Below are positions 1-64,000 of a stretch of DNA of 64,000 nt, piece by piece. The stretch spans positions 5,704,001-5,768,000 of the forward strand of contig NZ_BLPG01000001.1 of assembly GCF_011764445.1 (NCBI RefSeq), read 5' to 3'. The notes under the pieces were generated by a model that saw nothing but the letters and a program-made list of their open reading frames with translations, ran no database searches and was not told the origin of the DNA. Source of the DNA: Phytohabitans rumicis. Its GTDB lineage: Bacteria; Actinomycetota; Actinomycetes; Mycobacteriales; Micromonosporaceae. A program made the position numbers and the translations under genes. Each line of letters opens with the position of its first letter. The stretch's first letter is position 1.

Positions 1-7
1 ATTCGGC

Positions 8-24
8 GGCACCGGGCCGGTGCC
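8..24. terminator. GC-rich hairpin at window start
   Basis: A perfect inverted repeat: GGCACCGG (8-15) pairs with CCGGTGCC (17-24). No T-run follows. It may end a gene that lies to the left of the window. Nothing else is recognisable in bases 1-140. Confidence 0.35.
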
Positions 25-140
25 ACCCGGGGGATGACTGACGACCGGACCAGCGGCTCCAACCTAACGTGATCATCGGGCAGGTGAAAGTGCTGGTCGG
101 ATGAATTACTGACGGTGACCAACCGAGACCAAACCGTCGC

Positions 141-168
141 TTGACCTAGCTGTGAGGTTTAGTTAAAT
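141..168 (+). promoter_or_regulatory. Putative promoter of the LIV transporter operon
   Basis: TTGACC (141-146) and TTAAAT (163-168) are separated by 16 bases and resemble -35 and -10 boxes. They lie about 40 bases upstream of the first start codon at 206. This is a sequence match only. Confidence 0.4.
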
Positions 169-205
169 GATCGGTAACTTGTGACGTGAAACACAGGAGC
201 CGCCG

Positions 206-979
206 ATGCTCCAGGTGCAGAACCTCGAGGTTGTCTACGACGACGTGATGCTGGTCCTGCGCGGTGTGAGCGTGGCGGTGCCGCCGGGTGGCATCGTCGC
301 CCTCCTCGGCGCCAACGGCGCGGGCAAGACCACCCTCCTGCGGGCGATCACCGGCCTGCTCGACGTGCACGACGGCGAGGTGACCAAGGGCTCGGTGACC
401 CTGGACGGCGAGCCCGTCCACCACCTCCGCCCGGCGGCCCTCGTCCGGCGCGGCATCTGCCAGGTGATGGAGGGGCGGCGGATCTTCGCGGAGCTGACCG
501 TCGAGGAGAACCTCCGCATCGGCGGCCACACCAGCCCGCGGACCATCAAGGCGCGCATGGAGGACGTCCTGACGCTCTTCCCGGTCCTGGCCGAGCGCCG
601 GCGGCGCACCGCCGGCTACCTGTCCGGCGGCGAGCAGCAGATGCTCGCGATGGGCCGCGCGCTCATGGCCGAGCCCCGCTATCTGCTGCTCGACGAGCCC
701 AGCCTCGGCCTGGCGCCGCGCCTGGTGGAGCAGGTGCGCGGGCTCATCGTCGAGATCAACAAGCGGGGCACCGGCGTCCTGCTGGTCGAGCAGAACGCCA
801 CCATGGCGCTGTCCATCGCGGCGCACGGCTACGTCCTGGAGACCGGCAAGGTGGTCCTCGACAAGCCGGCCGACCAGCTGCTGGCCGACGAGGACATCCG
901 GGAGTTCTACCTCGGACTCACCCGGGAGAGCTTTCGCGACGTCAAACACTACAAGCGGCGGAAGCGGTGGCTCTCGTGA
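206..979 (+). CDS. livF: LIV-type ABC transporter ATP-binding protein (LivF-like)
   Basis: Cytoplasmic ATPase of a branched-chain amino acid (HAAT) type importer, 257 aa, usual for LivF. Walker A GANGAGKTT is at residues 35-43, the ABC signature LSGGEQQ at 139-145 and Walker B LLLDEP just before residue 166. The last about 20 residues are basic. It is the first gene of a tightly overlapping operon (livF-livG-acyl-CoA ligase-livH-livM-binding protein). Its end overlaps the start of livG. The family is clear. The substrate is not: LIV-type systems also import aromatic and other carboxylic acids, and the ligase gene in this operon favours an organic acid. Confidence 0.9.
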   Translation: MLQVQNLEVVYDDVMLVLRGVSVAVPPGGIVALLGANGAGKTTLLRAITGLLDVHDGEVTKGSVTLDGEPVHHLRPAALVRRGICQVMEGRRIFAELTVEENLRIGGHTSPRTIKARMEDVLTLFPVLAERRRRTAGYLSGGEQQMLAMGRALMAEPRYLLLDEPSLGLAPRLVEQVRGLIVEINKRGTGVLLVEQNATMALSIAAHGYVLETGKVVLDKPADQLLADEDIREFYLGLTRESFRDVKHYKRRKRWLS

Positions 980-1746
980 CGATTCTGGAGTGCCACGACC
1001 TGCGGCTCGGCTTCGCCGGCGTCAAGGCCATCGACGGGGTGAGCTTCAGCGTCGGGCGCCGGGAGCTCTTCGCCATCATCGGGCCCAACGGCGCCGGCAA
1101 GACCTCCATCTTCAACGTGCTCTCCGGCGTGTACCGCCCGCAGTCCGGCCGCGTCGTCTTCGACGGCACCGACATCGCCGGCAAGCGGCCGCACGCCATC
1201 GCCGCCCAGGGCATGGCCCGCACGTTCCAGAACGTCGAGCTCTTCGCGAACCTCACCGTCCTGGACAACCTGATGCTCGGACGGCACAACCACATCCGGT
1301 ACGGGCCGCTGTCCGCGATCGCGTGGCTCGGGCGGGCCCGGCGGGAGGAACTGGCCAGCCGGGCCGCCATCGAGACCATTGTGGACTTTCTCGAACTGGA
1401 GCAGTGGCGGCGCCTGCCGGTCGGTTTGCTGCCCTACGGCGTACAGAAACGGGTCGAGCTCGGCCGGGCGCTCGCCATGGAACCCAAGCTGCTGCTGCTC
1501 GACGAGCCGGTCGGCGGCATGAACCGCGAGGAGACCGAGGACATGGCCCGCTTCATCCTCGACATCCGCGACGAACTCGACATCCCCATCCTGCTCGTGG
1601 AGCACGACATGGGTCTCGTGATGGACCTCGCCGACCGGGTGCTGGTGGTCGACTTCGGGAGGCCGATCGCCACCGGCGCGCCGGCCGAGATCCAGCACGA
1701 CCCCGACGTCATCCGCGCCTACCTCGGGGAGGTGCAGCCCACATGA
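967..1746 (+). CDS. livG: LIV-type ABC transporter ATP-binding protein (LivG-like)
   Basis: Second ATPase of the importer, about 259 aa. Walker A GPNGAGKTS is at residues 39-47. The signature region reads LPYGVQKRVELGRAL, which is the normal LivG variant of LSGGQ, followed by LLLLDEPVGGMN. The start is uncertain: GTG at 967, or GTG at 976 that overlaps the livF stop as GTGA. LivF and LivG are expected to form the ATPase heterodimer on the LivH/LivM permeases. The stop overlaps the next start as ATGA. Confidence 0.9.
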   Translation: MALVTILECHDLRLGFAGVKAIDGVSFSVGRRELFAIIGPNGAGKTSIFNVLSGVYRPQSGRVVFDGTDIAGKRPHAIAAQGMARTFQNVELFANLTVLDNLMLGRHNHIRYGPLSAIAWLGRARREELASRAAIETIVDFLELEQWRRLPVGLLPYGVQKRVELGRALAMEPKLLLLDEPVGGMNREETEDMARFILDIRDELDIPILLVEHDMGLVMDLADRVLVVDFGRPIATGAPAEIQHDPDVIRAYLGEVQPT

Positions 1747-3590
1747 CGGCGACGACCCAGACCCGCACGGCCACGACCATCGCTTCCCGGGTACGCGACC
1801 ACGCGCTCGCCGGTCCACATCGGATCGCCATGCGGGAGAAGGACTTCGGCATCTGGCAGGAGGTGAGCTGGGCCGACTACTGGGACACCGTGCAGACCGT
1901 CGCGCACGCGCTGCTGGCCCTCGGCGTACAGCCGGGCGACCGGGTCGCGATCCACTCCGAGAACCGCCGGGAGTGGCTGTACGCCGACGTGGCGACCGTG
2001 GCGGTGCGCGGCACCACGGTGGGGCTGTATCCGACCAACCCGGCACCCGAGGTCGGCTACCTGCTCTCGCACTCGGGCGCCCGGGTGCTCATCGCCGAGG
2101 ACCAGGAGCAGGTGGACAAGGCGCTGGCCGTACTCGACGAGTGTCCCGACCTGGAACGGATCGTGTACCTGGAGCCGCGCGGCATCCGCCATCGGTACCA
2201 CCACCCCAAGCTGCTGTGCTGGGACGACCTCGTCCTGCTCGGGGTGGCCCACCGGGACGCCAACCCGGACGCGGTGGCCGAGCGGATGGCCGCCGCCCGG
2301 TCCGACGACATCGCCACGCTCATCTACACCTCCGGCACCACCGGGCCGCCCAAGGGCGCCATGCTGTCGGTGTCCAACGTGGACTTCGCGATCAGCGTGC
2401 TGGTGGACGCCGGCGGCTTCACCTCGCCGCCGCCCAGCCCGGCCGACCTGCTGCTGTCGTACCTGCCGCTGTGCCATGTCGCCGAGCGCATCTTCACGAC
2501 GTGGTTCAGCGCGGGGGCGGCGGTGCAGATCAACTTCGCCGAGTCCATCGCGACCATCCAGGCCAACCTGCGGGAGGTCCAGCCCACCATCCTTTTCGGC
2601 GTGCCGCGGATCTGGGAGAAGATCCTGGCCGGGGTCACCATCAGGCTGGCGAGCGCGTCCCCGCTCAAGCGGCTGAACGCCCGGCTGTGGCTGCGGGTGG
2701 CCGACCGGATCGGGGCCACGCTGGTGCGTACCGAGGGCAACCACACGCTCGGCACCCGGCTGGCGTACGCGGCCGGCTGGCTCTTCTTCTTCCGCGCGTT
2801 GCGGGAGCGGATGGGCGTCGGCCGGGTGCGGTACGCCGCCTCGGGTGCCGCGCCGATCGCGCCGGACGTGCTCCGCTTCTTCATGGGCATCGGCGTGCCC
2901 ATGCACGAGGTGTACGGCATGACCGAGAACACCGCGATCGCCACCGCCAACCGGCCCGGTCGCGTCAAGCTCGGCACGGTCGGCGAGCCGCAGGACGGCG
3001 TGGAACTACGCCTCGACGAGGAGACCGGCGAGATCCTCACCCGGCACCCGGGCAACTTCGTCGGCTACTTCCGCGATCCGGCCGCCACCGCGGCGGCCAT
3101 GACCGAGGACGGCTGGCTGCGCACCGGCGACATCGGCGAATGGGTCGGCGGCACCCACGTCAAGATCACTGACCGGGCCAAGGACATCATCATCACCGCG
3201 GGCGGCAAGAACATCGCGCCCTCCGAGATCGAGAACGCCCTGAAGGCGTCGCCGTACGTCAAGGAGGCCGTCGTCATCGGCGACCGCCGGCCGTACCTGA
3301 CCGCCCTCATCGGGATCGAGCTGGACACGGTCGGCGAGTGGGCGCAGCGGCGAAACCTCGCGTACACCACGTACCGCGACCTGTCCCACAAGCCGGAGGT
3401 GCTCGCGCTCGTGCGGTCCATCGTGGACGGTGTGAACGCCCGGTACTCCACGGTGGAGCAGGTCAAGACGTTCACCATGCTGCCCAAGGAGCTCGACCAC
3501 GAGGACGGCGAGCTGACCGCCACGCAGAAGGTGAAGCGGGCCGCGATCGCCGAGCTCTTCGCCGACCAGGTGGAGGAGATGTATGGCTGA
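1743..3590 (+). CDS. AMP-dependent acyl-CoA synthetase/ligase (long-chain type)
   Basis: ANL-family enzyme of 615 aa that activates a carboxylic acid to its CoA thioester through an acyl-adenylate. The P-loop YTSGTTGPPKG is at residues 195-205, YGMTEN at 391-396, then GWLRTGDIGEW, the hinge region KDIIITAGGKNIAPSE, and the C-terminal TQKVKR whose first Lys is the expected catalytic one. The open frame extends upstream to about 990, but that part is a shadow of livG; ATG 1743 overlaps the livG stop as ATGA. Placement between livG and livH suggests that the imported acid is converted to a CoA ester on entry. This is inference from context; FadD15-like long-chain specificity is the alternative. 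Confidence 0.88.
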   Translation: MTATTQTRTATTIASRVRDHALAGPHRIAMREKDFGIWQEVSWADYWDTVQTVAHALLALGVQPGDRVAIHSENRREWLYADVATVAVRGTTVGLYPTNPAPEVGYLLSHSGARVLIAEDQEQVDKALAVLDECPDLERIVYLEPRGIRHRYHHPKLLCWDDLVLLGVAHRDANPDAVAERMAAARSDDIATLIYTSGTTGPPKGAMLSVSNVDFAISVLVDAGGFTSPPPSPADLLLSYLPLCHVAERIFTTWFSAGAAVQINFAESIATIQANLREVQPTILFGVPRIWEKILAGVTIRLASASPLKRLNARLWLRVADRIGATLVRTEGNHTLGTRLAYAAGWLFFFRALRERMGVGRVRYAASGAAPIAPDVLRFFMGIGVPMHEVYGMTENTAIATANRPGRVKLGTVGEPQDGVELRLDEETGEILTRHPGNFVGYFRDPAATAAAMTEDGWLRTGDIGEWVGGTHVKITDRAKDIIITAGGKNIAPSEIENALKASPYVKEAVVIGDRRPYLTALIGIELDTVGEWAQRRNLAYTTYRDLSHKPEVLALVRSIVDGVNARYSTVEQVKTFTMLPKELDHEDGELTATQKVKRAAIAELFADQVEEMYG

Positions 3591-4467
3591 ACTGACCGAG
3601 GCCGTCCTGCGCGGGTTGGGCACCGGCAGCGTCTACGCCTTGCTCGCCCTCGGGTTCGTCATCATCTACAAGGCCACGCGTGTGATCAGCTTCGCCCAGC
3701 CGGCGTTCATGCTCGCCGGCGTCACGCTCGTCACGTACCTGGTCCTGGAGGTGAGCTTCTGGGTCGCGGTGCCGGTCGCCGCCGTACTCACCGGGCTGCT
3801 CGCCCTCGGCGTGGAGCGGGTGGCGGTGCGGCCGATGGTCGGCCGGCCGGCGTTCATCGTCGCCATCATCACGCTCGGCGTCGACGTCGCGGTCCGGGTC
3901 GTCGTGAACGCCTTTATCGGCCTGGACGTGCGCAACGTGCTCGACCCGTGGGGGCTGCGCACGGTGGGCCTCGGCGGCGTCGAGATGCAGCAGCGGCACC
4001 TGGCCGCGTTCCTGACCACCGCGTTCCTCGTCGCCGCGCTGTTCGCGTTCTTCCGCTTCACCCGGATGGGCCTGGCGATGCGGGCCGCCGCGTACGACCA
4101 GGAGGTGGCCCTCGCCATGGGCGTCTCCGTGGGCACGGTGTTCGCGCTGTCCTGGGCGCTGGCGGGCGGGCTGGCCGCGGTCGCGGGCACGTTCGCCGCC
4201 GCCGGGTCCAGTGTGGACGCCGCGCTCTGGCTGATCGCGCTGACCGCCCTGCCGGTCATCATCCTCGGCGGGCTGGACTCGCTGCCCGGCGCGGTCATCG
4301 GCGGGCTCGCCGTGGGCGTGCTGCAGGAACTGGCCGCCACGTACCAGCACCACGTGTCCTGGCTCGGCGGCAACGTCTCGGTCATCACCCCGTACGTGCT
4401 GATGTTCGTCGTGCTGCTGGTGCGCCCCTACGGACTGTTCGGCACCAGAGAGGTGGAACGGGTATGA
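3583..4467 (+). CDS. livH: LIV-type ABC transporter permease (LivH-like)
   Basis: Integral membrane permease, 294 aa, with about eight hydrophobic segments. The opening GLGTGSVYALLALGFVIIYKATRVISFAQ is reduced here to its key part GSVYALLALGF, followed by the family-typical ISFAQPAFMLAG. A conserved cytoplasmic loop with GLDSLPGAVIGG appears near the end. The start codon lies inside the end of the ligase gene (8-base overlap), and the stop overlaps livM as ATGA, so translation is probably coupled. Confidence 0.9.
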   Translation: MAELTEAVLRGLGTGSVYALLALGFVIIYKATRVISFAQPAFMLAGVTLVTYLVLEVSFWVAVPVAAVLTGLLALGVERVAVRPMVGRPAFIVAIITLGVDVAVRVVVNAFIGLDVRNVLDPWGLRTVGLGGVEMQQRHLAAFLTTAFLVAALFAFFRFTRMGLAMRAAAYDQEVALAMGVSVGTVFALSWALAGGLAAVAGTFAAAGSSVDAALWLIALTALPVIILGGLDSLPGAVIGGLAVGVLQELAATYQHHVSWLGGNVSVITPYVLMFVVLLVRPYGLFGTREVERV

Positions 4468-5564
4468 GGGGGCGGCCGCTGCTCTACACGTCGTACGCCA
4501 GCGAGATGGCGCTGCTCAACACGCGTACCAAGAAGGTGTGGTTCGCCGCGTTGCTGGCGCTGGCGGCCGTGTTGCCGTTCCTGCTCACCGACGACATCCT
4601 GCAACTGCTCGCCGTGTGCTGCGTCGCCGCGATCGGCGCGATCGGGCTCGGCCTCGTCACCGGGTACGCCGGCCAGATCTCGCTCGGGCACGCGTTCTTC
4701 CTCGCGATCGGCGCGTACACCGGGGCCGCCATCAGCGGTGATCCGGACGGCCGCGCGATCGGTCTCGGGGTGACCAACCTGCTGGTCTGGCTGCCCGCGG
4801 CCGGCCTGGTCGCCGCGGCGGCCGGGGTGCTCGTGGCGCCGCTCGCCACCCGCCTGCGCGGGCTGTACCTGGCGATCGTCACGCTCGGCCTGGTCTTCAT
4901 CGGGCAGCACATTTTCAACGAGTGGTCGGCGTTGACCGGCGGGGTGGGCGTCGGGCGGCCGGCGGCCACGCTGGAGGTCTTCGGCTACCAGCTCGCGGTG
5001 ACGGACGCGTACGCCACCAAGGACCAGAAGCTCTTCTGGCTCATGCTCCTCCTGCTGCTGATCTTCGCGCTCGCCGCCCGCAACCTGGCCCGCTCGAAGG
5101 TGGGCCGGGCGTTCACGGCGATCCGCGACCGCGACATCGCGGCCGGCGTGATCGGCGTCAACCTGGCCCGGTACAAGACGATCGCGTTCGCGGTGTCGTC
5201 GTTCTACGCCGGGTGCGCGGGGGCGCTGCTCTACACGGTGAGCGGGTTCTTCGACCCGAGCTCGTTCAGCCTGCTGCTGTCGGTGCAGTACATCGCGATG
5301 GTGCTCATCGGCGGGGCCGGCACGATCTCCGGCGCGATCGCCGGGGCGTTTTTCATCACTCTGCTGCCCCGGCTCACCCGGGAGTTGCAGGCGTGGGTGC
5401 CGTTCATCAGCACCCAGCCGAACGAGGTGCCCAACGTCTTCCAGGTGGAGACGATCCTCTACGGCGCACTCATCATCGTCTTCCTCATCTTCGAGCCGCG
5501 GGGCCTGTTCGGGCTCTGGGTGCGTGCCCGCAATTACTGGAAGGCGTGGCCGTTCTCGTACTGA
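4464..5564 (+). CDS. livM: LIV-type ABC transporter permease (LivM-like)
   Basis: Second permease, 366 aa, with about nine to ten hydrophobic segments. The motif GYAGQISLGHAFFLAIGAY is characteristic of LivM, and GGAGTISGAIAGAFFI near the end corresponds to the conserved coupling loop. The frame is open upstream to 3948, but that is a shadow of livH; ATG 4464 overlaps the livH stop. About 40 residues, partly basic, precede the first membrane segment. It should form the transmembrane heterodimer with LivH. Confidence 0.9.
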   Translation: MRGRPLLYTSYASEMALLNTRTKKVWFAALLALAAVLPFLLTDDILQLLAVCCVAAIGAIGLGLVTGYAGQISLGHAFFLAIGAYTGAAISGDPDGRAIGLGVTNLLVWLPAAGLVAAAAGVLVAPLATRLRGLYLAIVTLGLVFIGQHIFNEWSALTGGVGVGRPAATLEVFGYQLAVTDAYATKDQKLFWLMLLLLLIFALAARNLARSKVGRAFTAIRDRDIAAGVIGVNLARYKTIAFAVSSFYAGCAGALLYTVSGFFDPSSFSLLLSVQYIAMVLIGGAGTISGAIAGAFFITLLPRLTRELQAWVPFISTQPNEVPNVFQVETILYGALIIVFLIFEPRGLFGLWVRARNYWKAWPFSY

Positions 5565-5581
5565 CCTTGTGAGGGTTAGCC

Positions 5582-6874
5582 ATGAAGAGATTGGGACCAC
5601 TGGGCGCCGCGGCGCTTCTGCTGCTGTCCGGCGCGCTGACCGCCTGCCGGGGCGGCGACGCCGAGACCCAGGAGGGTGGCGTCAAGACGGACACCGGCGT
5701 GACGTCCGAGCCGTGCCCGGGGGCGGTGGACAGCAACAAGGGCTGCATCTACCTCGGCATCATCTCGGACCTGACGGAAGGGCCGTTCCGGGCCCTGGCC
5801 GTGCCGATCACCGACGCGCAGAAGGCGTTCTGGAAGCGGGTGAACCAGGCCGGCGGCATCGGCGACTACGAGGTCGACGTGACCAAGTACGTCCGCGACA
5901 ACAAGTACAACCCGCAGACGCACAACCAGGTCTACCAGGAGATCAAGCCGAACGTGCTGGGGCTGGCGCAGACGCTCGGCTCGCCGACCACGGCCGCGAT
6001 CATCGGTGACCTCAAGTCCAGCAGCGTGGTCGCCGCCCCGGCCTCGTGGACCTCGGGCTGGGCGTTCGAGGACGTCATCGTCGAGTCCGGCGCCAACTAC
6101 TGCGTCGAGTCGATGAACGCGCTGGACTACGCGAAGGACACGTACAGCCCGAAGAGCGTGATGGCCGTGCACCTGGCCGGCGACTACGGCGACGACGCCG
6201 CGGCCGGGGCCAAGCTCGGCGCCCAGGCGCTCGGGATGACCTTCACCGACGTCAAGACCGACTCGGGCGCCGACAAGCAGGCCGGCGCGATCCAGGCGAT
6301 CCTCACCGGCAAGCCGGACGTGGTGATCCTGACGACCGGCCCGGCGGACGCGGCGGTGATCATCGGCCAGACCGCGGCGCGCGGCTTCAAGGGACGGTTC
6401 ATCGGCACCAGCCCGACGTGGAACCCGGCCCTGCTGCAGAGCGCCGCCGCACCGGCCCTGCTCGCCCTCTACGAGCAGACCGCGCCGTGGAACGCCTGGG
6501 GCACCGATACGCCGGGGCACAAGGCGATGCGCGACGCGCTGCCCGGGGTCACGCCCAACGACGGCTACACCGCTGGCTGGGTGTGGTCGTACCCGATGAA
6601 GGCCGCGCTGCAGAAGGCGTTCGACAACGGCGACCTGACCCGGGCCGGTCTGCTCAACGCGGCGAAGTCGTTGGCGTCCGTGGACTACGAGGGCATGCTG
6701 CCGAGCGGCGCCGGCAACTACGCGGGCGGCCCCAACGAGGGCGCCGTACGCGTGACTGCGATCTACAAGGCCGACCGGGCCGCACCGACGGGAGTGAGCC
6801 AGGTGAAGGACCTCTTCACCGGCCCGACAGCGGGTGCTTACACGCTGGACCGGCCCTGCTACGAGAAGCTCTAG
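5582..6874 (+). CDS. LIV-type ABC transporter substrate-binding lipoprotein
   Basis: Extracellular binding protein of 430 aa, the last gene of the operon. The N-terminus is a lipoprotein signal peptide with lipobox LTAC, so the mature protein would be anchored at the Cys near residue 22. The body is a type 1 periplasmic-binding (Leu/Ile/Val, ANF-like) fold, with stretches such as YLGIISDLTEG and FKGRFIGTSPTWNP. It starts 17 bases after livM, with a GAGG-like ribosome site. Ligand unknown; the neighbouring acyl-CoA ligase suggests an organic acid. Confidence 0.88.
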   Translation: MKRLGPLGAAALLLLSGALTACRGGDAETQEGGVKTDTGVTSEPCPGAVDSNKGCIYLGIISDLTEGPFRALAVPITDAQKAFWKRVNQAGGIGDYEVDVTKYVRDNKYNPQTHNQVYQEIKPNVLGLAQTLGSPTTAAIIGDLKSSSVVAAPASWTSGWAFEDVIVESGANYCVESMNALDYAKDTYSPKSVMAVHLAGDYGDDAAAGAKLGAQALGMTFTDVKTDSGADKQAGAIQAILTGKPDVVILTTGPADAAVIIGQTAARGFKGRFIGTSPTWNPALLQSAAAPALLALYEQTAPWNAWGTDTPGHKAMRDALPGVTPNDGYTAGWVWSYPMKAALQKAFDNGDLTRAGLLNAAKSLASVDYEGMLPSGAGNYAGGPNEGAVRVTAIYKADRAAPTGVSQVKDLFTGPTAGAYTLDRPCYEKL

Positions 6875-6929
6875 CCCGCGCGTGCGGCCCACGGCGCGGA
6901 AGAGTGACGGGCGATATGTCCGTCTACGC

Positions 6930-6948
6930 ACCCCCGAGGGTCGGGGGT
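6930..6948. terminator. Hairpin after the LIV operon
   Basis: ACCCCCGA (6930-6937) and TCGGGGGT (6941-6948) form a perfect 8-bp stem with a GGG loop, 56 bases after the binding-protein stop. There is no U-run, as is common in actinobacteria. Confidence 0.5.
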
Positions 6949-6985
6949 CACAAAGCGGACAGCCGGGGCGAAAACACGTCCGTAA

Positions 6986-7049
6986 AGCTAGGTGCCCGCT
7001 GCCAATCTGCCAGGTGGCTGATTGCGCCCCTTCCCCTGACTAGATGGCA
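6986..7049. promoter_or_regulatory. Cluster of TGCCANNTRGCTAG-like motifs upstream of the DUF6232 gene
   Basis: Two good copies of a 14-bp motif are present: TGCCAGGTGGCTGA (7008-7021, plus strand) and TGCCATCTAGTCAG (reverse complement of 7036-7049). A weaker copy, GGCACCTAGCTT, is on the minus strand at about 6986-6997. The same motif occurs between the XRE regulator and the DUF397 gene at 9660-9725. The spacing and recurrence suggest an operator for one of the XRE proteins. This is an inference from sequence. Confidence 0.45.
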
Positions 7050-7091
7050 TCTCGCACAATAGCTGTAGCGGCATCGGAGCGAGAAAAAGAC

Positions 7092-7123
7092 GATCGGCAC
7101 CTGGCTGCCACCAGGTGCCGATC
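7092..7123. repeat. Perfect 13-bp-stem hairpin upstream of the DUF6232 gene
   Basis: GATCGGCACCTGG (7092-7104) pairs perfectly with CCAGGTGCCGATC (7111-7123) around a 6-base loop. It lies 48 bases before the GTG start. The stem also contains GGCACCTGGCTG, close to the 14-bp motif found nearby. It could be a leader terminator or attenuator, or a dyad operator. Confidence 0.55.
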
Positions 7124-7171
7124 TCAGGACCATCCACACCAGCCCGCCTCACGAGCCGTAGGAGGCATAAA

Positions 7172-7717
7172 GTGCACACTACTCGCGACTCCGCGCGCTC
7201 ACCAGCGCCACAGTCCGTAACGCCCGCAGACGTAACAAGCCGGAAACTAACTCCACCGCTGTACCGCCAGCCCGGCATCCTGGTGACCAAGGACTGGTTC
7301 ATCGTCGCGGGTCGCCGGTTTCCGGTCGGCGAGCTGCGGCAGTTGCGTACGGCGCGGGGACCGCACCACCAGTTGACGATCAGGTGGGTCACCGTGACCG
7401 CCATCGTGCTGGGGGGCATCGGCATCACGCTGGGCCTGACCACCGAGCTCAATCGCCTCAGCGCGCAGACCTACCTGGCGCTGACCGCCGTGGCGTTCGT
7501 CCCCTTCGTGGTGGCGACCCTCGGTCACCGGCTGCGGCCGCGGGCGTTCGAGCTGTGGGGCGAGTTCCGGGGGATGACGGTGCTGCTGTTCAGCAGCGAC
7601 GAGGAGCGGCAGTACGGCCAGGTCACCCGCGCGCTGGTGCGGGCCCAGGAGGCGGCAAGGCTCGGCGGGATCGGCGATCCGGTGGTCTCCATGAACGTGT
7701 GGCGCATGGGTAAGTAA
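7172..7717 (+). CDS. DUF6232-like membrane protein
   Basis: Predicted 181-aa protein. GTG 7172 is preferred over the more upstream in-frame start at 7115 because AGGAGG (7160-7165) sits six bases before it and the upstream start would lie inside a hairpin. The N-terminus is Ser/Thr/Pro-rich, followed by a short beta-rich segment (GILVTKDWFIVAGRRFPVGE), two hydrophobic helices (about residues 72-90 and 97-115) and a soluble tail containing LLFSSDEERQYGQVTRAL. This layout matches the DUF6232 family, whose function is unknown. It lies beside XRE-DUF5753 regulators and shares their upstream motif, so it may be in their regulon. Confidence 0.7.
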   Translation: MHTTRDSARSPAPQSVTPADVTSRKLTPPLYRQPGILVTKDWFIVAGRRFPVGELRQLRTARGPHHQLTIRWVTVTAIVLGGIGITLGLTTELNRLSAQTYLALTAVAFVPFVVATLGHRLRPRAFELWGEFRGMTVLLFSSDEERQYGQVTRALVRAQEAARLGGIGDPVVSMNVWRMGK

Positions 7718-7801
7718 GTAGCCGACTTCGCCCACAGTTCGGTCTTCGTGCCGGACGACGGGCGCGGGTGGGGCCGGGGGCCACACCGATCGTGGGCGGG
7801 C

Positions 7802-8653
7802 TCAGTCGAGCTCGCCCACGATCTTTTTGATCATGTCACGGGTGTCGGCCGGGCTGAGCGCCAACTCGCGCAGCCGCTCGAACTCGTCGCGGTAGGGCCC
7901 GACCAACTCGGGCTGGTCGACCACGTCGTCGGCGAGGCCGCTCTCCACGAACATCACGTCGTCGTCGGCCGGGTCGGGAAACTGCAGGATCGCGAACGGG
8001 TTGGGGAACGCGTCGACGCCCACGGTGAACGGCAGCACCTGGATGGTGATGTTGGGCTCGCCGCTGAGCGAGACGAGCCGCTCCAACTGCTCCCGCTTGG
8101 TGCGCGGGTCACTGGCGATGCGCCGTACGACGGCCTCGTCGATGACGGCGGTGATGTGCGGCGGGTCGTCCTTGCCCAGCACCTCGCGCTGGCGGGTCAG
8201 CCGCACCTCGACCCGGCTCTGCTCGTCGGTGCCGGTCCGGTCGCGGCGCGACGCCTTTTCCGCGTACGCCTCGGTCTGGAAGAGCCCGGGCAGCTTGGTC
8301 GGCGTGTAACACAGCACCGACGACGTCTCCGCCTCCAGCCCGATGTACGCCATGTACGACGCGGGAAGGGCGCCGGCGAACGAGGACCACCACCGGCGCG
8401 CCCGGGTGGACCGGGAGAGCGTGACCAGTTCGTCGACGCGGGGCTGCGCGGTCACCCCGTACAGCTTGAGCAGGGCGCGGGTGTCGATGGGGGAGACGCC
8501 GACCGCCCCCGCCTCGATCCGGATGATCTTCGACAGCGACCACTCCATCTCGGCCGCCACCTGCTCCTGCGTGAGCCCGGCCGCCTCGCGGGCCGCCCGC
8601 AGCGCGGACCTCAACCGCCGCCGCCCGACGGTCGGTCCGTGTACCGCGCTCAT
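7802..8653 (-). CDS. XRE-family regulator with DUF5753 domain (WhiJ-like), copy 1
   Basis: 283-aa protein with an N-terminal helix-turn-helix (about residues 12-60, with AGLTQEQVAAEMEWSLSKI as recognition region) and a C-terminal DUF5753 domain. DUF5753 marks the large actinobacterial group that includes WhiJ of Streptomyces and is usually coded beside a small DUF397 protein. It is 23 bases downstream of a clear paralogue, with which it shares the start VHGPTVGRRRLRSAL. The pair probably arose by duplication. Ligand or partner unknown. Confidence 0.85.
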   Translation of the reverse strand: MSAVHGPTVGRRRLRSALRAAREAAGLTQEQVAAEMEWSLSKIIRIEAGAVGVSPIDTRALLKLYGVTAQPRVDELVTLSRSTRARRWWSSFAGALPASYMAYIGLEAETSSVLCYTPTKLPGLFQTEAYAEKASRRDRTGTDEQSRVEVRLTRQREVLGKDDPPHITAVIDEAVVRRIASDPRTKREQLERLVSLSGEPNITIQVLPFTVGVDAFPNPFAILQFPDPADDDVMFVESGLADDVVDQPELVGPYRDEFERLRELALSPADTRDMIKKIVGELD

Positions 8654-8676
8654 CTTGTGCTCCTGGTAATTCGCGG

Positions 8677-9549
8677 TCAGCCGAGCTGGCCCGCCACCGT
8701 AGCGATCTTGTCGAGGGATGCCTCGCGCCCCAAGGACATCTCGCGCAGCCGCTCGAACGTCTGCCGGTAGGCCGTGACGTCAGTCGGGCGGTCGAGCACG
8801 TCCTGGGCGAGCACGCCCTCGAGGTAGACGACGTCGGCGTCGTCCTGGTCCGGGAAGTGGAGGATGACGAATGGTCCCTGGGGCGCGTAGTCGCCGGCGG
8901 TGAACGGCAGCACCTGGATCGTCACCCGGGGCATCCGGCCGACCGTGACCAGGTGCCGCAGCTGCTCGCGGAGGGTGGCGGGGCCGCCGGTCTGGCGGTG
9001 CAGCGCGGCCTCGTCCAGCACGACGTCGATGTCGGGCCGATCCGGGCGGTCGAGCACCTCCTGCTGCCGGCGCATCCGGATGGCGTGCCGCACCTCGATC
9101 TCGGCCTCGTCGATGGTGGCGGCCACGGTGGTGGACGCTGCGGTGACGGCCGCCCGCGCGTACGTCTCGGTCTGCAGCAGGCCGGGAATGCCTGAGGACT
9201 GGAAGAAGGAGAGCCCGGACGCCTCGGTCTCCAGGCCGATGTAGGAGGCGTAGGCGCTGGGCAGCGTGTCCCGGTACTGCGACCACCAGGTGCGGCGCCG
9301 GGACACCCGGGCCAGCTCGACCAGCTCGTCGATCTGCTGCCGGTCGGTCATCTCGTAGTGGCCGAGGAGCGCCTTGACGTCATTGGTCGAAATGGACACC
9401 GAGCCGGCCTCGATGCGGATCAGCTTGGACAGCGACCAATCCATCGCCGCCGCTACCTGCTCCTGGGTCAGCCCTGCCGCGTCTCGGGCCCGGCGCAGTG
9501 CGGACCGCAGCCGGCGCCGGCCGACCGTTGGCCCATGCACCGTCGTCAT
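8677..9549 (-). CDS. XRE-family regulator with DUF5753 domain (WhiJ-like), copy 2
   Basis: 290-aa paralogue of the downstream gene, with the same order: HTH (AGLTQEQVAAAMDWSLSKL) then DUF5753. ATG at 9549 is chosen because GGGAGGG lies about eight bases before it. A further 20 codons are open upstream to 9609, but they run into a tandem repeat and look non-coding. It is divergent from the first DUF397 gene. The intergenic region holds 16-bp tandem repeats and three copies of a 14-bp motif that are candidate binding sites. Confidence 0.85.
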   Translation of the reverse strand: MTTVHGPTVGRRRLRSALRRARDAAGLTQEQVAAAMDWSLSKLIRIEAGSVSISTNDVKALLGHYEMTDRQQIDELVELARVSRRRTWWSQYRDTLPSAYASYIGLETEASGLSFFQSSGIPGLLQTETYARAAVTAASTTVAATIDEAEIEVRHAIRMRRQQEVLDRPDRPDIDVVLDEAALHRQTGGPATLREQLRHLVTVGRMPRVTIQVLPFTAGDYAPQGPFVILHFPDQDDADVVYLEGVLAQDVLDRPTDVTAYRQTFERLREMSLGREASLDKIATVAGQLG

Positions 9550-9582
9550 CGGTGACCCTCCCTGGCTGCGCGATGCAGTGCC

Positions 9583-9657
9583 AACCCTTGCAGCCATGAA
9601 CCCTTGCAACCGTGAACCTTTGCAACCACGAACCCTTACAGCCGTGGACGCTTGCAG
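9583..9657. repeat. 16-bp tandem repeat, 4.7 units
   Basis: Four consecutive 16-base units start at 9583, 9599, 9615 and 9631 (consensus AACCCTTGCARCCRTG), followed by a partial fifth to 9657. The array begins 34 bases upstream of the copy-2 XRE start codon. Possible multi-site operator or a slippage-prone array. Confidence 0.8.
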
Positions 9658-9659
9658 AA

Positions 9660-9725
9660 TGCCACCTGGCTAGACGCGACCTGCCATTTAGCTAGTCTTG
9701 TGAAGGCTACACCTGCCCTGCTAGC
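9660..9725. promoter_or_regulatory. Three TGCCANNTRGCTAG-like motifs between XRE and DUF397 genes
   Basis: TGCCACCTGGCTAG (9660-9673) and TGCCATTTAGCTAG (9682-9695) start exactly 22 bases apart, about two helical turns. A third, weaker copy is TGCCCTGCTAGC (9714-9725). Equal-face spacing fits cooperative binding of a dimeric regulator. The rest of the gap up to 9893 shows no further clear element. Confidence 0.5.
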
Positions 9726-9893
9726 TTTTCCACCATCGCAATGGGGGTGCGAGGGCATCCGCCAAAGGTGCGCTTCCGACTCGACCGGAAGTATGGCGGT
9801 ATGGGGGCATAGGTCCCGTCTTCATGCGCTACAGTGTGGCGTCACGGCGCTTGGCCGAGACGATCGCTGCGGCTGCTTTCAGAGGAGCACCGG

Positions 9894-10094
9894 ATGGCCC
9901 AGACAGATTCCGTCATCGACGCATGGCGGAAGAGCGCACGCTGCGAGGCGCACAACTGCGTCGAGGTGGCGGAGCGCACCGACGAGGTTGCTATTCGCAA
10001 CAGCGCGGTCCCGGACGACGAGCTCGCGTTCGCACGGCCCGTGTGGGCCGCGTTCATCAGTGGGGTACGCGCCGGGCAGTTCGACCTTCGGTAG
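9894..10094 (+). CDS. DUF397 small protein, copy 1
   Basis: 66-aa protein starting MAQTDSVIDAWRKSA, with the DUF397 hallmarks W-RKS, NCVEVAE, VAIRNS and a C-terminal AF--GV-AG-F segment. ATG 9894 is supported by AGAGGAG a few bases upstream; a longer frame from 9834 lacks this. DUF397 proteins are typically encoded next to XRE-DUF5753 regulators, as here, and are thought to act with them. It ends just before two strong hairpins. Confidence 0.85.
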   Translation: MAQTDSVIDAWRKSARCEAHNCVEVAERTDEVAIRNSAVPDDELAFARPVWAAFISGVRAGQFDLR

Positions 10095-10101
10095 GGTCCC
10101 G

Positions 10102-10128
10102 TTCCCCGGGGTCTTATACCCCGGGGAA
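10102..10128 (+). terminator. Strong hairpin after DUF397 copy 1
   Basis: TTCCCCGGGGT (10102-10112) pairs perfectly with ACCCCGGGGAA (10118-10128) around a CTTAT loop, seven bases after the stop codon. Confidence 0.65.
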
Positions 10129-10150
10129 GCTTTCCTCAGTACCAGATCAA

Positions 10151-10175
10151 GGGCATCCAAGCGGATGCCCTTTTT
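10151..10175 (+). terminator. Textbook intrinsic terminator
   Basis: GGGCATCC (10151-10158), loop AAGC, GGATGCCC (10163-10170), then TTTTT (10171-10175). It is one of the few sites in this window with a real U-run and ends the DUF397 copy-1 transcript. Confidence 0.9.
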
Positions 10176-10313
10176 GCAGTGGAGCCACAATTCATTCACG
10201 CGGCTCTTCTTTCTGTGGGTGGCCCGGCCATGGAACATTTGATAGCAGCGTAGGTGCGGGGTGGTGCCGTCGTGGCCGGCGGGCACCCGACCCAGCGGAG
10301 GGGCAGGTTTGCG

Positions 10314-10505
10314 GTGGCGGATCGACCGACGAGCTGGCGTAAAAGCAGACAGTGCGAATCGCACGCATGCGTCGAAGTGGCCGTCGGCGCCGGCCGCGTC
10401 GCGGTCCGCAGCTCGGCGGCGCCGGAAGGCCCGGTAGTCGAGTTCACGGCGGCCGCCTGGCGAAACTTCTGCACCGGCCTGAAGGCCGGCGACCTCACCT
10501 GCTGA
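10314..10505 (+). CDS. DUF397 small protein, copy 2
   Basis: 63-aa protein with SWRKSRQC, HACVEVA, VAVRSSAAPEG and FTAAAWRNFCTGLKAGD, matching DUF397. GTG 10314 follows a GGAGGGG ribosome site; the open frame reaches 10254 without one. It is separated from copy 1 by two terminators, so it must have its own promoter. Its last 11 bases overlap the 3' end of the opposing DUF3817 gene. Confidence 0.8.
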   Translation: MADRPTSWRKSRQCESHACVEVAVGAGRVAVRSSAAPEGPVVEFTAAAWRNFCTGLKAGDLTC

Positions 10506-10806
10506 CGGCCGCCGGTTCACGCACCCAGCGGGTCACCACCCGCTCGGCGTAGAAGGACACGAACGGGATGGTGCCGGCCAGCATGACCAGGATCATGCGG
10601 CGCAGGCCCCATCGGGTACGGCGGGCCAGGTCGAACACGGCCACCAGGTAGACGATATAGAGGAAGCCGTGCGCCGGCCCCACGGTTTCGACGACGCTCG
10701 GCTCGTCCCAGCCGTACTTCAGCGGCATGCCGATCACGACCAGCACGACCAGCACCACGCCCACGATGTAGGCGATGGCGCGGTACCGCAGCAGGGCTCC
10801 GCCCAC
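10495..10806 (-). CDS. DUF3817-family integral membrane protein
   Basis: 103 aa with three hydrophobic segments (about 8-27, 40-60 and 68-90). The sequence VGPAHGFLYIVYL between helices 1 and 2, then FDLARRTRWGLRRM, is the family signature. Function unknown. It is convergent with DUF397 copy 2 and follows another small membrane protein gene by 21 bases, probably in one transcript. Confidence 0.8.
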   Translation of the reverse strand: MGGALLRYRAIAYIVGVVLVVLVVIGMPLKYGWDEPSVVETVGPAHGFLYIVYLVAVFDLARRTRWGLRRMILVMLAGTIPFVSFYAERVVTRWVREPAAVSR

Positions 10807-10827
10807 TTGGGGTCACGCTCCTTCTTC

Positions 10828-11217
10828 TCAGCCCGGATAGTCCGCCGGCCGGGCACCCGGGTGCTCGTTCAGCCAGGCCAGATACCGGTTGTACGCCGCG
10901 AGTTCCGGGTCGCCACTGTCGTCGTACCCGATGGGTCGCCGCGCGGTCCGGACCGGACGCCGGACGGCCGTGGTGGGCTGGGTTTTCTCGATTGGCGCGG
11001 CCTGCGCCGGGCCGCGCAGCGTCAGCCGGGCCTCCCGCACCCACATGAAGACCACGAACGCGGCGAACAGCGGCCACTCGAAGGCGTACGCCCAACTGAG
11101 CGTGTTGCCGTCGGCGGCGCGGCTCATCTGCCACCAGCCCAGGGCGAGGAAGCCGGCCACGAGCCCGACCGCGATCACGTGACGCGCGATCCACGCCGGT
11201 GTCCACAGCCGCCTCAT
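10828..11217 (-). CDS. Small conserved membrane protein
   Basis: 129 aa from ATG 11217 (MRRLWTPAWIARHVIA). An upstream extension to 11298 is open but lacks a ribosome site and overlaps a terminator hairpin. Two hydrophobic segments (about 10-30 and 40-60) precede an Ala/Pro/Arg-rich soluble part and a tail containing DPELAAYNRYLAWLNE. Similar proteins are found beside DUF3817 genes in actinobacteria; some carry a doubtful automatic label as a glucitol-operon regulator. No function can be assigned. Confidence 0.65.
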   Translation of the reverse strand: MRRLWTPAWIARHVIAVGLVAGFLALGWWQMSRAADGNTLSWAYAFEWPLFAAFVVFMWVREARLTLRGPAQAAPIEKTQPTTAVRRPVRTARRPIGYDDSGDPELAAYNRYLAWLNEHPGARPADYPG

Positions 11218-11295
11218 GATGCCGAGCGTACCGGCGCGCTCCGACGTGCCGTCGTAGAGGGCTTGGGCATGCGCGCGGGCGGGTGTGGCGTGCGA

Positions 11296-11327
11296 CACCC
11301 CGGCCGGCGGAACACCCGGCCGGGGTG
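11296..11327 (-). terminator. Hairpin ending the penicillin-binding protein transcript
   Basis: CACCCCGGCCGG (11296-11307) pairs perfectly with CCGGCCGGGGTG (11316-11327) around an 8-base loop. It lies downstream of the minus-strand PBP gene and upstream of the small membrane protein gene. The remaining bases of the 11218-11450 gap show nothing clear. Confidence 0.6.
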
Positions 11328-11450
11328 GCTCGTTGAGCTAACTGTCGGTGTGTCCAGTGTCCCCGGGCCTCACCTATTTGCCTTCGCGGAATACCGTTCG
11401 GCTGGAGCCGCGTCGTGCCACTCGCCGAGAGGCGACCTGCACACCGACAC

Positions 11451-13859
11451 CTAACGTCTGGCCGGAGGGGTCGTGGGAGCCCCTCCGCCGGCGCTTACCC
11501 GGATCATGACAAGGCCGCCCTCGATCGTGCGGTCACCCGGATCGGTGCGGGCCACCGAGCCGGCCGGGCACGGCGACGGGACCGGCGTCGGGTCGACCTG
11601 GACCCGGAAGCCCTCACCCTCCAGCCGGGAGCGGGCCTGCTCGACCGCCTGGCAGGCCACGTCCGGGATCGAGCGCTGGCTGCCGTACGCCATCTTGTCG
11701 CTGGGCTTGGCGAAGTCCTGCTTCTGCTTGCCCGCCATCGCGTCGGCGAGCGTCTCGTAGACGGCCGGGTTGACGATGTCGTGGCTCATGTTGTTGGTGG
11801 TCTCCGGCCAGTCCGGGTCGCCCAGGATGCCGGCCACCGACAGCGACCGGGTGGTGACCACCAGGGACGCGGTGCGCTTGCTGTCCGTCGTACCCGTCTT
11901 GCCGGCGATCGGATGCTTGATATCCCGGTATGCGGCGCTGGCGGTCGAGCCCGCGCACCTGCCGAACGCGGACTGGTCGCCCACCGGGCAGCGGGCGGCG
12001 TCGATGGCGGCCCGCGCCACCTCGCGGTCGATCGCCTGGTCGCACCGGGGGTTGGCGACGTCGAGCTTCTTGCCGTCGAGGTCGCGGATCTCGGTGACCG
12101 GGATCGGCTCGCAGTGCTTGCCGTCCGCGGCGAGCGTGGCGTACGCGTTGGCCAGGTCGAGCGGCGTGGTGCTGGAGACGCCCAGCGTGAACGAGCCCCA
12201 GGCGTCGGCCGACTCCTGGTCGTTGGCCATCTGCATGTCCAGCTCGTTGAGGAACCGGATGCCGAGCTTCTGGGCCGCCGCGACCACGTTCGCGGCCCCG
12301 GCCTGCTCCTCCAGCGGTACGAAGTACGTGTTGACCGACTTCCCGAAGGCGCTCCAGGCGTTGTGCACGCCGACCAGACTCTTGCTGGCGTTGCCCGGAC
12401 ACCACCGGTCGGTGCCGGGGCAGGCGGACGTGCCGGTCGCCCCGTGGTACTTGGACGGGTACGGGTCGATCGCGTTGATCGAGTACGCCAGCGGGTAGCC
12501 CTTCTGCAGCGCCGCGACCAGCGTAAAGATCTTGAACGTCGAGCCGGCCTGGTAGCCACCGCCGCCGCTGAGCAGCGGGTTGGTGGTGTTGGGGTAGGAG
12601 CCCCGCTTGCCCTTGCTCTTCGGGTTGGAGGAGGGCTTGTTCTTCGGGTTGGCCGGGTCGTCCAGCTTGAAGGTGCGGTTGGTCGCGAGCGCGCGCACCC
12701 GGCCGGTGCCGGGCTCGAGCGCGGCGACCATCAGGGCGTCCCGCTTGCCGGTCTCCAGCCGCTTCTCGACGTTGTCCTTGGCCGCCTTCTGGACCTTCGG
12801 GTCCAGGGTGGTCACCACCCGGTAGCCGCCGCCGTTCAGGCGCCGCTCCCGGTCGTACTCGTTGCCGCCGAACGCCTCCTGCTCCAGCCACCAGCGGCGG
12901 AAGAAGTCGCAGAAGAAGCCCCAGTGATTGGGCTTGACGACGGTGCAGCCGTTGGGCGGGCGCTGCCCCTTGACGGTCAGCTTCTCCGCCTTGGCGGTCT
13001 CGGCCTCGGCCGCGGTGATCGCGCCGATCTCGACCAGCTGCCCGATCACCCAGTTGCGCCGCTCCAGCGTGCGGGCCTCGCCGCCCTTGGTCAGCGGGTC
13101 GTAGTAGGACGGGGACTTGACCAGCCCGGCGATCATGGCGGACTGGGCGATCGTGAGGTCCTTGGGCTGCTTGCCGAAGTAGAACTGGCTCGCCGCGTAC
13201 ACGCCGTACGTGTTGTGGCCGAACGGCGCGATGTTCAGGTATCGGACCAGGATCTCGTCCTTGGTGAACTTCTTCTCCACCTGCAAGGCCAGCCGGGCCT
13301 CCCGCATCTTGCGGCCGGTGGTGTCCTCGCCGGCCGCCACGACGGCCTCGTTGTCGGTCGCCGTGTACGTGATCGACATCCGGACGAACTGCATGGTGAG
13401 CGTCGACGCGCCCTGCTGTGTCTCCCCCGAGCTGTTGGCCACGAACGCCCGGACGATGCCCTTGGCGTCCACGCCCTTGTGCTTGTAGAAGTTGTGGTCC
13501 TCGGCCGCGATGATGGCCTCCCGCATGTGCTCGGCGATCGCCTCGAACTTCACGTCCTGGCGGTTCTCGTCGTAGAAGCGGGAGATGAGCGTCTTGTTGT
13601 CGGACGCGTAGACCTCGGTCGCCTGGGGCGCGCGGGTGGTGGTCAGCTCGCTGGGCAACTTCTCGAACGACTCGGCGCCGGCCTTCGCCGCGAGGCCCGA
13701 GACGGCCACGGCGGGAAAGGCCGCGGCGGCGACGACGAGGCCGGCCAAGAGACCGCAAAGGACGAGGGTCGCGGAGTTGAGCACCAGCTTGCGATTACGC
13801 GTCACCTTCGCAAGACGTACGGCTCCGGGACCTTGGTTGCGTGGGGGGCGAATCTTCAC
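11451..13859 (-). CDS. Class A penicillin-binding protein with PASTA domain
   Basis: Bifunctional peptidoglycan glycosyltransferase/transpeptidase, 802 aa. A cytoplasmic basic N-terminus is followed by a membrane anchor (about 26-55). The glycosyltransferase domain has the catalytic motif EDHNFYKHKG (120-129) and GASTLTMQ (150-157). The transpeptidase has the serine motif STFK (440-443), SVN (508-510) and KTGT (654-657). One C-terminal PASTA domain (about 735-795) ends in a Gly/Pro tail. GTG 13859 is used as start. It matches the PonA-type enzymes that build cell-wall peptidoglycan at the outer face of the membrane in actinobacteria. PASTA domains bind muropeptides or beta-lactams. Confidence 0.92.
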   Translation of the reverse strand: MKIRPPRNQGPGAVRLAKVTRNRKLVLNSATLVLCGLLAGLVVAAAAFPAVAVSGLAAKAGAESFEKLPSELTTTRAPQATEVYASDNKTLISRFYDENRQDVKFEAIAEHMREAIIAAEDHNFYKHKGVDAKGIVRAFVANSSGETQQGASTLTMQFVRMSITYTATDNEAVVAAGEDTTGRKMREARLALQVEKKFTKDEILVRYLNIAPFGHNTYGVYAASQFYFGKQPKDLTIAQSAMIAGLVKSPSYYDPLTKGGEARTLERRNWVIGQLVEIGAITAAEAETAKAEKLTVKGQRPPNGCTVVKPNHWGFFCDFFRRWWLEQEAFGGNEYDRERRLNGGGYRVVTTLDPKVQKAAKDNVEKRLETGKRDALMVAALEPGTGRVRALATNRTFKLDDPANPKNKPSSNPKSKGKRGSYPNTTNPLLSGGGGYQAGSTFKIFTLVAALQKGYPLAYSINAIDPYPSKYHGATGTSACPGTDRWCPGNASKSLVGVHNAWSAFGKSVNTYFVPLEEQAGAANVVAAAQKLGIRFLNELDMQMANDQESADAWGSFTLGVSSTTPLDLANAYATLAADGKHCEPIPVTEIRDLDGKKLDVANPRCDQAIDREVARAAIDAARCPVGDQSAFGRCAGSTASAAYRDIKHPIAGKTGTTDSKRTASLVVTTRSLSVAGILGDPDWPETTNNMSHDIVNPAVYETLADAMAGKQKQDFAKPSDKMAYGSQRSIPDVACQAVEQARSRLEGEGFRVQVDPTPVPSPCPAGSVARTDPGDRTIEGGLVMIRVSAGGGAPTTPPARR

Positions 13860-13937
13860 AGCTCTTTCACTTCGGCAGACGACAGCGATCGTGGCAATCC
13901 GGCACTTTTAGGGCAGATTCGCGCCTACGCTCCCCTC

Positions 13938-14210
13938 ATGATCGGAACGATTCTGTGGGCCATCATCGGCGGTGCCATCGTCGGCATGCTAGGGCGGCTC
14001 CTGTTGCCCGGTAGGCAGAACATTTCCGTGTGGGTGACCATCGGTGTCGGCATCGCCGCCGCGCTGCTCGGCGGCGTACTGGCCGATTGGCTGGGCGTCG
14101 GCGACACCAGGGGCATCGACTGGATCCGTCATGCTATCCAGATCGCGCTGGCCATCCTGTTCGTCTGGCTAGCGGCGCGCTTCACCGGAGCGCGCCGCTC
14201 GACAGCGTAG
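13938..14210 (+). CDS. GlsB/YeaQ/YmgE-family membrane protein
   Basis: 90-aa protein with three hydrophobic segments. The N-terminus MIGTILWAIIGGAIVGMLGR and the Gly-rich helices are typical of the transglycosylase-associated (GlsB/YeaQ) family, a group of small stress-related membrane proteins without proven enzymatic activity. A long open frame upstream is a shadow of the opposing PBP gene. It is divergent from that gene, with starts 78 bases apart, and convergent with the DAHP synthase gene (3-base gap). Confidence 0.8.
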   Translation: MIGTILWAIIGGAIVGMLGRLLLPGRQNISVWVTIGVGIAAALLGGVLADWLGVGDTRGIDWIRHAIQIALAILFVWLAARFTGARRSTA

Positions 14211-14213
14211 TGG

Positions 14214-15263
14214 TCAACGGCTGGCGAGGCTCTCCAGGACCTCGACGGTGGTGTCCCAGCCCATGCAGGCGTCGGTGATCGACTGGCCGTACACGAGGGA
14301 CTTGGTGGGGTCGAGGTCCTGGCGGCCGGGGACCAGGAAGGACTCCAGCATCACGCCGACGATGCCCTTCTGGCCGGCCTTGCGCTGGGCGGCCACGTCC
14401 TCGATGACCAGGGGCTGGCGGTTGTGGTCCTTGCCGCTGTTGGCGTGGCTGGCGTCGACGACGAGGCGCTGCGGCAGCCCCGCCTTCTCCAGCAGCGCCA
14501 GCGCCCCGGCCACGTCCTCGGCGCCGTAGTTCGGCCCGTCCCCGCCGCCGCGCAGCACGAGGTGGCAGTCCGCGTTGCCGCGGGTGTGCAGGATCGCCGG
14601 CGTGCCGGACATGTCGATGCCGGGGAAGACGTGCGGCACCGCGGCCGCCCGGATCGAGTCGACGGCGGTGGAGATCGAGCCGTCCGGCCTGTTCTTCATC
14701 CCGATCGGCATGGACAGGCCGGAAGCGAGCTGCCGGTGCACCTGGCTCTCCACCGTGCGCGCGCCGATCGCGCCCCACGCCACCGTGTCCGCGATGTACT
14801 GCGGGGTGATCGGGTCGAGGAACTCGCATCCCACCGGCAACCCCTTGCGCAGCACCTGCAACAGCAGCGACCGGGCGGTACGCAGGCCGGTGTTGACGTC
14901 GCCGGATCCGTCCAGGCTGGGGTCGTTGATCAGGCCCTTCCAGCCGACGGTCGAGCGGGGCTTCTCGAAGTAGACGCGCATGACGATCAGCAGGTCGTCG
15001 GCCAGCCGGGCGGCCGTCTCGGCGAGCCGGTCGGCGTACTCCAGGGCGGCGGCGGGGTCGTGCACCGAGCAGGGACCGACGACGACCAGCAGCCGGTCGT
15101 CCTCCCCGTCGAGCACGCGGGCGACGGCTCGCCGCCCGTCGAGGACGGCGGCCGACAGGTCGTCGTCCAGGGGCAGCTCGTGGTGCAGCAGTGCGGGGGT
15201 CATCAGCGGGACGACCTTGTCGATGCGTTGGTCACTGACCCGCTGCACGCTTGGGAGTGTCAC
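14214..15263 (-). CDS. aroG: 3-deoxy-7-phosphoheptulonate synthase (DAHP synthase, type I)
   Basis: First enzyme of the shikimate pathway, joining phosphoenolpyruvate and erythrose 4-phosphate. 349 aa from GTG 15263, matching the 350-aa length of AroF/G/H enzymes. Visible motifs are VVVGPCSVHDP, MRVYFEKPRSTVGWKG, GARTVESQVHR and VDASHANSGKDH, which include metal and phosphate ligands. The frame is open to 15314, but the shorter start gives the usual N-terminus. Many actinobacteria use a type II enzyme instead, so a second DAHP synthase may exist elsewhere. Feedback specificity cannot be read from sequence alone. Confidence 0.93.
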   Translation of the reverse strand: MTLPSVQRVSDQRIDKVVPLMTPALLHHELPLDDDLSAAVLDGRRAVARVLDGEDDRLLVVVGPCSVHDPAAALEYADRLAETAARLADDLLIVMRVYFEKPRSTVGWKGLINDPSLDGSGDVNTGLRTARSLLLQVLRKGLPVGCEFLDPITPQYIADTVAWGAIGARTVESQVHRQLASGLSMPIGMKNRPDGSISTAVDSIRAAAVPHVFPGIDMSGTPAILHTRGNADCHLVLRGGGDGPNYGAEDVAGALALLEKAGLPQRLVVDASHANSGKDHNRQPLVIEDVAAQRKAGQKGIVGVMLESFLVPGRQDLDPTKSLVYGQSITDACMGWDTTVEVLESLASR

Positions 15264-15342
15264 GGTGGGGTTTCCTTCCGCCAGCTGACCCCGGGGCCGG
15301 CGTCCCGAGGCCAAAGCCGGCTGCGTCGTCGTTGCACGCGAA

Positions 15343-15366
15343 AGGGCAGGAGCGGTGTCCTGCCCT
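15343..15366 (-). promoter_or_regulatory. Leader hairpin upstream of aroG
   Basis: AGGGCAGGA (15343-15351) pairs perfectly with TCCTGCCCT (15358-15366) around a 6-base loop. Read on the aroG strand, the stem is followed by TTTC, about 80 bases before the start. It could be an attenuator-type terminator. I found no Trp-, Phe- or Tyr-rich leader peptide that would confirm this. Confidence 0.4.
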
Positions 15367-15501
15367 GTGCCGGCTCTGGCGGGTGGTGACCTAGGTCATG
15401 CGCGCGATGGGCTCATGGCCGAGTCGCCGGCGCCAGCGCCGGCCTCGTAAACCATGCATACCATCGGGTCACGCACCCGAGGATACCCGACGCTCGCCCC
15501 C

Positions 15502-15559
15502 TCGTGATCAGGGCGTCCTTCAAGTCGCTATAACGACTTGAAGGACGCCCTGATCACGA
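15502..15559. terminator. Perfect 26-bp-stem hairpin overlapping the GH3 stop codon
   Basis: Bases 15502-15527 and 15534-15559 are exact reverse complements, with loop CTATAA. The minus-strand GH3 stop codon (15554-15556) lies inside one arm. It probably ends the GH3 transcript. It differs from the A-F intergenic family, although both begin with GATCA and GGGCG-like cores. Confidence 0.7.
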
Positions 15560-18454
15560 CAGGGTGAGGCTGTCGACCGCGGCGGGGGCGGTGAAGACCA
15601 GGTAGACGTCCTGCCGGCCGGCCGCGCCCCGGAGCGGGGTTGACGCGGTGGTCCAGGTGTAGCGGTCGGCGGTGGCCGGCACGCTCAAGGTGCCGAGCAG
15701 GCGACCGGTCGGGCCGCCGAGCCGCACCTGGATGGTGGACGGGGAGGATGCCGAGACCCGAGCGGTGAAGGCGCCGACGCCGCTGCCCAGGTCGGCGTCG
15801 GCGAACTTCACCCACTGGCCGGCGGCGGTCGCCGCGACGGCGGTGCCGCTGGCCTTGGTGGTGTCCACGAGCGTCGTACCCGCGTAGTCGTCGAACGTGT
15901 AAGCCGGCGTCGGCCGGCGCAGGTCGCGCGGCGGGATGGTCTCGCCCTTGACCGTCAGCGTCGCGGTCCGCCGGATGTCCGTGGCCGACGCCCCGACGAG
16001 TACGTCGTACGCGCCGCTCTCCACGACCGGCCGGCCGCGGGTCACGTCCCAGAACGCCAGGTCGCTGGCCTTGAGCGGGATCCGGACCGTCTTGGTCTGG
16101 CCGGGCGCGAGGTCGACCCGGGCGAACCCGCGCAGCTGCTTGACCGGCTGGACCGCCCGGGACTTGCGCTGGTGCGTGTAGAGCTGCACGGTCTCCGCCC
16201 CGGCGCGCCTGCCGGTGTTGGTGACGTCGAGCGTGACGCTGTTCGCATCCAGCCGCAGCGAGGAGTACGCGAACGTCGTGTAGCTCAGGCCGTACCCGAA
16301 GGGGTAGAGCGGCGTGCCCCGGTGATAGAGGTACGTCATGCCGGTCTTGGCGATGTCGTAGTCCAGGATGCTCGGCAGTTCGGCGTCGGAGCGGTACCAA
16401 GTCTGGGTGAGCCGGCCGCTCGGGTTGGTGTCGCCGAAGAGCGCGCCGGCGATCGCCCGGCCCGTCTCCTGGCCGGCGTGCGTGGTCCACAGGATCGCCG
16501 GCACGTTCTCCTGCTCCCAGTTGAGCGTGGTGGGGTAGCTGTTCTCCACCACGACGACGGTGTTGGGGTTGGCCCGGCGTACCGCCTTGATGAGGGCGCT
16601 CTGGCCGTCGGCGAGGGCGGTCGAGACGCGGTCGTTGGTCTCCCGCCCGTTGATGAACGGCATGCTGCCGACCACCACGACCGCGACGTCGGCGCCGGTC
16701 GCGGCGGCGACCGCGCTGTCGATGCCGCTGCTGACGGTCTCCTTGGCGAAGCGGGCCGCGGTGGCCGCGGTCTGGGCGCCGAGCGCGAGGTTGCCGGCTG
16801 AGTCGACGGTCAGGTAGCGCTCGGCTGGGAACCAGGGCTCCCGGGTCTCGTAGCCGGCGTACCGGATGACGTAGGAACCGTCTGGCTGCTGCTCCAGCTT
16901 GAACTGCTGCTGGACGAACCAGCTGTTGGGCTGGGCGTCGCGGGTCACGAACGGGCCCCAGTTGTAGCCGAGCACCTTGCCGTTGGCGGCGTTGCGCAGG
17001 GTCAGCAGGCCCTGGCCCCAGTCGAAGACGTCGAACTGCGCCGCGTCCCCGGCCGCCGTGCCGGTCACGTTCACCGGGTTCGCGTCGGTGGTGCCGGTGG
17101 CCGTGACGTACCGGCCGGTGGCCAGGTCGCGCAGCGCGATCCGGTCCACGCCCTCGCCGCCGACCACAGTCGAGCCCGGGACCCGCTCCTGGATGCCCTG
17201 GCGCGGTGTGACGGCGTACGGGAGGGTGCCGCTGTACCAGTCCGTGTAGAGGGTGTCCGCGAGCGGGCCGACCACGGCGACCTTGCGGGTGCGCGACGGC
17301 GACAGGGGTAGCGTGCCCGCACTGTTCTTCAGCAGCACGATCTGCTCGTCGGCGGCCTTCCGGGCGAGCCGCTGGTGCGCCGGGGAGTTGATGACGTCCG
17401 GCGTGATGGCGGCGTACGGGTTGCGGCTGGGCGGGTCGAACTCGCCGAGGCGGAACCGGATGGACAGGATGTGCCGCACCGCGCGGTCCACATCGGACAC
17501 GGTCAGCAGCCCTTGCTGTACGGCCGCGGTGACCGCCGCGATGGTCGACCCGTTGCTGGAGCCGTCCTGGGTGAAGCTGTCCACGCCGGCCTTGAGGGCG
17601 GCCGCGTTCGCCTCGGCCTGGGTGGCGTAGTACTGCTGCGGCCCGGTCAGGTTGCCCGGCGCGAAGGCGTCGCTGACCACCAGCAGGTCGCGGTCGGTCC
17701 ACCGCCGTACATCCGTGTTGAGCGAGGGCTCCACAGTGGCCGGTCGCCCGTTGACGAGGTTGTACGACGTCATCACGCCGGTCGCCGCGCCGGCCGCGAT
17801 GGCGGGACGGAACGCGGCGTACTCGTAGTCGTGCAACAGCCTGGGCGGCAGCATCGAGGACGTCGTCTCCCGGCTTACCTCGTTGTTGTTGGCCAGATAG
17901 TGCTTGAGCGTCGGCGCGGCCTGCAGGTAGGTGGGGTGGTCGCCGGACAGGCCCTTGCCGTACGCGGTGGACAGCGCGCCGGTCAGGTACGGGTCCTCGG
18001 AGTAGCCCTCCTCGTTGCGGCCCCAGCGCGGGTCGCGCAGCAGGTTGACCACGGGCGCCCAGAGGTTGAGGCCGTTGGCCGCCGGGTCCTTGGCGTGGAA
18101 GCCCCGCGCCTCCCGGCCGACCGCGGTGCCGACCTGCCGCATCAGCTCCGGATCCCACGTCGTGGCGAGCCCGATGGCCTGCGGAAACACGGTCGCCTCG
18201 CCGAGCCATGCGACGCCGTGCAGCGCCTCCGTACCGGTCCGGAAGGGCCCGATGCCCAGCCGCGGGATCGCCGGCTGGTGCTGGTGCAGCAGCGAGATCT
18301 TCTCGTCCAGCGTGAGGCGCGCGACCAGGTCGTCGATCCGCGTGGCCACGGGGAGGTCGGGGTCGCGGAAGGGGTACGTCGGGTCAGCGGCGCGCGCCGG
18401 GGTCGCGGGCGCCACCAGAAGTATGGCAGCCAGGCAGGCGGTGAGTGCTCGCAC
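15554..18454 (-). CDS. Secreted glycoside hydrolase family 3 enzyme (beta-glucosidase/beta-xylosidase type)
   Basis: 966-aa exo-acting glycosidase. A signal peptide (about 1-22, cut after ARA) is followed by the GH3 N-terminal barrel with the nucleophile Asp in VVSDAFAPG (about 262). The second alpha/beta domain is interrupted by a beta-rich insert (about 435-560, fascin/ricin-like pattern with YVTATGTT and LTLRNAANG). The expected fibronectin-like domain follows, then a C-terminal CBM6-like module (about 830-966). It is divergent from a sugar ABC importer and an alpha-xylosidase gene, so I infer action on xyloglucan or xylan fragments outside the cell. Beta-glucosidase, beta-xylosidase or arabinofuranosidase activity all remain possible. 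Confidence 0.88.
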   Translation of the reverse strand: MRALTACLAAILLVAPATPARAADPTYPFRDPDLPVATRIDDLVARLTLDEKISLLHQHQPAIPRLGIGPFRTGTEALHGVAWLGEATVFPQAIGLATTWDPELMRQVGTAVGREARGFHAKDPAANGLNLWAPVVNLLRDPRWGRNEEGYSEDPYLTGALSTAYGKGLSGDHPTYLQAAPTLKHYLANNNEVSRETTSSMLPPRLLHDYEYAAFRPAIAAGAATGVMTSYNLVNGRPATVEPSLNTDVRRWTDRDLLVVSDAFAPGNLTGPQQYYATQAEANAAALKAGVDSFTQDGSSNGSTIAAVTAAVQQGLLTVSDVDRAVRHILSIRFRLGEFDPPSRNPYAAITPDVINSPAHQRLARKAADEQIVLLKNSAGTLPLSPSRTRKVAVVGPLADTLYTDWYSGTLPYAVTPRQGIQERVPGSTVVGGEGVDRIALRDLATGRYVTATGTTDANPVNVTGTAAGDAAQFDVFDWGQGLLTLRNAANGKVLGYNWGPFVTRDAQPNSWFVQQQFKLEQQPDGSYVIRYAGYETREPWFPAERYLTVDSAGNLALGAQTAATAARFAKETVSSGIDSAVAAATGADVAVVVVGSMPFINGRETNDRVSTALADGQSALIKAVRRANPNTVVVVENSYPTTLNWEQENVPAILWTTHAGQETGRAIAGALFGDTNPSGRLTQTWYRSDAELPSILDYDIAKTGMTYLYHRGTPLYPFGYGLSYTTFAYSSLRLDANSVTLDVTNTGRRAGAETVQLYTHQRKSRAVQPVKQLRGFARVDLAPGQTKTVRIPLKASDLAFWDVTRGRPVVESGAYDVLVGASATDIRRTATLTVKGETIPPRDLRRPTPAYTFDDYAGTTLVDTTKASGTAVAATAAGQWVKFADADLGSGVGAFTARVSASSPSTIQVRLGGPTGRLLGTLSVPATADRYTWTTASTPLRGAAGRQDVYLVFTAPAAVDSLTLS

Positions 18455-18539
18455 GTGGGTGACCCTCGCCGACGCAGCTCATGACTGTCAATAGTTTGGA
18501 CGCCATACGAAATAAGGGCGAAATCCTTGATTGACCCCG

Positions 18540-18602
18540 TTGACACGCTGCGGCTCGTCCGTTTAGCTGAGCGCTAGCTTGTCGAAACGCTTCGACAAGC
18601 TA
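18540..18602 (+). promoter_or_regulatory. Promoter and LacI-type operator of the xylo-oligosaccharide importer
   Basis: TTGACA (18540-18545) is followed after 17 bases by TTAGCT (18563-18568), a weak -10. Downstream, TAGCTTGTCGAA (18575-18586) and TTCGACAAGCTA (18591-18602) form a perfect 12-bp inverted repeat around ACGC. The centre CGAAACGCTTCG resembles LacI-family operators. It lies where a repressor would block transcription. No LacI gene adjoins this locus. Confidence 0.6.
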
Positions 18603-18626
18603 CCTCTCACCCACGTGGAGGCAGCA

Positions 18627-19940
18627 GTGTCCATTTCACTGACGCGCGTGCGCGCGGGCACCATTGCCGTACTCGCCGCCGCGTCCCTGGTCCTGGCCGC
18701 CTGCGGTGCCGACGCCGACGACGACACCGCGACCGGCGACGGCAAGACCCTGAAGCTCTGGCACTACGAGGGGCCCAACAGCGCCATGGGCGTCGCTTGG
18801 ACCGAGGCGATCAAGCAGTTCGAGGCGTCGCACCCCGGCGTGAAGGTCCAGTTCGAGGACAAGCAGTTCGAGCAGATCCGGCAGAACGCCGGCATGATCC
18901 TCAACTCGGACGAAGCGCCCGACATCATGGAGTACAACAAGGGCAACGCCACCGCCGGCCTGCTGTCCAAGCAGGGCCTGCTGACCGACCTCACCGGCGA
19001 GGCCAGCAAGCGCGGCTGGGACAAGATCGGGCCGAGCCTGCAGACCACGTCGCGCTACGACGCCGATGGCATCATGGGCGACGGCAAGTGGTTCGGCGTG
19101 CCGAACTACGCCGAGTACGTGATGGTCTACTACAACAAGGACCTCTTCGCGAAGCACAAGGTCCAGGTGCCCACCACGCTCGCCGAGTTCGAGGCGGCGA
19201 TGGACACGTTCGTCAAGGCCGGGGTCCCGCCGCTGTCGGTGGGCGGCGCGGAGTACCCGGCGCAGCAGATCTTCTACGAGCTGGCGCTCTCCAAGGCCAA
19301 CCGCTCCTTTGTGGACAGTTACGAGCTGTACAAGGGCAAGGTGGACTTCAAGGGGCCGGAGTTCACGTACGCGGCCAACACGTTCGCCGACTGGGTGAAG
19401 AAGGGCTACATCCCGAAGAACTCCGCCGGCATCAAGGCGGACCCGATGGGCGTGGCCTGGACCCAGGGCAAGTTCCCGATGGTCATCTCCGGCAGCTGGT
19501 GGTACGGCCGGTTCGTCGCCGAGGCCAAGAGCTTCCAGTGGGGCACGTTCCTCTTCCCGGGCAACACGCTGCACCCCGGCTCCGGCGGCAACATCTGGGT
19601 CGTGCCGGAGAAATCCAAGAACAAGAGCCTGGCGTACGACTTCATCGACATCACGATGAAGCCGGAGATCCAGAATCTGCTCGGCAACTCCGGCGGCGTG
19701 CCGGTGCTCGCGGACCCCGCGGGGATCACCGATCCGAAGAGCAAGGAGCTGATCGACAACTTCAACAAGATCACCTCCACGGACGGGCTGGCGTTCTACC
19801 CGGACTGGCCGGCTCCCGGGTACTACGACGTGCTGGTCGCCGGCGTACAGCACCTGATCAACGGCACCAAGAGCCCGACCGCGGTGCTCGACGAGATCGC
19901 CAAGCCGTACAACGACAACCTGACCAGCCTCGGCAAATGA
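18627..19940 (+). CDS. Carbohydrate ABC transporter substrate-binding lipoprotein
   Basis: 437 aa from GTG 18627, preceded by a GTGGAGG ribosome site. The lipoprotein signal has lipobox LAAC (Cys near residue 27). The mature part is an extracellular solute-binding family 1 (MalE-like) protein, with TLKLWHYEG near its start, APDIMEYNKGNA and FPMVISGSWWYGRF. It is the first gene of a binding protein-permease-permease-GH31 operon. By context it captures xylo- or xyloglucan-derived oligosaccharides at the cell surface. The operon has no ATPase gene; actinobacteria commonly share one MsiK-type ATPase for such importers. Confidence 0.88.
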   Translation: MSISLTRVRAGTIAVLAAASLVLAACGADADDDTATGDGKTLKLWHYEGPNSAMGVAWTEAIKQFEASHPGVKVQFEDKQFEQIRQNAGMILNSDEAPDIMEYNKGNATAGLLSKQGLLTDLTGEASKRGWDKIGPSLQTTSRYDADGIMGDGKWFGVPNYAEYVMVYYNKDLFAKHKVQVPTTLAEFEAAMDTFVKAGVPPLSVGGAEYPAQQIFYELALSKANRSFVDSYELYKGKVDFKGPEFTYAANTFADWVKKGYIPKNSAGIKADPMGVAWTQGKFPMVISGSWWYGRFVAEAKSFQWGTFLFPGNTLHPGSGGNIWVVPEKSKNKSLAYDFIDITMKPEIQNLLGNSGGVPVLADPAGITDPKSKELIDNFNKITSTDGLAFYPDWPAPGYYDVLVAGVQHLINGTKSPTAVLDEIAKPYNDNLTSLGK

Positions 19941-20830
19941 GATCCAATCGGGGGTACGCCGCCTTCCTGATCCCCGGCGCGATCCTGTCGCTGGTGGTCA
20001 TCGTGGTGCCGCTGGTGATGAACGTCGCCATCAGCTTCACCCGGTGGCAGGGGGTGGGTACCCCCGAGTGGATCGGGCTGGACAACTACAGCCGGCTGCT
20101 GGAGGACGACAACTTCTGGGCGTCCTTCCGCAACATCATCTTCCTGATCTTCGCGATGGCCGTCATCCCGACGGCCATCGGGCTCGTCCTGGCCGCGGTC
20201 CTGTTCGACTACGTCGCCAAGCGGGTCGGCCCGCGTACGGCCAGCGCGTTCCGGTCCGGCTTCTACCTGCCGCAGGTGCTGCCGGTCGCGGTGACCGGCA
20301 TCGTGTGGGGCTGGATCCTCAACCCCAGCTTCGGGGCGCTCAACGCGATCCTCACCAACGCCGGCCTGGACGCGCTGGCCAAGAACTGGCTCGGCGACCC
20401 GACGTACGCGCTCTACAGCGTCATGGTGATGCTGATCTGGTTCCAGGTGGGCTACCCGGTCGTGATGTTCATGTCCGGGCTGCAGCGGGTCGACCCGGAG
20501 CTGTACGAGGCGGCGTCCATCGACGGCGCGAACTGGTGGCAGCGGTTCATCCGGATCGCCGTGTACCAGATCAAGCCGGAGATCTACGTGGTGCTGGTGA
20601 CCACGACGATCGCGGCGCTGAAGGTCTTCGGGCAGATCTTCGTGCTGACCCGGGGCGGGCCGGGCAACGCCACGCTCGTGCCGTCGTACTTCGCGTACCA
20701 GAACTTCTTCGAGAAGGCGCAGGTCGGCTACGGCTCGGCGATCGCGACCGTGCTTACCCTCATCATCGTGGCGCTTTCGGTGGTGTTCCTGCGCATCCAG
20801 GCGCGGGGCGAACAGAAGGACGCGCTATGA
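19937..20830 (+). CDS. Carbohydrate ABC transporter permease (MalF type)
   Basis: 297 aa with six predicted membrane segments. The coupling (EAA) loop reads YEAASIDGANWWQRF, followed by a conserved I-P-like turn. ATG 19937 overlaps the binding-protein stop as ATGA; the longer open frame upstream is a shadow of that gene. It is the inner-membrane half of the sugar importer, together with the next gene. Confidence 0.9.
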   Translation: MRSNRGYAAFLIPGAILSLVVIVVPLVMNVAISFTRWQGVGTPEWIGLDNYSRLLEDDNFWASFRNIIFLIFAMAVIPTAIGLVLAAVLFDYVAKRVGPRTASAFRSGFYLPQVLPVAVTGIVWGWILNPSFGALNAILTNAGLDALAKNWLGDPTYALYSVMVMLIWFQVGYPVVMFMSGLQRVDPELYEAASIDGANWWQRFIRIAVYQIKPEIYVVLVTTTIAALKVFGQIFVLTRGGPGNATLVPSYFAYQNFFEKAQVGYGSAIATVLTLIIVALSVVFLRIQARGEQKDAL

Positions 20831-21648
20831 ACCGGGCGATCCGGCCGGCCGTGCTGGCCACGCTCACCGTGCTGGTGCTGCTGGTGCTCTCGCCGTTCGC
20901 GCTGGTGGCGCTCAACGCGTTCAAGCGCCCGGCGGACTACGCCACCAACGGGCCGCTGTCTTTGCCGGACAGCCTGTACTTCAAGGGACTCACCGACTTC
21001 TGGATCCGGGTCGACTTCGGCGAGAAGCTCTGGAACAGCTTCTTCATCAGCGGGTCGGTGGCGGTGCTGGCGGTCATCGTCTCGGTGCTCAACGCGTACG
21101 CGCTCGGCATCGGCCGGGTGCGCGGCCGGAGCCTGTTCCTGATCTTCTTCCTGCTGGCCAACCTGCTGCCGCAGGAGGCCCTGGTGTACCCGCTCTACTA
21201 CCTGTCCAAAGAGGTCGGTCTCTACAACACCCAGACGGCCGTCATCATCATCTTCACGGCCATCCAGAGCGCCTTCGGCACGTACCTGCTCTCGTCGGTG
21301 TACGCCGTGTTCCCGCGCGAGATGCTGGAGGCGGCGGCGATCGACGGCGCCGGGAAGGTGCGCACGCTGTGGCGGGTGGTGGTGCCGATCAGCTGGCCGA
21401 GCCTGTCCGTGCTGTTCACGTTCTTCTTCATCTGGACGTGGAACGAGTTCTTCCTCCCGCTCGTCTTCCTCATCTCGAACGACAAGCAGACCGTGCCGGT
21501 GGCCCTCGGCGTGCTGCAGGGCGACCGGCTGATGGACGCCACCACCACGAGCGCCTCGGCGCTGCTCGGCATCGCGCCAGCCGTCCTGTTCTTCCTCATC
21601 TTCCAGCGAACCCTGTCCCGCGGCATCATGTCCGGGGCCGTCAAGTAA
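20827..21648 (+). CDS. Carbohydrate ABC transporter permease (MalG type)
   Basis: 273 aa, six predicted membrane segments, with the EAA loop MLEAAAIDGAGKVRTLWRVV trimmed here to EAAAIDGAG. The C-terminus SRGIMSGAVK is typical of MalG-like CUT1 permeases. ATG 20827 overlaps the previous stop as ATGA. It is followed after 12 bases by the GH31 gene, consistent with import and cytoplasmic hydrolysis of the same sugar. Confidence 0.9.
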   Translation: MNRAIRPAVLATLTVLVLLVLSPFALVALNAFKRPADYATNGPLSLPDSLYFKGLTDFWIRVDFGEKLWNSFFISGSVAVLAVIVSVLNAYALGIGRVRGRSLFLIFFLLANLLPQEALVYPLYYLSKEVGLYNTQTAVIIIFTAIQSAFGTYLLSSVYAVFPREMLEAAAIDGAGKVRTLWRVVVPISWPSLSVLFTFFFIWTWNEFFLPLVFLISNDKQTVPVALGVLQGDRLMDATTTSASALLGIAPAVLFFLIFQRTLSRGIMSGAVK

Positions 21649-21660
21649 GTAGGAGCACCG

Positions 21661-23891
21661 TTGAAGTTCACCGACGGCTACTGGCACATGCGCGAGGGCG
21701 TACAGCCGCTCTACCCGGCGCAGGTGCACGACCTCATCGCGGACGGCGACTCGCTCACCGTGTACGCGCCCACCGCCCGCATCGAGGGCCGTGGCGACAC
21801 GCTGAACCGTCCACTGGTGACGGTGCGGGCCTCGGCGCCGCTGCCCGACGTCATCGGGGTGACGGTGTCGCACTTCTCCGGTGGCGTATCGCCGGGACCG
21901 CACTTCGCGCTGTCGACCGTGGACGGTGTCGCGTCCGTAGACGACCTGTCGCTGACGTCGGGGTCCCTGTCCGTCCGGTTCCAGCGCGACCCCTGGCGGG
22001 TCGAGTTCCTGGCCAGCGGGCAGGTGCTGACCGCCAGCGGCTACAAGGCGATGGCGCTCATCGAGGACGGCGACCGGCGCTACGTCCGGGAGCAGTTGGG
22101 GCTCGGCGTCGCCACGTGCGTGTACGGCCTCGGTGAGCGCTTCGGCCCGCTGGTGAAGAACGGCCAGACCATCGACATCTGGAACGCCGACGGCGGCACG
22201 AGCAGCGAGCAGGCGTACAAGAACGTGCCGTTCTTCCTCACCAACGCCGGGTACGGGGTGTTCGTCGACCACCCCGGGCTGGTGTCCTTCGAGGTCGGCT
22301 CCGAGGCCGTTTCCCGGGTGCAGTTCAGCGTCGCGGGCGAGGCGCTGCGGTACTTCGTCATCTACGGGCCCACGCCCAAGGAGATCCTGCGCAAGTACAC
22401 CGCGCTCACCGGGCGCCCCGCGCTGCCCCGGCGTGGTCCTTCGGGCTGTGGCTGACCACGTCGTTCACCACGTCGTACGACGAGGAGACGGTGACCGGGT
22501 TCGTCGACGGGATGGCCGCGCGCGACCTGCCGCTGTCGGTGTTCCACTTCGACACGTTCTGGATGCGCGAGTTTCACTGGTGCGACTTCGAGTGGGACCC
22601 GCGCACGTTCCCCGACCCGGCGGGCATGCTCAAGCGCCTCAAGGAGCGCGGACTGCGGATCAGCCTCTGGATCAACCCGTACATCGCCCAGCGGTCGGCA
22701 CTCTTCGCCGAGGGTGCCGCCGCCGGCTACCTCGTGCGCACGCCGGACGGCGGGGTCTGGCAGACGGACCGCTGGCAGGCCGGCATGGGGCTGGTCGACT
22801 TCACCAACCCGGCGGCCCGGGACTGGTACGCCGGCAAGCTGCGCGCCCTCCTGGACATGGGCGCGGACTGCTTCAAGTCCGACTTCGGCGAGCGCATCCC
22901 GACCGACGTGGTGTGGCACGACGGCGCCGACCCGGAGCGGATGCATAACTACTACAGCTACCTCTACAACGAGACCGTGTTCGAGTTGCTGCGCGAGCAC
23001 CGGGGTGCCGGGGAGGCGGTGCTGTTCGCCCGCTCAGCCACCACGGGCGGGCAGAAGTTTCCGGTGCACTGGGGCGGCGACTGTGAGTCCACACTGGAGT
23101 CCATGGCGGAGAGCCTGCGCGGCGGGCTGTCCCTGGCCATGTCGGGCTTCGGCTTCTGGAGCCACGACATCGGCGGCTTCGAGGGCCGACCCGATCCGGC
23201 CGTGTTCAAGCGCTGGATCCCCTTCGGACTGCTCTCCTCGCACAGCCGGTTGCACGGCAACTCGACGTACCGGGTGCCGTGGCTCTTCGACGACGAGGCC
23301 GTGGACGTGCTGCGGGCGTTCACCCGGCTGAAGGCGCGGCTCATGCCGTACCTCTTCGGCGCGGCCGTCACCGCCCACCGGGAGGGCGTGCCGGTGATGC
23401 GGCCGATGGTGGCGGAGTTTCCCGACGACCCGGCGTGCCCGTACCTGGACCGGCAGTACATGCTCGGCGACAGCCTGCTGGTCGCGCCGGTCTTCACGGC
23501 GTCCGGCCAGACCAGGTACTACGTGCCGGCCGGGCGGTGGACCCACCTGCTCACCGGGGAGGTCGTCGAGGGGCCGCGCTGGGTCACCGAGACCTGCGGC
23601 TTCGACACGGTGCCCGTGTACGTGCGCCCGGGGACCATGCTGCCGTGGGGCGCGCGCGAGGACCGGCCGGACTACGCGTACGCCGACGGGGTGACGCTGC
23701 GGCTGTTCTCACCGGTCGACGGGACCAGGGTGGACGTCCCGGCGCTCGATGGCGAGGTGGCGGCCAGCTTCACGGTTGACGGGACCCGGGTACGCCGTAC
23801 CGGCGCACCGGCGCCGTGGCGGGTCCAACTCCCCGGCCAGGATCCGGTCGACATTCCCGCGGGCGTGGAGGAGTGGGCGCTACCGGAGTGA
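21661..23891 (+). pseudogene. yicI: GH31 alpha-xylosidase (YicI-like), frameshifted as read
   Basis: Cytoplasmic alpha-xylosidase that removes xylose from xyloglucan oligosaccharides. TTG 21661 has a GTAGGAG ribosome site and starts MKFTDGYWHMREGV, as in YicI. The first frame (to 22455) and the second (to 23891) together give about 743 aa, against about 770 for YicI. They join at 22426-22429: the run CCCC should be CCCCC to read ALPPAWSFGLW. Catalytic motifs are intact in the second frame: KSDFGERIP (nucleophile Asp) and the acid/base Asp in VHWGGD. Everything else looks functional, so a sequencing error is as likely as a real mutation. Its 3' end overlaps the next, opposing gene by 12 bases. 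Confidence 0.85.
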
Positions 23892-25394
23892 GAACTCGTC
23901 GAAGAGCACGGCGGGGGAGTCGGGCTGGCGGGTGTCGTGGCGGTACGAGCGCACCACGCCGGCGGCCGAGTCGAGCAGCGAGAAGACGGTGATGTCGTTG
24001 CTCGCCACGTACGGCAGCGGCACCCCGTCGGCGTTCCGCAGCGGGGCGAGGGTGGGCACGATCGGGGTGAGACCGCCCGGGTCGCCCTGCTGGACGTACC
24101 CGGGCGGCATGCCGCGCGACAAGCCGGACGTCACGTCGAACGCGCCGTAGCTGTTGCCCACATTGGACGTGTCCAGCCAGTGCACGCCCGCGGCGTTGCG
24201 GAAGCGGTTCCAGACGTGGGAGTGTCCGTTGAGGACGAGGTGGACGCCGGCCTCGGACACCAGCGGCTCGACGTCGCGCAGGATGTGGTCGTCGGCGAGC
24301 GGGTAGTCGTAGGTGATGGTCCCGTCGCGCCTGACCGGGATCGGATCCGTGTACGGCGGCACCGACCCGTGCCCCAGCCCGTGGCTGGGATGGTGAAACA
24401 TGACCACCCGGTAGCGGGCCCGGCGCGCGGCCGTGGCGGCCAGTTCGGCGGCGAGGAAGGCGTACTGGCGCGAACCGCGGGTGACCGGCTCGAAGATGAA
24501 CTGGCCGTAGCCCCACCGGTCCGGGGTGTCGACGTCTTCGCGCGCCTCCTGGAACCTGCCCCGCCCCGTCAGCTCCGGCGGCCGCCACACCTGCGTCACG
24601 AAGAGCGAGATCACGTGCACGTCGCCGATGGTGCGAGACCACCAGCGCGGTCCGCCCTGCTCGCTGCGTGGCACCGGAAACAGTTCCTCGTACGTGGTGA
24701 CGTCCCAGTCGTCCGGCTGCGGGTCGTTGAACTGCTCGTCCAGCGTCGCCGTGTCGGACCAGCGGCCCATCACGTCGTGGTTGCCGATCGTCGGGAAGAG
24801 CGGCGAGTGCGGCAGGATCCGCGCGAACGTCGGGAAGAACGCCGGCTCGGCCGTGCTGTCGAACCACTCGCTCGCCCGGTCCGGCGCGTTCACCAGGTCG
24901 CCGGCCATCAGTACGCCGTCGAAGGCCACGCCCGCCGTCTCCGCGACCTTCGCCAGGTTGGCCGGCACCATCGGCTTGAGCTGGTGGTCGCTGCTGAGCA
25001 GCAGGCGTACCGGCTGGTCCGGCGGCACCGCGGGGGCGAGGGTGTAGACGGGGGTGACCGTGCCGTCCGACACCACCCGGTACGGCGTGCGCCCGGCCGG
25101 CAACCCGGTGACCGCGGCGAGCTGCCGGTAGACCGCCCGGCGCGTCACGCCCGCGTACGTCCGGCCCGGCACCGACGACTCCTGGTCCTCCCGGGTCCGG
25201 CTCATCGCGTGGGTGGTCGCGGCGAACCGGCGCCAGCCCGGCCCTTCGCTCGGCGCGGTACGGGCCTGCTCGTCGGACATCTCCGCGACGCCGGGGCCCA
25301 CCAGCACGAAGTGTGCGGAGCCGGGAAGCTCGGTGTGCCAGACCACGTGGATCCCGTCCGGCCGCGGATCGAGCAGGTACGGCTCACACAGCAT
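23880..25394 (-). CDS. Calcineurin-type metallophosphoesterase
   Basis: 504-aa predicted phosphohydrolase with no clear signal peptide. The metal-binding blocks are present in order: SSDHQ, GDLVNAP, GNHDVMG, HHPSHG and NGHSHVWNR. The N-terminal about 130 residues resemble the fibronectin-like domain that precedes the catalytic domain in purple-acid-phosphatase-like enzymes. Substrate unknown. It is divergent from the peptidyl-tRNA hydrolase gene, with 20 bases between starts. Confidence 0.82.
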   Translation of the reverse strand: MLCEPYLLDPRPDGIHVVWHTELPGSAHFVLVGPGVAEMSDEQARTAPSEGPGWRRFAATTHAMSRTREDQESSVPGRTYAGVTRRAVYRQLAAVTGLPAGRTPYRVVSDGTVTPVYTLAPAVPPDQPVRLLLSSDHQLKPMVPANLAKVAETAGVAFDGVLMAGDLVNAPDRASEWFDSTAEPAFFPTFARILPHSPLFPTIGNHDVMGRWSDTATLDEQFNDPQPDDWDVTTYEELFPVPRSEQGGPRWWSRTIGDVHVISLFVTQVWRPPELTGRGRFQEAREDVDTPDRWGYGQFIFEPVTRGSRQYAFLAAELAATAARRARYRVVMFHHPSHGLGHGSVPPYTDPIPVRRDGTITYDYPLADDHILRDVEPLVSEAGVHLVLNGHSHVWNRFRNAAGVHWLDTSNVGNSYGAFDVTSGLSRGMPPGYVQQGDPGGLTPIVPTLAPLRNADGVPLPYVASNDITVFSLLDSAAGVVRSYRHDTRQPDSPAVLFDEFSLR

Positions 25395-25414
25395 GCCCGT
25401 AGTATCCGGTACCG

Positions 25415-25771
25415 ATGTTCGCGTTCAAGCAGGTGATCGTCGTGCGCCGTGATCTTGGGATGGGTGCGGGCAAGATCGCAGCGCAAGCCGCCCACGCGGC
25501 CGTACTCGGAGTGGAGAAGGCGTACCGGATGCGCCCGGCCTGGGTCGAGGGCTGGCGGGCCGACGGCATGCCCAAGGTCGTGCTCCAGGTGCCCGGCGAG
25601 GCCGAGCTGGCGGACGTGTGCGCGCGGGCCGAAGCGGCCGGCCTGCCCGTCGCGCCGGTCCGCGACCGCGGCCTGACCCAGGTCGCCGCCGGCACGCTCA
25701 CGTGCGTCGGCATCGGCCCGGCCGCCGCGCCGGACGTGGATGCGGTGACCGGCGACCTCAGGCTGCTGTAG
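25415..25771 (+). CDS. Peptidyl-tRNA hydrolase, Pth2 family
   Basis: 118 aa, the normal length for the archaeal/eukaryotic-type Pth2. Motifs are KQVIVVRRDLGMGAGKIAAQ, given here in part as GMGAGKIAAQAAHA, then KVVLQV, the Asp in VRDRGLTQVAAGT and CVGIGPA near the end. These enzymes release amino acids from peptidyl-tRNA in the cytoplasm. It precedes the M16 peptidase pair by 19 bases and may share its transcript. Most bacteria rely on Pth1, so this is probably an additional copy. Confidence 0.85.
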   Translation: MFAFKQVIVVRRDLGMGAGKIAAQAAHAAVLGVEKAYRMRPAWVEGWRADGMPKVVLQVPGEAELADVCARAEAAGLPVAPVRDRGLTQVAAGTLTCVGIGPAAAPDVDAVTGDLRLL

Positions 25772-25790
25772 ATCGGTTACCGTCGAGCGC

Positions 25791-27077
25791 ATGTCGTCCA
25801 CCGGCTACCCGTGGCCAATCGAAACCACCCGCCTCGACAACGGCCTCCGCGTCGTCGTCAGCGAGGACCGCACCGCACCCGTCGTCGCCATCAATCTCTG
25901 GTACGACGTCGGGTCGCGCCACGAGCCCGATGGCCAGACCGGCTTCGCTCACCTGTTCGAGCACCTGATGTTCGAGGGCTCGGTGCACGTGGCGAAGACC
26001 GAGCACATGCGACTGATCCAGGGCTCAGGCGGCTCGCTCAACGCGACCACCAACCCGGATCGCACGAACTACTTCGAGACCGTGCCGGCCGAGCACCTGG
26101 AGCTGGCGTTGTGGCTCGAAGCGGACCGGATGGGCGGCCTGGTGCCGGCGCTCACCCAGGAAACGCTCGACAACCAGCGGGAAGTGGTCAAGAACGAGCG
26201 GCGCCAGCGGTACGAGAACTTGCCGTACGGCGACGCCTGGCTGCGCCTGCTCCCGCTGCTGTACCCGTCCGGGCACCCGTACCACCACGCCACGATCGGC
26301 TCGATGGCCGACCTCAACGCGGCCGACCTGGCCACGTTCTCGGCGTTCCACACCACGTACTACGCGCCGAACAACGCGGTCCTCTCCGTGGTGGGCGACG
26401 CCGCGCCGGGCGAGGTCTTCGCGCTCGCCGAGAAGTACTTCGGTGGCCTCCCGGCCCGGCCCGACATCCCGCCCGCCCCGGACGGCACCGCGCCCGCGCC
26501 GGCCACCGCCGCCGTACGCGAGGACGTGGTCGCCGAGGTGCCCGCGCCGCGGGTCTACCTCGCCCACCGCACGCACCCGTTCGGCAGCCCGGCGTACGAC
26601 GCGGTCACGGTGCTCGCCATCGCGCTGGGCACCGGCCGCGGCAGCCGGCTCTACCAGCGGCTCGCCGACGGCGCGCGGCTCGCCCAGCCGGACTACGTGT
26701 CCGCGTACGGCGTCGACCTCGCGCACGCCCCGGCCCCGCTCATCGTGACGGCGACCGCCCGCGACGGGGTCAGCGCCGCCGAGTTGGAGGACGGCCTGGT
26801 CGAGGTCGTCGACGAGCTGGCCGCCGGCATCACCGCCGAGGAACTGGACCGGGCCAAGGCGCTGCTGTCCACGATGTGGTGGCGGCAGATGTCCACTGTG
26901 GCGGGTCGGGCGGACACGCTGAGCCGCTATGCCACCCAGTTCGGCGACGCGGCGAGCGCGGGCGACCGGCTCCCGGCGTGGCAGGCCGTCACGCTCGCCG
27001 GCGTGGCCGAGGTCGCCGCCGAAGTCTTGCGTCCCGAGACCCGGGTCACCCTTTCCTACGTACCCGAGGAGTCCTGA
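25791..27077 (+). CDS. M16 family zinc peptidase (catalytic partner)
   Basis: 428 aa. The inverted zinc motif HLFEH is in GFAHLFEHLMFEG (about residues 54-58), and the third ligand Glu lies in REVVKNERRQRYEN about 75 residues later. This is the catalytic subunit of a heterodimeric bacterial M16B peptidase that degrades small peptides inside a closed chamber. The next gene, overlapping by one base (TGATG), encodes the partner without zinc ligands. Physiological substrate unknown. Confidence 0.9.
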   Translation: MSSTGYPWPIETTRLDNGLRVVVSEDRTAPVVAINLWYDVGSRHEPDGQTGFAHLFEHLMFEGSVHVAKTEHMRLIQGSGGSLNATTNPDRTNYFETVPAEHLELALWLEADRMGGLVPALTQETLDNQREVVKNERRQRYENLPYGDAWLRLLPLLYPSGHPYHHATIGSMADLNAADLATFSAFHTTYYAPNNAVLSVVGDAAPGEVFALAEKYFGGLPARPDIPPAPDGTAPAPATAAVREDVVAEVPAPRVYLAHRTHPFGSPAYDAVTVLAIALGTGRGSRLYQRLADGARLAQPDYVSAYGVDLAHAPAPLIVTATARDGVSAAELEDGLVEVVDELAAGITAEELDRAKALLSTMWWRQMSTVAGRADTLSRYATQFGDAASAGDRLPAWQAVTLAGVAEVAAEVLRPETRVTLSYVPEES

Positions 27078-28402
27078 TGACCCTGGTGAGCGAGCGTCCG
27101 GGGGCGGGCGCGGCCCGGCCGTACCATTTTCCTGAGGTCATCCGGCGCGGCGGGGTCGTCGCCGCGCACCTCCCGGGTCAGGCGCTGGCCGTCGCGACCT
27201 TGCTGCTCGACGCCGGCGCCGGCCGCGAGCCGTCCGGGCGCGAAGGCGTGGCCTCCGTCGTGGCCAAGGCCCTTGAGGAGGGTACGACGGCGCGCGACTC
27301 GACCGCGTACGCGCTGGCCCTGGAAGGGCTCGGTGCGGAACTGTTCGCGAGCGTCGACTGGGACTCGTTCCGGGTGGGCGTGCAGGCCCCGACCGACCGG
27401 CTGGCGGACGCGGTCGCGCTGCTGGCCGAGGCGGTGCGGACCCCGCGCCTGGACCCCGACGACGTGGCCCGGGTACGCGACGACGAGGCGACCGCGCTGC
27501 GGATGGACTGGGCCGACCCGGGGCCGCGGGCGGAGGCGGCGCTGCGGGCCGACATCTTCGGCGCGGAGCAGCGGCACGGCCGTCCCCTGCACGGCGACCC
27601 CGACTCGGTCGCGGCGGTCTCGGTCGACGACGTGGTCGGCTACCACCGCGACTGGTTCGGCCAGCCCGGCACGCTCCTGGTGGCCGGCGACCTCAGCGCG
27701 GTCGACCTCGACGCCCTGGGCGCCGCGGTCTTCGCCGGGGCCGGTACGCCGGTGGCGGGCGCCGGCGGGCCGCTGCCGGTGGCCACCCGCGCCGAGCGCC
27801 GGATCATCCTGGTGGACCGGCCCGGCTCGGTGCAGTCGACGCTGCGGCTCGGTCACGCCGCCGTGCACCGGTCGCACCCCGACTACGTGCCGATGACGCT
27901 GGCCGCCACCGTGCTCGGCGGCGCGTTCACGTCCCGCCTCAACCACCTCATCCGCGAGGTGCGCGGCTACACGTACGGCATCCGGGGCGAGTTCGGCCAG
28001 TCGCGGCGGTTCGGGCGGTTCCTGGTGAGCTCCGGCGTGCAGACCGCGGTGACGGTGCCCGCCCTGATCGACACGGTCGGGGAGATCGCCCGTACGCAGG
28101 CCGGCGGGATCACCGAGCCGGAGCTGGCGGTGGCGCGCTCCTGGCGGGCCGGGCAGCTCTCGGTGGAGTTGCAGACGCCCGGGGCGATCGCCAGCGCGCT
28201 GGCCACGCTCGTGGTGCACGACCTGCCCGACGACTACCACGCCAACCTGCGTACCGCCCTCCTGGAGGCGGACGTCGAGACGGTCTCGGCGGCGGCCGCC
28301 ACGCACCTGCACCCGAGCGGGCTGACCCTGGTGGTCGAGGGCGACGCCGCCGTAATCCGCGACGAACTGGTCGCCTCAGGACTGGGCAACGTCGTCCCCT
28401 AA
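27077..28402 (+). CDS. M16 family peptidase-like protein (non-catalytic partner)
   Basis: 441 aa with the M16 fold, but the zinc motif is replaced (SGREGVASVVAKALEEG where HXXEH would be). The C-terminal region keeps the Arg-Tyr pair typical of substrate-binding partners (LNHLIREVRGYTYG). ATG 27077 overlaps the previous stop by one base, so the two subunits are probably made together. It is followed by an 1170-base gap without credible genes. Confidence 0.9.
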   Translation: MTLVSERPGAGAARPYHFPEVIRRGGVVAAHLPGQALAVATLLLDAGAGREPSGREGVASVVAKALEEGTTARDSTAYALALEGLGAELFASVDWDSFRVGVQAPTDRLADAVALLAEAVRTPRLDPDDVARVRDDEATALRMDWADPGPRAEAALRADIFGAEQRHGRPLHGDPDSVAAVSVDDVVGYHRDWFGQPGTLLVAGDLSAVDLDALGAAVFAGAGTPVAGAGGPLPVATRAERRIILVDRPGSVQSTLRLGHAAVHRSHPDYVPMTLAATVLGGAFTSRLNHLIREVRGYTYGIRGEFGQSRRFGRFLVSSGVQTAVTVPALIDTVGEIARTQAGGITEPELAVARSWRAGQLSVELQTPGAIASALATLVVHDLPDDYHANLRTALLEADVETVSAAAATHLHPSGLTLVVEGDAAVIRDELVASGLGNVVP

Positions 28403-28443
28403 CCCCCGCCCTCCTCCCGTGCCCCGTCCCGTGCCCCTCCTGT

Positions 28444-28526
28444 GCGTCGATCAAGGGCATATGGCCGTGGTTTGATCTCCGATCCACGACCGTATGCCCT
28501 TGATCGGCGTGGAAGTCCTTGATCGG
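28444..28526 (+). repeat. Intergenic palindromic element, copy A
   Basis: Imperfect palindrome with inner arms GTCGATCAAGGGCATAYGG and its complement near TATGCCCTTGATCGGCG, asymmetric centre TTTGATCTCCGATCC, and one outer arm AAGTCCTTGATCG on the right. The asymmetric centre defines orientation; A is taken as plus. Five relatives (B-F) occur in this window. A and B are inverted relative to each other and differ at about one base over the core. Confidence 0.9.
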
Positions 28527-28571
28527 TGGGCTCGGGCTGGGTGGGTGGTGCGCGTGCGTCCTCGCCCCAGT

Positions 28572-28613
28572 AGGGCGCCCCCATGCCCGCCATGGCATGT
28601 ACAGGGGCGCCCT
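28572..28613. repeat. Nested hairpin in the 28.4-29.6 kb gap
   Basis: AGGGCGCCCC (28572-28581) pairs with GGGGCGCCCT (28604-28613), with a second dyad (CATGCC...GGCATG) inside. The right arm is part of a longer sequence that recurs in inverted form at 28968-28987 and 29202-29230. Confidence 0.75.
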
Positions 28614-28864
28614 CAAGGCCGGGTGGTTAAGGGAATCAGGTCCATGTCGAGCGCTGATGTGACGCGGCCGTCGCCCTCGACTTTGGTGACTGTGTCGAGA
28701 AGTTGCCCTTCCAGGGGCAACTGTTCGCCACGGTCGCGGCGTACGTCGGGCCCGCCGTCGATCACATCACCGGCCCGGTGGGTGGACCCAGATCCAGCGG
28801 CCGGTTATATCGGATACATCCGGGTGCAGGCCCGGCCCACCCCTTAGCCAAGTCGAAGCTGGCA

Positions 28865-28917
28865 GTAGATCTAGACGAGTTAGGGCTCGATGTCAGCCGT
28901 ACCTCGTCTAGATCTAC
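28865..28917. repeat. Perfect 15-bp inverted repeat
   Basis: GTAGATCTAGACGAG (28865-28879) and CTCGTCTAGATCTAC (28903-28917) are exact reverse complements separated by 23 bases. It lies inside the larger 28601-29230 inverted repeat. Its base composition is less GC-rich than the surroundings. Confidence 0.85.
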
Positions 28918-29074
28918 CCCGCCTCGTCGTCGCGGCCTTGACGTCCGCACCGGCCCCCTGATGTTGCGGCCTTGAGGGCGCCCCTGTTGTGCGCTATCCG
29001 GTGACCGGGGGTGCCATCAGGGCCAGGTGACCGCGCCGTTCCCGATCACCCGGACGGTGTGACCCGGCTCCTGT

Positions 29075-29136
29075 GGTGATCATGAAGTTGACGCCCGGGG
29101 AGAGCCCTTTTCCCTGCCGCTAACTTCATGATCACC
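29075..29136. repeat. Perfect 15-bp inverted repeat around GTGATCATGAAG
   Basis: GGTGATCATGAAGTT (29075-29089) and AACTTCATGATCACC (29122-29136) are exact reverse complements separated by 32 bases. It belongs to a third, unrelated palindrome type in the same gene-free region. Confidence 0.85.
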
Positions 29137-29337
29137 GCAGGCTGGCGTCGGCTCCAACGCTGGGCAAGCGATCAGCCGCGCGGCTTGACAGCGCCCAGGA
29201 ATCCTTAACTACCCGGCCTTGAGGGCGCCCTACTCACGCCTGCCCCGAGCGACTTCGTGGGCGCGGTGGGATCTTGCGCTCGGACGTGGTCCTCCCGCGG
29301 CAGCGCCCACGTCCGCATCCCGCCGCCCTAGGCGCGC

Positions 29338-29423
29338 GCCGATCAAGGATTTCCCCGCCGATCAAGGGCAAACGGTCGTGGATCGGAGATCAAACCACGG
29401 CCATATGCCCTTGATCGACGGGG
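29338..29423 (-). repeat. Intergenic palindromic element, copy B
   Basis: Same family as copy A, in the opposite orientation: GATCAAGGATTTCC, GATCAAGGGCAAACGG, centre GGATCGGAGATCAAA, then CATATGCCCTTGATCGACG. One outer arm only. It is followed directly by a G-rich tandem repeat. Confidence 0.9.
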
Positions 29424-29485
29424 AGAGGGGAAAGGCGGGGAGAGGGGAAGGCGGGGAGAGGGGAAGGCGGGGAGAGGGGAAAGGC
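29420..29485. repeat. G-rich 16/17-bp tandem repeat, four units
   Basis: Four units of GGGGAGAGGGGAA(A)GGC start at 29420, 29437, 29453 and 29469 (17, 16, 16 and 17 bases). It abuts copy B. The regularly spaced G-runs could form G-quadruplexes. Confidence 0.85.
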
Positions 29486-29535
29486 GGGGACGGCGGGGGA
29501 GGGCGGGTCTTGACGAGATTCATACGCTTCCGAGG

Positions 29536-29553
29536 TTTCACAAAGTTGTGAAA
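29536..29553. promoter_or_regulatory. Operator-like palindrome upstream of the ABC-2 exporter
   Basis: TTTCACAAAGTTGTGAAA is an 18-bp palindrome (8-bp arms, AG centre), 19 bases before the ATPase start codon. Nearly the same 16-bp site precedes the MarR-like gene at 32113-32128, so both are probably bound by that regulator. Confidence 0.65.
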
Positions 29554-29572
29554 TGGGCGTAGGTTCGCGGGT

Positions 29573-30472
29573 ATGACTACTGCGATCTCGGTGTCCGGCT
29601 TGGTCAAGACCTTCGGCCGGGCCCGCGCGCTGGACGGGCTCGACCTGTCCGTGGCGACCGGCGAGGTGCACGGGTTCCTGGGTCCGAACGGCGCCGGAAA
29701 GTCCACCACCATCCGCGTACTGCTGGGTCTGCTGCGCGCCGACGCGGGCGACGTGAGCCTGCTCGGCGGGCATCCGTGGCGGGACGCGGTGGCGCTGCAC
29801 CGCCGGCTGGCGTACGTGCCGGGGGACGTGAACCTGTGGCCCAACCTGACCGGCGGGGAGGCCATCGACCTCTTCGGGGCGCTGCGCGGCGGTCTGGACA
29901 TCCGCCGCCGGGACGAGTTGATCGAGCGGTTCCAGCTCGATCCGCGCAAGAAGGCACGCGCGTACTCCAAGGGCAACCGGCAGAAGGTGGCGGTCGTCGC
30001 GGCGTTCGCGTCGGACGTGGAGCTTTACATCCTGGACGAGCCGACGTCCGGCCTGGACCCGCTGATGGAGGCGGTCTTCCAGGACTGCGTGCGGAAGGTG
30101 AAGGCGGAGGGCCGCACGGTGCTGCTGTCCAGCCACATCTTCTCCGAGGTGGAGGCCCTGTGCGACCGGGTGAGCATCATCCGGCAGGGCCGCACGGTGG
30201 AGTCCGGCACGCTGTCCGACCTGCGCCACCTGACCCGTACGACGATCAAGGTGGAGACCACGCACCCGATCACCGGCCTGGTGGAGCTGCCCGGCGTGCA
30301 CGACGCCGACCTGGACACCACGCGCGCGAAGTTCGACGTGGACGCCAAGGAACTGGACCACGTGCTGCGCCACCTGACCCGGTTCGAGGTGCGCGCGCTG
30401 ACCAGCGCCCCGCCCTCGCTGGAGGAGCTGTTCATGCGCCACTACGGCGACGAATTGGCGGCCGTCCGATGA
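29573..30472 (+). CDS. ABC-2 type exporter ATP-binding protein
   Basis: 299-aa ATPase of a drug/antibiotic exporter (DrrA/CcmA type). Walker A is GPNGAGKST, Walker [14 protein letters not shown], and the signature is degenerate (YSKGNRQKV), as is usual in this group. The C-terminal about 80 residues form the extra domain found in exporter ATPases. It overlaps the permease gene as ATGA. An operator-like palindrome lies just upstream. The family is clear; the substrate could be a polyketide or another toxic compound. Confidence 0.9.
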
Positions 30473-32097
30473 GCGCGTACACCGGCACCGCGCGGCTGGC
30501 CCGGCTGGCGGTCCGCCGCGACCGCGTACAACTGCCGCTCTGGATCCTCGGCACGACGCTCATGCTGGTCACCGCCGTCTCGGCCGCGAAGAGTCAGTAC
30601 CCGACCGAGGCCGACCGCGTCGAGGTGCTGCGCACGGTCGTCGACAACCCGACGATCCTGATCTTCCGCGCCGCCCCCACCGAGGTCACCGTCGGCGCGG
30701 TCGCGATGTTCCAGATTCTCACGTTCCTGGCGGTGCTGGCGGGGTTCATGAGCACCCTGGCCGTCGTCCGGCACACCCGGCAGAACGAGGAGACCGGCCG
30801 CTCGGAGCTGGTCGGCGCGACCGTGGTCGGGCGGCGCGCCGGGCTGACCGCCGCGCTCGTGGTCGTCGCCGGCGCGAACGCCGTACTCGGAATGCTGCTC
30901 GCGCTCGTCCTGATCGGCTATGGGCTGCCCGCGGCGGGGGCCGTCGCCGCCGGCGCGGCGGTCGGGGTCACCGGCCTGGCCTTCGCCGGCATCGCGGCGG
31001 TCGCGGCCCAGGTGACGCAGACGTCCCGGGCGGCGAACGGCATCGCCGCCGCGGTGATCGGCCTGGCGTACTTCCTGCGCGGGTTCGCCGACGCGTTCGG
31101 CGACGTGCAGGCCAACGGGTACTCGATCGTGAGCGCGTGGCCGTCCTGGCTGTCGCCGATCGGCTGGACCGAGCACGTGCGCCCGTTCGCCGGGGACCGG
31201 TGGTGGGTGCTGGCGTTTCCGCTGGTCTTCTTTGCCGCGTGCGTCGGGGTGGCGTTCGCTCTCACCGCCCGCCGCGACGTGGGCATAGGCATGATCCCGG
31301 CCCGGCCGGGTCCGGCGACGGGCCGGCCGGCGCTGCTCAGCCCGCTCGGCCTGGCCTGGCGGTTGCAGCGGGGCACGCTCATCGGCTGGGCGGTCGGCGT
31401 GGCCGTGCTGGGCGCGACGGTCGGCTCGGTCGGCGAAACCGTCGAGCAGGCGTTCCTCGACAACGAGGGCGCGGCGAACACGATCGAAAAGCTCGCCGGG
31501 GGCGCGGCTGGCTCCCTGGCCGACACCTACTTCGCGGCGATGATGGGGATCTTCGGCGCGCTGACCGCCGGTTACGTCGTCCAGGCCCTGCTGCGGCTGC
31601 GCTCCGAGGAGACCGGGGCGGGGGAGGCCGTGCTCGCCACCGCCACCGGCCGGCTGCGCTGGCTGGGCAGCCACCTGGCGATCGCCGTCGGGGGCGCGGC
31701 CGTGCTCCTGCTGCTCGCCGGCGTCAGCACCGGCCTGGTGTACGGGGTGAGCACCGGCGACACCGCCGGCAAGCTGGCCGACATGACGGGTGCGGCGGTC
31801 GTGCAGCTGCCCGCGGCGTTGATCTTCGCCGGGTTCGCGGTCGCGGCGTTCGGGCTGCTGCCGCGGCTGTCGATCGGGCTGGCCTGGGCCGCCCTCGCAC
31901 TCAGCCTGATCCTGGGCCAGCTCGGCGACCTGCTCAACCTCCCGCAGGCGGTCCGGGACCTCTCGCCCTTCGCCCACGTCCCGGCGCTGCCGGCGGCCGA
32001 GGCGTCAGCGGGCCCAATGCTCGCCCTGGCCGCCGTCGCGCTGGCGCTCGCAGCGGCGGGTCTGGCTCTCTTCCGGCGACGCGACCTGGCAACCTGA
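30469..32097 (+). CDS. ABC-2 type exporter permease (polyketide/antibiotic exporter family)
   Basis: 542 aa with about twelve hydrophobic segments in two similar halves; each half begins with a basic stretch before the first helix ([10 protein letters not shown] and [10 protein letters not shown]). Each half carries the loop typical of this family ([16 protein letters not shown] and [17 protein letters not shown]). This two-fold, fused permease corresponds to the group annotated as exporters of polyketide antibiotics. It is translated with the preceding ATPase and followed 33 bases later by a MarR-like gene with a matching operator. Confidence 0.87.
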
Positions 32098-32112
32098 CCG
32101 CGTATCGTGACC

Positions 32113-32128
32113 TTCACAAGGTGGTGAA
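32113..32128. promoter_or_regulatory. Operator-like palindrome directly before the MarR-like gene
   Basis: TTCACAAGGTGGTGAA differs from the core of the 29536 site (TTCACAAAGTTGTGAA) at only two positions. It ends two bases before the start codon, consistent with autorepression. Confidence 0.6.
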
Positions 32129-32130
32129 CC

Positions 32131-32616
32131 ATGGAAAATCAGCGGGACGAGGACGCGGTTCGCCGCTTCGTTGAGCACTTTGCGATGACCTTCAACGACC
32201 TCGGCTTCCCCCGGATGCCGGCGCGGGTGCTCGCCGTCCTCATGGTCACCGACGCCAAGGGGCTCACCGCTGGCGAGATCGGGGAGCAGCTCGGGGTGAG
32301 CGCGGCCGCCGTCTCCGGGGCCGTGCGCTACCTGCTGCAAGTCAACTTCGCTGTCCGCGAGCCGGTCGCTGGCTCGCGGAGCGACCACTACCGGCTCCCG
32401 GCCGACCCGTGGTACACCGCCGGTGCGGTCCGCGGCGGCGCGTACAAGAAGATCGCCGACCTCGTGCAGGAAGGACTCGGCGCGGTCGGCTCCCGCGAGT
32501 CGGCCGCGGGCACCCGGCTCGCCGAGATGTACGAGTTCTACATCTTCATCCAGGAGGGCATGCTCGAGCTGCTGGAGCGGTGGGAGAAAACGCGCGAGGA
32601 GCGACTCGAAGCCTGA
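32131..32616 (+). CDS. MarR/GbsR-like transcriptional regulator
   Basis: 161 aa. The winged helix-turn-helix is in the first half (RVLAVLMVTDAKGLTAGEIG, then LGVSAAAVSGAVRYLLQV, with wing REPVAGSRSDHYRL). A long C-terminal helix (about 125-158) would make the dimer. It is placed directly after the exporter it probably controls, with one operator before the exporter and one before itself. A repressor released by the exported compound is the simplest model. Confidence 0.85.
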   Translation: MENQRDEDAVRRFVEHFAMTFNDLGFPRMPARVLAVLMVTDAKGLTAGEIGEQLGVSAAAVSGAVRYLLQVNFAVREPVAGSRSDHYRLPADPWYTAGAVRGGAYKKIADLVQEGLGAVGSRESAAGTRLAEMYEFYIFIQEGMLELLERWEKTREERLEA

Positions 32617-32635
32617 GCGTGGTTGTATTGGGACC

Positions 32636-34294
32636 ATGGCCAACCCAGCGATCGTGACGGTCGACGACGACCCGGCGGTGTCCCGAGCCGTCGCTCGCGA
32701 CGTGCGGCGTCGCTACGGGCAGGAGTACCGCGTGGTGCGGGCCAGTTCCGGGGGCGAGGCGCTCGACGCGCTCAAGGAGATCAAGCTGCGCGGCGAGCAG
32801 GTGGCGGTCCTGCTCGCCGACTACCGGATGCCGCAGATGAACGGCATCCAGTTCCTCGAAGCCGCCATGGACCTCTTCCCGCTGGCGCGCCGGGTGCTGC
32901 TGACCGCGTACGCGGACACCGAAGCCGCGATCGACGCGATCAACCTGGTGGACGTCGACCACTACCTGCTCAAGCCGTGGCACCCGCCGGAGGAAAAGCT
33001 CTACCCGGTGCTCGACTCCCTGATCGAGGCGTGGCGGGCCACCCCGGCGTCGCCGGAGACGGACACCCGGGTGGTGGGGCACCGCTGGTCGGCCGAGTCG
33101 TTCGAGATCCGCGACTTCCTGGCCCGCAACATGGTGCCGTACCGCTGGTATCTGTCGGACGAGCCGGAAGGCCGCCGGCTGCTCGCCGCCGCCGGGAGCA
33201 CCGAGTCGGAGATCCCGCTGGTGATCACGCCGGACGGCAAGTCGCTGGTCCGGCCGAGCGAGGCCGAGCTGGCCACGCACGTCGGCCTGACCACCACCCC
33301 GGCCGCGGACTTCTACGACCTGGCCGTCGTGGGCGCCGGGCCGGGCGGGCTGGGCGCCGCCGTCTACGGCGCCTCCGAGGGCCTGCGCACCGTGCTCGTC
33401 GAGCGCCGCGCGACCGGCGGCCAGGCCGGCCAGAGCAGCCGCATCGAAAACTACCTCGGCTTTCCGGACGGGGTCTCCGGCGCGCAGCTCACCGACCGGG
33501 CCCGCCGGCAGGCGCAGCGCTTCGGCGCCGAGATCCTCACCACGCAGGACGTCACCTGCCTCGACGTGCGCGGCTCGGCCCGGGTGCTCACCTGCGCCGG
33601 CGGGCCGCAGATCGCCGCGCACACGGTCATCCTGGCCACCGGCGTCTCGTACCGGCTGCTGGCCGTTCCCGGGCTCGCCGAGCTGACCGGTCGCGGTGTC
33701 TACTATGGATCTGCGGCCACCGAGGCACCCGCTTGCGCGGGCGCCGATGTCTACATCGTGGGCGGGGCCAATTCGGCCGGCCAGGCCGCGGTCTATTTTT
33801 CGAGGTACGCCCAGCGGGTGCACCTCGTGGTGAGAGGGGAGTCCCTCGTCCAGTCCATGTCGGCGTACCTGATCGACCAGATCGAGGCCATCGGGCGCAT
33901 CCAGGTGCACACCTGCACGGAGGTCGTCGCCGGCCACGGCCAGGAGCACCTGGAGGGGCTGACCCTGCGCGATCGCCACAGTGGACAGACGCGGGAGGTC
34001 GACGCGTCCTGGCTGTTCGTGTTCATCGGCGCGGAGCCGCACACGGGCTGGCTGGACGGGATGGTCGAGCGGGACCGGCAGGGCTTCGTCGTGACCGGTC
34101 CGGACCTGGTGATCGGGGGCAAGCGGCCGGCCGGGTGGCGGCTCGACCGCGACCCGTACCACCTGGAGACGAGCATCGCCGGGGTGTTCGCGGCCGGCGA
34201 CGTACGGGCAAACTCGGTCAAGCGGGTGGCATCGGCGGTGGGCGAGGGCGCGATGGCGGTCACGCTCGTGCACAGGTATCTGGAGAGCCAATGA
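32636..34294 (+). CDS. Response regulator fused to thioredoxin-reductase-like flavoprotein
   Basis: 552 aa. The N-terminal receiver domain has acidic DDD at 10-12, phospho-acceptor Asp62, Thr90 and Lys113. A thioredoxin-fold-like segment without cysteines follows (about 145-215). The C-terminal FAD/NAD(P)H oxidoreductase has GAGPGG (233-238) and a second nucleotide site GGANSAGQ (376-383). Where thioredoxin reductase carries CXXC, this protein reads AATEAPAC, so it cannot reduce thioredoxin by the normal disulfide route. The next gene, overlapping as ATGA, is its likely histidine kinase. The output is thus a flavoenzyme rather than a DNA-binding domain. ATG 32636 begins the receiver; an upstream frame is a shadow of the regulator gene. 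Confidence 0.88.
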   Translation: MANPAIVTVDDDPAVSRAVARDVRRRYGQEYRVVRASSGGEALDALKEIKLRGEQVAVLLADYRMPQMNGIQFLEAAMDLFPLARRVLLTAYADTEAAIDAINLVDVDHYLLKPWHPPEEKLYPVLDSLIEAWRATPASPETDTRVVGHRWSAESFEIRDFLARNMVPYRWYLSDEPEGRRLLAAAGSTESEIPLVITPDGKSLVRPSEAELATHVGLTTTPAADFYDLAVVGAGPGGLGAAVYGASEGLRTVLVERRATGGQAGQSSRIENYLGFPDGVSGAQLTDRARRQAQRFGAEILTTQDVTCLDVRGSARVLTCAGGPQIAAHTVILATGVSYRLLAVPGLAELTGRGVYYGSAATEAPACAGADVYIVGGANSAGQAAVYFSRYAQRVHLVVRGESLVQSMSAYLIDQIEAIGRIQVHTCTEVVAGHGQEHLEGLTLRDRHSGQTREVDASWLFVFIGAEPHTGWLDGMVERDRQGFVVTGPDLVIGGKRPAGWRLDRDPYHLETSIAGVFAAGDVRANSVKRVASAVGEGAMAVTLVHRYLESQ

Positions 34295-35706
34295 TCACTA
34301 AGGATGAGCTGCGCGAGCTGTTCCTCTTCGAGGCGCTGGCCGACGACCAGTTGCAGTGGATCGTCGAGCACGGGACCGTGGTCGAGTACGAGCCGCCCGC
34401 GAAGGTCTACACCGAGGGCGACGACGCGACCTGCTTCGTCGTGCTGCTGGAGGGCGCGGTCGCGCTGACCCGGCTGGTGCACGGCCAGGAGGTGGAGGTC
34501 AGCCGCACCGACCAGAAGGGCGTGTACGGCGGGAACACCCAGGCGTACCTCGGCGACCGGGTCCCGCAGCGCTACATGAACACGATGGTGCCGGTCACCC
34601 CGGTGCGGGTGCTGGAGCTGCCGGCGGGCGAGTTCGGCCAGATCCTGCGCAAGTGGTTCCCGATGGCGATGCACATGCTGGAGGGGCTCTTCTTCGGCAT
34701 GCGGGCCACCCAGGCCGCGACCGGCGAGCGGGAGCGGCTGCTGGCGCTCGGCTCGCTGTCGGCGGGGCTGACGCACGAGCTCAACAACCCCGCCTCCGCC
34801 GCCGTACGCGCCACCGCCACCCTGCGCGACAAGGTCGCCGGCATGCGGCACAAGCTGGCGATGATCGCCGAAGGCAAGATCAACGTCAAGCAGCTGCACC
34901 GGCTGGTCGAGTTGCAGGAGACGGCCGTGAAGCGGGCGGCCAATCCGCCGAAGCTGTCCCCGCTGGAGACCACCGAGGCCGAGGACGCGGTGGTCGAGTG
35001 GCTGGAGGACCGCGGGTTGTCGCCCGGCTTCGAGTACGACCACGCCGCCACGCTCGTCGCCGGTGACGCGAACGTGGCCTGGCTGGACCTGGTCGCCGAG
35101 GCGGTCGACGAGAGCGACCGTCAGGCGGCGGTGAGCTGGCTGGCGTACACGATCGAGACCGAGCTGCTCATGGGCGAGATCGACGACTCGGTCTCCCGGA
35201 TCTCGGCCCTCGTCGGCGCCGCGAAGCAGTACTCCCAAATCGACCGGGCGCCGCACCAGATTGTCGACGTGCACGGGCTGCTCGACTCGACGCTGGTCAT
35301 GCTCACCGCCAAGATCCCGCCGGACGTCACGGTGGTCAAGGAGTACGACCCTACGGTGCCGGAGATCCCCGCGTACCCGGCCGAGCTCAACCAGGTGTGG
35401 ACCAACCTGATCGACAACGCGCTCGGCGCGATGGGCGAGCGTGGCACGCTGACCATCCGCACGGAGCTGGACGGCGACCACGTCGCGGTGTCCATTCACG
35501 ACACCGGCACGGGTGTGCCGCCGGACATCCGGCCGCGCATCTTCGAGCCGTTCTTCACCACCAAGCCGGTGGGTGAGGGCACCGGGCTCGGCCTGGACAT
35601 CTCGTACCGGATCGTGGTCAACAAGCACCGCGGCGACATCCGGGTCGCCTCGACGCCCGGCGACACCACGTTCACGGTGCTGTTGCCCCTGGAAGACGTG
35701 CCCTAG
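34291..35706 (+). CDS. Sensor histidine kinase with cyclic-nucleotide-binding-like domain
   Basis: 471 aa, soluble (no membrane segment). Residues about 10-125 form a CNB/CAP-like domain, but the phosphate-binding cassette is atypical (KGVYGGNTQAYLG), so cAMP binding is doubtful. The phospho-acceptor is His162 in AGLTHELNNPAS. The ATPase domain has NQVWTNLIDNALGAM, DTGTGVPP and GEGTGLGL. It is coupled with the receiver-flavoprotein gene, which is its obvious partner. Its stop overlaps the opposing lacI gene by four bases. Confidence 0.88.
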   Translation: MITKDELRELFLFEALADDQLQWIVEHGTVVEYEPPAKVYTEGDDATCFVVLLEGAVALTRLVHGQEVEVSRTDQKGVYGGNTQAYLGDRVPQRYMNTMVPVTPVRVLELPAGEFGQILRKWFPMAMHMLEGLFFGMRATQAATGERERLLALGSLSAGLTHELNNPASAAVRATATLRDKVAGMRHKLAMIAEGKINVKQLHRLVELQETAVKRAANPPKLSPLETTEAEDAVVEWLEDRGLSPGFEYDHAATLVAGDANVAWLDLVAEAVDESDRQAAVSWLAYTIETELLMGEIDDSVSRISALVGAAKQYSQIDRAPHQIVDVHGLLDSTLVMLTAKIPPDVTVVKEYDPTVPEIPAYPAELNQVWTNLIDNALGAMGERGTLTIRTELDGDHVAVSIHDTGTGVPPDIRPRIFEPFFTTKPVGEGTGLGLDISYRIVVNKHRGDIRVASTPGDTTFTVLLPLEDVP

Positions 35707-36703
35707 GCCGACGCGCGGATCACCAGTTCGGTGGGGAGGATGACCGAGCTCGGGGATCGGCGGCGAGCAGGAGGCGCACCATCTCCCGGCCGATCTCGAT
35801 GATCGGCTGCCGGACGGTGGTGAGCGGCGGGTCGGTGTACCGGGCGAACTCGGCGTCGTCGAAGCCGATGACGGCGACGTCGTGCGGCACCCGCCGCCCG
35901 GCCTCGCGGAGCGTACGGAGCGCGCCGTCGGCCATGAGGTCGGACGCGACGAAGACGGCGTCCAGCGCGGGGGCGTCGTCGAGGAGCTGGCGCATGGCGA
36001 CCGCGCCCGACTCCCGGGTGAAGTCGCCGACCGCCACGATGGACCGGTTTCGCGACTCCCGCAGCGCGGTCCGGTAGCCGGCCAGCCGGTCGATGCCGGC
36101 GACCATGTCCTGCGGTCCGGCGATTGTGGCGATCCGCCGCCGCCCGCCGGCCACCAGATGGCGTACCGCGCTCGCCACCCCGGCCCCGTGGTCGACGTCC
36201 ACATAGGGCACTCTCGCCGTCGCGGCCAGCGGGCGGCCGCTGCACACGGTGGGCATGCCGATCCGGGCCAGTACGCCGGGGAGCGGGTCCATCCCGTGCA
36301 TCGAGGCGAACATGACGCCGTCCACGTGCCGGCCCATGGCGTACCGCTCGATGCGGTCGTGGCTGGCGGCCGAGCCGGCCATCATCAGCACGAGCTGCCG
36401 CTCGGCCGCCTCCAACTCCTGGCTGACGCCGCGCACGATGCCGGGGAAGAGGGGATCGTCGGAGAAGACCCGGGTGGCTGTCTCCGGCAGGACCAGCGCG
36501 ATCGACTCGGTGCGTTGGGTGACGAGGCTGCGGGCGGCCAGGTTGGGCACGTAGCCCAGCTCGCGCACCGCCCGGCGTACAGCGTCCTGGATGGACGGTG
36601 CGACGGTGGTGGAGCCGTTGACGACGCGGGAGGCGGTGGCGCGCGAGACCCCCGCCCGCCGCGCCACCTCCTCCAGCGTCGGGCGTTCGCGGGCAGCGGT
36701 CAC
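35703..36703 (-). pseudogene. LacI-family transcriptional regulator, frameshifted near its 3' end as read
   Basis: About 333 aa when restored. The N-terminal HTH (TLEEVARRAGVSRATASRV) and hinge are followed by a sugar-binding periplasmic-binding-like domain. GTG 36703 overlaps the permease stop as GTGA. The main frame ends prematurely (RARSSSPPNW) at 35720. The run GGGG at 35752-35755 would need five G to read through to SSVILPTELVIRASA, the expected family C-terminus. This is the last gene of the sugar importer operon and is the likely binder of the three operators at 39846-39949. As read, only the last few residues are changed, so function might persist even if the shift is real. Confidence 0.85.
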
Positions 36704-37536
36704 GCCTTGACCGCGCCTTCCATGATCCCGCCGATGATCTGCCGCCCGAACACGATGAACACGACCAGCAGCGGCAGCGTGGCCACGGCCGTACCGGTGA
36801 AGACCTGCGACATGTCCTGGTAGTAGCCGTTGGACAGGGCGCGCAGGGAGAGCTGCACGGTGGGGTTCTCCGGGTCGTTGAGCACCGCGTACGGCCACAG
36901 GAAGTCGTTCCAGGTGGTCATGAACGTGAGCAGGCCCAGCACGGCGGCCGCCGGCCGCAGCGCGGGCAGCACGACGCTGCGGAAGACCCGGAACGTGCCG
37001 CAGCCGTCCACCCGGGCCGCCTCGATCAGCTCGTCGGAGATGGCCTGGGCGGCGTACTGCCGCATCATGAACACGCCGAAGCCGGTCACCAGGGCCGGCA
37101 CGATGACGGCCTGGAGGCGGTCGTTCCAGCCGAGGTCGGTCATCAGCATGTACAGCGGAATGATGCCCAACTGGGTGGGGACCATCATGGTCGCGATGAT
37201 CACCAGGAGCAGCGCGTTCGACCCCCGGAAGCGCAGCTTCGCGAACGCGAACCCGGCCAGCGAGGAGAACAGCACCACCGACACGGTCACGCAGCCGGCC
37301 ACGATCGCCGAGTTGAGCAGGCCGGTGACGAAGTGGGCGTCGGCGTTCCCGAAGAGGTTGTCGACGTTGCCCGGCAGGTTGCCGCCCGGGGTGACCGGCG
37401 GCGGCACCTCGCCCATCGCGTCACTGGACCGGGTCGCCACCACGAACATCCAGTAGATCGGAAACACCGACATCAGGCAGGCGACCACCAGGGCCGCGTA
37501 CGTCAGCCGGGTGCCCTTCCAGAGCCCGCCGTTCAC
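36700..37536 (-). CDS. Carbohydrate ABC transporter permease (MalG type)
   Basis: 278 aa, six predicted membrane segments. GTG 37536 overlaps the upstream permease stop as GTGA; the open frame continues upstream only as a shadow. The EAA loop reads LIEAARVDGCGTFRVF, and the C-terminus is GGIMEGAVKA. It pairs with the preceding MalF-type permease. Confidence 0.9.
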   Translation of the reverse strand: MNGGLWKGTRLTYAALVVACLMSVFPIYWMFVVATRSSDAMGEVPPPVTPGGNLPGNVDNLFGNADAHFVTGLLNSAIVAGCVTVSVVLFSSLAGFAFAKLRFRGSNALLLVIIATMMVPTQLGIIPLYMLMTDLGWNDRLQAVIVPALVTGFGVFMMRQYAAQAISDELIEAARVDGCGTFRVFRSVVLPALRPAAAVLGLLTFMTTWNDFLWPYAVLNDPENPTVQLSLRALSNGYYQDMSQVFTGTAVATLPLLVVFIVFGRQIIGGIMEGAVKA

Positions 37537-38504
37537 GTCGACCGACCTCCCCTTCGGATGATCAGAACGTTGACGACGGCCACGATCGCGATCAGCGCGA
37601 AGAGCATCCAGGCGATCGCCGCGCCGTACCCGAAGTTGAAGTTGGGGGCGAACGCGTTCTCGAACATGTACATGGTCATGGTCTGTGACTCGCGCGTCGG
37701 CCCGCCGCGGATCGGGTTGGTGCCGGAGTTGAAGAGCAGCGGCTCGGTGAAGAGCTGGAGGCCGCCGATCGTGGAGATGATGACGCAGAAGATGATCGTC
37801 GGCCGGAGCATCGGCACCGTGATGGACCAGAACTGCCTTGCCGGCCGGGCCCCGTCGATCGCGGCCGACTCGTACAGGTCGCGGGGGATGGCCTGCATCG
37901 CGGCGAGGAAGATGAGCGCGTTGTAGCCGGTCCAGCGCCAGTCCACCATCGTGGAGATGGCGACCCAGGACCCCAGCCGGCTGGCCCGCCAGTCGATCGC
38001 GTCGATGCCGACCAGGTCCAGCGCCCAGTTGATGAGGCCGAACTCGCGGCTGAAGAGCTGGCCGAACACGATCGCCACGGCCGCCGTCGAGGTGATGTTC
38101 GGGATGAGTACGCCCATCCGGAAGAGCGTGCGGGCGCGGAGTTGGCGGTTGAGCATGTTCGCCAGCCACAGCGCCAGCAACAGCTGGGGCACGGTGGAGA
38201 TGACGAAGATGCCGAGGGTGTTGACGACGGCGTTCCAGAAGTCGGCGTCGCCCAGCAGTTCGGAGTAGTTCGCCAGCCCCACGAACGGGTGGTCCTCGGC
38301 GAGCAGATCCCAGTCGTGCAGCGAGACCCACAGCGTGTAGCCGAGCGGGTAGGCGCCGAACACTCCGAAGAGGACGAAGAACGGCGCGATGTAGAGGTAC
38401 GGCGACAGCTTGATGTCCAGCCGGCTCAGCCGATGTCGCGGCGCGGGACGCCGGTGGGTGACCGGCGTCCCGGGCTCGGTGCGGATCTTTAGGCTGGTGG
38501 CCAC
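37533..38504 (-). CDS. Carbohydrate ABC transporter permease (MalF type)
   Basis: 323 aa from GTG 38504, immediately after the binding-protein stop. About 30 basic N-terminal residues precede the first of six membrane segments (YLYIAPFFVLFGVFG). The EAA loop reads YESAAIDGARPARQF. The order binding protein-MalF-MalG-LacI on the minus strand resembles cellobiose-type (ceb) operons, but no glucosidase gene adjoins it here. Confidence 0.9.
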   Translation of the reverse strand: MATSLKIRTEPGTPVTHRRPAPRHRLSRLDIKLSPYLYIAPFFVLFGVFGAYPLGYTLWVSLHDWDLLAEDHPFVGLANYSELLGDADFWNAVVNTLGIFVISTVPQLLLALWLANMLNRQLRARTLFRMGVLIPNITSTAAVAIVFGQLFSREFGLINWALDLVGIDAIDWRASRLGSWVAISTMVDWRWTGYNALIFLAAMQAIPRDLYESAAIDGARPARQFWSITVPMLRPTIIFCVIISTIGGLQLFTEPLLFNSGTNPIRGGPTRESQTMTMYMFENAFAPNFNFGYGAAIAWMLFALIAIVAVVNVLIIRRGGRST

Positions 38505-39817
38505 TTACTTGTCCGCAGCCTTCTTCGCGTTGGTCACGGCGTCGTTCCAGCCGTCTGTGGGACTGCGCTTGCCCAACTCGACCGTGCGCACCGCGTTTTC
38601 CACCTCGGTCCGGACCGCCTGGTTCTTCGGTCCCATGTAGACCGGCTTGAGGCTCTTGGCACCGGCACCGAAGATCTGACCGGTCGGCGCGTTGCTGAAG
38701 TACGCGCTGGTCGCTCCGGTCACCGCCGGGTCGTCGAGCGCCTGCGGCGACGAGGGCAGCGGGCCCTTCGCCTTGAACGCCCCGATCTGGCCCTGCGGGC
38801 TGGTCAGGAACTTGGCCAGCTCGACCGCCTCGGCCTGGTGCTTGCCCTGCTTGGGAACGGCGAGGAACGAACCGCCCCAGTTACCGCCGCTGCCGGGCAC
38901 GCTGGCGATGTCCCACTTGCCGGAGGCGCCTGCGCCCGCGTTGCCCTCGATGACGCCGGTCATCCACGCCGGGCACGCGATCGTGGCGAACTTGGCCTGC
39001 TTGAACGCGGCCACCCACTCGTCGGACCAGGCGCCGTACTTGCCGGACAGGCCGGAGTCGATGATGTCCATTGTGGTGTCCCACGCCTGCCGCACGGCCG
39101 GGTTGCTGTCCACCACGAGGTTGTTGTTGGTGTCGTAGTAGTGGTAGCCGCTCGCGGCGCCGGCGTACTGCAGCACGATCGTGTTGAACGTGTTGGTGGC
39201 GGCGTCGAGGAACGCGGCCCCGGTGTTCTTGGCCTTGAACTGCTCACCGACCTTGATGTAGTCCTGCCAGGTCGGCCACAGCTTGGACACCGCGTCCCGC
39301 TCGGTGGGCAGGCCGGCCTTCTCGAACAGGTCCTTGCGGTAGCACATCGCCATGCCGCCCACGTCGGTGCCGAGCCCGACCAGCTGCTTGCCGTCGGCGG
39401 TCAGCCCCTGGTTCCACTTCCACTCCATGAAGTTGCCCTTGAGCTCGGCGGCGCCGTGGTCGAGCAGGTTCACGAAGTGGCCGGGGTTGGCCTTGTACTC
39501 CACGAGCAGGCCCTCCTCGATGGCGACGACGTCGCCGGCGCCCTTCCCGGCGGCGAGCCACTGGGTGAGCTTGGGGAGTACTCATCGAGGTTGCTGCCGG
39601 TGCCCCGCTCCACGATCTTGACGTTGGGGTGGCTCGCCTCGTACTGCCGGTAGAGCTCGTCGTATCCGAACTGGCCGAAGACGTCGACCGTCAACGTGAT
39701 CGGTCCGCCATCGCCACTGCTGCTTTCGTCGTCGCCGCCGCAGGCGGCTAGCAAGGTCGCCGTCGTGACGGCGACGGCCACGGCCGTGAACCGGCGACCG
39801 CGGGAAGTGACGCGCAT
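38505..39817 (-). pseudogene. Carbohydrate ABC transporter substrate-binding lipoprotein, frameshifted as read
   Basis: About 437 aa when restored. The first frame (39817 down to 39470) carries a lipoprotein signal with lipobox LAAC followed by GGDDESSSGDGG. It then shifts at the run GGGG (39573-39576). With five G it would continue SPKLTQWLAAGKGAGDVVAI into the second frame, which is open from 39503 to 38505. The protein is a family 1 solute-binding protein, first gene of the operon, with three LacI-type operators upstream. The long intact second frame argues against an old pseudogene. Confidence 0.85.
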
Positions 39818-39845
39818 GGGTGCCCCTCTCCGTGCACGCGCTCCC

Positions 39846-39949
39846 TGAGAGCGCTCTCACAGGAGAGTCGTCGCTCGTTTCGGTCTTGTCAAGAGAGCGC
39901 TCTCAGAACGTTACGAACGCCGACTCTTACGCTCGTGAGAGCGCTCCCA
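39846..39949. promoter_or_regulatory. Three CebR/LacI-type operators upstream of the sugar importer
   Basis: TGAGAGCGCTCTCA (39846-39859), AGAGAGCGCTCTCA (39892-39905) and TGAGAGCGCTCCCA (39936-39949) are near-identical palindromes. Their starts are 46 and 44 bases apart. They closely resemble the Streptomyces CebR box TGGGAGCGCTCCCA. The LacI regulator encoded at the end of this operon is the natural candidate, giving substrate-induced autoregulation. Confidence 0.8.
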
Positions 39950-39980
39950 CGCTGGATTACGCGCCGCCCGCCGGGCCCGC

Positions 39981-40106
39981 CGCGTCGATCAAGGACTTGT
40001 GCGTCGATCAAGGGCGTACGGCCGTGCTTTGATCTCTTTTCCACGGCCGTTTGCCCTTGATCGGCGAGGAAGTCCTTGATCGGCGGGGAAGTCCTTGATC
40101 GGCGAG
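39981..40106 (+). repeat. Intergenic palindromic element, copy C
   Basis: Same family and orientation as copy A. It has both outer arms (GATCAAGGACTT on the left, AAGTCCTTGATCGGCG on the right), and the right outer arm is duplicated in tandem, making this the longest copy. The centre is CTTTGATCTCTTTTCC. Confidence 0.9.
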
Positions 40107-40185
40107 CATCGGCCAGCATCGGCGAGCGCTGCCGTGATCCGGCGCGGGCCGCTATTGGACTGGTGTAAGGTGGCAGCTCAGCGTG

Positions 40186-40201
40186 GATTGGTGGGCCAAT
40201 C
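40186..40201. promoter_or_regulatory. Operator-like dyad before the MocR gene
   Basis: GATTGG (40186-40191) and CCAATC (40196-40201) form an inverted repeat three bases before the start codon. ATTGGACTGG at 40154-40163 repeats the half-site. MocR regulators commonly bind repeated half-sites at their own promoters. Confidence 0.4.
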
Positions 40202-40204
40202 GTC

Positions 40205-41626
40205 ATGGACTTCCACGTCAGTCTCGCCGGGCGACGCGAGCTGGCCGCCGGCATCTACCGGCAGCTCCTCGACGCGATCCTGGACGGCCGGTTGCGCCCC
40301 GGCGAGCGCCTGCCGCCCACCCGGGAGATGGCCCAGCGGCTGGACGTGTCACGCAACACAGTGGCCGTGGCGTACGAGCGGCTGACCGCGGAGGGCTTCC
40401 TGGTGGGCCGGGTCGGCGCCGGCACGTACGTGTCCGCCGAGCGGCTCGCCAAGGCGCGCTCCCGGGCGGCGCCGGTCGGGTCCGGCGTGCAGCCGCGTGA
40501 CGTGTGGCGCACGCTGCCGGTGCCGGCCGAGACACCATCCACAGTGGAGTACGACTTTTCCGTTGGTGTGCCGGACGCGCGACTGTTCCCGTTCGAGACC
40601 TGGCGCCGGCTGGTGGCCCACGAGTTGCGCATCTCGACCGTCCGCGCGGCCGGCTACGGCGACCCGGCCGGGCACGCCGGCCTGCGTGCGGCGATCGCCC
40701 GGCACGTCGGCGTCGCCCGGTCGGTACGGGCGGGCGCGGACGACGTACTCGTCACACATGGCGCGCAGCAGGCCCTCGACCTCGTCGGACGGGTGCTCAT
40801 CGAGCCCGGCAGCACGGTCGCCGTGGAGGAGCCCGGTTACTGGCCGGCCCGGCTGCTCTTCCGCTCGCTCGGCGCGCGGGTGGTCGGCGTACCCGTTGAC
40901 GGCGAAGGGCTGGACGTCGCGGCGATCCCGGCGGCCGCCCGGCTGGTGTATGTGACGCCGTCGCACCAGTTCCCGCTCGGTACGCCGCTGTCGCTGGCCC
41001 GCCGTGCCGCGCTGCTGGCCTGGGCGGAGCGGCGGAACGGGGTGGTGATCGAAGACGACTACGACAGCGAGTTCCGCTTCGAGGATCGACCGCTCGAACC
41101 GTTGCAGAGCCTGGATCGCAGCGGCCGGGTGGTGTACGTCGGGTCGTTCAGCAAGACGCTGTTGCCGATGCTGCGGCTCGGGTTTCTGGTCGCGCCCGCG
41201 TCACTGCGGCCGGCGCTGCGGACCGCCAAGCGGCTCACCGACTGGCACGGCGACCAGCCGACCCAGGGCGCGCTGGCGCGGTTCATCGACGAAGGGCTGC
41301 TGGCGCGGCACGTCCGCAAGGCGACCCGCCAGTACGCGGCCCGCCATGGGCGGATCGTGGCGGCCCTGCGGGACGACTTCGGTGACTGGCTACGCGTGGT
41401 GCCGTCGGCCGCGGGCCTGCACCTGTGTGCCCTCGCCGCGCCCGGCGTGCCGTCCGACATGGATGCCGTCGTGGCGCGCGCGAGCGCGGCGGGCGTAGCG
41501 GTGCAGTCCCTGGCGGCCTACCATGGCGACCCGCCCGGCCGGCCAGGACTGGTGATCGGTTACGGCGCCATCCCGTACGACCGGATCGGTGCGGGTCTAC
41601 GCCGACTCGCGGCGAGCTTTGGCTAG
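40205..41626 (+). CDS. MocR-type (GntR-aminotransferase) transcriptional regulator
   Basis: 473 aa. An N-terminal GntR winged helix (about 10-78, LPPTREMAQRLDVSRNTV) is joined to a fold-type I aminotransferase-like domain. PLP-binding residues are visible: DDYDSEF (Asp about 284-287) and Lys317 in SFSKTLLP. MocR proteins sense PLP or amino-acid-derived ligands (PdxR, GabR). No pyridoxine (pdxS/T) or GABA genes adjoin it, so the target is unknown. The stop overlaps the opposing methyltransferase gene by four bases. Confidence 0.88.
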   Translation: MDFHVSLAGRRELAAGIYRQLLDAILDGRLRPGERLPPTREMAQRLDVSRNTVAVAYERLTAEGFLVGRVGAGTYVSAERLAKARSRAAPVGSGVQPRDVWRTLPVPAETPSTVEYDFSVGVPDARLFPFETWRRLVAHELRISTVRAAGYGDPAGHAGLRAAIARHVGVARSVRAGADDVLVTHGAQQALDLVGRVLIEPGSTVAVEEPGYWPARLLFRSLGARVVGVPVDGEGLDVAAIPAAARLVYVTPSHQFPLGTPLSLARRAALLAWAERRNGVVIEDDYDSEFRFEDRPLEPLQSLDRSGRVVYVGSFSKTLLPMLRLGFLVAPASLRPALRTAKRLTDWHGDQPTQGALARFIDEGLLARHVRKATRQYAARHGRIVAALRDDFGDWLRVVPSAAGLHLCALAAPGVPSDMDAVVARASAAGVAVQSLAAYHGDPPGRPGLVIGYGAIPYDRIGAGLRRLAASFG

Positions 41627-42222
41627 ATGTCCGCCAGCTTGGGCGCGAGCACGTCGACGAACTTGATCTGCGCGTCCTCCGGCGCCCCGGTCACCGGGAC
41701 GCGGTACGTGGCCACGGTTTCCAGAAACTGACGAGGCACGTGGCCGCGGTCGGGATCGCCGACCAGCACGCGTGCGCCCCTGGCCACGCCGCGGGCCAGG
41801 AACGGCAGGACCGCCCCGGCCAGCGACGGGTTGTAGAGGACGTCCCCGGCGAGCACGACATCGGCATCGTCACCGCTGCCCGTGAGCATGTCGCCGAGAT
41901 GGGTCGTCACGTCAACGTCGTTGACCCGCGCGTTGGCCTCGATCGCCGTGATGGCGTACGGGTCGATGTCGTTGGCTACGACGACCCGCGCACCGGCCAG
42001 CGCGGCCGCGATCGCGACGAGGCCGGAGCCTGACGCGAGATCGAGCACGCGCCGGCCGGCGACGATGTCCGGGTGGTCAAGGACGTACCGGGCAAGCGCC
42101 TGCCCGCCCATCCAGGCCGAAGCCCAGAATGGTGGTGGCAGGGCCTGCCCGGCCTTTGCCTCTAGGTGCGCCCACAGAAGGATCGCGTCCTCGGCGAGGA
42201 ACAGGCGAACCTCCGGCACCAT
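41623..42222 (-). CDS. SAM-dependent methyltransferase (ETFB-lysine/nicotinamide methylase-like)
   Basis: 199 aa from ATG 42222, which has GAGG five bases upstream. The frame is open far upstream, but that part is a shadow of the cold-shock gene. SAM motif I is VLDLASGSGLVAIAA, followed by VVANDIDPYA and DVVLAGDVLYNPSLA. This order matches the methyltransferase 16 group (ETF-beta lysine methylase, YbeX/nicotinamide N-methylase-like). Substrate unknown. An earlier non-ATG start between the csp stop and 42222 is possible. Confidence 0.8.
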   Translation of the reverse strand: MVPEVRLFLAEDAILLWAHLEAKAGQALPPPFWASAWMGGQALARYVLDHPDIVAGRRVLDLASGSGLVAIAAALAGARVVVANDIDPYAITAIEANARVNDVDVTTHLGDMLTGSGDDADVVLAGDVLYNPSLAGAVLPFLARGVARGARVLVGDPDRGHVPRQFLETVATYRVPVTGAPEDAQIKFVDVLAPKLADI

Positions 42223-42260
42223 TGGCACCTCGGCCAGGTGGACCTCGTCGAGGTGAATTA

Positions 42261-42464
42261 TCAGAGCGGGCGGATGTTGGTCGCCTGCGGACCCTTCTGG
42301 CCCTGCTCGATGTCGAACTCGACCCGCTGGTTTTCGTCCAGACTGCGGTAACCGCTGGTCGCGATGTGGGAGAAGTGGGCGAACACGTCCGGGCCGCCCC
42401 CATCCTGCGAGATGAACCCGAATCCCTTGTCCGCGTTGAACCACTTCACCGTGCCGACAGCCAT
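42261..42464 (-). CDS. Cold-shock protein, CspA family
   Basis: 67 aa, the standard length. It has the RNA-binding motifs KGFGFI (RNP1) and VFAHFSHI (RNP2) in a five-stranded OB fold, starting [14 protein letters not shown]. The ATG at 42464 follows an AAGGAG ribosome site. A longer open frame to 42533 lacks one. The 5' region contains a GC hairpin, in keeping with the structured leaders of csp messages. It is an RNA chaperone in the cytoplasm. Confidence 0.95.
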
Positions 42465-42491
42465 CTTTACTCCTTGGATGAGGCTGATGGA

Positions 42492-42510
42492 GCCCCGCAC
42501 TGCGCGGGGC
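42492..42510 (-). promoter_or_regulatory. Leader hairpin of the cold-shock gene
   Basis: GCCCCGC (42492-42498) and GCGGGGC (42504-42510) form a 7-bp stem with a 5-base loop, 28 bases upstream of the csp start codon on the minus strand. Confidence 0.4.
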
Positions 42511-42647
42511 ACCGCGTCGCCGCGTTTGATCAACCTTCGTACCGGAACTCACCCGGTGACACAAAAGAGCGTCTGGCGGTCAAAACTGCAACTGAACGAC
42601 CGTACCACGCCCTGTACGTCGAGCCCGGATCACGAGAAGATGACCGA

Positions 42648-42869
42648 ATGCGAGTTCTCTTCCTGGGTGGACCATGGCACGGGCAGCGGCATGAGGTGCT
42701 GCCGGGTCGGCTCTCGCGCGGCCTGGACGCGCTGCCGACCCACTTCAACGTGACCACCAGGGCCGATGCCGTCGACTGCGTCACCTACATCCGGCGGTTC
42801 GCACGCGGCGGCGGGGAGCGGCTGCCGGTCTATGTGTCGCCCGACTACCAGGGCCCGGCCCGCGCCTGA
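42648..42869 (+). CDS. Small hypothetical protein
   Basis: 73 aa from ATG 42648, starting MRVLFLGGPWHGQRHEVLPG and ending YVSPDYQGPARA. The LFLGGPWHG opening resembles small actinobacterial proteins of unknown function that start with a GGP-DG motif. The long upstream open frame is a shadow. No ribosome site is obvious. It is convergent with the next gene (19-base gap). Confidence 0.55.
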   Translation: MRVLFLGGPWHGQRHEVLPGRLSRGLDALPTHFNVTTRADAVDCVTYIRRFARGGGERLPVYVSPDYQGPARA

Positions 42870-42888
42870 CGGCAGCCGCCCCGGAAGA

Positions 42889-43236
42889 TCAACCCAGCCA
42901 GCTCGCAACCTTCTCGCGTACCCGCTCGACGTCCGCGGTGAGCTCGTCGTCCGATTTGACCCGCTCGGCCAGCTCATCGAGGTACGCCGATAGCAGCAGC
43001 CGGTGCGGCGAGTCGGCGCACAGCTCCTCGCGGATCGCGGTGAGCTGCGCATCGATGGCTCCGGCGTCCGCCTCCGCCAGTTCGTCACGCTTCTGCTCGA
43101 ACGCGTACGTGAGCGCGTGCATGGCGGCGCCGACCGCCTCCCGGGGCGTCGCGGGCGCCCGGCGCAGCCGGTTGGCCACCACGTCGAGTAGCAGCCCGCC
43201 GGCCATGAACACCAGTTCGAACTTTCCCTTGGCCAC
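42889..43236 (-). CDS. Hypothetical helical protein
   Basis: 115 aa from GTG 43236, with AGGAGG about nine bases upstream. After a short hydrophobic segment (FELVFMAGGLLLDVVANRL) the rest is charged and helical, rich in Glu, Asp and Arg (EQKRDELAEADAG and DELTADVERVREKV). No family recognised. The good ribosome site supports it as a real gene. Confidence 0.65.
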   Translation of the reverse strand: MAKGKFELVFMAGGLLLDVVANRLRRAPATPREAVGAAMHALTYAFEQKRDELAEADAGAIDAQLTAIREELCADSPHRLLLSAYLDELAERVKSDDELTADVERVREKVASWLG

Positions 43237-43294
43237 TCGTGACCTCCTATATAGGAAGATGTGAGTGCAGAGTAACGGTCGGTGGCGCCCGGGG

Positions 43295-44503
43295 CTACGA
43301 CTCGACCGGGGTGCGGTCGGGCGCGGGCACGTCGCCGATCAGGTACAGCGCGGGTAGGCCGGCGACGAGGGTCATCACGACCGCGGCGGCGGTCAGCCGG
43401 CCGCCCACGAGCAGCGGTGTCGCCAGCGCGGAACCGATGGGCGGGGTGGCCTGCATGAGGGTGCGCAGGGTGGCGAACGCCCGGCCGTGCAGCTCCGGTG
43501 GGATCCGGCGCATCCGCAGCGACTGGGCCCACACCGTCATCGGCGCGCTGAGCAGCCCGATCGCGAAGAAGCCGGCGCCCACCAGGAGTTGGTGCGGGCT
43601 GGCGAGCAGGGCCAGGAACCCCAGGGCGGCGACGGCCTGGACGGCGCCGATGGCGCGTACCCGGGACCCGACGGGCTGGCGTTGGCCGGCGAACGCGGCT
43701 CCGACGATCTCGCCGGCGGCCAGCGCCGACAGCAGGCCGCCGAGCGCGGCGGCGCCGGCGGGCAGGTGGTGCTTGGCCAGCCAGGGGGCGGTCACCATCA
43801 GCATGCCTTCGGCGACATTGAACGCCATGAACGCCAGCGTCGTGCCGACGATGACCCGGTCGCGGACCAGGCTGCGGAGCACCGGCCGGCGGCTCGCCGG
43901 AACCGAGGACGGCTGGGCGCGCAGCGGGCGCCGTACCCGGGCCGCGGCGAGGGCGAAGACGAGGAACGAGGCGCTGTCGATCAGGAGTACGTTGGCGGCG
44001 CCGATCTGGGTGATCAGCAGGCCCGCGGCGGCCGGGCCGACCACGCCGGCGACGCTGAAGCTCAGCGACTCCAGCGCGTTGGCCGGGTCCAAATCGGACT
44101 CCTCCACGAGTTGCGGGATCGCCGCCGGAAACCCGGCCAGCGGCACCATTTTCAGCAGCCCGTACGTGGCGGCGACGGCGAACGGCAGCCACCCCGGCAC
44201 CGCCCCGAGCGCCGCGGTCAGCGGGATCGACGCGACCGCGACGGCGCGCAGCAGGCTGTCGGCGATGAGCACGGCCCGCTTGTCGAACCGGTCCAGCAGC
44301 GGCCCCACCGCCAGCCCACCCAGCAGGACCGGCGCCGTGTAGCAGATCCCGAGCAGGCCGAGCTGGGCGGTGCCGCCGGGCCGGGAGAGCACCAGCCACG
44401 ACAGCGCCACGAACGTCATGCCATCGCCCAGTGTGGACACCGTCGAGCCGGTCCACAGTCGACGGAAGTCCGCGTTCCGGAGGACCTGGACGTACTGCCG
44501 CAT
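43295..44503 (-). CDS. MFS transporter (macrolide-efflux MefA-like)
   Basis: 402 aa with about twelve hydrophobic segments. The N-terminus RNADFRRLWTGSTVSTLGDGM and the loop LDRFDKRAVLIADSLLR place it in the MefA/enterobactin-exporter group (MFS_3), usually drug or siderophore efflux. ATG 44503 overlaps the stop of the Ada/AlkA gene by one base (TGATG), so the two are in one transcript. Substrate unknown. Confidence 0.82.
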   Translation of the reverse strand: MRQYVQVLRNADFRRLWTGSTVSTLGDGMTFVALSWLVLSRPGGTAQLGLLGICYTAPVLLGGLAVGPLLDRFDKRAVLIADSLLRAVAVASIPLTAALGAVPGWLPFAVAATYGLLKMVPLAGFPAAIPQLVEESDLDPANALESLSFSVAGVVGPAAAGLLITQIGAANVLLIDSASFLVFALAAARVRRPLRAQPSSVPASRRPVLRSLVRDRVIVGTTLAFMAFNVAEGMLMVTAPWLAKHHLPAGAAALGGLLSALAAGEIVGAAFAGQRQPVGSRVRAIGAVQAVAALGFLALLASPHQLLVGAGFFAIGLLSAPMTVWAQSLRMRRIPPELHGRAFATLRTLMQATPPIGSALATPLLVGGRLTAAAVVMTLVAGLPALYLIGDVPAPDRTPVES

Positions 44504-45804
44504 CAACTACTCCATAAGTGCATCGCGGCGTACGAGCGCCAAGGGCGCCAGTGCCGGCGGGCGGTAGCGCGCAGTTTCGCGTCGCGTAGGGGGAATACGT
44601 CGGGGTCGGCGAGCGCTCGCATGGCGATGTAGCCGGCGGTCTGCGGGCCGATCCCCGGGATCGCGCGCAGCACGGCGACCGCCTCGTCCCGGTCCGCGCC
44701 GCGATCCAGGGTGAGTCCCTTGTCGACCACCGCCTGGGCCAGGGCGCGCACGGTGACGGGCACGTCGGCGTCGAGCAGAGCTTCGGGCGTGATGTCCGCG
44801 AGCCGGCCCGCCCGGCGGCCCAGCACCGCCGTCACGGCCAGCTCGAACCCGTCCGCGCAACCGGGCACCCGCAGCCCCGGACGGGCGCGCATCAGCGGCC
44901 CGAGCACCGGATCGGGCAGCAGGTCCTCCTCGATCAGCGCGGGGTCGGCGTCCAGGTCGAAGATGTCGCGGCAGCGTTGCACCGCGGCGGCGACGTCCCG
45001 CACGTCGGTCAGGGCCAACCCCACCGTCGCGAACCCGGGTGACACGCTTCGGCGTACCCGATCGAATGAAACGGCGACCCGCCCCGGACCGTGCGGCAGG
45101 CGCAGCGTCCGGTGGTATTGGCCGTCCGTGACGGCCTCGACGCCGGGCAGCGCGTGGGCGGCGAGCCAGGCGAGCAGCGGCTCGACCGCGAGCGGCGGCC
45201 GGTACGCCAGGCGGAGGGTGAGCCGGCCGTCGCCGCTGGCCTCGGCGGGGCGGCGACGCCGTAACTCGCCGGGTGGGCAACCGAACGCCGCGCGGACGCC
45301 GTCGTTGAACTGGCGGACGCTGGAGTAGCCGGCGGCGAACGCGACCTCGGCCAGCGGCAGCGCGCTGGACTCGACCAGCATCCGGGCCAGTTGCGCGCGG
45401 CGGCTGATCGCCAGCGCCTGCGGGCCGACGCCGACCTCCGCGACGAGTTGGCGGTGCAGGTGCCGCTCGCTGACGGCGAGGCGGCGGGCCAGCCCGGTCA
45501 CCCCCTCCTGATCGACGGTCCCGCCGGAGATGAGGCGCAGCGCGCGTGCGGTGAGATCACCGCGGACGTTCCACTCGGGGGAGGACGGCGCGACGTCGGG
45601 CCGGCAGCGGCGGCAGGCCCGGAAGCCGGCCGTCTCCGCGCCCGCGGGCAGGCGGAAGAAGCGGGTGTTTTCCGGGCGCGGGGTGCGCGAGGGGCAACTC
45701 GGCCGGCAGTAGACACCGGTGCTGGTCACGGCCACGACGAACCGGCCGTCGAACCGCGGATCGCGGCTCGACATCGCCCGGTACGACGTCTCGAAGTCCA
45801 GCAC
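44503..45804 (-). CDS. Ada/AlkA fusion: DNA alkylation repair regulator and glycosylase
   Basis: 433 aa, three parts. The Ada-type zinc domain has Cys33, Cys37, Cys64 and Cys67, one of which would accept methyl from phosphotriesters. An AraC helix-turn-helix follows (about 84-185, with SVRQFNDGVRAAFG). The third part is an AlkA-like 3-methyladenine DNA glycosylase (about 195-433), with the helix-hairpin-helix PGIGPQTAGYIAMRAL. The glycosylase looks shortened: the conserved GQQVS region is missing after AVLG, and the part after the catalytic-Asp region (FPLRDAKLRA) is compressed. The usual Trp after GIGP is Gln here. It may be active or mainly regulatory. Confidence 0.85.
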   Translation of the reverse strand: MLDFETSYRAMSSRDPRFDGRFVVAVTSTGVYCRPSCPSRTPRPENTRFFRLPAGAETAGFRACRRCRPDVAPSSPEWNVRGDLTARALRLISGGTVDQEGVTGLARRLAVSERHLHRQLVAEVGVGPQALAISRRAQLARMLVESSALPLAEVAFAAGYSSVRQFNDGVRAAFGCPPGELRRRRPAEASGDGRLTLRLAYRPPLAVEPLLAWLAAHALPGVEAVTDGQYHRTLRLPHGPGRVAVSFDRVRRSVSPGFATVGLALTDVRDVAAAVQRCRDIFDLDADPALIEEDLLPDPVLGPLMRARPGLRVPGCADGFELAVTAVLGRRAGRLADITPEALLDADVPVTVRALAQAVVDKGLTLDRGADRDEAVAVLRAIPGIGPQTAGYIAMRALADPDVFPLRDAKLRATARRHWRPWRSYAAMHLWSS

Positions 45805-45882
45805 CCGATCATCATCTCCGCCGGGGCGCCCGGCGTCTGGCGGTGATCGGACCAGGCGGTGCCGCCCGTCGGGGAGGCGGGG

Positions 45883-45955
45883 TGCGCTCGGCAGGATTCG
45901 AACCTGCGACCAACTGCTTAGAAGGCAGCTGCTCTATCCGCTGAGCTACGAGCGC
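45883..45955 (-). tRNA. tRNA-Arg (anticodon TCT)
   Basis: 73-nt cloverleaf on the minus strand. The acceptor stem is GCGCTCG/CGAGCGC, D-arm AGCTCAGCGGATAGAGC, anticodon arm CTGCCTTCTAAGCAG with anticodon TCT, and T-arm GCAGGTTCGAATCCTGC; the discriminator base is A. CCA is not encoded. tRNA genes are common integration sites, but no integrase or att duplication is visible nearby. Confidence 0.96.
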
Positions 45956-46036
45956 TAGGTCTGGCCAGCACATATTAGGTTTCCATGCGTCAGCATGACG
46001 AGCACCGGCTTAACGACCGATGTCGGTGTCGGTCTG

Positions 46037-47011
46037 TCAGGCGGTTGCTTCGTCGGCCGGCAGGGGCCGGCCGACGTACGCGCCCATCCATCGGTCCAGC
46101 TCACGGAAGACTTGATCGCGTACGGCCGGGCCGGACAGGGTCAGGTCGTGCTTCCCGCCGTCGAACCGGACGACCGTCACATGTCTGCCGAGGCGGGGCG
46201 CCCATCGGACGATGTGCTCGACGTCGAGGACGGCGTCCGCGAGGGCGGCGGAGTCGTCCCAGCGGGAGCCACGGAAGCTGCGCTCGGAGCAGGCCAGCAG
46301 GATCGGGCCGGGAATCGCGAGCCCGGCCCGCAGCCGCAGGTGCGCCCGCCGGATCGCGTCCAGCCAGCCGGCGCGTACCGGGAATCCGAGCAGGGGCTTC
46401 CAGGTCAGGTCGTACGCCCATTCGCCGCGCTGCTCGACGTGCAGGCTCTGGCCGTACACCTGGGAGAGGCCGAGCGGGACGATCCGGTACGGCGCGCCGC
46501 GGCCGACCCGGGCGACGGCGGCCGCGACCGGGCGGCGGACGAACCAGGGCGCGTTGAAGTCGAAGAACGGGCTGTTGAGGAAGAGGCCGTCCACGATGCC
46601 GTCGGCGCGCCGGTCGTGGGCCCACAGCGAGGTGATCAGGCCGCCGGTGGAGTGGCCGTTGACCAGCAGCGTGTCGTGGCCGTCCTCGGCGCGGATGATC
46701 CGGGCCGCCGCGTCGAGCTCCGGGTAGTAGTCGGTGAGGTTGTGGCAGAAGTTGGGCGTCTGGTGCGGCAGCAGGCTGCGGCCGTACTTGCGCAGGTCGA
46801 GCGCGTAGAAGTCCCAGCCGCGGTCGGTGTAGAACTCGGCGAGGTGGGTCTGGAAGAAGTAGTCCACGAAGCCGTGCACATAGAGCACAGCGCGCCCGGT
46901 GGGCTGCTGCGCACGCCGGCTGACGAGGGTGGCCACCACGGGGCCCTCGTCGTCGCGCCCCAGGTCGATGACCTGGCTCTGGTAGGGCGCTCCCAACACG
47001 TCCGGTTCCAC
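46037..47011 (-). CDS. Alpha/beta hydrolase (serine aminopeptidase S33/monoacylglycerol lipase-like)
   Basis: About 324 aa from GTG 47011; a start at 47044 is also open. The nucleophile elbow is NGHSTGG, the oxyanion region YVHGFVDYFF, and the catalytic His lies in GGKHDLTLS. No signal peptide. Lysophospholipase or carboxylesterase activity is likely; substrate unknown. It stands alone, with the tRNA gene downstream and the ssb gene divergent. Confidence 0.8.
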   Translation of the reverse strand: MEPDVLGAPYQSQVIDLGRDDEGPVVATLVSRRAQQPTGRAVLYVHGFVDYFFQTHLAEFYTDRGWDFYALDLRKYGRSLLPHQTPNFCHNLTDYYPELDAAARIIRAEDGHDTLLVNGHSTGGLITSLWAHDRRADGIVDGLFLNSPFFDFNAPWFVRRPVAAAVARVGRGAPYRIVPLGLSQVYGQSLHVEQRGEWAYDLTWKPLLGFPVRAGWLDAIRRAHLRLRAGLAIPGPILLACSERSFRGSRWDDSAALADAVLDVEHIVRWAPRLGRHVTVVRFDGGKHDLTLSGPAVRDQVFRELDRWMGAYVGRPLPADEATA

Positions 47012-47064
47012 GCTTGCACGGTACCGGCTGGTAGCCCATAGCACATCAGAGCTTGATCAGGGCG

Positions 47065-47092
47065 TTTTCCACAGGCGCCCCAGTTATCCACA
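47065..47092. promoter_or_regulatory. Two DnaA-box-like sites upstream of the SSB paralogue
   Basis: TTTTCCACA (47065-47073) and TTATCCACA (47084-47092) lie in the same orientation, 19 bases apart. The second is a perfect consensus DnaA box. They are about 100 bases upstream of the ssb start. Chance occurrence in isolation is possible. Confidence 0.4.
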
Positions 47093-47191
47093 GCCGGGGG
47101 TGCGTGGGGTGGCGCGGCTGCCTTCCTGGGTTCACGCTGTGGCCCGAGTCGACTCGCACCGCAAGCCCTTCGAGCCCCTGTGGGAGACGCG

Positions 47192-47968
47192 ATGTTCGAT
47201 ACCTACGTCACAATTGTCGGAAATGTGATGACCGCCCCGGACTGGCGGCGCACGACCCAGACCAACTCGCTGGTCGCCAAGTTCAAGGTCGCCTCGACCG
47301 CGCGCCGCCTCGACCGGGAGACCGGCCGCTGGATCGACGGCAACAGCCTGCGGGTACGGGTGACGTGCTGGCGCAAGCTCGCCGAGGGCGTGTCCGCCAG
47401 CGTCATGGTCGGCGACCCGATCATCGTGGTCGGCCGGCTCTACACGCGGGACTGGACCGACGGCGAGGGCAACCACCGCACGCTGTACGAGATGGAGGCG
47501 GTCGCGGTCGGCCACGACCTGGCCCGCGGCCGGGGCCGGTTCGCCCGCAACCGCGCGGTGATGGCCACCAGCGCGGTGGAGGACGCCGAGGCCGACACCC
47601 GGGTGCGCGGCGAGGCCACCGAGGCGGTGCCGGCGGACGAGGCGCCCACCCACTTCGGCGACCACACGCTCGACGATCCGGACTTCAGCGACGCGCCGAT
47701 CTCGCCCGCACCCGGGTACGACGCGTTGGCCGAGATGCGGGGCGGTGGCGGCTTCGGCGAGGACACATCCGAGGACACGTCTTCGGATGTGTCCGAGGAC
47801 GCGGACGACGACCTGGACCCGGACGACCCCGGATCCCCCGGGAGCGGCGAGCTGGACGCGCTCCCCGGTGACGGCGCGGAGCCCGACCCGGTGGTGCTCG
47901 ACCCGGCCGCCTCGGCCGAAACCGGGCGGGCCCGGCGCGGCCGCGGCCGTACGCCGGTGCCGGCGTAA
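47192..47968 (+). CDS. Single-stranded DNA-binding protein paralogue
   Basis: 258 aa. The N-terminal about 110 residues form the SSB OB-fold (MFDTYVTIVGNVMTAPDWRR, LRVRVTCWRKLAEGV and IIVVGRLYTRDW). The rest is a long acidic, disordered tail rich in Asp, Glu and Pro. It ends in basic RARRGRGRTPVPA rather than the DDDIPF-like tip that recruits partner proteins in the housekeeping SSB. ATG 47192 has GGGAG upstream. This looks like the second (SsbB-type) actinobacterial SSB, with a role outside core replication. DnaA-box-like sites lie upstream. Confidence 0.85.
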   Translation: MFDTYVTIVGNVMTAPDWRRTTQTNSLVAKFKVASTARRLDRETGRWIDGNSLRVRVTCWRKLAEGVSASVMVGDPIIVVGRLYTRDWTDGEGNHRTLYEMEAVAVGHDLARGRGRFARNRAVMATSAVEDAEADTRVRGEATEAVPADEAPTHFGDHTLDDPDFSDAPISPAPGYDALAEMRGGGGFGEDTSEDTSSDVSEDADDDLDPDDPGSPGSGELDALPGDGAEPDPVVLDPAASAETGRARRGRGRTPVPA

Positions 47969-48065
47969 GCGCAGGCGGGGTGGTCGGTGCCGTCCGGTCG
48001 GCCATCCCGCCCCCGCTAGGCTGCCCGTCGGGGGTGATCGCCATGCGGGCGCGGAGCGGGGCGCG

Positions 48066-49004
48066 ATGAGCCTGCCCAACGCCGTGGGCCTGCTCGCCGG
48101 GTACGCCGTGGACGCGCTGGTGGGCGATCCGCGCCGGTACCACCCGGTGGCCGGCTTCGGCCAGGCGGCCGCCGCCCTCGAACGCCGGCTCTACCGGCCC
48201 GGGCGTACGGCCGGGGCGGCGTTCACCGCGCTCGCCGTGGGTGCGCCGGTGGCCGCCGCCGTCGCCGCGACCGTGGCCACCCGGCGGCGCCCGCTGGCCC
48301 GCGCGGTCCTGGTGGCCGCCGGCACGTGGGCGGTGCTCGGTGCCCGTACGCTCCGCAGCGAGGCGGGCATCATGGCCGGCGCCCTGGAACGGGCCGACCT
48401 GCCCGCCGCACGCGCCCGGCTGAGCCATCTGTGCGGCCGCGATCCGTCCAGTCTGGATGAGCCGGAGCTGGCCCGCGCCACCGTCGAGTCGGTAGCCGAA
48501 AACACCTCGGACGCCGTCGTGGCGCCGCTCTTCTGGGGCGCGGTCGCGGGGCTGCCGGGGCTGGTCGGCTACCGGGCGGCCAACACGCTGGACGCGATGG
48601 TGGGCCACCGCTCGGCGCGGTACGCCCGGTTCGGCACGGCGGCGGCCCGGCTGGACGACGGGCTCAACCTCGTACCGTCCCGGCTGACGGCGGCGCTGAC
48701 GGTCGCCGCCGCCCCGCTCGTCGCCGGCGACCCGGCGAACGCCTGGCGCATCTGGCGGCGGGACGGGGCCGACCACCCGAGCCCCAACGCGGGCCAGTGC
48801 GAGTCCGCGATGGCGGGCGCGCTGGGCGTACGCCTCGGCGGCCGCAACGTCTACTTCGGACGGTCCGAGACCCGCCCGTTCCTCGGCGACGGACCACGTC
48901 CGGTGGCGCTGGACATCCGCCGCGCGGCCCGGCTCTCCGGCGCCGTCGGGCTCGCCGCGGTGGCCCTCGCGGGCGTGGTGGCGGCCGTGCGGGGCGCTAA
49001 ATGA
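48066..49004 (+). CDS. cobD: Adenosylcobinamide-phosphate synthase (CobD/CbiB)
   Basis: 312-aa membrane enzyme that attaches the aminopropanol arm to adenosylcobyric acid in cobalamin synthesis. It contains [20 protein letters not shown], given in part as [14 protein letters not shown], then [19 protein letters not shown] and [23 protein letters not shown] in part; these are family hallmarks. ATG 48066 is the start; the open frame further upstream is a shadow of ssb. The stop overlaps cobQ as ATGA. Confidence 0.92.
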
Positions 49005-50529
49005 GGGGACTCCTCGTCGCCGGGACCACATCCGACGCGGGTAAGTCCGTGGTCACCGCAGGGGTGTGCCGGTGGCTTCGGCGGCAGGGCGTGAAGGTCG
49101 CCCCGTTCAAGGCACAGAACATGTCCAACAACTCGGCGGTGGTCGCCGGCGGGGTGAGATCGGGCGGGCGCAGGCGATGCAGGCGGCGGCGAGCGGCGTC
49201 GCGCCGGACGTCCGCTTCAACCCGGTGCTGCTCAAGCCGGGCAGCGACCGGTCGAGCCAGGTCGTCCTGCTGGGCGAGGCGGTCGACACGGTCACCGCGG
49301 CGAACTACCGGTCGCTGCGCCACCGCCTCGCCACCACCGTGTTCGACACGCTGGCCGAGCTGCGCGCCGAGTACGACGTGGTGGTCTGCGAGGGCGCCGG
49401 CAGCCCCGCCGAGATCAACCTGCGGGACGGCGACTTCGTCAACATGGGGCTGGCCCGGCACGCCGGCCTGCCCGCCATCGTCGTCGGCGACATCGACCGG
49501 GGCGGGGTGTTCGCCGCGCTGTTCGGGACCGTGGCGCTGCTGTCGCCCGAAGACCAGGCGCTGGTGGCCGGCTTCGTCGTGAACAAGTTCCGCGGCGACC
49601 CCGGCCTCCTCCGCCCGGGGCTCGACATGATCACCGCCGTGACCGGGCGGGCGGTGCTCGGCGTACTGCCCTGGCACCTGGACCTGTGGCTCGACGCCGA
49701 GGACTCGCTCGCGTACGGGCGGGTGCTCGGCCGGCCGGCGCCACCGCGAGGCACGCAGTGGCTACGGGTCGCCGTCGTACGGCTGCCCCGGATCTCCAAC
49801 GCCACCGACGCGGAAGCGCTCGCCACCGAGCCCGGCGTGCGGGTGCGGCTCACGATCGAGCCGGCCGAGCTGGCCGACGCCGACCTCGTCGTACTGCCCG
49901 GGTCCAAGTCCACCGTGGACGATCTGGCATGGCTGCGCGACACCGGCCTCGCCGACGCGGTGACCGCCCACGCCGCGTCCGGCCGGCCCGTCCTGGGCAT
50001 CTGCGGCGGGTTCCAGATGCTCGGCACGCTGATCCACGACGAGGTGGAGAGCCGGCGCGGCACCGTGCCGGGGCTCGGCCTGCTGCCGGTCGAGGTCACG
50101 TTCGGCCCGCGCAAGACCCTGGCGCAGTCGGTGGGCACGGCGTTCGGGTCGGTCCCGGTGCACGGCTACGAGATCCATCACGGGTACGTCTCCCGCGCCG
50201 ACCCGTCGCTCGCCCCGCTGATCCAGTACACGGACGGCCGCGCCGAGGGAGCCGCCCAAGGCAACGTCTTCGGCACACACTGGCACGGCGCCTTCGAGTC
50301 CGACGAGTTCCGCCGGCGGTTCCTCGCCGAGGCGGCGCGGCTCGCCGGGCGGCACGGCTTTCTGGTCGCGCCGGACACCGCGTTCGCCGCGGTCCGCGAA
50401 CGCACCCTCGACCTGCTCGGCGACCTGGTCGAGGAGCACCTCGACACGGATGCCCTGTGGCGCCTGGTCGAGGCGGGCCCACCGCCCGGCCTGCCCTTCA
50501 TCCCGCCGGGAGCACCCGCGCCCGCCTAA
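49001..50529 (+). pseudogene. cobQ: Cobyric acid synthase (CobQ/CbiP), frameshifted as read
   Basis: Glutamine-dependent amidase that makes adenosylcobyric acid, the substrate of CobD. About 509 aa when restored. The first frame begins [20 protein letters not shown], with the P-loop-like site. It shifts at GGGG (49151-49154), where five G would read [18 protein letters not shown] and join the second frame, open to 50529. The glutamine amidotransferase domain is intact, with [10 protein letters not shown] (Cys nucleophile) and THWHGAFE (His). All active-site regions survive, so a base-call error is the likely reason for the break. It is translationally coupled with cobD. Confidence 0.88.
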
Positions 50530-50605
50530 CCGCGCCTGACGCGTTCGAGTGCGCTGCCCGGGCGCCGTGCCGCCCCGCCCTCGCCGCGCCCCGTCTCGTT
50601 GCGCT

Positions 50606-50712
50606 GCGTCGATCAAGGACTTCCGCGTCGATCAAGGGCGAACGGTCGTGGTTTGGAGATCAAAGTACGGCCGTATGCCCTTGATCGACGCGGAAGTCCT
50701 TGATCGACGCGG
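50606..50712 (-). repeat. Intergenic palindromic element, copy D
   Basis: Same family as A-F, in the minus orientation, with both outer arms complete (GATCAAGGACTTCCGCG on the left, GCGGAAGTCCTTGATCG on the right) and inner arms GATCAAGGGC/GCCCTTGATC. It is the most symmetrical copy. A 17-bp G-rich repeat starts nine bases after it. Confidence 0.92.
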
Positions 50713-50720
50713 AGGGCGGC

Positions 50721-50839
50721 GGGGTGCGCGCGGCGGCGGGGTGCGCGCGGCGGCGGGGTGCGCGCGGCGGCGGGGTGCGCGCGGCGGCGGGGTGCGCGCG
50801 GCGGCGGGGTGCGCGCGGCGGCGGGGTGAGCGCGGCAGC
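50721..50839. repeat. 17-bp G-rich tandem repeat, seven units
   Basis: Six perfect units of GGGGTGCGCGCGGCGGC start at 50721, 50738, 50755, 50772, 50789 and 50806. A degenerate seventh starts at 50823. Likely variable in copy number between strains. It ends about 50 bases before the kinase start and may affect its expression. The rest of the 50530-50887 gap holds only copy D and G-rich sequence. Confidence 0.93.
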
Positions 50840-50887
50840 GGGGAGCGACGGTGGGAGCGGGGTGAGGGGTAGAGGGGAGGATGAGGG

Positions 50888-51439
50888 GTGTATGGGGAGA
50901 TTGCGGGGGAGGTTTGGCGGCGGGCGGCGCGGTTGGGAGGGACGCGGTTGGTGGCCGTCGACGGGCCTAGCGGGGCGGGGAAGACGCGGTTCGCGGGGCG
51001 CTTGGCCACCGCGCTCGGCCCCGCCGTCCCGGTCGTGCACACCGATGACCTGCTCGACGGGTGGGGCGACCAGGTGACGTTCTGGCCCCGGCTGGAGGAG
51101 TGGGTGCTGGCGCCGCTGCGCGCGGGCCGGCCGGGGCGCTACCGGACGTACGACTGGGAAGCGGGGTGCTTTGGTCCGGAGTGGACGGTGGTCGAGCCGG
51201 CCCCCGTGGTGATCCTCGAAGGCGTCACGTCCGCCCGCGCGAGGATCAGGCCGGAGCTGACCCTGTCGGTGTTCGTCACCGCCCCGCTCGCGACGAGGGT
51301 GCGCCGGGCGCAGGAGAGAGACGGCGGGACGCTCTCGGCGTACCTCGAAGAATGGCGGCGGGGCGAGGACGCGCACTTTGCCGCGGACGCCACGGCCCAC
51401 CACGCCGATCTGGTGGTGGACACCACCCCCCATCCCTAG
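50888..51439 (+). CDS. P-loop nucleoside/uridine kinase-like protein
   Basis: 183 aa from GTG 50888. The Walker A motif is DGPSGAGKT (about 25-33), followed by VVHTDDLLDGW and a Walker-B-like VVILEGV, with a lid region RVRRAQERDGG. This fits the uridine kinase/phosphoribulokinase-like group. Substrate unproven. The stop codon lies inside a strong terminator hairpin. The upstream tandem repeat makes the exact start less certain. Confidence 0.8.
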   Translation: MYGEIAGEVWRRAARLGGTRLVAVDGPSGAGKTRFAGRLATALGPAVPVVHTDDLLDGWGDQVTFWPRLEEWVLAPLRAGRPGRYRTYDWEAGCFGPEWTVVEPAPVVILEGVTSARARIRPELTLSVFVTAPLATRVRRAQERDGGTLSAYLEEWRRGEDAHFAADATAHHADLVVDTTPHP

Positions 51440-51468
51440 GGTCTGCCACGTCGTGGCAGACCCTAGGG
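51434..51468 (+). terminator. Strong hairpin containing the kinase stop codon
   Basis: CCCTAGGGTCTGCCACG (51434-51450) and CGTGGCAGACCCTAGGG (51452-51468) are exact reverse complements. The TAG stop (51437-51439) is in the left arm. No U-run. Confidence 0.75.
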
Positions 51469-51555
51469 GGGATATCCGGGGTATGGCCCATAGACGCCGG
51501 GCATCGGCTCAGGCACCATCGGCATGAGCGACATCACACACCCGGGGGAGCGGCC

Positions 51556-52731
51556 ATGACGTCAAGCGATGAAGGCGGTACTGCGACACCTGCGACGCCG
51601 CCGGCGCGGCGCCGGGTGGTGCTTACCGGGATCAGCTCGCGGGCCTGGGAGCACCCGGCCGACCGCGGCGCGCTGACCGCGCTGCGTGAGCTGCGTGGCT
51701 TCGACGACGTGGTCAAGGCGTTCTTCGGGATGTGGAACGAGCGGGGCTTCCGGCTGGCGTATCTCGCGTCGGCGATCCGCGTCGACCACCGGCAGTACCC
51801 GCGCGTCTACCAGCTGTACGCGGAGGCGGCGACCTCGCTCGATGTGCCGGAGCTGCCGGAGCTGTACGTCAAGCAGGACCCGTTCCTCAATGGGCAGGCG
51901 ATCGGCCTCGACAAGCCGTTCATCGTCCTTCCGACGGCGAGCGTGCAGCAGCTCGACGACGACGAGCTGCGGGCGCTGCTCGGGCACGAGCTGGGCCACG
52001 TGCGCAGCGGGCACGCCGTCTACAAGACCATCCTGATCATCCTGACCCGGTGGGCGGCCAGCCTGAGCTGGCTCCCGGTCGGCGCGCTCGCCCTGCGCGC
52101 GATCATCGGGGCGATGATGGAGTGGTGGCGCAAGGCCGAGCTGTCCGCCGACCGGGCGGGCCTGCTGGCGGGCCAGGACCCGGCCGCCTCGCTGCGGCTG
52201 CTGATGAAGATGGCCGGCGGCGGCGACCTCTCCCAGGTCGATACCGCGGCGTTCCTGGAGCAGGCGGCGGAGTACGACGGGGGCGGCGACCTGCGGGACA
52301 GCCTCCACAAGCTCCGGATGACCCTGTGGTCCACCCACCCCGTGCCGGTGGCGCGCGCGGCCGCCCTGCGGCATTGGATCGACTCGGGCGACTACGCGCG
52401 GATCCTGGAGGGCGACTACCCGCGTCGCGAGGACGACAGCACCGCCTCCGTGACGACCGAGGTCAAGGCCGCGGCGGAGTCCTACCGGGAGGCGTTCGGG
52501 CGTACGCAGGACCCGCTGGTCGGGCTGCTGCGCCGGCTCGGCGACGGGGCCAGCGAGATGGGCGAGTGGGCCGGCGGGGCGGCCGGAAAGGCTCGGGCGT
52601 GGTTCGGCGCCGCGGGCGAGGCGGCCGGCCGGGCCGCGCGCGGTGAGCGGCGCACGACGCCACCGCCGCCGAGCAACGGCAATGGCAACGGCGACAGCGA
52701 CGGCGACGGTCAGGACTCGACCGAGACGTAG
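51556..52731 (+). CDS. M48 family metallopeptidase
   Basis: 391 aa. The zinc motif HELGH is at 144-148, with the third ligand Glu in AELSADRAG (about 195), as in Ste24/HtpX-type enzymes. One or two hydrophobic segments (about 158-187) follow the active site. The C-terminus is an Ala/Gly-rich helix with a Pro/Asn/Gly/Asp tail. ATG 51556 follows GGGGGAG. A role in membrane-protein quality control is inferred from family only. Confidence 0.87.
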   Translation: MTSSDEGGTATPATPPARRRVVLTGISSRAWEHPADRGALTALRELRGFDDVVKAFFGMWNERGFRLAYLASAIRVDHRQYPRVYQLYAEAATSLDVPELPELYVKQDPFLNGQAIGLDKPFIVLPTASVQQLDDDELRALLGHELGHVRSGHAVYKTILIILTRWAASLSWLPVGALALRAIIGAMMEWWRKAELSADRAGLLAGQDPAASLRLLMKMAGGGDLSQVDTAAFLEQAAEYDGGGDLRDSLHKLRMTLWSTHPVPVARAAALRHWIDSGDYARILEGDYPRREDDSTASVTTEVKAAAESYREAFGRTQDPLVGLLRRLGDGASEMGEWAGGAAGKARAWFGAAGEAAGRAARGERRTTPPPPSNGNGNGDSDGDGQDSTET

Positions 52732-52741
52732 TATTCGGCTC

Positions 52742-54100
52742 ATGACCTTGAGCGAGCCTGAGCTGCGCGCGGCGATCACGCGCGAGTTGCCCGGAGTGCG
52801 TGCCGATCTCGAACGCCTGGTCCGCATCCCGGGCATCGCGTTCGACGGTTTCGACCACTCGCCCGTCGAGCGGTCAGCCGAGGCGGTCGCCGAGTTGCTG
52901 CGCGGTTGCGGGCTCGAGGTGCGGATCGTGCGCTCCGGCGGCCAGCCCGCGGTGATCGGCAAGCGTCCGGCGCCGCCCGGTGCGCCCACCGTCCTGCTCT
53001 ACGCCCACCACGACGTCCAGCCGGTGGGCGATCTCTCGCTCTGGGAGAGTGAGCCGTTCGAGCCGGTGGAGCGGGACGGGCGGCTCTACGGTCGGGGCGC
53101 CGCCGACGACAAGGCCGGGGTCATGGCGCACGTCGCGGCGCTGCGGGCGTACGGGGACGACCTCCCGGTCGGTGTGGTGGTGTTCGTGGAGGGCGAGGAG
53201 GAGTTCGGCTCGGAGTCGCTGGAGCGACTGCTCGACGAGCACCGGGACGACCTCGCCGCGGACGTGATCGTGATCGCCGACTCGGGCAACTGGGACATCG
53301 GCGTACCGGCGCTCACCACCTCGCTGCGCGGCATCGTCAACATGTTCGTCGAGGTGCGCACGGCGGAGCACGCCGTACACAGTGGAATGTTCGGCGGGGC
53401 GGTGCCGGACGCGCTGACCGTGCTGGCCAAGCTGCTCGCCACGCTGCACGACGACAACGGCGACGTGGCGGTCGACGGGCTGGTCGGCAAGGGCGGCGCG
53501 CCGGTCGACTACCCCGAAGACCGGCTCCGGGCCGAGGCCGGCTTGCTCGACGGGGTGCAGTTCGTGGGCACCGGCCGGCTCACCGAGCGGATCTGGACCA
53601 AGCCGGCGCTGGCGGTGCTGGGCATCGACGCCCCGCGTACGTCGGAGGCGCCCAACGCGATCGTGCCGAAGGCCAAGGCGAAGCTGAGCGTCCGGTTGGC
53701 GCCGGGCGACGAGCCCAAGAGCGCGTACCTGGCGGTCAAGGCCCACCTGGAGCAGTACGCGGTGTGGGGCGCCCAGGTCGAGGTGACGTTCGAGCACGAC
53801 GGGGCGCCGTGCGTGATCGACGCGACGGGGCCGATGTACGACGCGGCGCGGGCGGCCTTCCGGGACGCCTGGGACGGCGTGGAAGCGGTGGAGATCGGGG
53901 TGGGTGGGTCGATCCCGTTCATCGCGACCTTCCAGGAGATGTTTCCCGGCGCGGCGATCCTGGTGACCGGCGTGGAGGACCCGAGCTCGCAGGCGCACGG
54001 GCCGAACGAGAGCCTGCACCTGGGCGAGTTCGCGCGGGTGTGCCTCGCGGAGGCGCTACTTCTCGCCAACGTCAGCGGCGCGGCCGTAGCGGCTTCCTAG
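52742..54100 (+). CDS. M20 family dipeptidase
   Basis: 452 aa. Two-zinc peptidase fold: LLYAHHDVQPVG and GRGAADDKAG carry metal ligands, the catalytic Glu pair is in VEGEEEFGS, and later ligands are in IADSGNW and QAHGPNESLHLGE. This matches the cytosolic dipeptidase (CNDP/PepV-like) branch, which lacks a signal peptide. ATG 52742 is ten bases after the M48 stop, so both may be cotranscribed. Its 3' end overlaps the opposing WYL gene by 45 bases. Confidence 0.9.
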   Translation: MTLSEPELRAAITRELPGVRADLERLVRIPGIAFDGFDHSPVERSAEAVAELLRGCGLEVRIVRSGGQPAVIGKRPAPPGAPTVLLYAHHDVQPVGDLSLWESEPFEPVERDGRLYGRGAADDKAGVMAHVAALRAYGDDLPVGVVVFVEGEEEFGSESLERLLDEHRDDLAADVIVIADSGNWDIGVPALTTSLRGIVNMFVEVRTAEHAVHSGMFGGAVPDALTVLAKLLATLHDDNGDVAVDGLVGKGGAPVDYPEDRLRAEAGLLDGVQFVGTGRLTERIWTKPALAVLGIDAPRTSEAPNAIVPKAKAKLSVRLAPGDEPKSAYLAVKAHLEQYAVWGAQVEVTFEHDGAPCVIDATGPMYDAARAAFRDAWDGVEAVEIGVGGSIPFIATFQEMFPGAAILVTGVEDPSSQAHGPNESLHLGEFARVCLAEALLLANVSGAAVAAS

Positions 54101-55027
54101 CGTGCGCAGGTAGGCGACCAGTTCGGGCGGATCGGTGACCTCGAAGTCGAGGTCGAGCATGCCCAGGTACACGGCGAGAGTATTGAGGCTGTCGGCTCCT
54201 GTATCCAAAATGCAGGAGCCAATGTCGACAGCCTCGACCACGCCGACCGCTGGGTTGATCCGCTCGGTCACCACCTCCGCCGGGGCGTGCACGAGGACCC
54301 GTGCCCGCCAGCGCCACGCCGCGGCCGAGACGCCCCGGGCCACGTGCGCCGCGGCGCCGCCCTCCGGCCCCTCGCGCGGCGCGAAGCGCGGGCCGGTCGG
54401 CGTACGCGGGTCGATGCGGTCCACCCGGAACGTGCGCCAGTCCTGGCGGTCGACGTCCCACGCGACCAGGTACCAGCGGCGTCCCCAGGACACCAGCCGG
54501 TGCGGCTCCACCGCCCGGACGCTGGCCGATCCGTCGTGGCCCCGGTAGTCGAACCGCAGCCGCTCCGCGTCGCGGCACGCCGCCGCCAAGGTGGTCAGCA
54601 CGCCCGGGTCGACGGTGGGGCCCGGCCGGTCCGGCGGCACCGGCACCGTGTACGCCTGTAGCGCGTTCACCCGGTGCCGTAGCCGAGCCGGGAGCACCTG
54701 TTCGAGCTTGGCGAGCGCGCGTACCGAGGTCTCCTCGATGCCGGCGACCGTGCCGCCCGCGGCGGTGCGCAACCCGATCGCCACCGCGACGGCCTCGTCG
54801 TCGTCCAGCAGCAGCGGCGGCATGGCGGCGCCGGCGCCGAGCCGGTAGCCGCCGTCCGTGCCGCGGCTGGCGTGCACCGGGTAGCCGAGGTCGCGCAGCC
54901 GGTCGACGTCGCGCCGGACGGTGCGCTCGCTCACCTCCAGCCGTTCGGCCAGGGCCGCCCCGGACCAGTCCCGCTTGGCCTGCAACAACGACAGCAGGCG
55001 AAGCAGTCTCGCGGAGGTCTCCAGCAT
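54056..55027 (-). CDS. WYL-domain (YafY-type) transcriptional regulator
   Basis: 323 aa. An N-terminal DeoR-like HTH (ALAERLEVSERTVRRDVDRL) is followed by the WYL domain (RLVSWGRRWYLVAWDVDRQ, with WYL read as WYLVAWD) and a C-terminal WCX-like region. WYL domains sense ligands such as nucleotides. It is divergent from the epoxide hydrolase operon, with 63 bases between starts, and is its probable regulator. Confidence 0.88.
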   Translation of the reverse strand: MLETSARLLRLLSLLQAKRDWSGAALAERLEVSERTVRRDVDRLRDLGYPVHASRGTDGGYRLGAGAAMPPLLLDDDEAVAVAIGLRTAAGGTVAGIEETSVRALAKLEQVLPARLRHRVNALQAYTVPVPPDRPGPTVDPGVLTTLAAACRDAERLRFDYRGHDGSASVRAVEPHRLVSWGRRWYLVAWDVDRQDWRTFRVDRIDPRTPTGPRFAPREGPEGGAAAHVARGVSAAAWRWRARVLVHAPAEVVTERINPAVGVVEAVDIGSCILDTGADSLNTLAVYLGMLDLDFEVTDPPELVAYLRTLGSRYGRAADVGEK

Positions 55028-55090
55028 TCTCGAAAGTCTGCCAGGGCTTTAGGACAGGACCTGACCGGAAGGGTCCGTAGCGTATCTGTC

Positions 55091-56185
55091 ATGAGCGAAA
55101 ACACCGAGATCAAGCCGTTCCGCATCGACGTACCGCAGGCGGACCTCGACGACCTCCGCGACCGCCTGGACCGGACCCGCTGGCCCGACGAGATCCCGGG
55201 CTCGGGTTGGGACTACGGCGTGCCGGTGGCGTACGTGAAGAAGCTCGCCGACTACTGGCGCTCCGGGTACGACTGGCGGGCCTGGGAGGCTCGCTTGAAC
55301 GCCTTCCCGCAGTTCACTACCACGATCGACGGGCAGAACATCCACTTCCTGCATGTCCGGTCGGCGCGCGAGGACGCGCTGCCGCTGATCCTCACGCACG
55401 GCTGGCCCGGCTCCATTGTGGAGTACCTGGACGCGATCGCCCCGCTGTCCGAGGACTTCCACCTAGTGATTCCGTCGCTGCCCGGCTTCGGCTTCTCCGG
55501 CCCGACCACGGACAAGGGCTGGAACCGGTACCGCACCGCCAAGGCGTGGGCCGAGCTGATGCGGCGACTGGGCTACGACCGGTACGGCGCGGTCGGCAAC
55601 GACGCCGGCTCGTTCGTCTCGCCCGAGGTGGGGCGGATCGACCCGGAGCACGTGGTCGGCGTACACGTGACGCAGGTCTTCTCGTTTCCATCCGGCGACC
55701 CGGCCGAGTTCGAGAAGCTCACCCCGGAGGAGCACAAGGGACTCGAGGTCCTGCAGTGGTTCTACGACAACAAGATGGCGTACAACGTCCTGCACTCGCA
55801 GCAGCCGCAGACCCTGTCGTACGCCATCTTCGACTCGCCCGCCGGCCTGCTGGGCTGGAACGCGCAGATCCTGGGCGAGGACCTCGACGCCGACTTCGTC
55901 CTCACCAACACGATGCTGTACTGGCTGACCGGCACGGCCACCTCGGCGACCCGCTTCTACTACGAGGACGCGCGTGCCGAGACGCCCACCGGGCCGACGA
56001 CGGTGCCGCTCGGCCTGGCGATGTTCCAGGGTGACTTCGTCTCGATGCGCACCTTCGCCGAGCGCGACCACCTCGACATCCGGTCGTGGCACGCGTACGA
56101 CTCGCCCGGCGGGCACTACGCGGCCCACCTGGCGACGGCGGAACTGGCCGCGGACATCCGCGACTTCTACAGTGGACTGAAGTGA
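55091..56185 (+). CDS. Epoxide hydrolase (EHN-domain alpha/beta hydrolase)
   Basis: 364 aa. The N-terminal EHN domain (FRIDVPQADLDDLRDRLD) is followed by the alpha/beta hydrolase core. The oxyanion motif is HGWPGS (103-108), the nucleophile Asp171 is in GNDAGS, and the catalytic His is in GGHYAAHL near the C-terminus. Such enzymes open epoxides by a two-step ester mechanism. A microsomal-type relative is likely; substrate unknown. It is first in an operon with an AlkZ-like protein and an NAD(P)-binding protein, opposite a WYL regulator. Confidence 0.88.
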   Translation: MSENTEIKPFRIDVPQADLDDLRDRLDRTRWPDEIPGSGWDYGVPVAYVKKLADYWRSGYDWRAWEARLNAFPQFTTTIDGQNIHFLHVRSAREDALPLILTHGWPGSIVEYLDAIAPLSEDFHLVIPSLPGFGFSGPTTDKGWNRYRTAKAWAELMRRLGYDRYGAVGNDAGSFVSPEVGRIDPEHVVGVHVTQVFSFPSGDPAEFEKLTPEEHKGLEVLQWFYDNKMAYNVLHSQQPQTLSYAIFDSPAGLLGWNAQILGEDLDADFVLTNTMLYWLTGTATSATRFYYEDARAETPTGPTTVPLGLAMFQGDFVSMRTFAERDHLDIRSWHAYDSPGGHYAAHLATAELAADIRDFYSGLK

Positions 56186-57249
56186 GCGAGGTCTTGACGT
56201 GGCGCGCTCTCGGGCGCGCCACGCTCGCCCGCCAGCTCCTGCTGCGCCGCTCGGACATGCCGGCTCGACAGGCCATCGAGCACCTCGTCGGCATGCAGGG
56301 TCAGGCGCCGCACGCGCCGTACATCGGGCTGTGGACGCGACTGTCCACGTTCGACCCGCAGGCGCTGAGCCAGCTGCTGCTGGACCGGGCGGTGGTACGG
56401 ATCGCCCTGATGCGTGGCACGGTCCATCTCGCCACCGCCGCCGACGCGCTGGCGCTGCGCCCGCTGACCCAGCCGATCTACGACCGCGACCTGCGTACCA
56501 ACGTCCTGCACGGCCCGGCGCTGCGTGGCCTCGACCTGCCGGCCGTCGCCGCCGCCGGGCGCGAGCTCGTCGAGGCCCAACCCCGCACGGGTACGCAGTT
56601 GAGCGCGCTCCTCGCCGAGCGGTGGCCGGACCGGCCGGGCGCCTCGCTGGCGTACGCCCTGCGCGACCTGCTGCCCCTGGTGCAGGTGCCGCCGCGCGGG
56701 CTCTGGGGCCGCAGCGGCCAGCCGGTGCTGACCACCGCGGAGTCCTGGCTCGGGCGCCCGCTCGCCGCCATGGACCCGGGCTCGATGGTGACCCGCTACC
56801 TCGGCGCGTTCGGGCCGGCGACCGTCCAGGATGCACAGACCTGGTCGGGGCTGACCGGGCTGCGCGAGGTGGTCGAGCGGCTCCCGCTGGCCCGCTTTCG
56901 GGACGAGGCGGGCCGGGAGCTCTTCGACCTGCCGGACGCGCCCCGGCCCGACCCGGACACCCCGGCGCCGGTGCGCTTCCTGCCGGACTTCGACAACCTG
57001 TTGGTCTCGCACGACGACCGCACACGGGTCATCGCCGACGCGCATCGGGCGTACATGGCCAAGCACCGGCTGGTCCGCGCGGTTCTCGTGGACGGGATCG
57101 TGGCCGGCACCTGGACGATCGCGAAGCGGCGGCTGGAGATCCGGCCCTTCGGGGGGCTGTCCAAGCGGGACCGGTCGGCGGTCGCGCAGGAGGGCGAACG
57201 GCTGTTGGGCTTCGTCCACCCGGGAGCTGCCGGTACGGTCTTCCTGTGA
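56182..57249 (+). CDS. Winged-helix (HTH_42) protein, AlkZ-like DNA glycosylase family
   Basis: 355 aa from GTG 56182, overlapping the epoxide hydrolase stop as GTGA. It contains three winged-helix-like units typical of the HTH_42 superfamily. The motif MQGQAPHAPY carries QxQ, the catalytic signature of AlkZ (crosslink-unhooking glycosylase), against QxD in YcaQ-type enzymes. AlkZ relatives often protect antibiotic producers from DNA-alkylating products. Being cotranscribed with an epoxide hydrolase suggests defence against a reactive epoxide; this is inference. Confidence 0.82.
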   Translation: MSEVLTWRALGRATLARQLLLRRSDMPARQAIEHLVGMQGQAPHAPYIGLWTRLSTFDPQALSQLLLDRAVVRIALMRGTVHLATAADALALRPLTQPIYDRDLRTNVLHGPALRGLDLPAVAAAGRELVEAQPRTGTQLSALLAERWPDRPGASLAYALRDLLPLVQVPPRGLWGRSGQPVLTTAESWLGRPLAAMDPGSMVTRYLGAFGPATVQDAQTWSGLTGLREVVERLPLARFRDEAGRELFDLPDAPRPDPDTPAPVRFLPDFDNLLVSHDDRTRVIADAHRAYMAKHRLVRAVLVDGIVAGTWTIAKRRLEIRPFGGLSKRDRSAVAQEGERLLGFVHPGAAGTVFL

Positions 57250-57893
57250 GAGTCGTCCTCTTCGGCGCCACCGGGATGATCGGGCAGGGTGTGCTGCGCG
57301 AGTGCCTCCTCGCTCCCGATGTCGAGAGTGTGCTGTCGATCGGCCGGGCGCCGACCGGGCAGCGGCACGAGAAGCTCCGCGAGATCGTCCACAAGGACCT
57401 GCTGGACCTCTCCAGCATCCAGGACGACCTGGGCGACCAGGACGCGTGCTTCTTCTGCCTGGGCGTCTCGTCGACGGGGATGAGCGAGGCCGACTACCGG
57501 CGCATCACGTACGACGTGACGATGGCGGCCGGGCACGCGCTGGCGCCGGCGAACCCCGACCTGACCTTCATCTACGTGTCCGGTGCCGGCACCGGCGGCC
57601 GGGCGATGTGGGCGCAGGTCAAGGGCCAGACCGAGGACGCGCTGCTGGCCCTGTACCCGAACGCGTACATGTTCCGGCCCGGGTTCATCCGGGCGATGCA
57701 CGGCGCCACCTCCCGGACCCGGCTCTACCGGGTGATGTACCGGATCGTCTCTCCGGTCGTACCACTGATCATGCGGCTCTTCCCGAAGCAGATGACGACG
57801 ACCGAGCGGATCGGTCTCGCCATGCTGAACGTCGCGCGCCAGGGTGCTCCTAAGAGGATCCTGGATCCAACAGACATCAACGCGCTCGCCTAG
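57246..57893 (+). CDS. NAD(P)-binding epimerase/reductase-like protein
   Basis: 215 aa, atypical short-chain dehydrogenase fold. The N-terminal dinucleotide motif GATGMIGQG follows a beta strand ([10 protein letters not shown]). Later [11 protein letters not shown] and [10 protein letters not shown] correspond to NmrA/epimerase-like proteins. The Tyr-x3-Lys catalytic pair is not obvious, so it may be a sensor or atypical reductase. GTG 57246 overlaps the previous stop. Last gene of the epoxide hydrolase operon. Confidence 0.8.
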
Positions 57894-57980
57894 ACGATCT
57901 GTTCCAAGAGACAGATGCGAGCTGCCGCGACGTGCGTCGTGGTCTCGACCGTTGCTCCCGCGGCCTCACCCTCCGCGTCC

Positions 57981-58082
57981 CCCGATCAAGGGCTCGCCCG
58001 TCGATCAAGGGCATATGTTCGTGGTTCGATCTCCCTTCCACGACCATTCGTCCTTGATCGACGCAGAAAGCCTTGATCGAAC
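57981..58082 (+). repeat. Intergenic palindromic element, copy E
   Basis: Same family and orientation as A and C. It is more diverged: left outer arm GATCAAGGGCTCGCC, inner arm GATCAAGGGCATATG, centre GGTTCGATCTCCC, right arms TCCTTGATCGACGC and GCCTTGATCGA. Its right end is seven bases from the Rrf2 stop codon. Confidence 0.85.
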
Positions 58083-58089
58083 AGATCGT

Positions 58090-58560
58090 CTATGGCACCA
58101 GCGCGTCGCGGGTGCGCTCCGGCGTACCGGGGAAGCGTGCCTCGACGGTGGCCCTGATGTCCGCGATGGTCCGCGCCGCCAGCTCCCGCCGCCAGGCCAG
58201 GTCCGCGCTGCGCATGGCCTGGGACAGCACGCAGGTCTCCCGGTAGTCCACGGTGGGGTCGCCGCCGGGGCCGTCCTTGAGGATCTCGGTGCAGCGGAAC
58301 GCCTCGTCCGCGCCCTCGATGGCGATGACCACGTCGAGCAGGGTGATCGCGTCGAGTGCCCGGGCCAGCCGGAAGCCGCCCTTCGGGCCGGAGGTGGAGG
58401 AGAGGATGCCGGCCCGGGCCAGCGCCTGGAGCTGCTTGTTGAGGTAGGCGGTGGGCAGGTTGTAGAAGGCGGCCAGCTTCGCTGCGGTCACGGCCCGGTC
58501 GGGCTCGACCCACGACAGGTTGAGGCAGCTGTGCAGCGCCCACTCCACGCCCTCGTTCAT
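58090..58560 (-). CDS. Rrf2-family transcriptional regulator
   Basis: 156 aa from ATG 58560 (GTG 58566 is an alternative). The winged HTH has [20 protein letters not shown], read in part as [15 protein letters not shown], and [10 protein letters not shown] in the wing. Two cysteines lie in FRCTEIL and ETCVLSQAM; the three-Cys cluster of IscR/NsrR is absent, so redox sensing by a Cys pair is more likely than an Fe-S cluster. No adjacent oxidoreductase gene. The gene is bracketed by inverted copies E and F of the intergenic repeat. Confidence 0.85.
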
Positions 58561-58628
58561 CCTCACGATCCTGGACGATACTTATCCAGAACGCGGAGCG
58601 TCATCAGCTTTCCGGCGGACACCGCGTG

Positions 58629-58718
58629 TTCGATCAAGGACTTTCGCGTCGATCAAGGGCAAAAGGTCGTGGATCGGAGATCAAAGCACGGCCATATGCC
58701 CTTGATCGACGCGGAAAG
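58629..58718 (-). repeat. Intergenic palindromic element, copy F
   Basis: Same family as B and D, minus orientation: GATCAAGGACTTTCGCG, GATCAAGGGCAAAAGG, centre GATCGGAGATCAAAGC, then CATATGCCCTTGATCGACGC. It is followed by a G/C-rich low-complexity stretch up to the ligase start, where no other element is clear. Confidence 0.9.
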
Positions 58719-58803
58719 GGGGCGCGCCGGGGGCGCGGAGCGGGGGCGCGGGCGCGGAAGGCGCGCGGGGGAAAGCGTCGTACCCGCGGGGGAGGATGGC
58801 GGG

Positions 58804-60381
58804 GTGCGATTCGTGGATGTCGCGGCCGTGTCGGCCGCGGTCGCGGCCACCGCCAGCCGGAAGGCGAAGGTGGAGTTGCTCGCCGACGCCCTCCGGCGGC
58901 TGGAGCCGGACGAGATCCTGGCCGGGTCGGCCTACCTGGCCGGTGAGCTGCGGCAGCGGCAGACCGGGGTGGGCTGGGCGACGCTGCGCGACGCGCCGCC
59001 CCCGGCCGCCGAGCCGACGCTGACCGTGGCGGGCGTCGACCGGGCCATCGAGGAGATCTCCCGGGTCGGCGGCGCCGGTTCCCAGGCCCGCCGGCGCGAC
59101 CTGGTCGGCGCGCTCTTCGGCGCCGCCACCATGGACGAGCAGCGCATCCTCGTCGCGCTCTTCGGCGGCGAGCTGCGCCAGGGTGCGCAGGCCGGGCTGC
59201 TGGTCGACGCGATCGCGCGGGCCGGCGAGGTGCCTGTCACGCTCGTGCGGCGGGCGCTGCTGCTCGCCGGCGACCTGAAGTCCGTGGCGGAGGCCGCCCT
59301 GACCGGGGGCGCGGCGGCGCTGGGCGAGTTCACGCTGCGGGTCGGGCGGCCGCTGGCGCCGATGCTGGCGCAGAGTGCCGCCAGCGTCGACGACGCGCTG
59401 GCCGCGACCGGGGTGCCGGCCGTGGTCGACGTCAAGCTCGACGGCATCCGCATCCAGGTGCACCGGTCGGGCGACGAGGTGGCCGTGTTCACCCGCAGCC
59501 TCGACGACATCACCGCGCGGCTGCCCGAGGTGGTGGCCGCCGTGCGGGGGCTGCCGTCCCGCGAGATCGTGCTCGACGGCGAGGCCATGGCGCTGGACGC
59601 GTCGGGCCGGCCGCGACCGTTTCAGGAGACGGCCAGCCGGGCGGCCACCCGCGGCGCCCCGGTGACCGTGCTCTCGCCGTACTTCTTCGATGTGCTGCAC
59701 CTCGACGGCGCGGATCTGCTGGACGCGCCCGGCCGGGAGCGCTGGGCCGCGCTGGCTGGGGCGGTGCCGGCGCCGTTGCTGGTCGGCCGCACCACGGTGA
59801 CGACGCCGGCGCAGGCGGCGGAGGCGTTCGCCGCCGCGCTGGCCGCGGGCCAGGAGGGCGTGGTGGTGAAGTCCCCGGACGCCGCGTACGACGTGGGCCG
59901 GCGCGGCGCGGCCTGGGTCAAGGTCAAGCCGCGGCACACGCTCGACCTGGTGGTGCTGGCCGTCGAGTGGGGACACGGCCGGCGCAAGGGCTGGCTGTCC
60001 AACCTGCACCTGGGCGCCCGCGACCCGGAGACCGGCGGGTTCGTGATGCTGGGCAAGACGTTCAAGGGGCTCACCGACGAGCTGCTGCGCTGGCAGACCG
60101 AACGCTTCCTGGAGCTGGCAATCGGTTCTCCGGGCGCTGGTCCTGGCGTCGCGGGTACGCGACGCGAGGACCAGCGCCAGCATGATGCCAAGGGCGACTG
60201 GGTGGTCCACGTACGACCGGAGCAGGTGGTCGAGGTCGCGTTCGACGGGGTGCAGGCGAGCCCGCGCTACCCGGGCGGGGTGGCGCTGCGGTTCGCGCGG
60301 GTGCTGCGTTACCGCGACGACAAGACGGCCGCCGAGGCCGACACGATCGACGCTGTGCGGGCCCTCCATAACAGAACGTGA
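58804..60381 (+). CDS. lig: ATP-dependent DNA ligase (actinobacterial LigB type)
   Basis: 525 aa from GTG 58804. The DNA-binding domain covers about 1-190. The adenylation domain has the active-site Lys211 in [11 protein letters not shown], then [23 protein letters not shown] and WVKVKPRHT (motif V). The OB-fold follows. Around residues 441-463 there is an extra segment of about 20 residues between LELA and [13 protein letters not shown], coded by a 46-bp palindrome. The usual protein has only a few residues there. The insertion is in frame and lies in a likely surface loop of the OB domain. Such ligases supplement NAD-dependent LigA in repair. Confidence 0.9.
60133..60178. repeat. 46-bp palindrome inserted in frame in the DNA ligase gene
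   Basis: Arms 60133-60153 and 60158-60178 are reverse complements at 20 of 21 positions, with loop GGTA. It begins GGCGCTGGTCCTGGC and ends GAGGACCAGCGCC. Read in the gene's frame it gives Gly/Ala/Arg-rich codons without a stop. Confidence 0.85.
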
Positions 60382-60423
60382 AAGTTCCACGCAACGGTGT
60401 TTTGCACCTATGCTGATGGCTAA

Positions 60424-62514
60424 ATGTGCCCGCCTGCCCGAAAGGCGCCCGTGCTCTCCGCCGAGCAGCTCGCCCATCACTGGGCCCGGGCCATCGCCTG
60501 GACCAGCTTCGTGTCGATGACGACACCGGAGCTGGCCGTGCACCTGACCGGGCCGGCCGGGCGCTTTCTCGACGCGCTGACCGCCGACGAGCCCGACGGC
60601 CGGGTCGCCCACGAGATCGGCGGCGCGCTGGTCGCGGCGCACTTCACCCAGCCCACGTCGCTCGACCGCACCCTGGTCGTGCTCGGCGAGCACCTCGGGC
60701 CGTACGCCGAGGAGCTGGGTCGCGGCCCGCGGCTCGGGTTCCTGCAGGGGGCGCTGGCCGCCGGGTACGCCCAGGCGCTGCGCGAGCGCACCCTCGCCGA
60801 GCAGGAGGACATCTACGCGGCGGCGATGGCGGCCCGGCTCGAAGCCGACGAGGCGCGCTGGGCCAGCGAGGCGCGCTTCCAGGCGGTGTTCTCGGAGGCC
60901 GCGATCGGCATCGGCATCGCCGCCCTCGACGGCCGCCTGCTGGAGGTCAACCGGGCGCTGTGTGAGATGTTCGGCTACACCCGCGACGAGTTCCTGGACA
61001 CGCCGGCCAACGACCTCCTCGACCTGGCCGGGCTGAGGCGCGGCGATCACTTCCGGGTGGAGAAGTCGTACCGCCGGCGGGACGGCGGCCAGATCTGGGC
61101 CGACCTGGTGTTCTCGGTGATCCGGGGCAAGGACGGCGCCCCGCGTTACACGGTCGCCATGGTCGAAGATGTCACCGAGCGCCGCCACCTCCAGTCCCAG
61201 CTGCGCCACCAGGCCCTGCACGACCCGCTCACCGACCTGCCCAACCGCACGCTCTTCTTCGAGCGGCTGGGCGCCGCGCTGGACAGCGCCGACACGGACG
61301 CCCGGGTCGGCGTCTGCTACCTGGACCTCGACGGATTCAAGGCCATCAACGACACGCTGGGCCACGACGTGGGCGACCAGCTGCTGTGTACGGTGGCCAG
61401 CCGGCTCGCGTTCCGGCTCGCCCCGCGCCTGGTGGCCCGGATGGGCGGCGACGAGTTCGTGGTGCTCGTCGAGCGGGTGAGCGGCACCGCCGCCCTGGTG
61501 GAGGTCGCTGAGGACGCCCTCGCCGCGGTACGGGAGCCGGTGCACCTCGGCGGGCACGTGCTCAACGTCTCGGCGAGCGTGGGCGTGGTGGACCGGCCGG
61601 TGGGCGGCACCGACACGGCCGAGCTGATGAAGGCCGCCGACACCACGCTCTACTGGGCCAAGGCCGACGGGCGGGACCGGTGTGCGGTCTTCGACGCCGA
61701 GCGGCACGCCTCCGACGTCAGCCGGTACCAGCTGTCCGGCCAGCTGCCCGAGGCGCTGGCCCGGGGCGAGTTTTTTGTGGAGTACCAACCGTTGGTGCGC
61801 CTCGATGACGGCGTGCTCACCGGCACCGAGGCGCTGGTCCGGTGGCGCCATCCGGACCTCGGGGTGGTCGGCCCCAACGACTTCATCGAGCTGGCCGAGG
61901 AGACCGGGGCGATCGGGCAGCTGGGCCGATGGGTGCTGACGCAGGCGTGCCGGCAGGCCCGGATCTGGCGTGGCACGCACCCCGACCAGCAGCTGCTGAT
62001 CAGCGTCAACATCGCCGTCCGCCAGGTGCGGGACGCCGGGTTCGTCGACGCGGTCAAGGAGGTGCTCGCCGAGACGGAACTCGAGCCGAGCGCGCTGCAG
62101 CTGGAAGTGACCGAGAGTTCCGTGATGGGCAGCGCCGGGCAGCCGCTGCGCACCCTGCACGCACTCGCCGACCTGGGCGTACGCATCGCGATCGACGACT
62201 TCGGCACCGGCTACAGCAACCTGGCGTACCTGCGCGACCTGCCGGTGCACGCGCTGAAGCTGGCCGGAAGGTTCATGTCCGGGCTGCGTTCGCCGGGCGG
62301 GCCCGACCAGGTCGACCAGGAGATCCTGTCGGCGGTCATCGGGCTCGCCCACAAGCTGAAGCTCACCGTGATCGCCGAGGGCGTGGAGACGTCCGGACAG
62401 GCGGACGCGCTCCGCGAGTTGGGCTGCGACACGGCGCAGGGCTGGCACTTCGGCAGGGCGGTGCCGCCCGCGGAGTTTCCGATCAGAGGGCCGCTAGGGA
62501 ACGCACGTAGTTGA
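60424..62514 (+). CDS. PAS-GGDEF-EAL cyclic-di-GMP signalling protein
   Basis: 696 aa, no membrane segment. An N-terminal helical region (1-148) is followed by a PAS domain (about 150-258), a GGDEF domain with intact GGDEF (341-345) and an EAL domain with EAL (469-471), DDFGTGYSN (591-599) and IAEGVET. Both catalytic motifs look competent, so it could make and break c-di-GMP. No inhibitory RxxD site is seen before GGDEF. This architecture resembles Streptomyces regulators of development. Its 3' end overlaps the opposing gene by 32 bases. Confidence 0.9.
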   Translation: MCPPARKAPVLSAEQLAHHWARAIAWTSFVSMTTPELAVHLTGPAGRFLDALTADEPDGRVAHEIGGALVAAHFTQPTSLDRTLVVLGEHLGPYAEELGRGPRLGFLQGALAAGYAQALRERTLAEQEDIYAAAMAARLEADEARWASEARFQAVFSEAAIGIGIAALDGRLLEVNRALCEMFGYTRDEFLDTPANDLLDLAGLRRGDHFRVEKSYRRRDGGQIWADLVFSVIRGKDGAPRYTVAMVEDVTERRHLQSQLRHQALHDPLTDLPNRTLFFERLGAALDSADTDARVGVCYLDLDGFKAINDTLGHDVGDQLLCTVASRLAFRLAPRLVARMGGDEFVVLVERVSGTAALVEVAEDALAAVREPVHLGGHVLNVSASVGVVDRPVGGTDTAELMKAADTTLYWAKADGRDRCAVFDAERHASDVSRYQLSGQLPEALARGEFFVEYQPLVRLDDGVLTGTEALVRWRHPDLGVVGPNDFIELAEETGAIGQLGRWVLTQACRQARIWRGTHPDQQLLISVNIAVRQVRDAGFVDAVKEVLAETELEPSALQLEVTESSVMGSAGQPLRTLHALADLGVRIAIDDFGTGYSNLAYLRDLPVHALKLAGRFMSGLRSPGGPDQVDQEILSAVIGLAHKLKLTVIAEGVETSGQADALRELGCDTAQGWHFGRAVPPAEFPIRGPLGNARS

Positions 62515-62839
62515 CCTGCTGGTGGATCTGCAGCACCTGCGCCTCGGCGGTCACCGGGATCCGGGCGACGTACTGCCGGGGGCCGTTGGTCACCGTCACC
62601 TGCACCGTGCCCCGGTAGACCGTCTGCTTCACCAGCAGGAAGAACAGGCTGAACACGGTCAGCACGCAGAAGCCCAGGATCGCCGCCACGATCGCCCAGG
62701 TCGGCGTCTTCTGCTCGGTCTGCCAGTAGTCCGACACCTGCCAGCTCGACTGCGCGAGCGGGATCTCGCCGGCGGGCGTACGCACGGTCGTCGGGGTTAC
62801 CGCGATCTCGCCGATGAGCGCGACGACCGTGTCAGACAT
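62483..62839 (-). CDS. Hypothetical membrane protein
   Basis: 118 aa with one strong hydrophobic segment (about 48-70, AIVAAILGFCVLTVFSLFFLL). Short soluble parts on either side; the C-terminal part (GTVQVTVTNGPRQYVARIPV) looks beta-rich. No family recognised. It is followed in the same direction by the SURF1 gene's end only five bases away at its start side, so both are probably in one transcript. Confidence 0.65.
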   Translation of the reverse strand: MSDTVVALIGEIAVTPTTVRTPAGEIPLAQSSWQVSDYWQTEQKTPTWAIVAAILGFCVLTVFSLFFLLVKQTVYRGTVQVTVTNGPRQYVARIPVTAEAQVLQIHQQVNYVRSLAAL

Positions 62840-62843
62840 GCCA

Positions 62844-63563
62844 TCACACTAATGCCCGGTCCCGCTCGTCCTTAGGGTGCGCCTCCCGGTACGCCACCCA
62901 GCCGAACCCGGCCACCGCCAGCGCGGCGAACAGCCACCACTGCACCACGTACCCGGCGTTCTGCCAGGAGTTCTCGTGCTCGATCGGTATCGCGGTCAGG
63001 CCCGCTGCCGGGTCCTCGGCGAGCAGGTACGCGCCGTACAGCGGGTAGGGCAGCTCCTCGGCGAGCCGGGCGATGCCGATCCGGCGTACCTCGATGCGGC
63101 CCGCGCGCCGGATCACCGAGTCCGGCCGGCTCTCCGACTCGTGCACCCGGCCGACCACGGTCACCTCGCCCGTGGGCGCGGCCGGCACCTGTGGCGTCGC
63201 GACCGCCCCGCCCGGCGCCGGCGGCACCCAGCCCCGGTCGACCAGCACCGCCGAGCCGTCCGCCCGGACCAGCGGGGTCACCACCTCGAAGCCGACCTTG
63301 CCGTCGACCGTGCGGCCACGTACCAGGATCTCGTTCGCGGTGTCGTAGCGGCCGGTGGCGGTGACCCGGGTCCATGCCTGCGGCGGTGTCGCCGGCAGCG
63401 GCGCCGCCGTACCGCCGGTCGCCGCGTCGATGCGGTGGTTGACCGCGCTGCGCTGCTCGTACCGGTGCAACTGCCAGTTACCCAGCAGCACCATCACCGT
63501 GGCCGCCACGCCGATGAGGGCGGCGAAGGCCAGCCAGCGGGGGGTGAGCAGGAACCGGTACAC
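62844..63563 (-). CDS. SURF1-family cytochrome oxidase biogenesis protein
   Basis: 239 aa with a membrane segment at each end (about 11-29 and 206-225) and a large extracytoplasmic domain between. Motifs GNWQLHRYEQR, LVDRGWVP and NAGYVVQWWLFA are typical of SURF1/Shy1, which helps insert heme a into cytochrome c oxidase. ATG 63563 is 68 bases from the divergent cobB start. No cox genes adjoin it in the window. Confidence 0.88.
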   Translation of the reverse strand: MYRFLLTPRWLAFAALIGVAATVMVLLGNWQLHRYEQRSAVNHRIDAATGGTAAPLPATPPQAWTRVTATGRYDTANEILVRGRTVDGKVGFEVVTPLVRADGSAVLVDRGWVPPAPGGAVATPQVPAAPTGEVTVVGRVHESESRPDSVIRRAGRIEVRRIGIARLAEELPYPLYGAYLLAEDPAAGLTAIPIEHENSWQNAGYVVQWWLFAALAVAGFGWVAYREAHPKDERDRALV

Positions 63564-63631
63564 AGCACGAGGCTACCCGTGTGATCTCAGGCACTACGCT
63601 AGTGCCCGGCCGTAAGTGGGAGGAGCCGACG

Positions 63632-64000
63632 ATGACCGCTGTACCGCGCTTGGTGGTGAGCGCGCCGTCGTCCGGGCACGGCAAGACCGCCGTGGCCGTC
63701 GGCCTCCTCTCCGCGTTCGCCGCGCGCAATATGCGCGCCGCCGGCTTCAAGATCGGCCCGGACCACACCGACGCCGCGTACCTGGGCCTGGCCGCCGGAC
63801 GCCCCGGCCGCAACCTCGACCCCCGGCTGGTCGGCGCGCCGCGCGTCGCGCCGCTCTTCGTCCACGGCGCGAACGGCGCCGACATCGCGGTCGTCGAGGG
63901 CACGATGGGCCTGTTCGACAGCCTCACCGGCCGCGCCGACACGCACTCCACCGCCGGCGTCGCCAGCGCGCTGCGCGCACCGGTCATCCTGGTCGTCGAC
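63632..64000 (+). CDS. cobB: Cobyrinic acid a,c-diamide synthase (CobB/CbiA), 5' part
   Basis: The first 123 codons are present and the gene runs off the window end. ATG 63632 is preceded by GGGAGGAG. The N-terminus has the P-loop VVSAPSSGHGKT, FKIGPDHTDAAYLGLAAGRP in part as KIGPDHTDAAYL, then NLDPRLVGAP and VVEGTMGLFDS, all characteristic of CobB/CbiA. It amidates the a and c side chains of cobyrinic acid, upstream of CobQ and CobD in cobalamin synthesis. Confidence 0.92.
   Translation, partial: MTAVPRLVVSAPSSGHGKTAVAVGLLSAFAARNMRAAGFKIGPDHTDAAYLGLAAGRPGRNLDPRLVGAPRVAPLFVHGANGADIAVVEGTMGLFDSLTGRADTHSTAGVASALRAPVILVVD

Follow-up and report, generated by a model that had tools for sequence, protein, structure and literature searches.

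Hairpin Copies in the Window

The window, i.e., the whole stretch of 64,000 nucleotides analyzed here, carries six copies (A to F) of one palindromic repeat, whose coordinates and arms, as given in a preliminary description, were all confirmed in the sequence. The copies and their closest neighbors are:

28403-29500, no strand assigned: island spanning copies A and B, with additional nested inverted repeats inside
28444-28526, plus: copy A; core hairpin 28449-28505 with one right outer unit and no left outer unit; on its 5' side a C-rich tract lies in the gap from the stop codon (28402) to the copy
29338-29423, minus: copy B; core 29360-29416
28445-28531 and 29334-29420: arms of the inward-facing pair A/B, 94% complementary
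39981-40106, plus: copy C; core 40006-40062 with a single left outer unit and two right ones; divergent genes on either side
50606-50712, minus: copy D; core 50630-50686, one left and one right outer unit; then a G-rich tandem repeat of 17 bp
57981-58082, plus: copy E; core 58003-58059 with 2 mismatches, the most diverged of the six
58090-58560, minus: gene for an Rrf2-family regulator, bracketed by the pair E/F
58629-58718, minus: copy F; core 58651-58707

Searching with the core pattern at up to 3 mismatches returned only these six copies in the window (28449+, 29360-, 40006+, 50630-, 58003+ and 58651-) and nothing in 100 shuffled windows, in agreement with the earlier observations that no copy precedes 28 kb and that the orientations run + - + - + -. 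None of the six cores falls inside an ORF of the codon-usage gene caller, and the copies had rightly been placed outside genes. As described, the left outer unit is missing in A, B, and F, and C possesses two right ones. In the Rfam scan of the window only one tRNA exceeded the gathering threshold, while the copies remained unmatched.

Structure of the Element

We found that the core is a 57-bp hairpin with constant feet, a constant loop (TTTGATCTC) and a variable stem. In a detailed sample of 164 cores, 162 of which were used for counting outer units (two lie too close to a stretch end), the 19-bp outer unit is present on the right side in 158 of 162 copies and missing from the left side in 82. 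The proposal that arms are gained and lost as units thus holds in part, for the variable left unit, the right one being near-constant. The CGATCAAGG modules are likewise constant and occur in arrays; solitary CGATCAAGG sites show no clear excess over three control words (77 vs. 72, 32, and 32).

Stem changes are compensated, both between species and among copies. The stem reads GG[CT]CGTG / CACG[AG]CC in the window genome (G000) and, according to a partial list of copies, mostly GCACGTG / C[AG]CGTGC in G001. Among 32 of the 34 copies of G048 (two of odd length were left out), Watson-Crick cells number 336 against 263.3 expected, the maximum of 5000 shuffles being 286. With tandem duplicates merged, the variable stem positions of G000 covary weakly (Watson-Crick sum 497 vs. 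479 expected, p 0.046; counting G-T, 610 vs. 594, p 0.0095), and position 17/41 exhibits the opposite trend. Given this weakness, recognition of double-stranded DNA fits the G000 data as well as folding does; however, the strong covariation in G048 sets back the idea of pure double-strand half-site recognition.

The core is preceded on the left by CGTC, and the four bases on its right are, in the larger class of copies, G (.95), A (.70), C (.99), and G (.97), the second being mostly G where it is not A. As CGTC thus has its counterpart in G[AG]CG on the other side, the motif is paired and does not form an unpaired tag. Outside the left foot the sequence is on average C-rich and G-poor, with a C/G ratio of about 2 in single and paired copies alike, and the right flank is on average G-rich.

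Copy Number and Occupancy of Sites in Relatives

Counting copies over the whole genome, as had been suggested, we found many: 574 at up to 3 mismatches in 10.71 Mb, with none in the control. Two stretches, about 0.8 and 1.0 Mb long, show none. The occurrence of the family is patchy, as 3 of the 250 GTDB-family genomes were found to carry it, the window genome included. Within one genus, two species have it in large numbers, each with its own stem, and the other four of the six genus genomes have no clear family (0, 1, 1, and 6 diverged matches). The viral, plasmid, and phage collections contained no match to the element.

Empty orthologous sites, the search for which had also been proposed, were found for each of the four window sites in at least one relative. 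The A-B island is absent from G002 and G004, where 44 and 77 bp separate the flanking alignments and the stop codon is soon followed by the ABC gene's promoter region. Copy C is absent from the same two genomes and copy D from G002, G003, and G004. The E-F pair is missing in G001 (alignments 24 bp apart vs. 930 in the window). None of the empty sites fetched from relatives contains GATCAAGG or CCTTGATC. In one interval G001 possesses a copy opposite in orientation to that of the window genome (L138, 18120 on the minus strand, vs. L222), which is best read as independent insertions in the two genomes. Some insertions may be old, as two sites carry the element in G000 and G001 alike, and at one of these each genome has a + - pair. 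Neither of the copies flanking the LPMO gene is present in G001, where the gene itself is conserved; that pair therefore did not arrive with cargo, and cargo-carrying pairs can be rejected as the general case.

Gene Context and Pair Polarity

The copies are found mostly near gene 3' ends, with an enrichment in convergent intergenic DNA: among intergenic regions 100 bp or longer, an element is present in 56 of 160 between convergent genes, in 14 of 309 between divergent genes, and in 22 of 220 and 33 of 296 of the two tandem groups. Ten of the 164 cores overlap ORFs of the codon-usage caller; these, together with four that have no gene on one side in their stretch, were dropped from the count of orientation by context. 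Among the 144 copies belonging to the two main classes, 104 have a co-oriented gene on the left side, as do 11 of the 16 others, yet in tandem contexts the orientation relative to the genes is nearly even (35 co-oriented, 29 anti-oriented), which rules out a gene-direction rule as the sole cause of pairing.

Strict polarity is observed among close pairs. The 165 neighboring pairs, window included, comprise within 1.2 kb 38 pairs ordered + then -, none ordered - then + and 18 of the same orientation (p about 7e-12). This one-way polarity holds in every gene context, and the right sides of inverted close pairs face inward, mostly over 170 bp to 4 kb. Among the G001 copies listed, pairs under 4 kb include at least seven +-, one ++ and no -+. 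Alternation is real within the window, but it is not a genome-wide rule, since same-orientation neighbors are common beyond 4 kb. In 24 close pairs the two members differ from each other only slightly less than random copies do (5.6 vs. 6.7 mismatches, p 0.01). The interiors of these pairs share a stretch in 17 of 276 comparisons, of up to 86 bp among the 25 matches listed.

A Probable New REP-Like Family

Copies A to F probably belong to a dispersed family of non-autonomous hairpins that behaves like REP elements and depends on a presumed mobilizer. A folded single strand, comprising feet and loop, would be recognized by some enzyme and then copied or moved, which would often yield head-to-head pairs. 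Selection would purge insertions near promoters or in genes, and those behind stop codons would remain. The copies are neither few nor randomly oriented, nor are they conserved at the same sites, which had been named as arguments against dispersal. Possibly, the copies also have a secondary role as transcribed 3' hairpins aiding 3'-end formation. Against the REP-like reading stand the C-rich and G-rich flanks, for which it gives no account, the failure to find a mobilizer (no Y1_Tnp match, no target duplication, ordinary genes between the paired copies tested), the weak stem covariation inside G000, and the two sites filled in both G000 and G001.

Like this family, ERIC, BOX, and other modular repeats of intergenic DNA are palindromes of about 100 bp or modular units for which no transposase is evident. 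To our knowledge, their sequences are unrelated to it and strict pair polarity is not known for them.

According to Di Nocera et al. (2013; PMC3733652), the GTAG and CGTC super-families of REPs are numerous extragenic hairpins of 20-40 bp, described mainly from Proteobacteria. The RAYT protein is thought to move GTAG REPs, while CGTC families have no dedicated transposase. Actinobacteria are not among the phyla that the paper gives for these super-families, although untagged REP-like repeats are noted in M. tuberculosis; REPs in some Actinomycetota are also listed in PMC12306157. Compared with the REPs outlined in PMC3733652, our family shares high copy number, extragenic location near 3' ends and in convergent regions, preference for head-to-head pairs as in most REP families, with head-tail ones rare, and complementary stem changes in subfamilies, which are strong in G048 and between G000 and G001 and weak within G000. 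It differs in its 57-bp core, longer still with outer units, in having no unpaired GTAG/CGTC tag at one end, in the 170-bp to 4-kb spacing of most inverted pairs instead of 20-100 bp, and in its 19-bp modules and C-rich/G-rich flanks. With REPINs, which are mobilized by RAYT (TnpA-REP; PMC3116915, PMC8266576), it has in common inverted hairpin pairs spreading within a genome. In contrast to REPINs, its spacers are neither short nor conserved and Pfam Y1_Tnp (PF01797) gave no match at E≤0.001 in any of the six genus genomes, while 5 of 14 control genomes were positive. The RAYT/IS200-like transposase for which a search had been suggested was not detected in these six genomes.

A new REP-like dispersed hairpin is our best reading of this actinomycete family, in which high abundance goes together with compensated stems particular to each species, sites cleanly empty in relatives, and inverted pairing in a single direction over as much as about 4 kb. 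It offers a natural system for seeking another mobilizer of bacterial hairpins, a question that PMC3733652 leaves open for CGTC families. The pair-polarity rule is a sharp constraint for any model.

Alternative Explanations

It is unlikely that the copies are primarily transcription-end elements, in which a C-rich, G-poor stretch would load Rho, the hairpin would fix or protect the 3' end, and selection would keep one copy facing each gene or promoter that would otherwise read into the intergenic space. The preference for 3' ends and convergent regions, the co-oriented left-side gene and the asymmetric flanks speak for it, and the upstream composition is what a Rho-dependent end would predict. 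In three of four copies fetched from another genus, the first foot lies 7-44 nt past the end of a plain open frame at least 27 codons long. However, the stem is followed by G-rich sequence and not by the T run of an intrinsic terminator, tandem contexts are nearly balanced, relatives do without copies at the same sites and gene context does not affect partner placement. A promoter/terminator scan of 39000-58900 returned a single terminator-like site, away from any copy.

More doubtful is that a non-RAYT enzyme spreads the hairpins in such a way that insertion leaves one C-rich and one G-rich flank, as though untemplated C-rich synthesis had extended both broken ends. Pairs would stand head-to-head at distances of hundreds of bases, and inward-facing hairpins would thereby bracket intergenic islands whatever the gene direction.

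The family is very unlikely to be a MITE of a DDE transposase, be it that each palindrome is a small element or that + and - copies are terminal repeats of units with any cargo. Inverted, inward-facing pairs would suit such an origin, as would the A-B and E-F islands, each missing as a whole in a relative. Yet in 162 copies, compared at k 3-9 and at offsets of 0-7 from the presumed ends, no target duplication exceeds that of shuffled flanks, the 24 interiors do not represent one sequence, and the LPMO pair is absent where its enclosed gene is conserved. The bracket genes tested, of which the second set was searched for 10 of 12, are ordinary save one IS4-type transposase and include no autonomous copy. 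Of the suggested REP/MITE-like family, dispersal is consequently borne out by copies, patchiness, species consensus, and empty sites, whereas a strict MITE is not, there being neither target duplication nor a parent transposase among those genes.

A chromosome-structure or nucleoid-protein site with positional information in its orientation, the other option raised initially, is highly improbable: density is high, the CGATCAAGG modules are constant, close-pair polarity is strict and a weak strand tendency by replichore exists, but close relatives do not conserve the sites, four of six genus genomes have no clear family, and copy-free stretches reach about 0.8 and 1.0 Mb.

With tandem duplicates merged, the orientation by replichore is at most slightly biased, with 33+/28- to the left of the skew switch and 35+/54- to its right (87 to 63, p 0.06). 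A replichore polarity, seen as blocks of - and then + among the first 100 places listed, was reduced by the sample to this weak tendency. Since single-strand transposition might bias the replication strand, a tendency that is only weak counts against the REP-like reading.

Copies in the window and across genomes

We re-read the window sequence (C1:5704001-5768000 of an own genome of 10,714,690 bases in 3 contigs) and recovered all six hairpin copies where the preliminary description had placed them. Their cores start at the following window positions:

28449, plus: copy A
29360, minus: copy B
40006, plus: copy C
50630, minus: copy D
58003, plus: copy E
58651, minus: copy F

The claimed alternation (+ - + - + -) holds, and so does the claimed extragenic location, as none of the six cores lies within a called gene; gene contexts throughout come from a purpose-written codon-usage gene caller and are subject to its errors. 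At up to three mismatches, the core pattern matches only A-F in the 64-kb window, and 100 shuffles gave no match. A minus-strand tRNA-Arg (tct) gene also lies in the window, at 45881-45955.

The genome-wide count proposed earlier gave 287 + and 287 - copies at up to three mismatches, with no match in the control. Using exact feet with a free middle, a palindromic pattern which thus counts each place once per strand, we obtained 548 matches in the own genome and, in its congeners, 241 in G001, 6 (diverged) in G004, one each in G002 and G003 and none in G005. The foot-to-loop pattern matched 3 of 250 GTDB family genomes, namely the own genome, G001 and G048, a further member of the family. A looser pattern, run on G048 and the genus genomes, detected 34 copies in G048. 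Viral, plasmid and phage collections contained no matches to the hairpin family. A 12-mer, CCCTTCCTTGCA, present in 27 non-coding segments among 140 sampled own-genome stretches, does not look like part of the family.

Anatomy of the hairpin

The core is a 57-bp stem-loop with feet GATCAAGG / CCTTGATC and loop TTTGATCTC. The foot pairs are almost invariant across 164 copies taken from the sample and the window, and a few stem and loop positions vary. Of 162 copies, 158 carry an outer unit, almost always 19 bp long, on their right side, and 153 of these have a single one; on the left, 82 copies have none, 72 have one and 8 have more than one. Three fully read copies of G001 possess the right unit without the left, and the four copies read in G048 consist of the core alone; this pattern suggests that the core came first, the right outer unit next and the left one last. 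Stem compensation is clear between species (own genome versus G001) and among G048 copies (336 paired cells vs. 263 expected), where it persists without the six GTCGCG copies (265 vs. 230), and is weak among copies of the own genome.

Outside the left foot, non-coding sequence is C-rich and A-poor, with C at 0.55 and G at 0.26-0.28 at 25-55 nt for both paired and single copies, and C at 0.46 and G at 0.33 for the remaining 29 copies. The right side is rich in G, at about 0.44 compared with 0.32-0.35 for C; copy-free intergenic regions show little C/G skew of this type. Since, on by-eye reading, the tracts adjoining A, B, C and D are missing from the empty sites of relatives, they seem to arrive with the insertion or to form later. 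Copies B and D directly adjoin G-rich 16-17-bp tandem repeats (window 29419-29500 and about 50714-50840, respectively), none of which were seen in the corresponding sites of relatives.

Pair polarity and gene context

The polarity of neighbouring copies was assessed in 165 pairs, drawn from 100 listed positions (0.036-2.716 Mb), the sample beyond them and the window. At distances within 1.2 kb there are 38 pairs of the + then - type, no - then + pair, and 18 that share one orientation; 14 of these 18 are less than 300 bp apart and apparently represent tandem duplicates. Up to 4 kb the ratio is 46 to 1, and beyond 4 kb - then + neighbours are common. A right-hand partner within 1.2 kb occurs in every gene context (convergent 25/69, tandem 10/35 and 7/29, divergent 4/14), and a left-hand one in none of 154 copies. 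Among the matches listed for G001, pairs below 4 kb comprise seven + -, one + + and no - +. The interiors of close pairs (n = 24) are not one sequence; 17 of 276 comparisons revealed a common stretch, of up to 86 bp among the matches listed. The A-B interior (window 28605-29230) contains further nested inverted repeats, among them a pair of 48 nt and hairpins containing GTGATCATGAAGTT and GTAGATCTAGACGAG.

Of intergenic regions 100 bp or longer, convergent ones carry a copy in 56 of 160 cases, the two tandem classes in 22 of 220 and 33 of 296, and divergent ones in 14 of 309. The left-side gene is co-oriented with the element in 106 of 150 copies, in 90 of them within 150 bp; in tandem contexts orientations relative to the genes are almost balanced (35 vs. 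29). As for a possible cellular use of the hairpins, 3'-end formation with the help of the C-rich stretch is our leading secondary idea. The replication-strand tendency is weak: about the skew switch near 4.5 Mb, counts are 33+/28- on its left and 35+/54- on its right. Two C1 regions, about 0.918-1.759 Mb and 6.93-7.94 Mb (~0.8 and ~1.0 Mb), hold none of the copies listed by position or found in a sample of about 30% coverage; they are roughly symmetric about the GC-skew switch, and called coding density is low (0.67-0.76) in three of the four bins sampled there and 0.85 in the fourth.

Empty and shared sites in relatives

The search for empty sites, also suggested in the preliminary description, revealed that each of A-B, C, D and E-F is missing from at least one relative. 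At the A-B site the flanking alignments are separated by 44 bp in G002 and by 77 bp in G004, compared with 1.1 kb in the window, and the ABC gene's promoter region comes shortly after the stop codon in these empty sites. Copy C is missing from G002 and G004. At the site of copy D the gap is 48 bp in G002 (vs. 410 bp), 53 bp in G003 (vs. 405 bp) and 82 bp in G004 (vs. 399 bp), and D is also missing from the G005 stretch. The E-F site measures 24 bp in G001 vs. 930 bp; in G002 its place is taken by about 1.9 kb of other, motif-free DNA. Elsewhere in the own genome, the minus copy at 16591 of stretch L138 has no G001 counterpart, and G001 keeps the LPMO gene of stretch L110 without either of its flanking copies. 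Just before copy E (window about 57905-57975) lies a different repeat, GAGCTRCCGCGACG ... CCGCGGCCTCACCCTCCGC, also found in intergenic sites of relatives without the hairpin family (L218, L220, L221).

Two sites are occupied in both the own genome and G001. One harbours a + - pair in both species, with unlike surroundings and species-specific stems, and could reflect either two insertions or shared descent accompanied by concerted change. The other interval, with a + copy in G001 and a - copy in the own genome, is best read as independent insertion.

Mobilisation and comparison with known repeats

The proposed RAYT/IS200-like transposase did not emerge: Pfam Y1_Tnp matched none of the six genus genomes and 5 of 14 controls. 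No target duplication rose above shuffled controls, and the bracketed genes tested (including 10 of 12 of one set) are ordinary, save one IS4-type transposase. Judged by the Y1 search, the hairpins are not a RAYT-linked REPIN. Set against PMC3733652, the family works like a REP element, which it matches in copy number and placement, in its compensated stems and in the head-to-head arrangement of its pairs. Membership in the GTAG or CGTC super-families, as that paper defines them, was rejected because this family has a paired tag and a different size. In full-text literature searches covering few subscription journals, no listed title or abstract opening described the hairpin family, which we filed under the dispersed-hairpin kind as a variety of its own.
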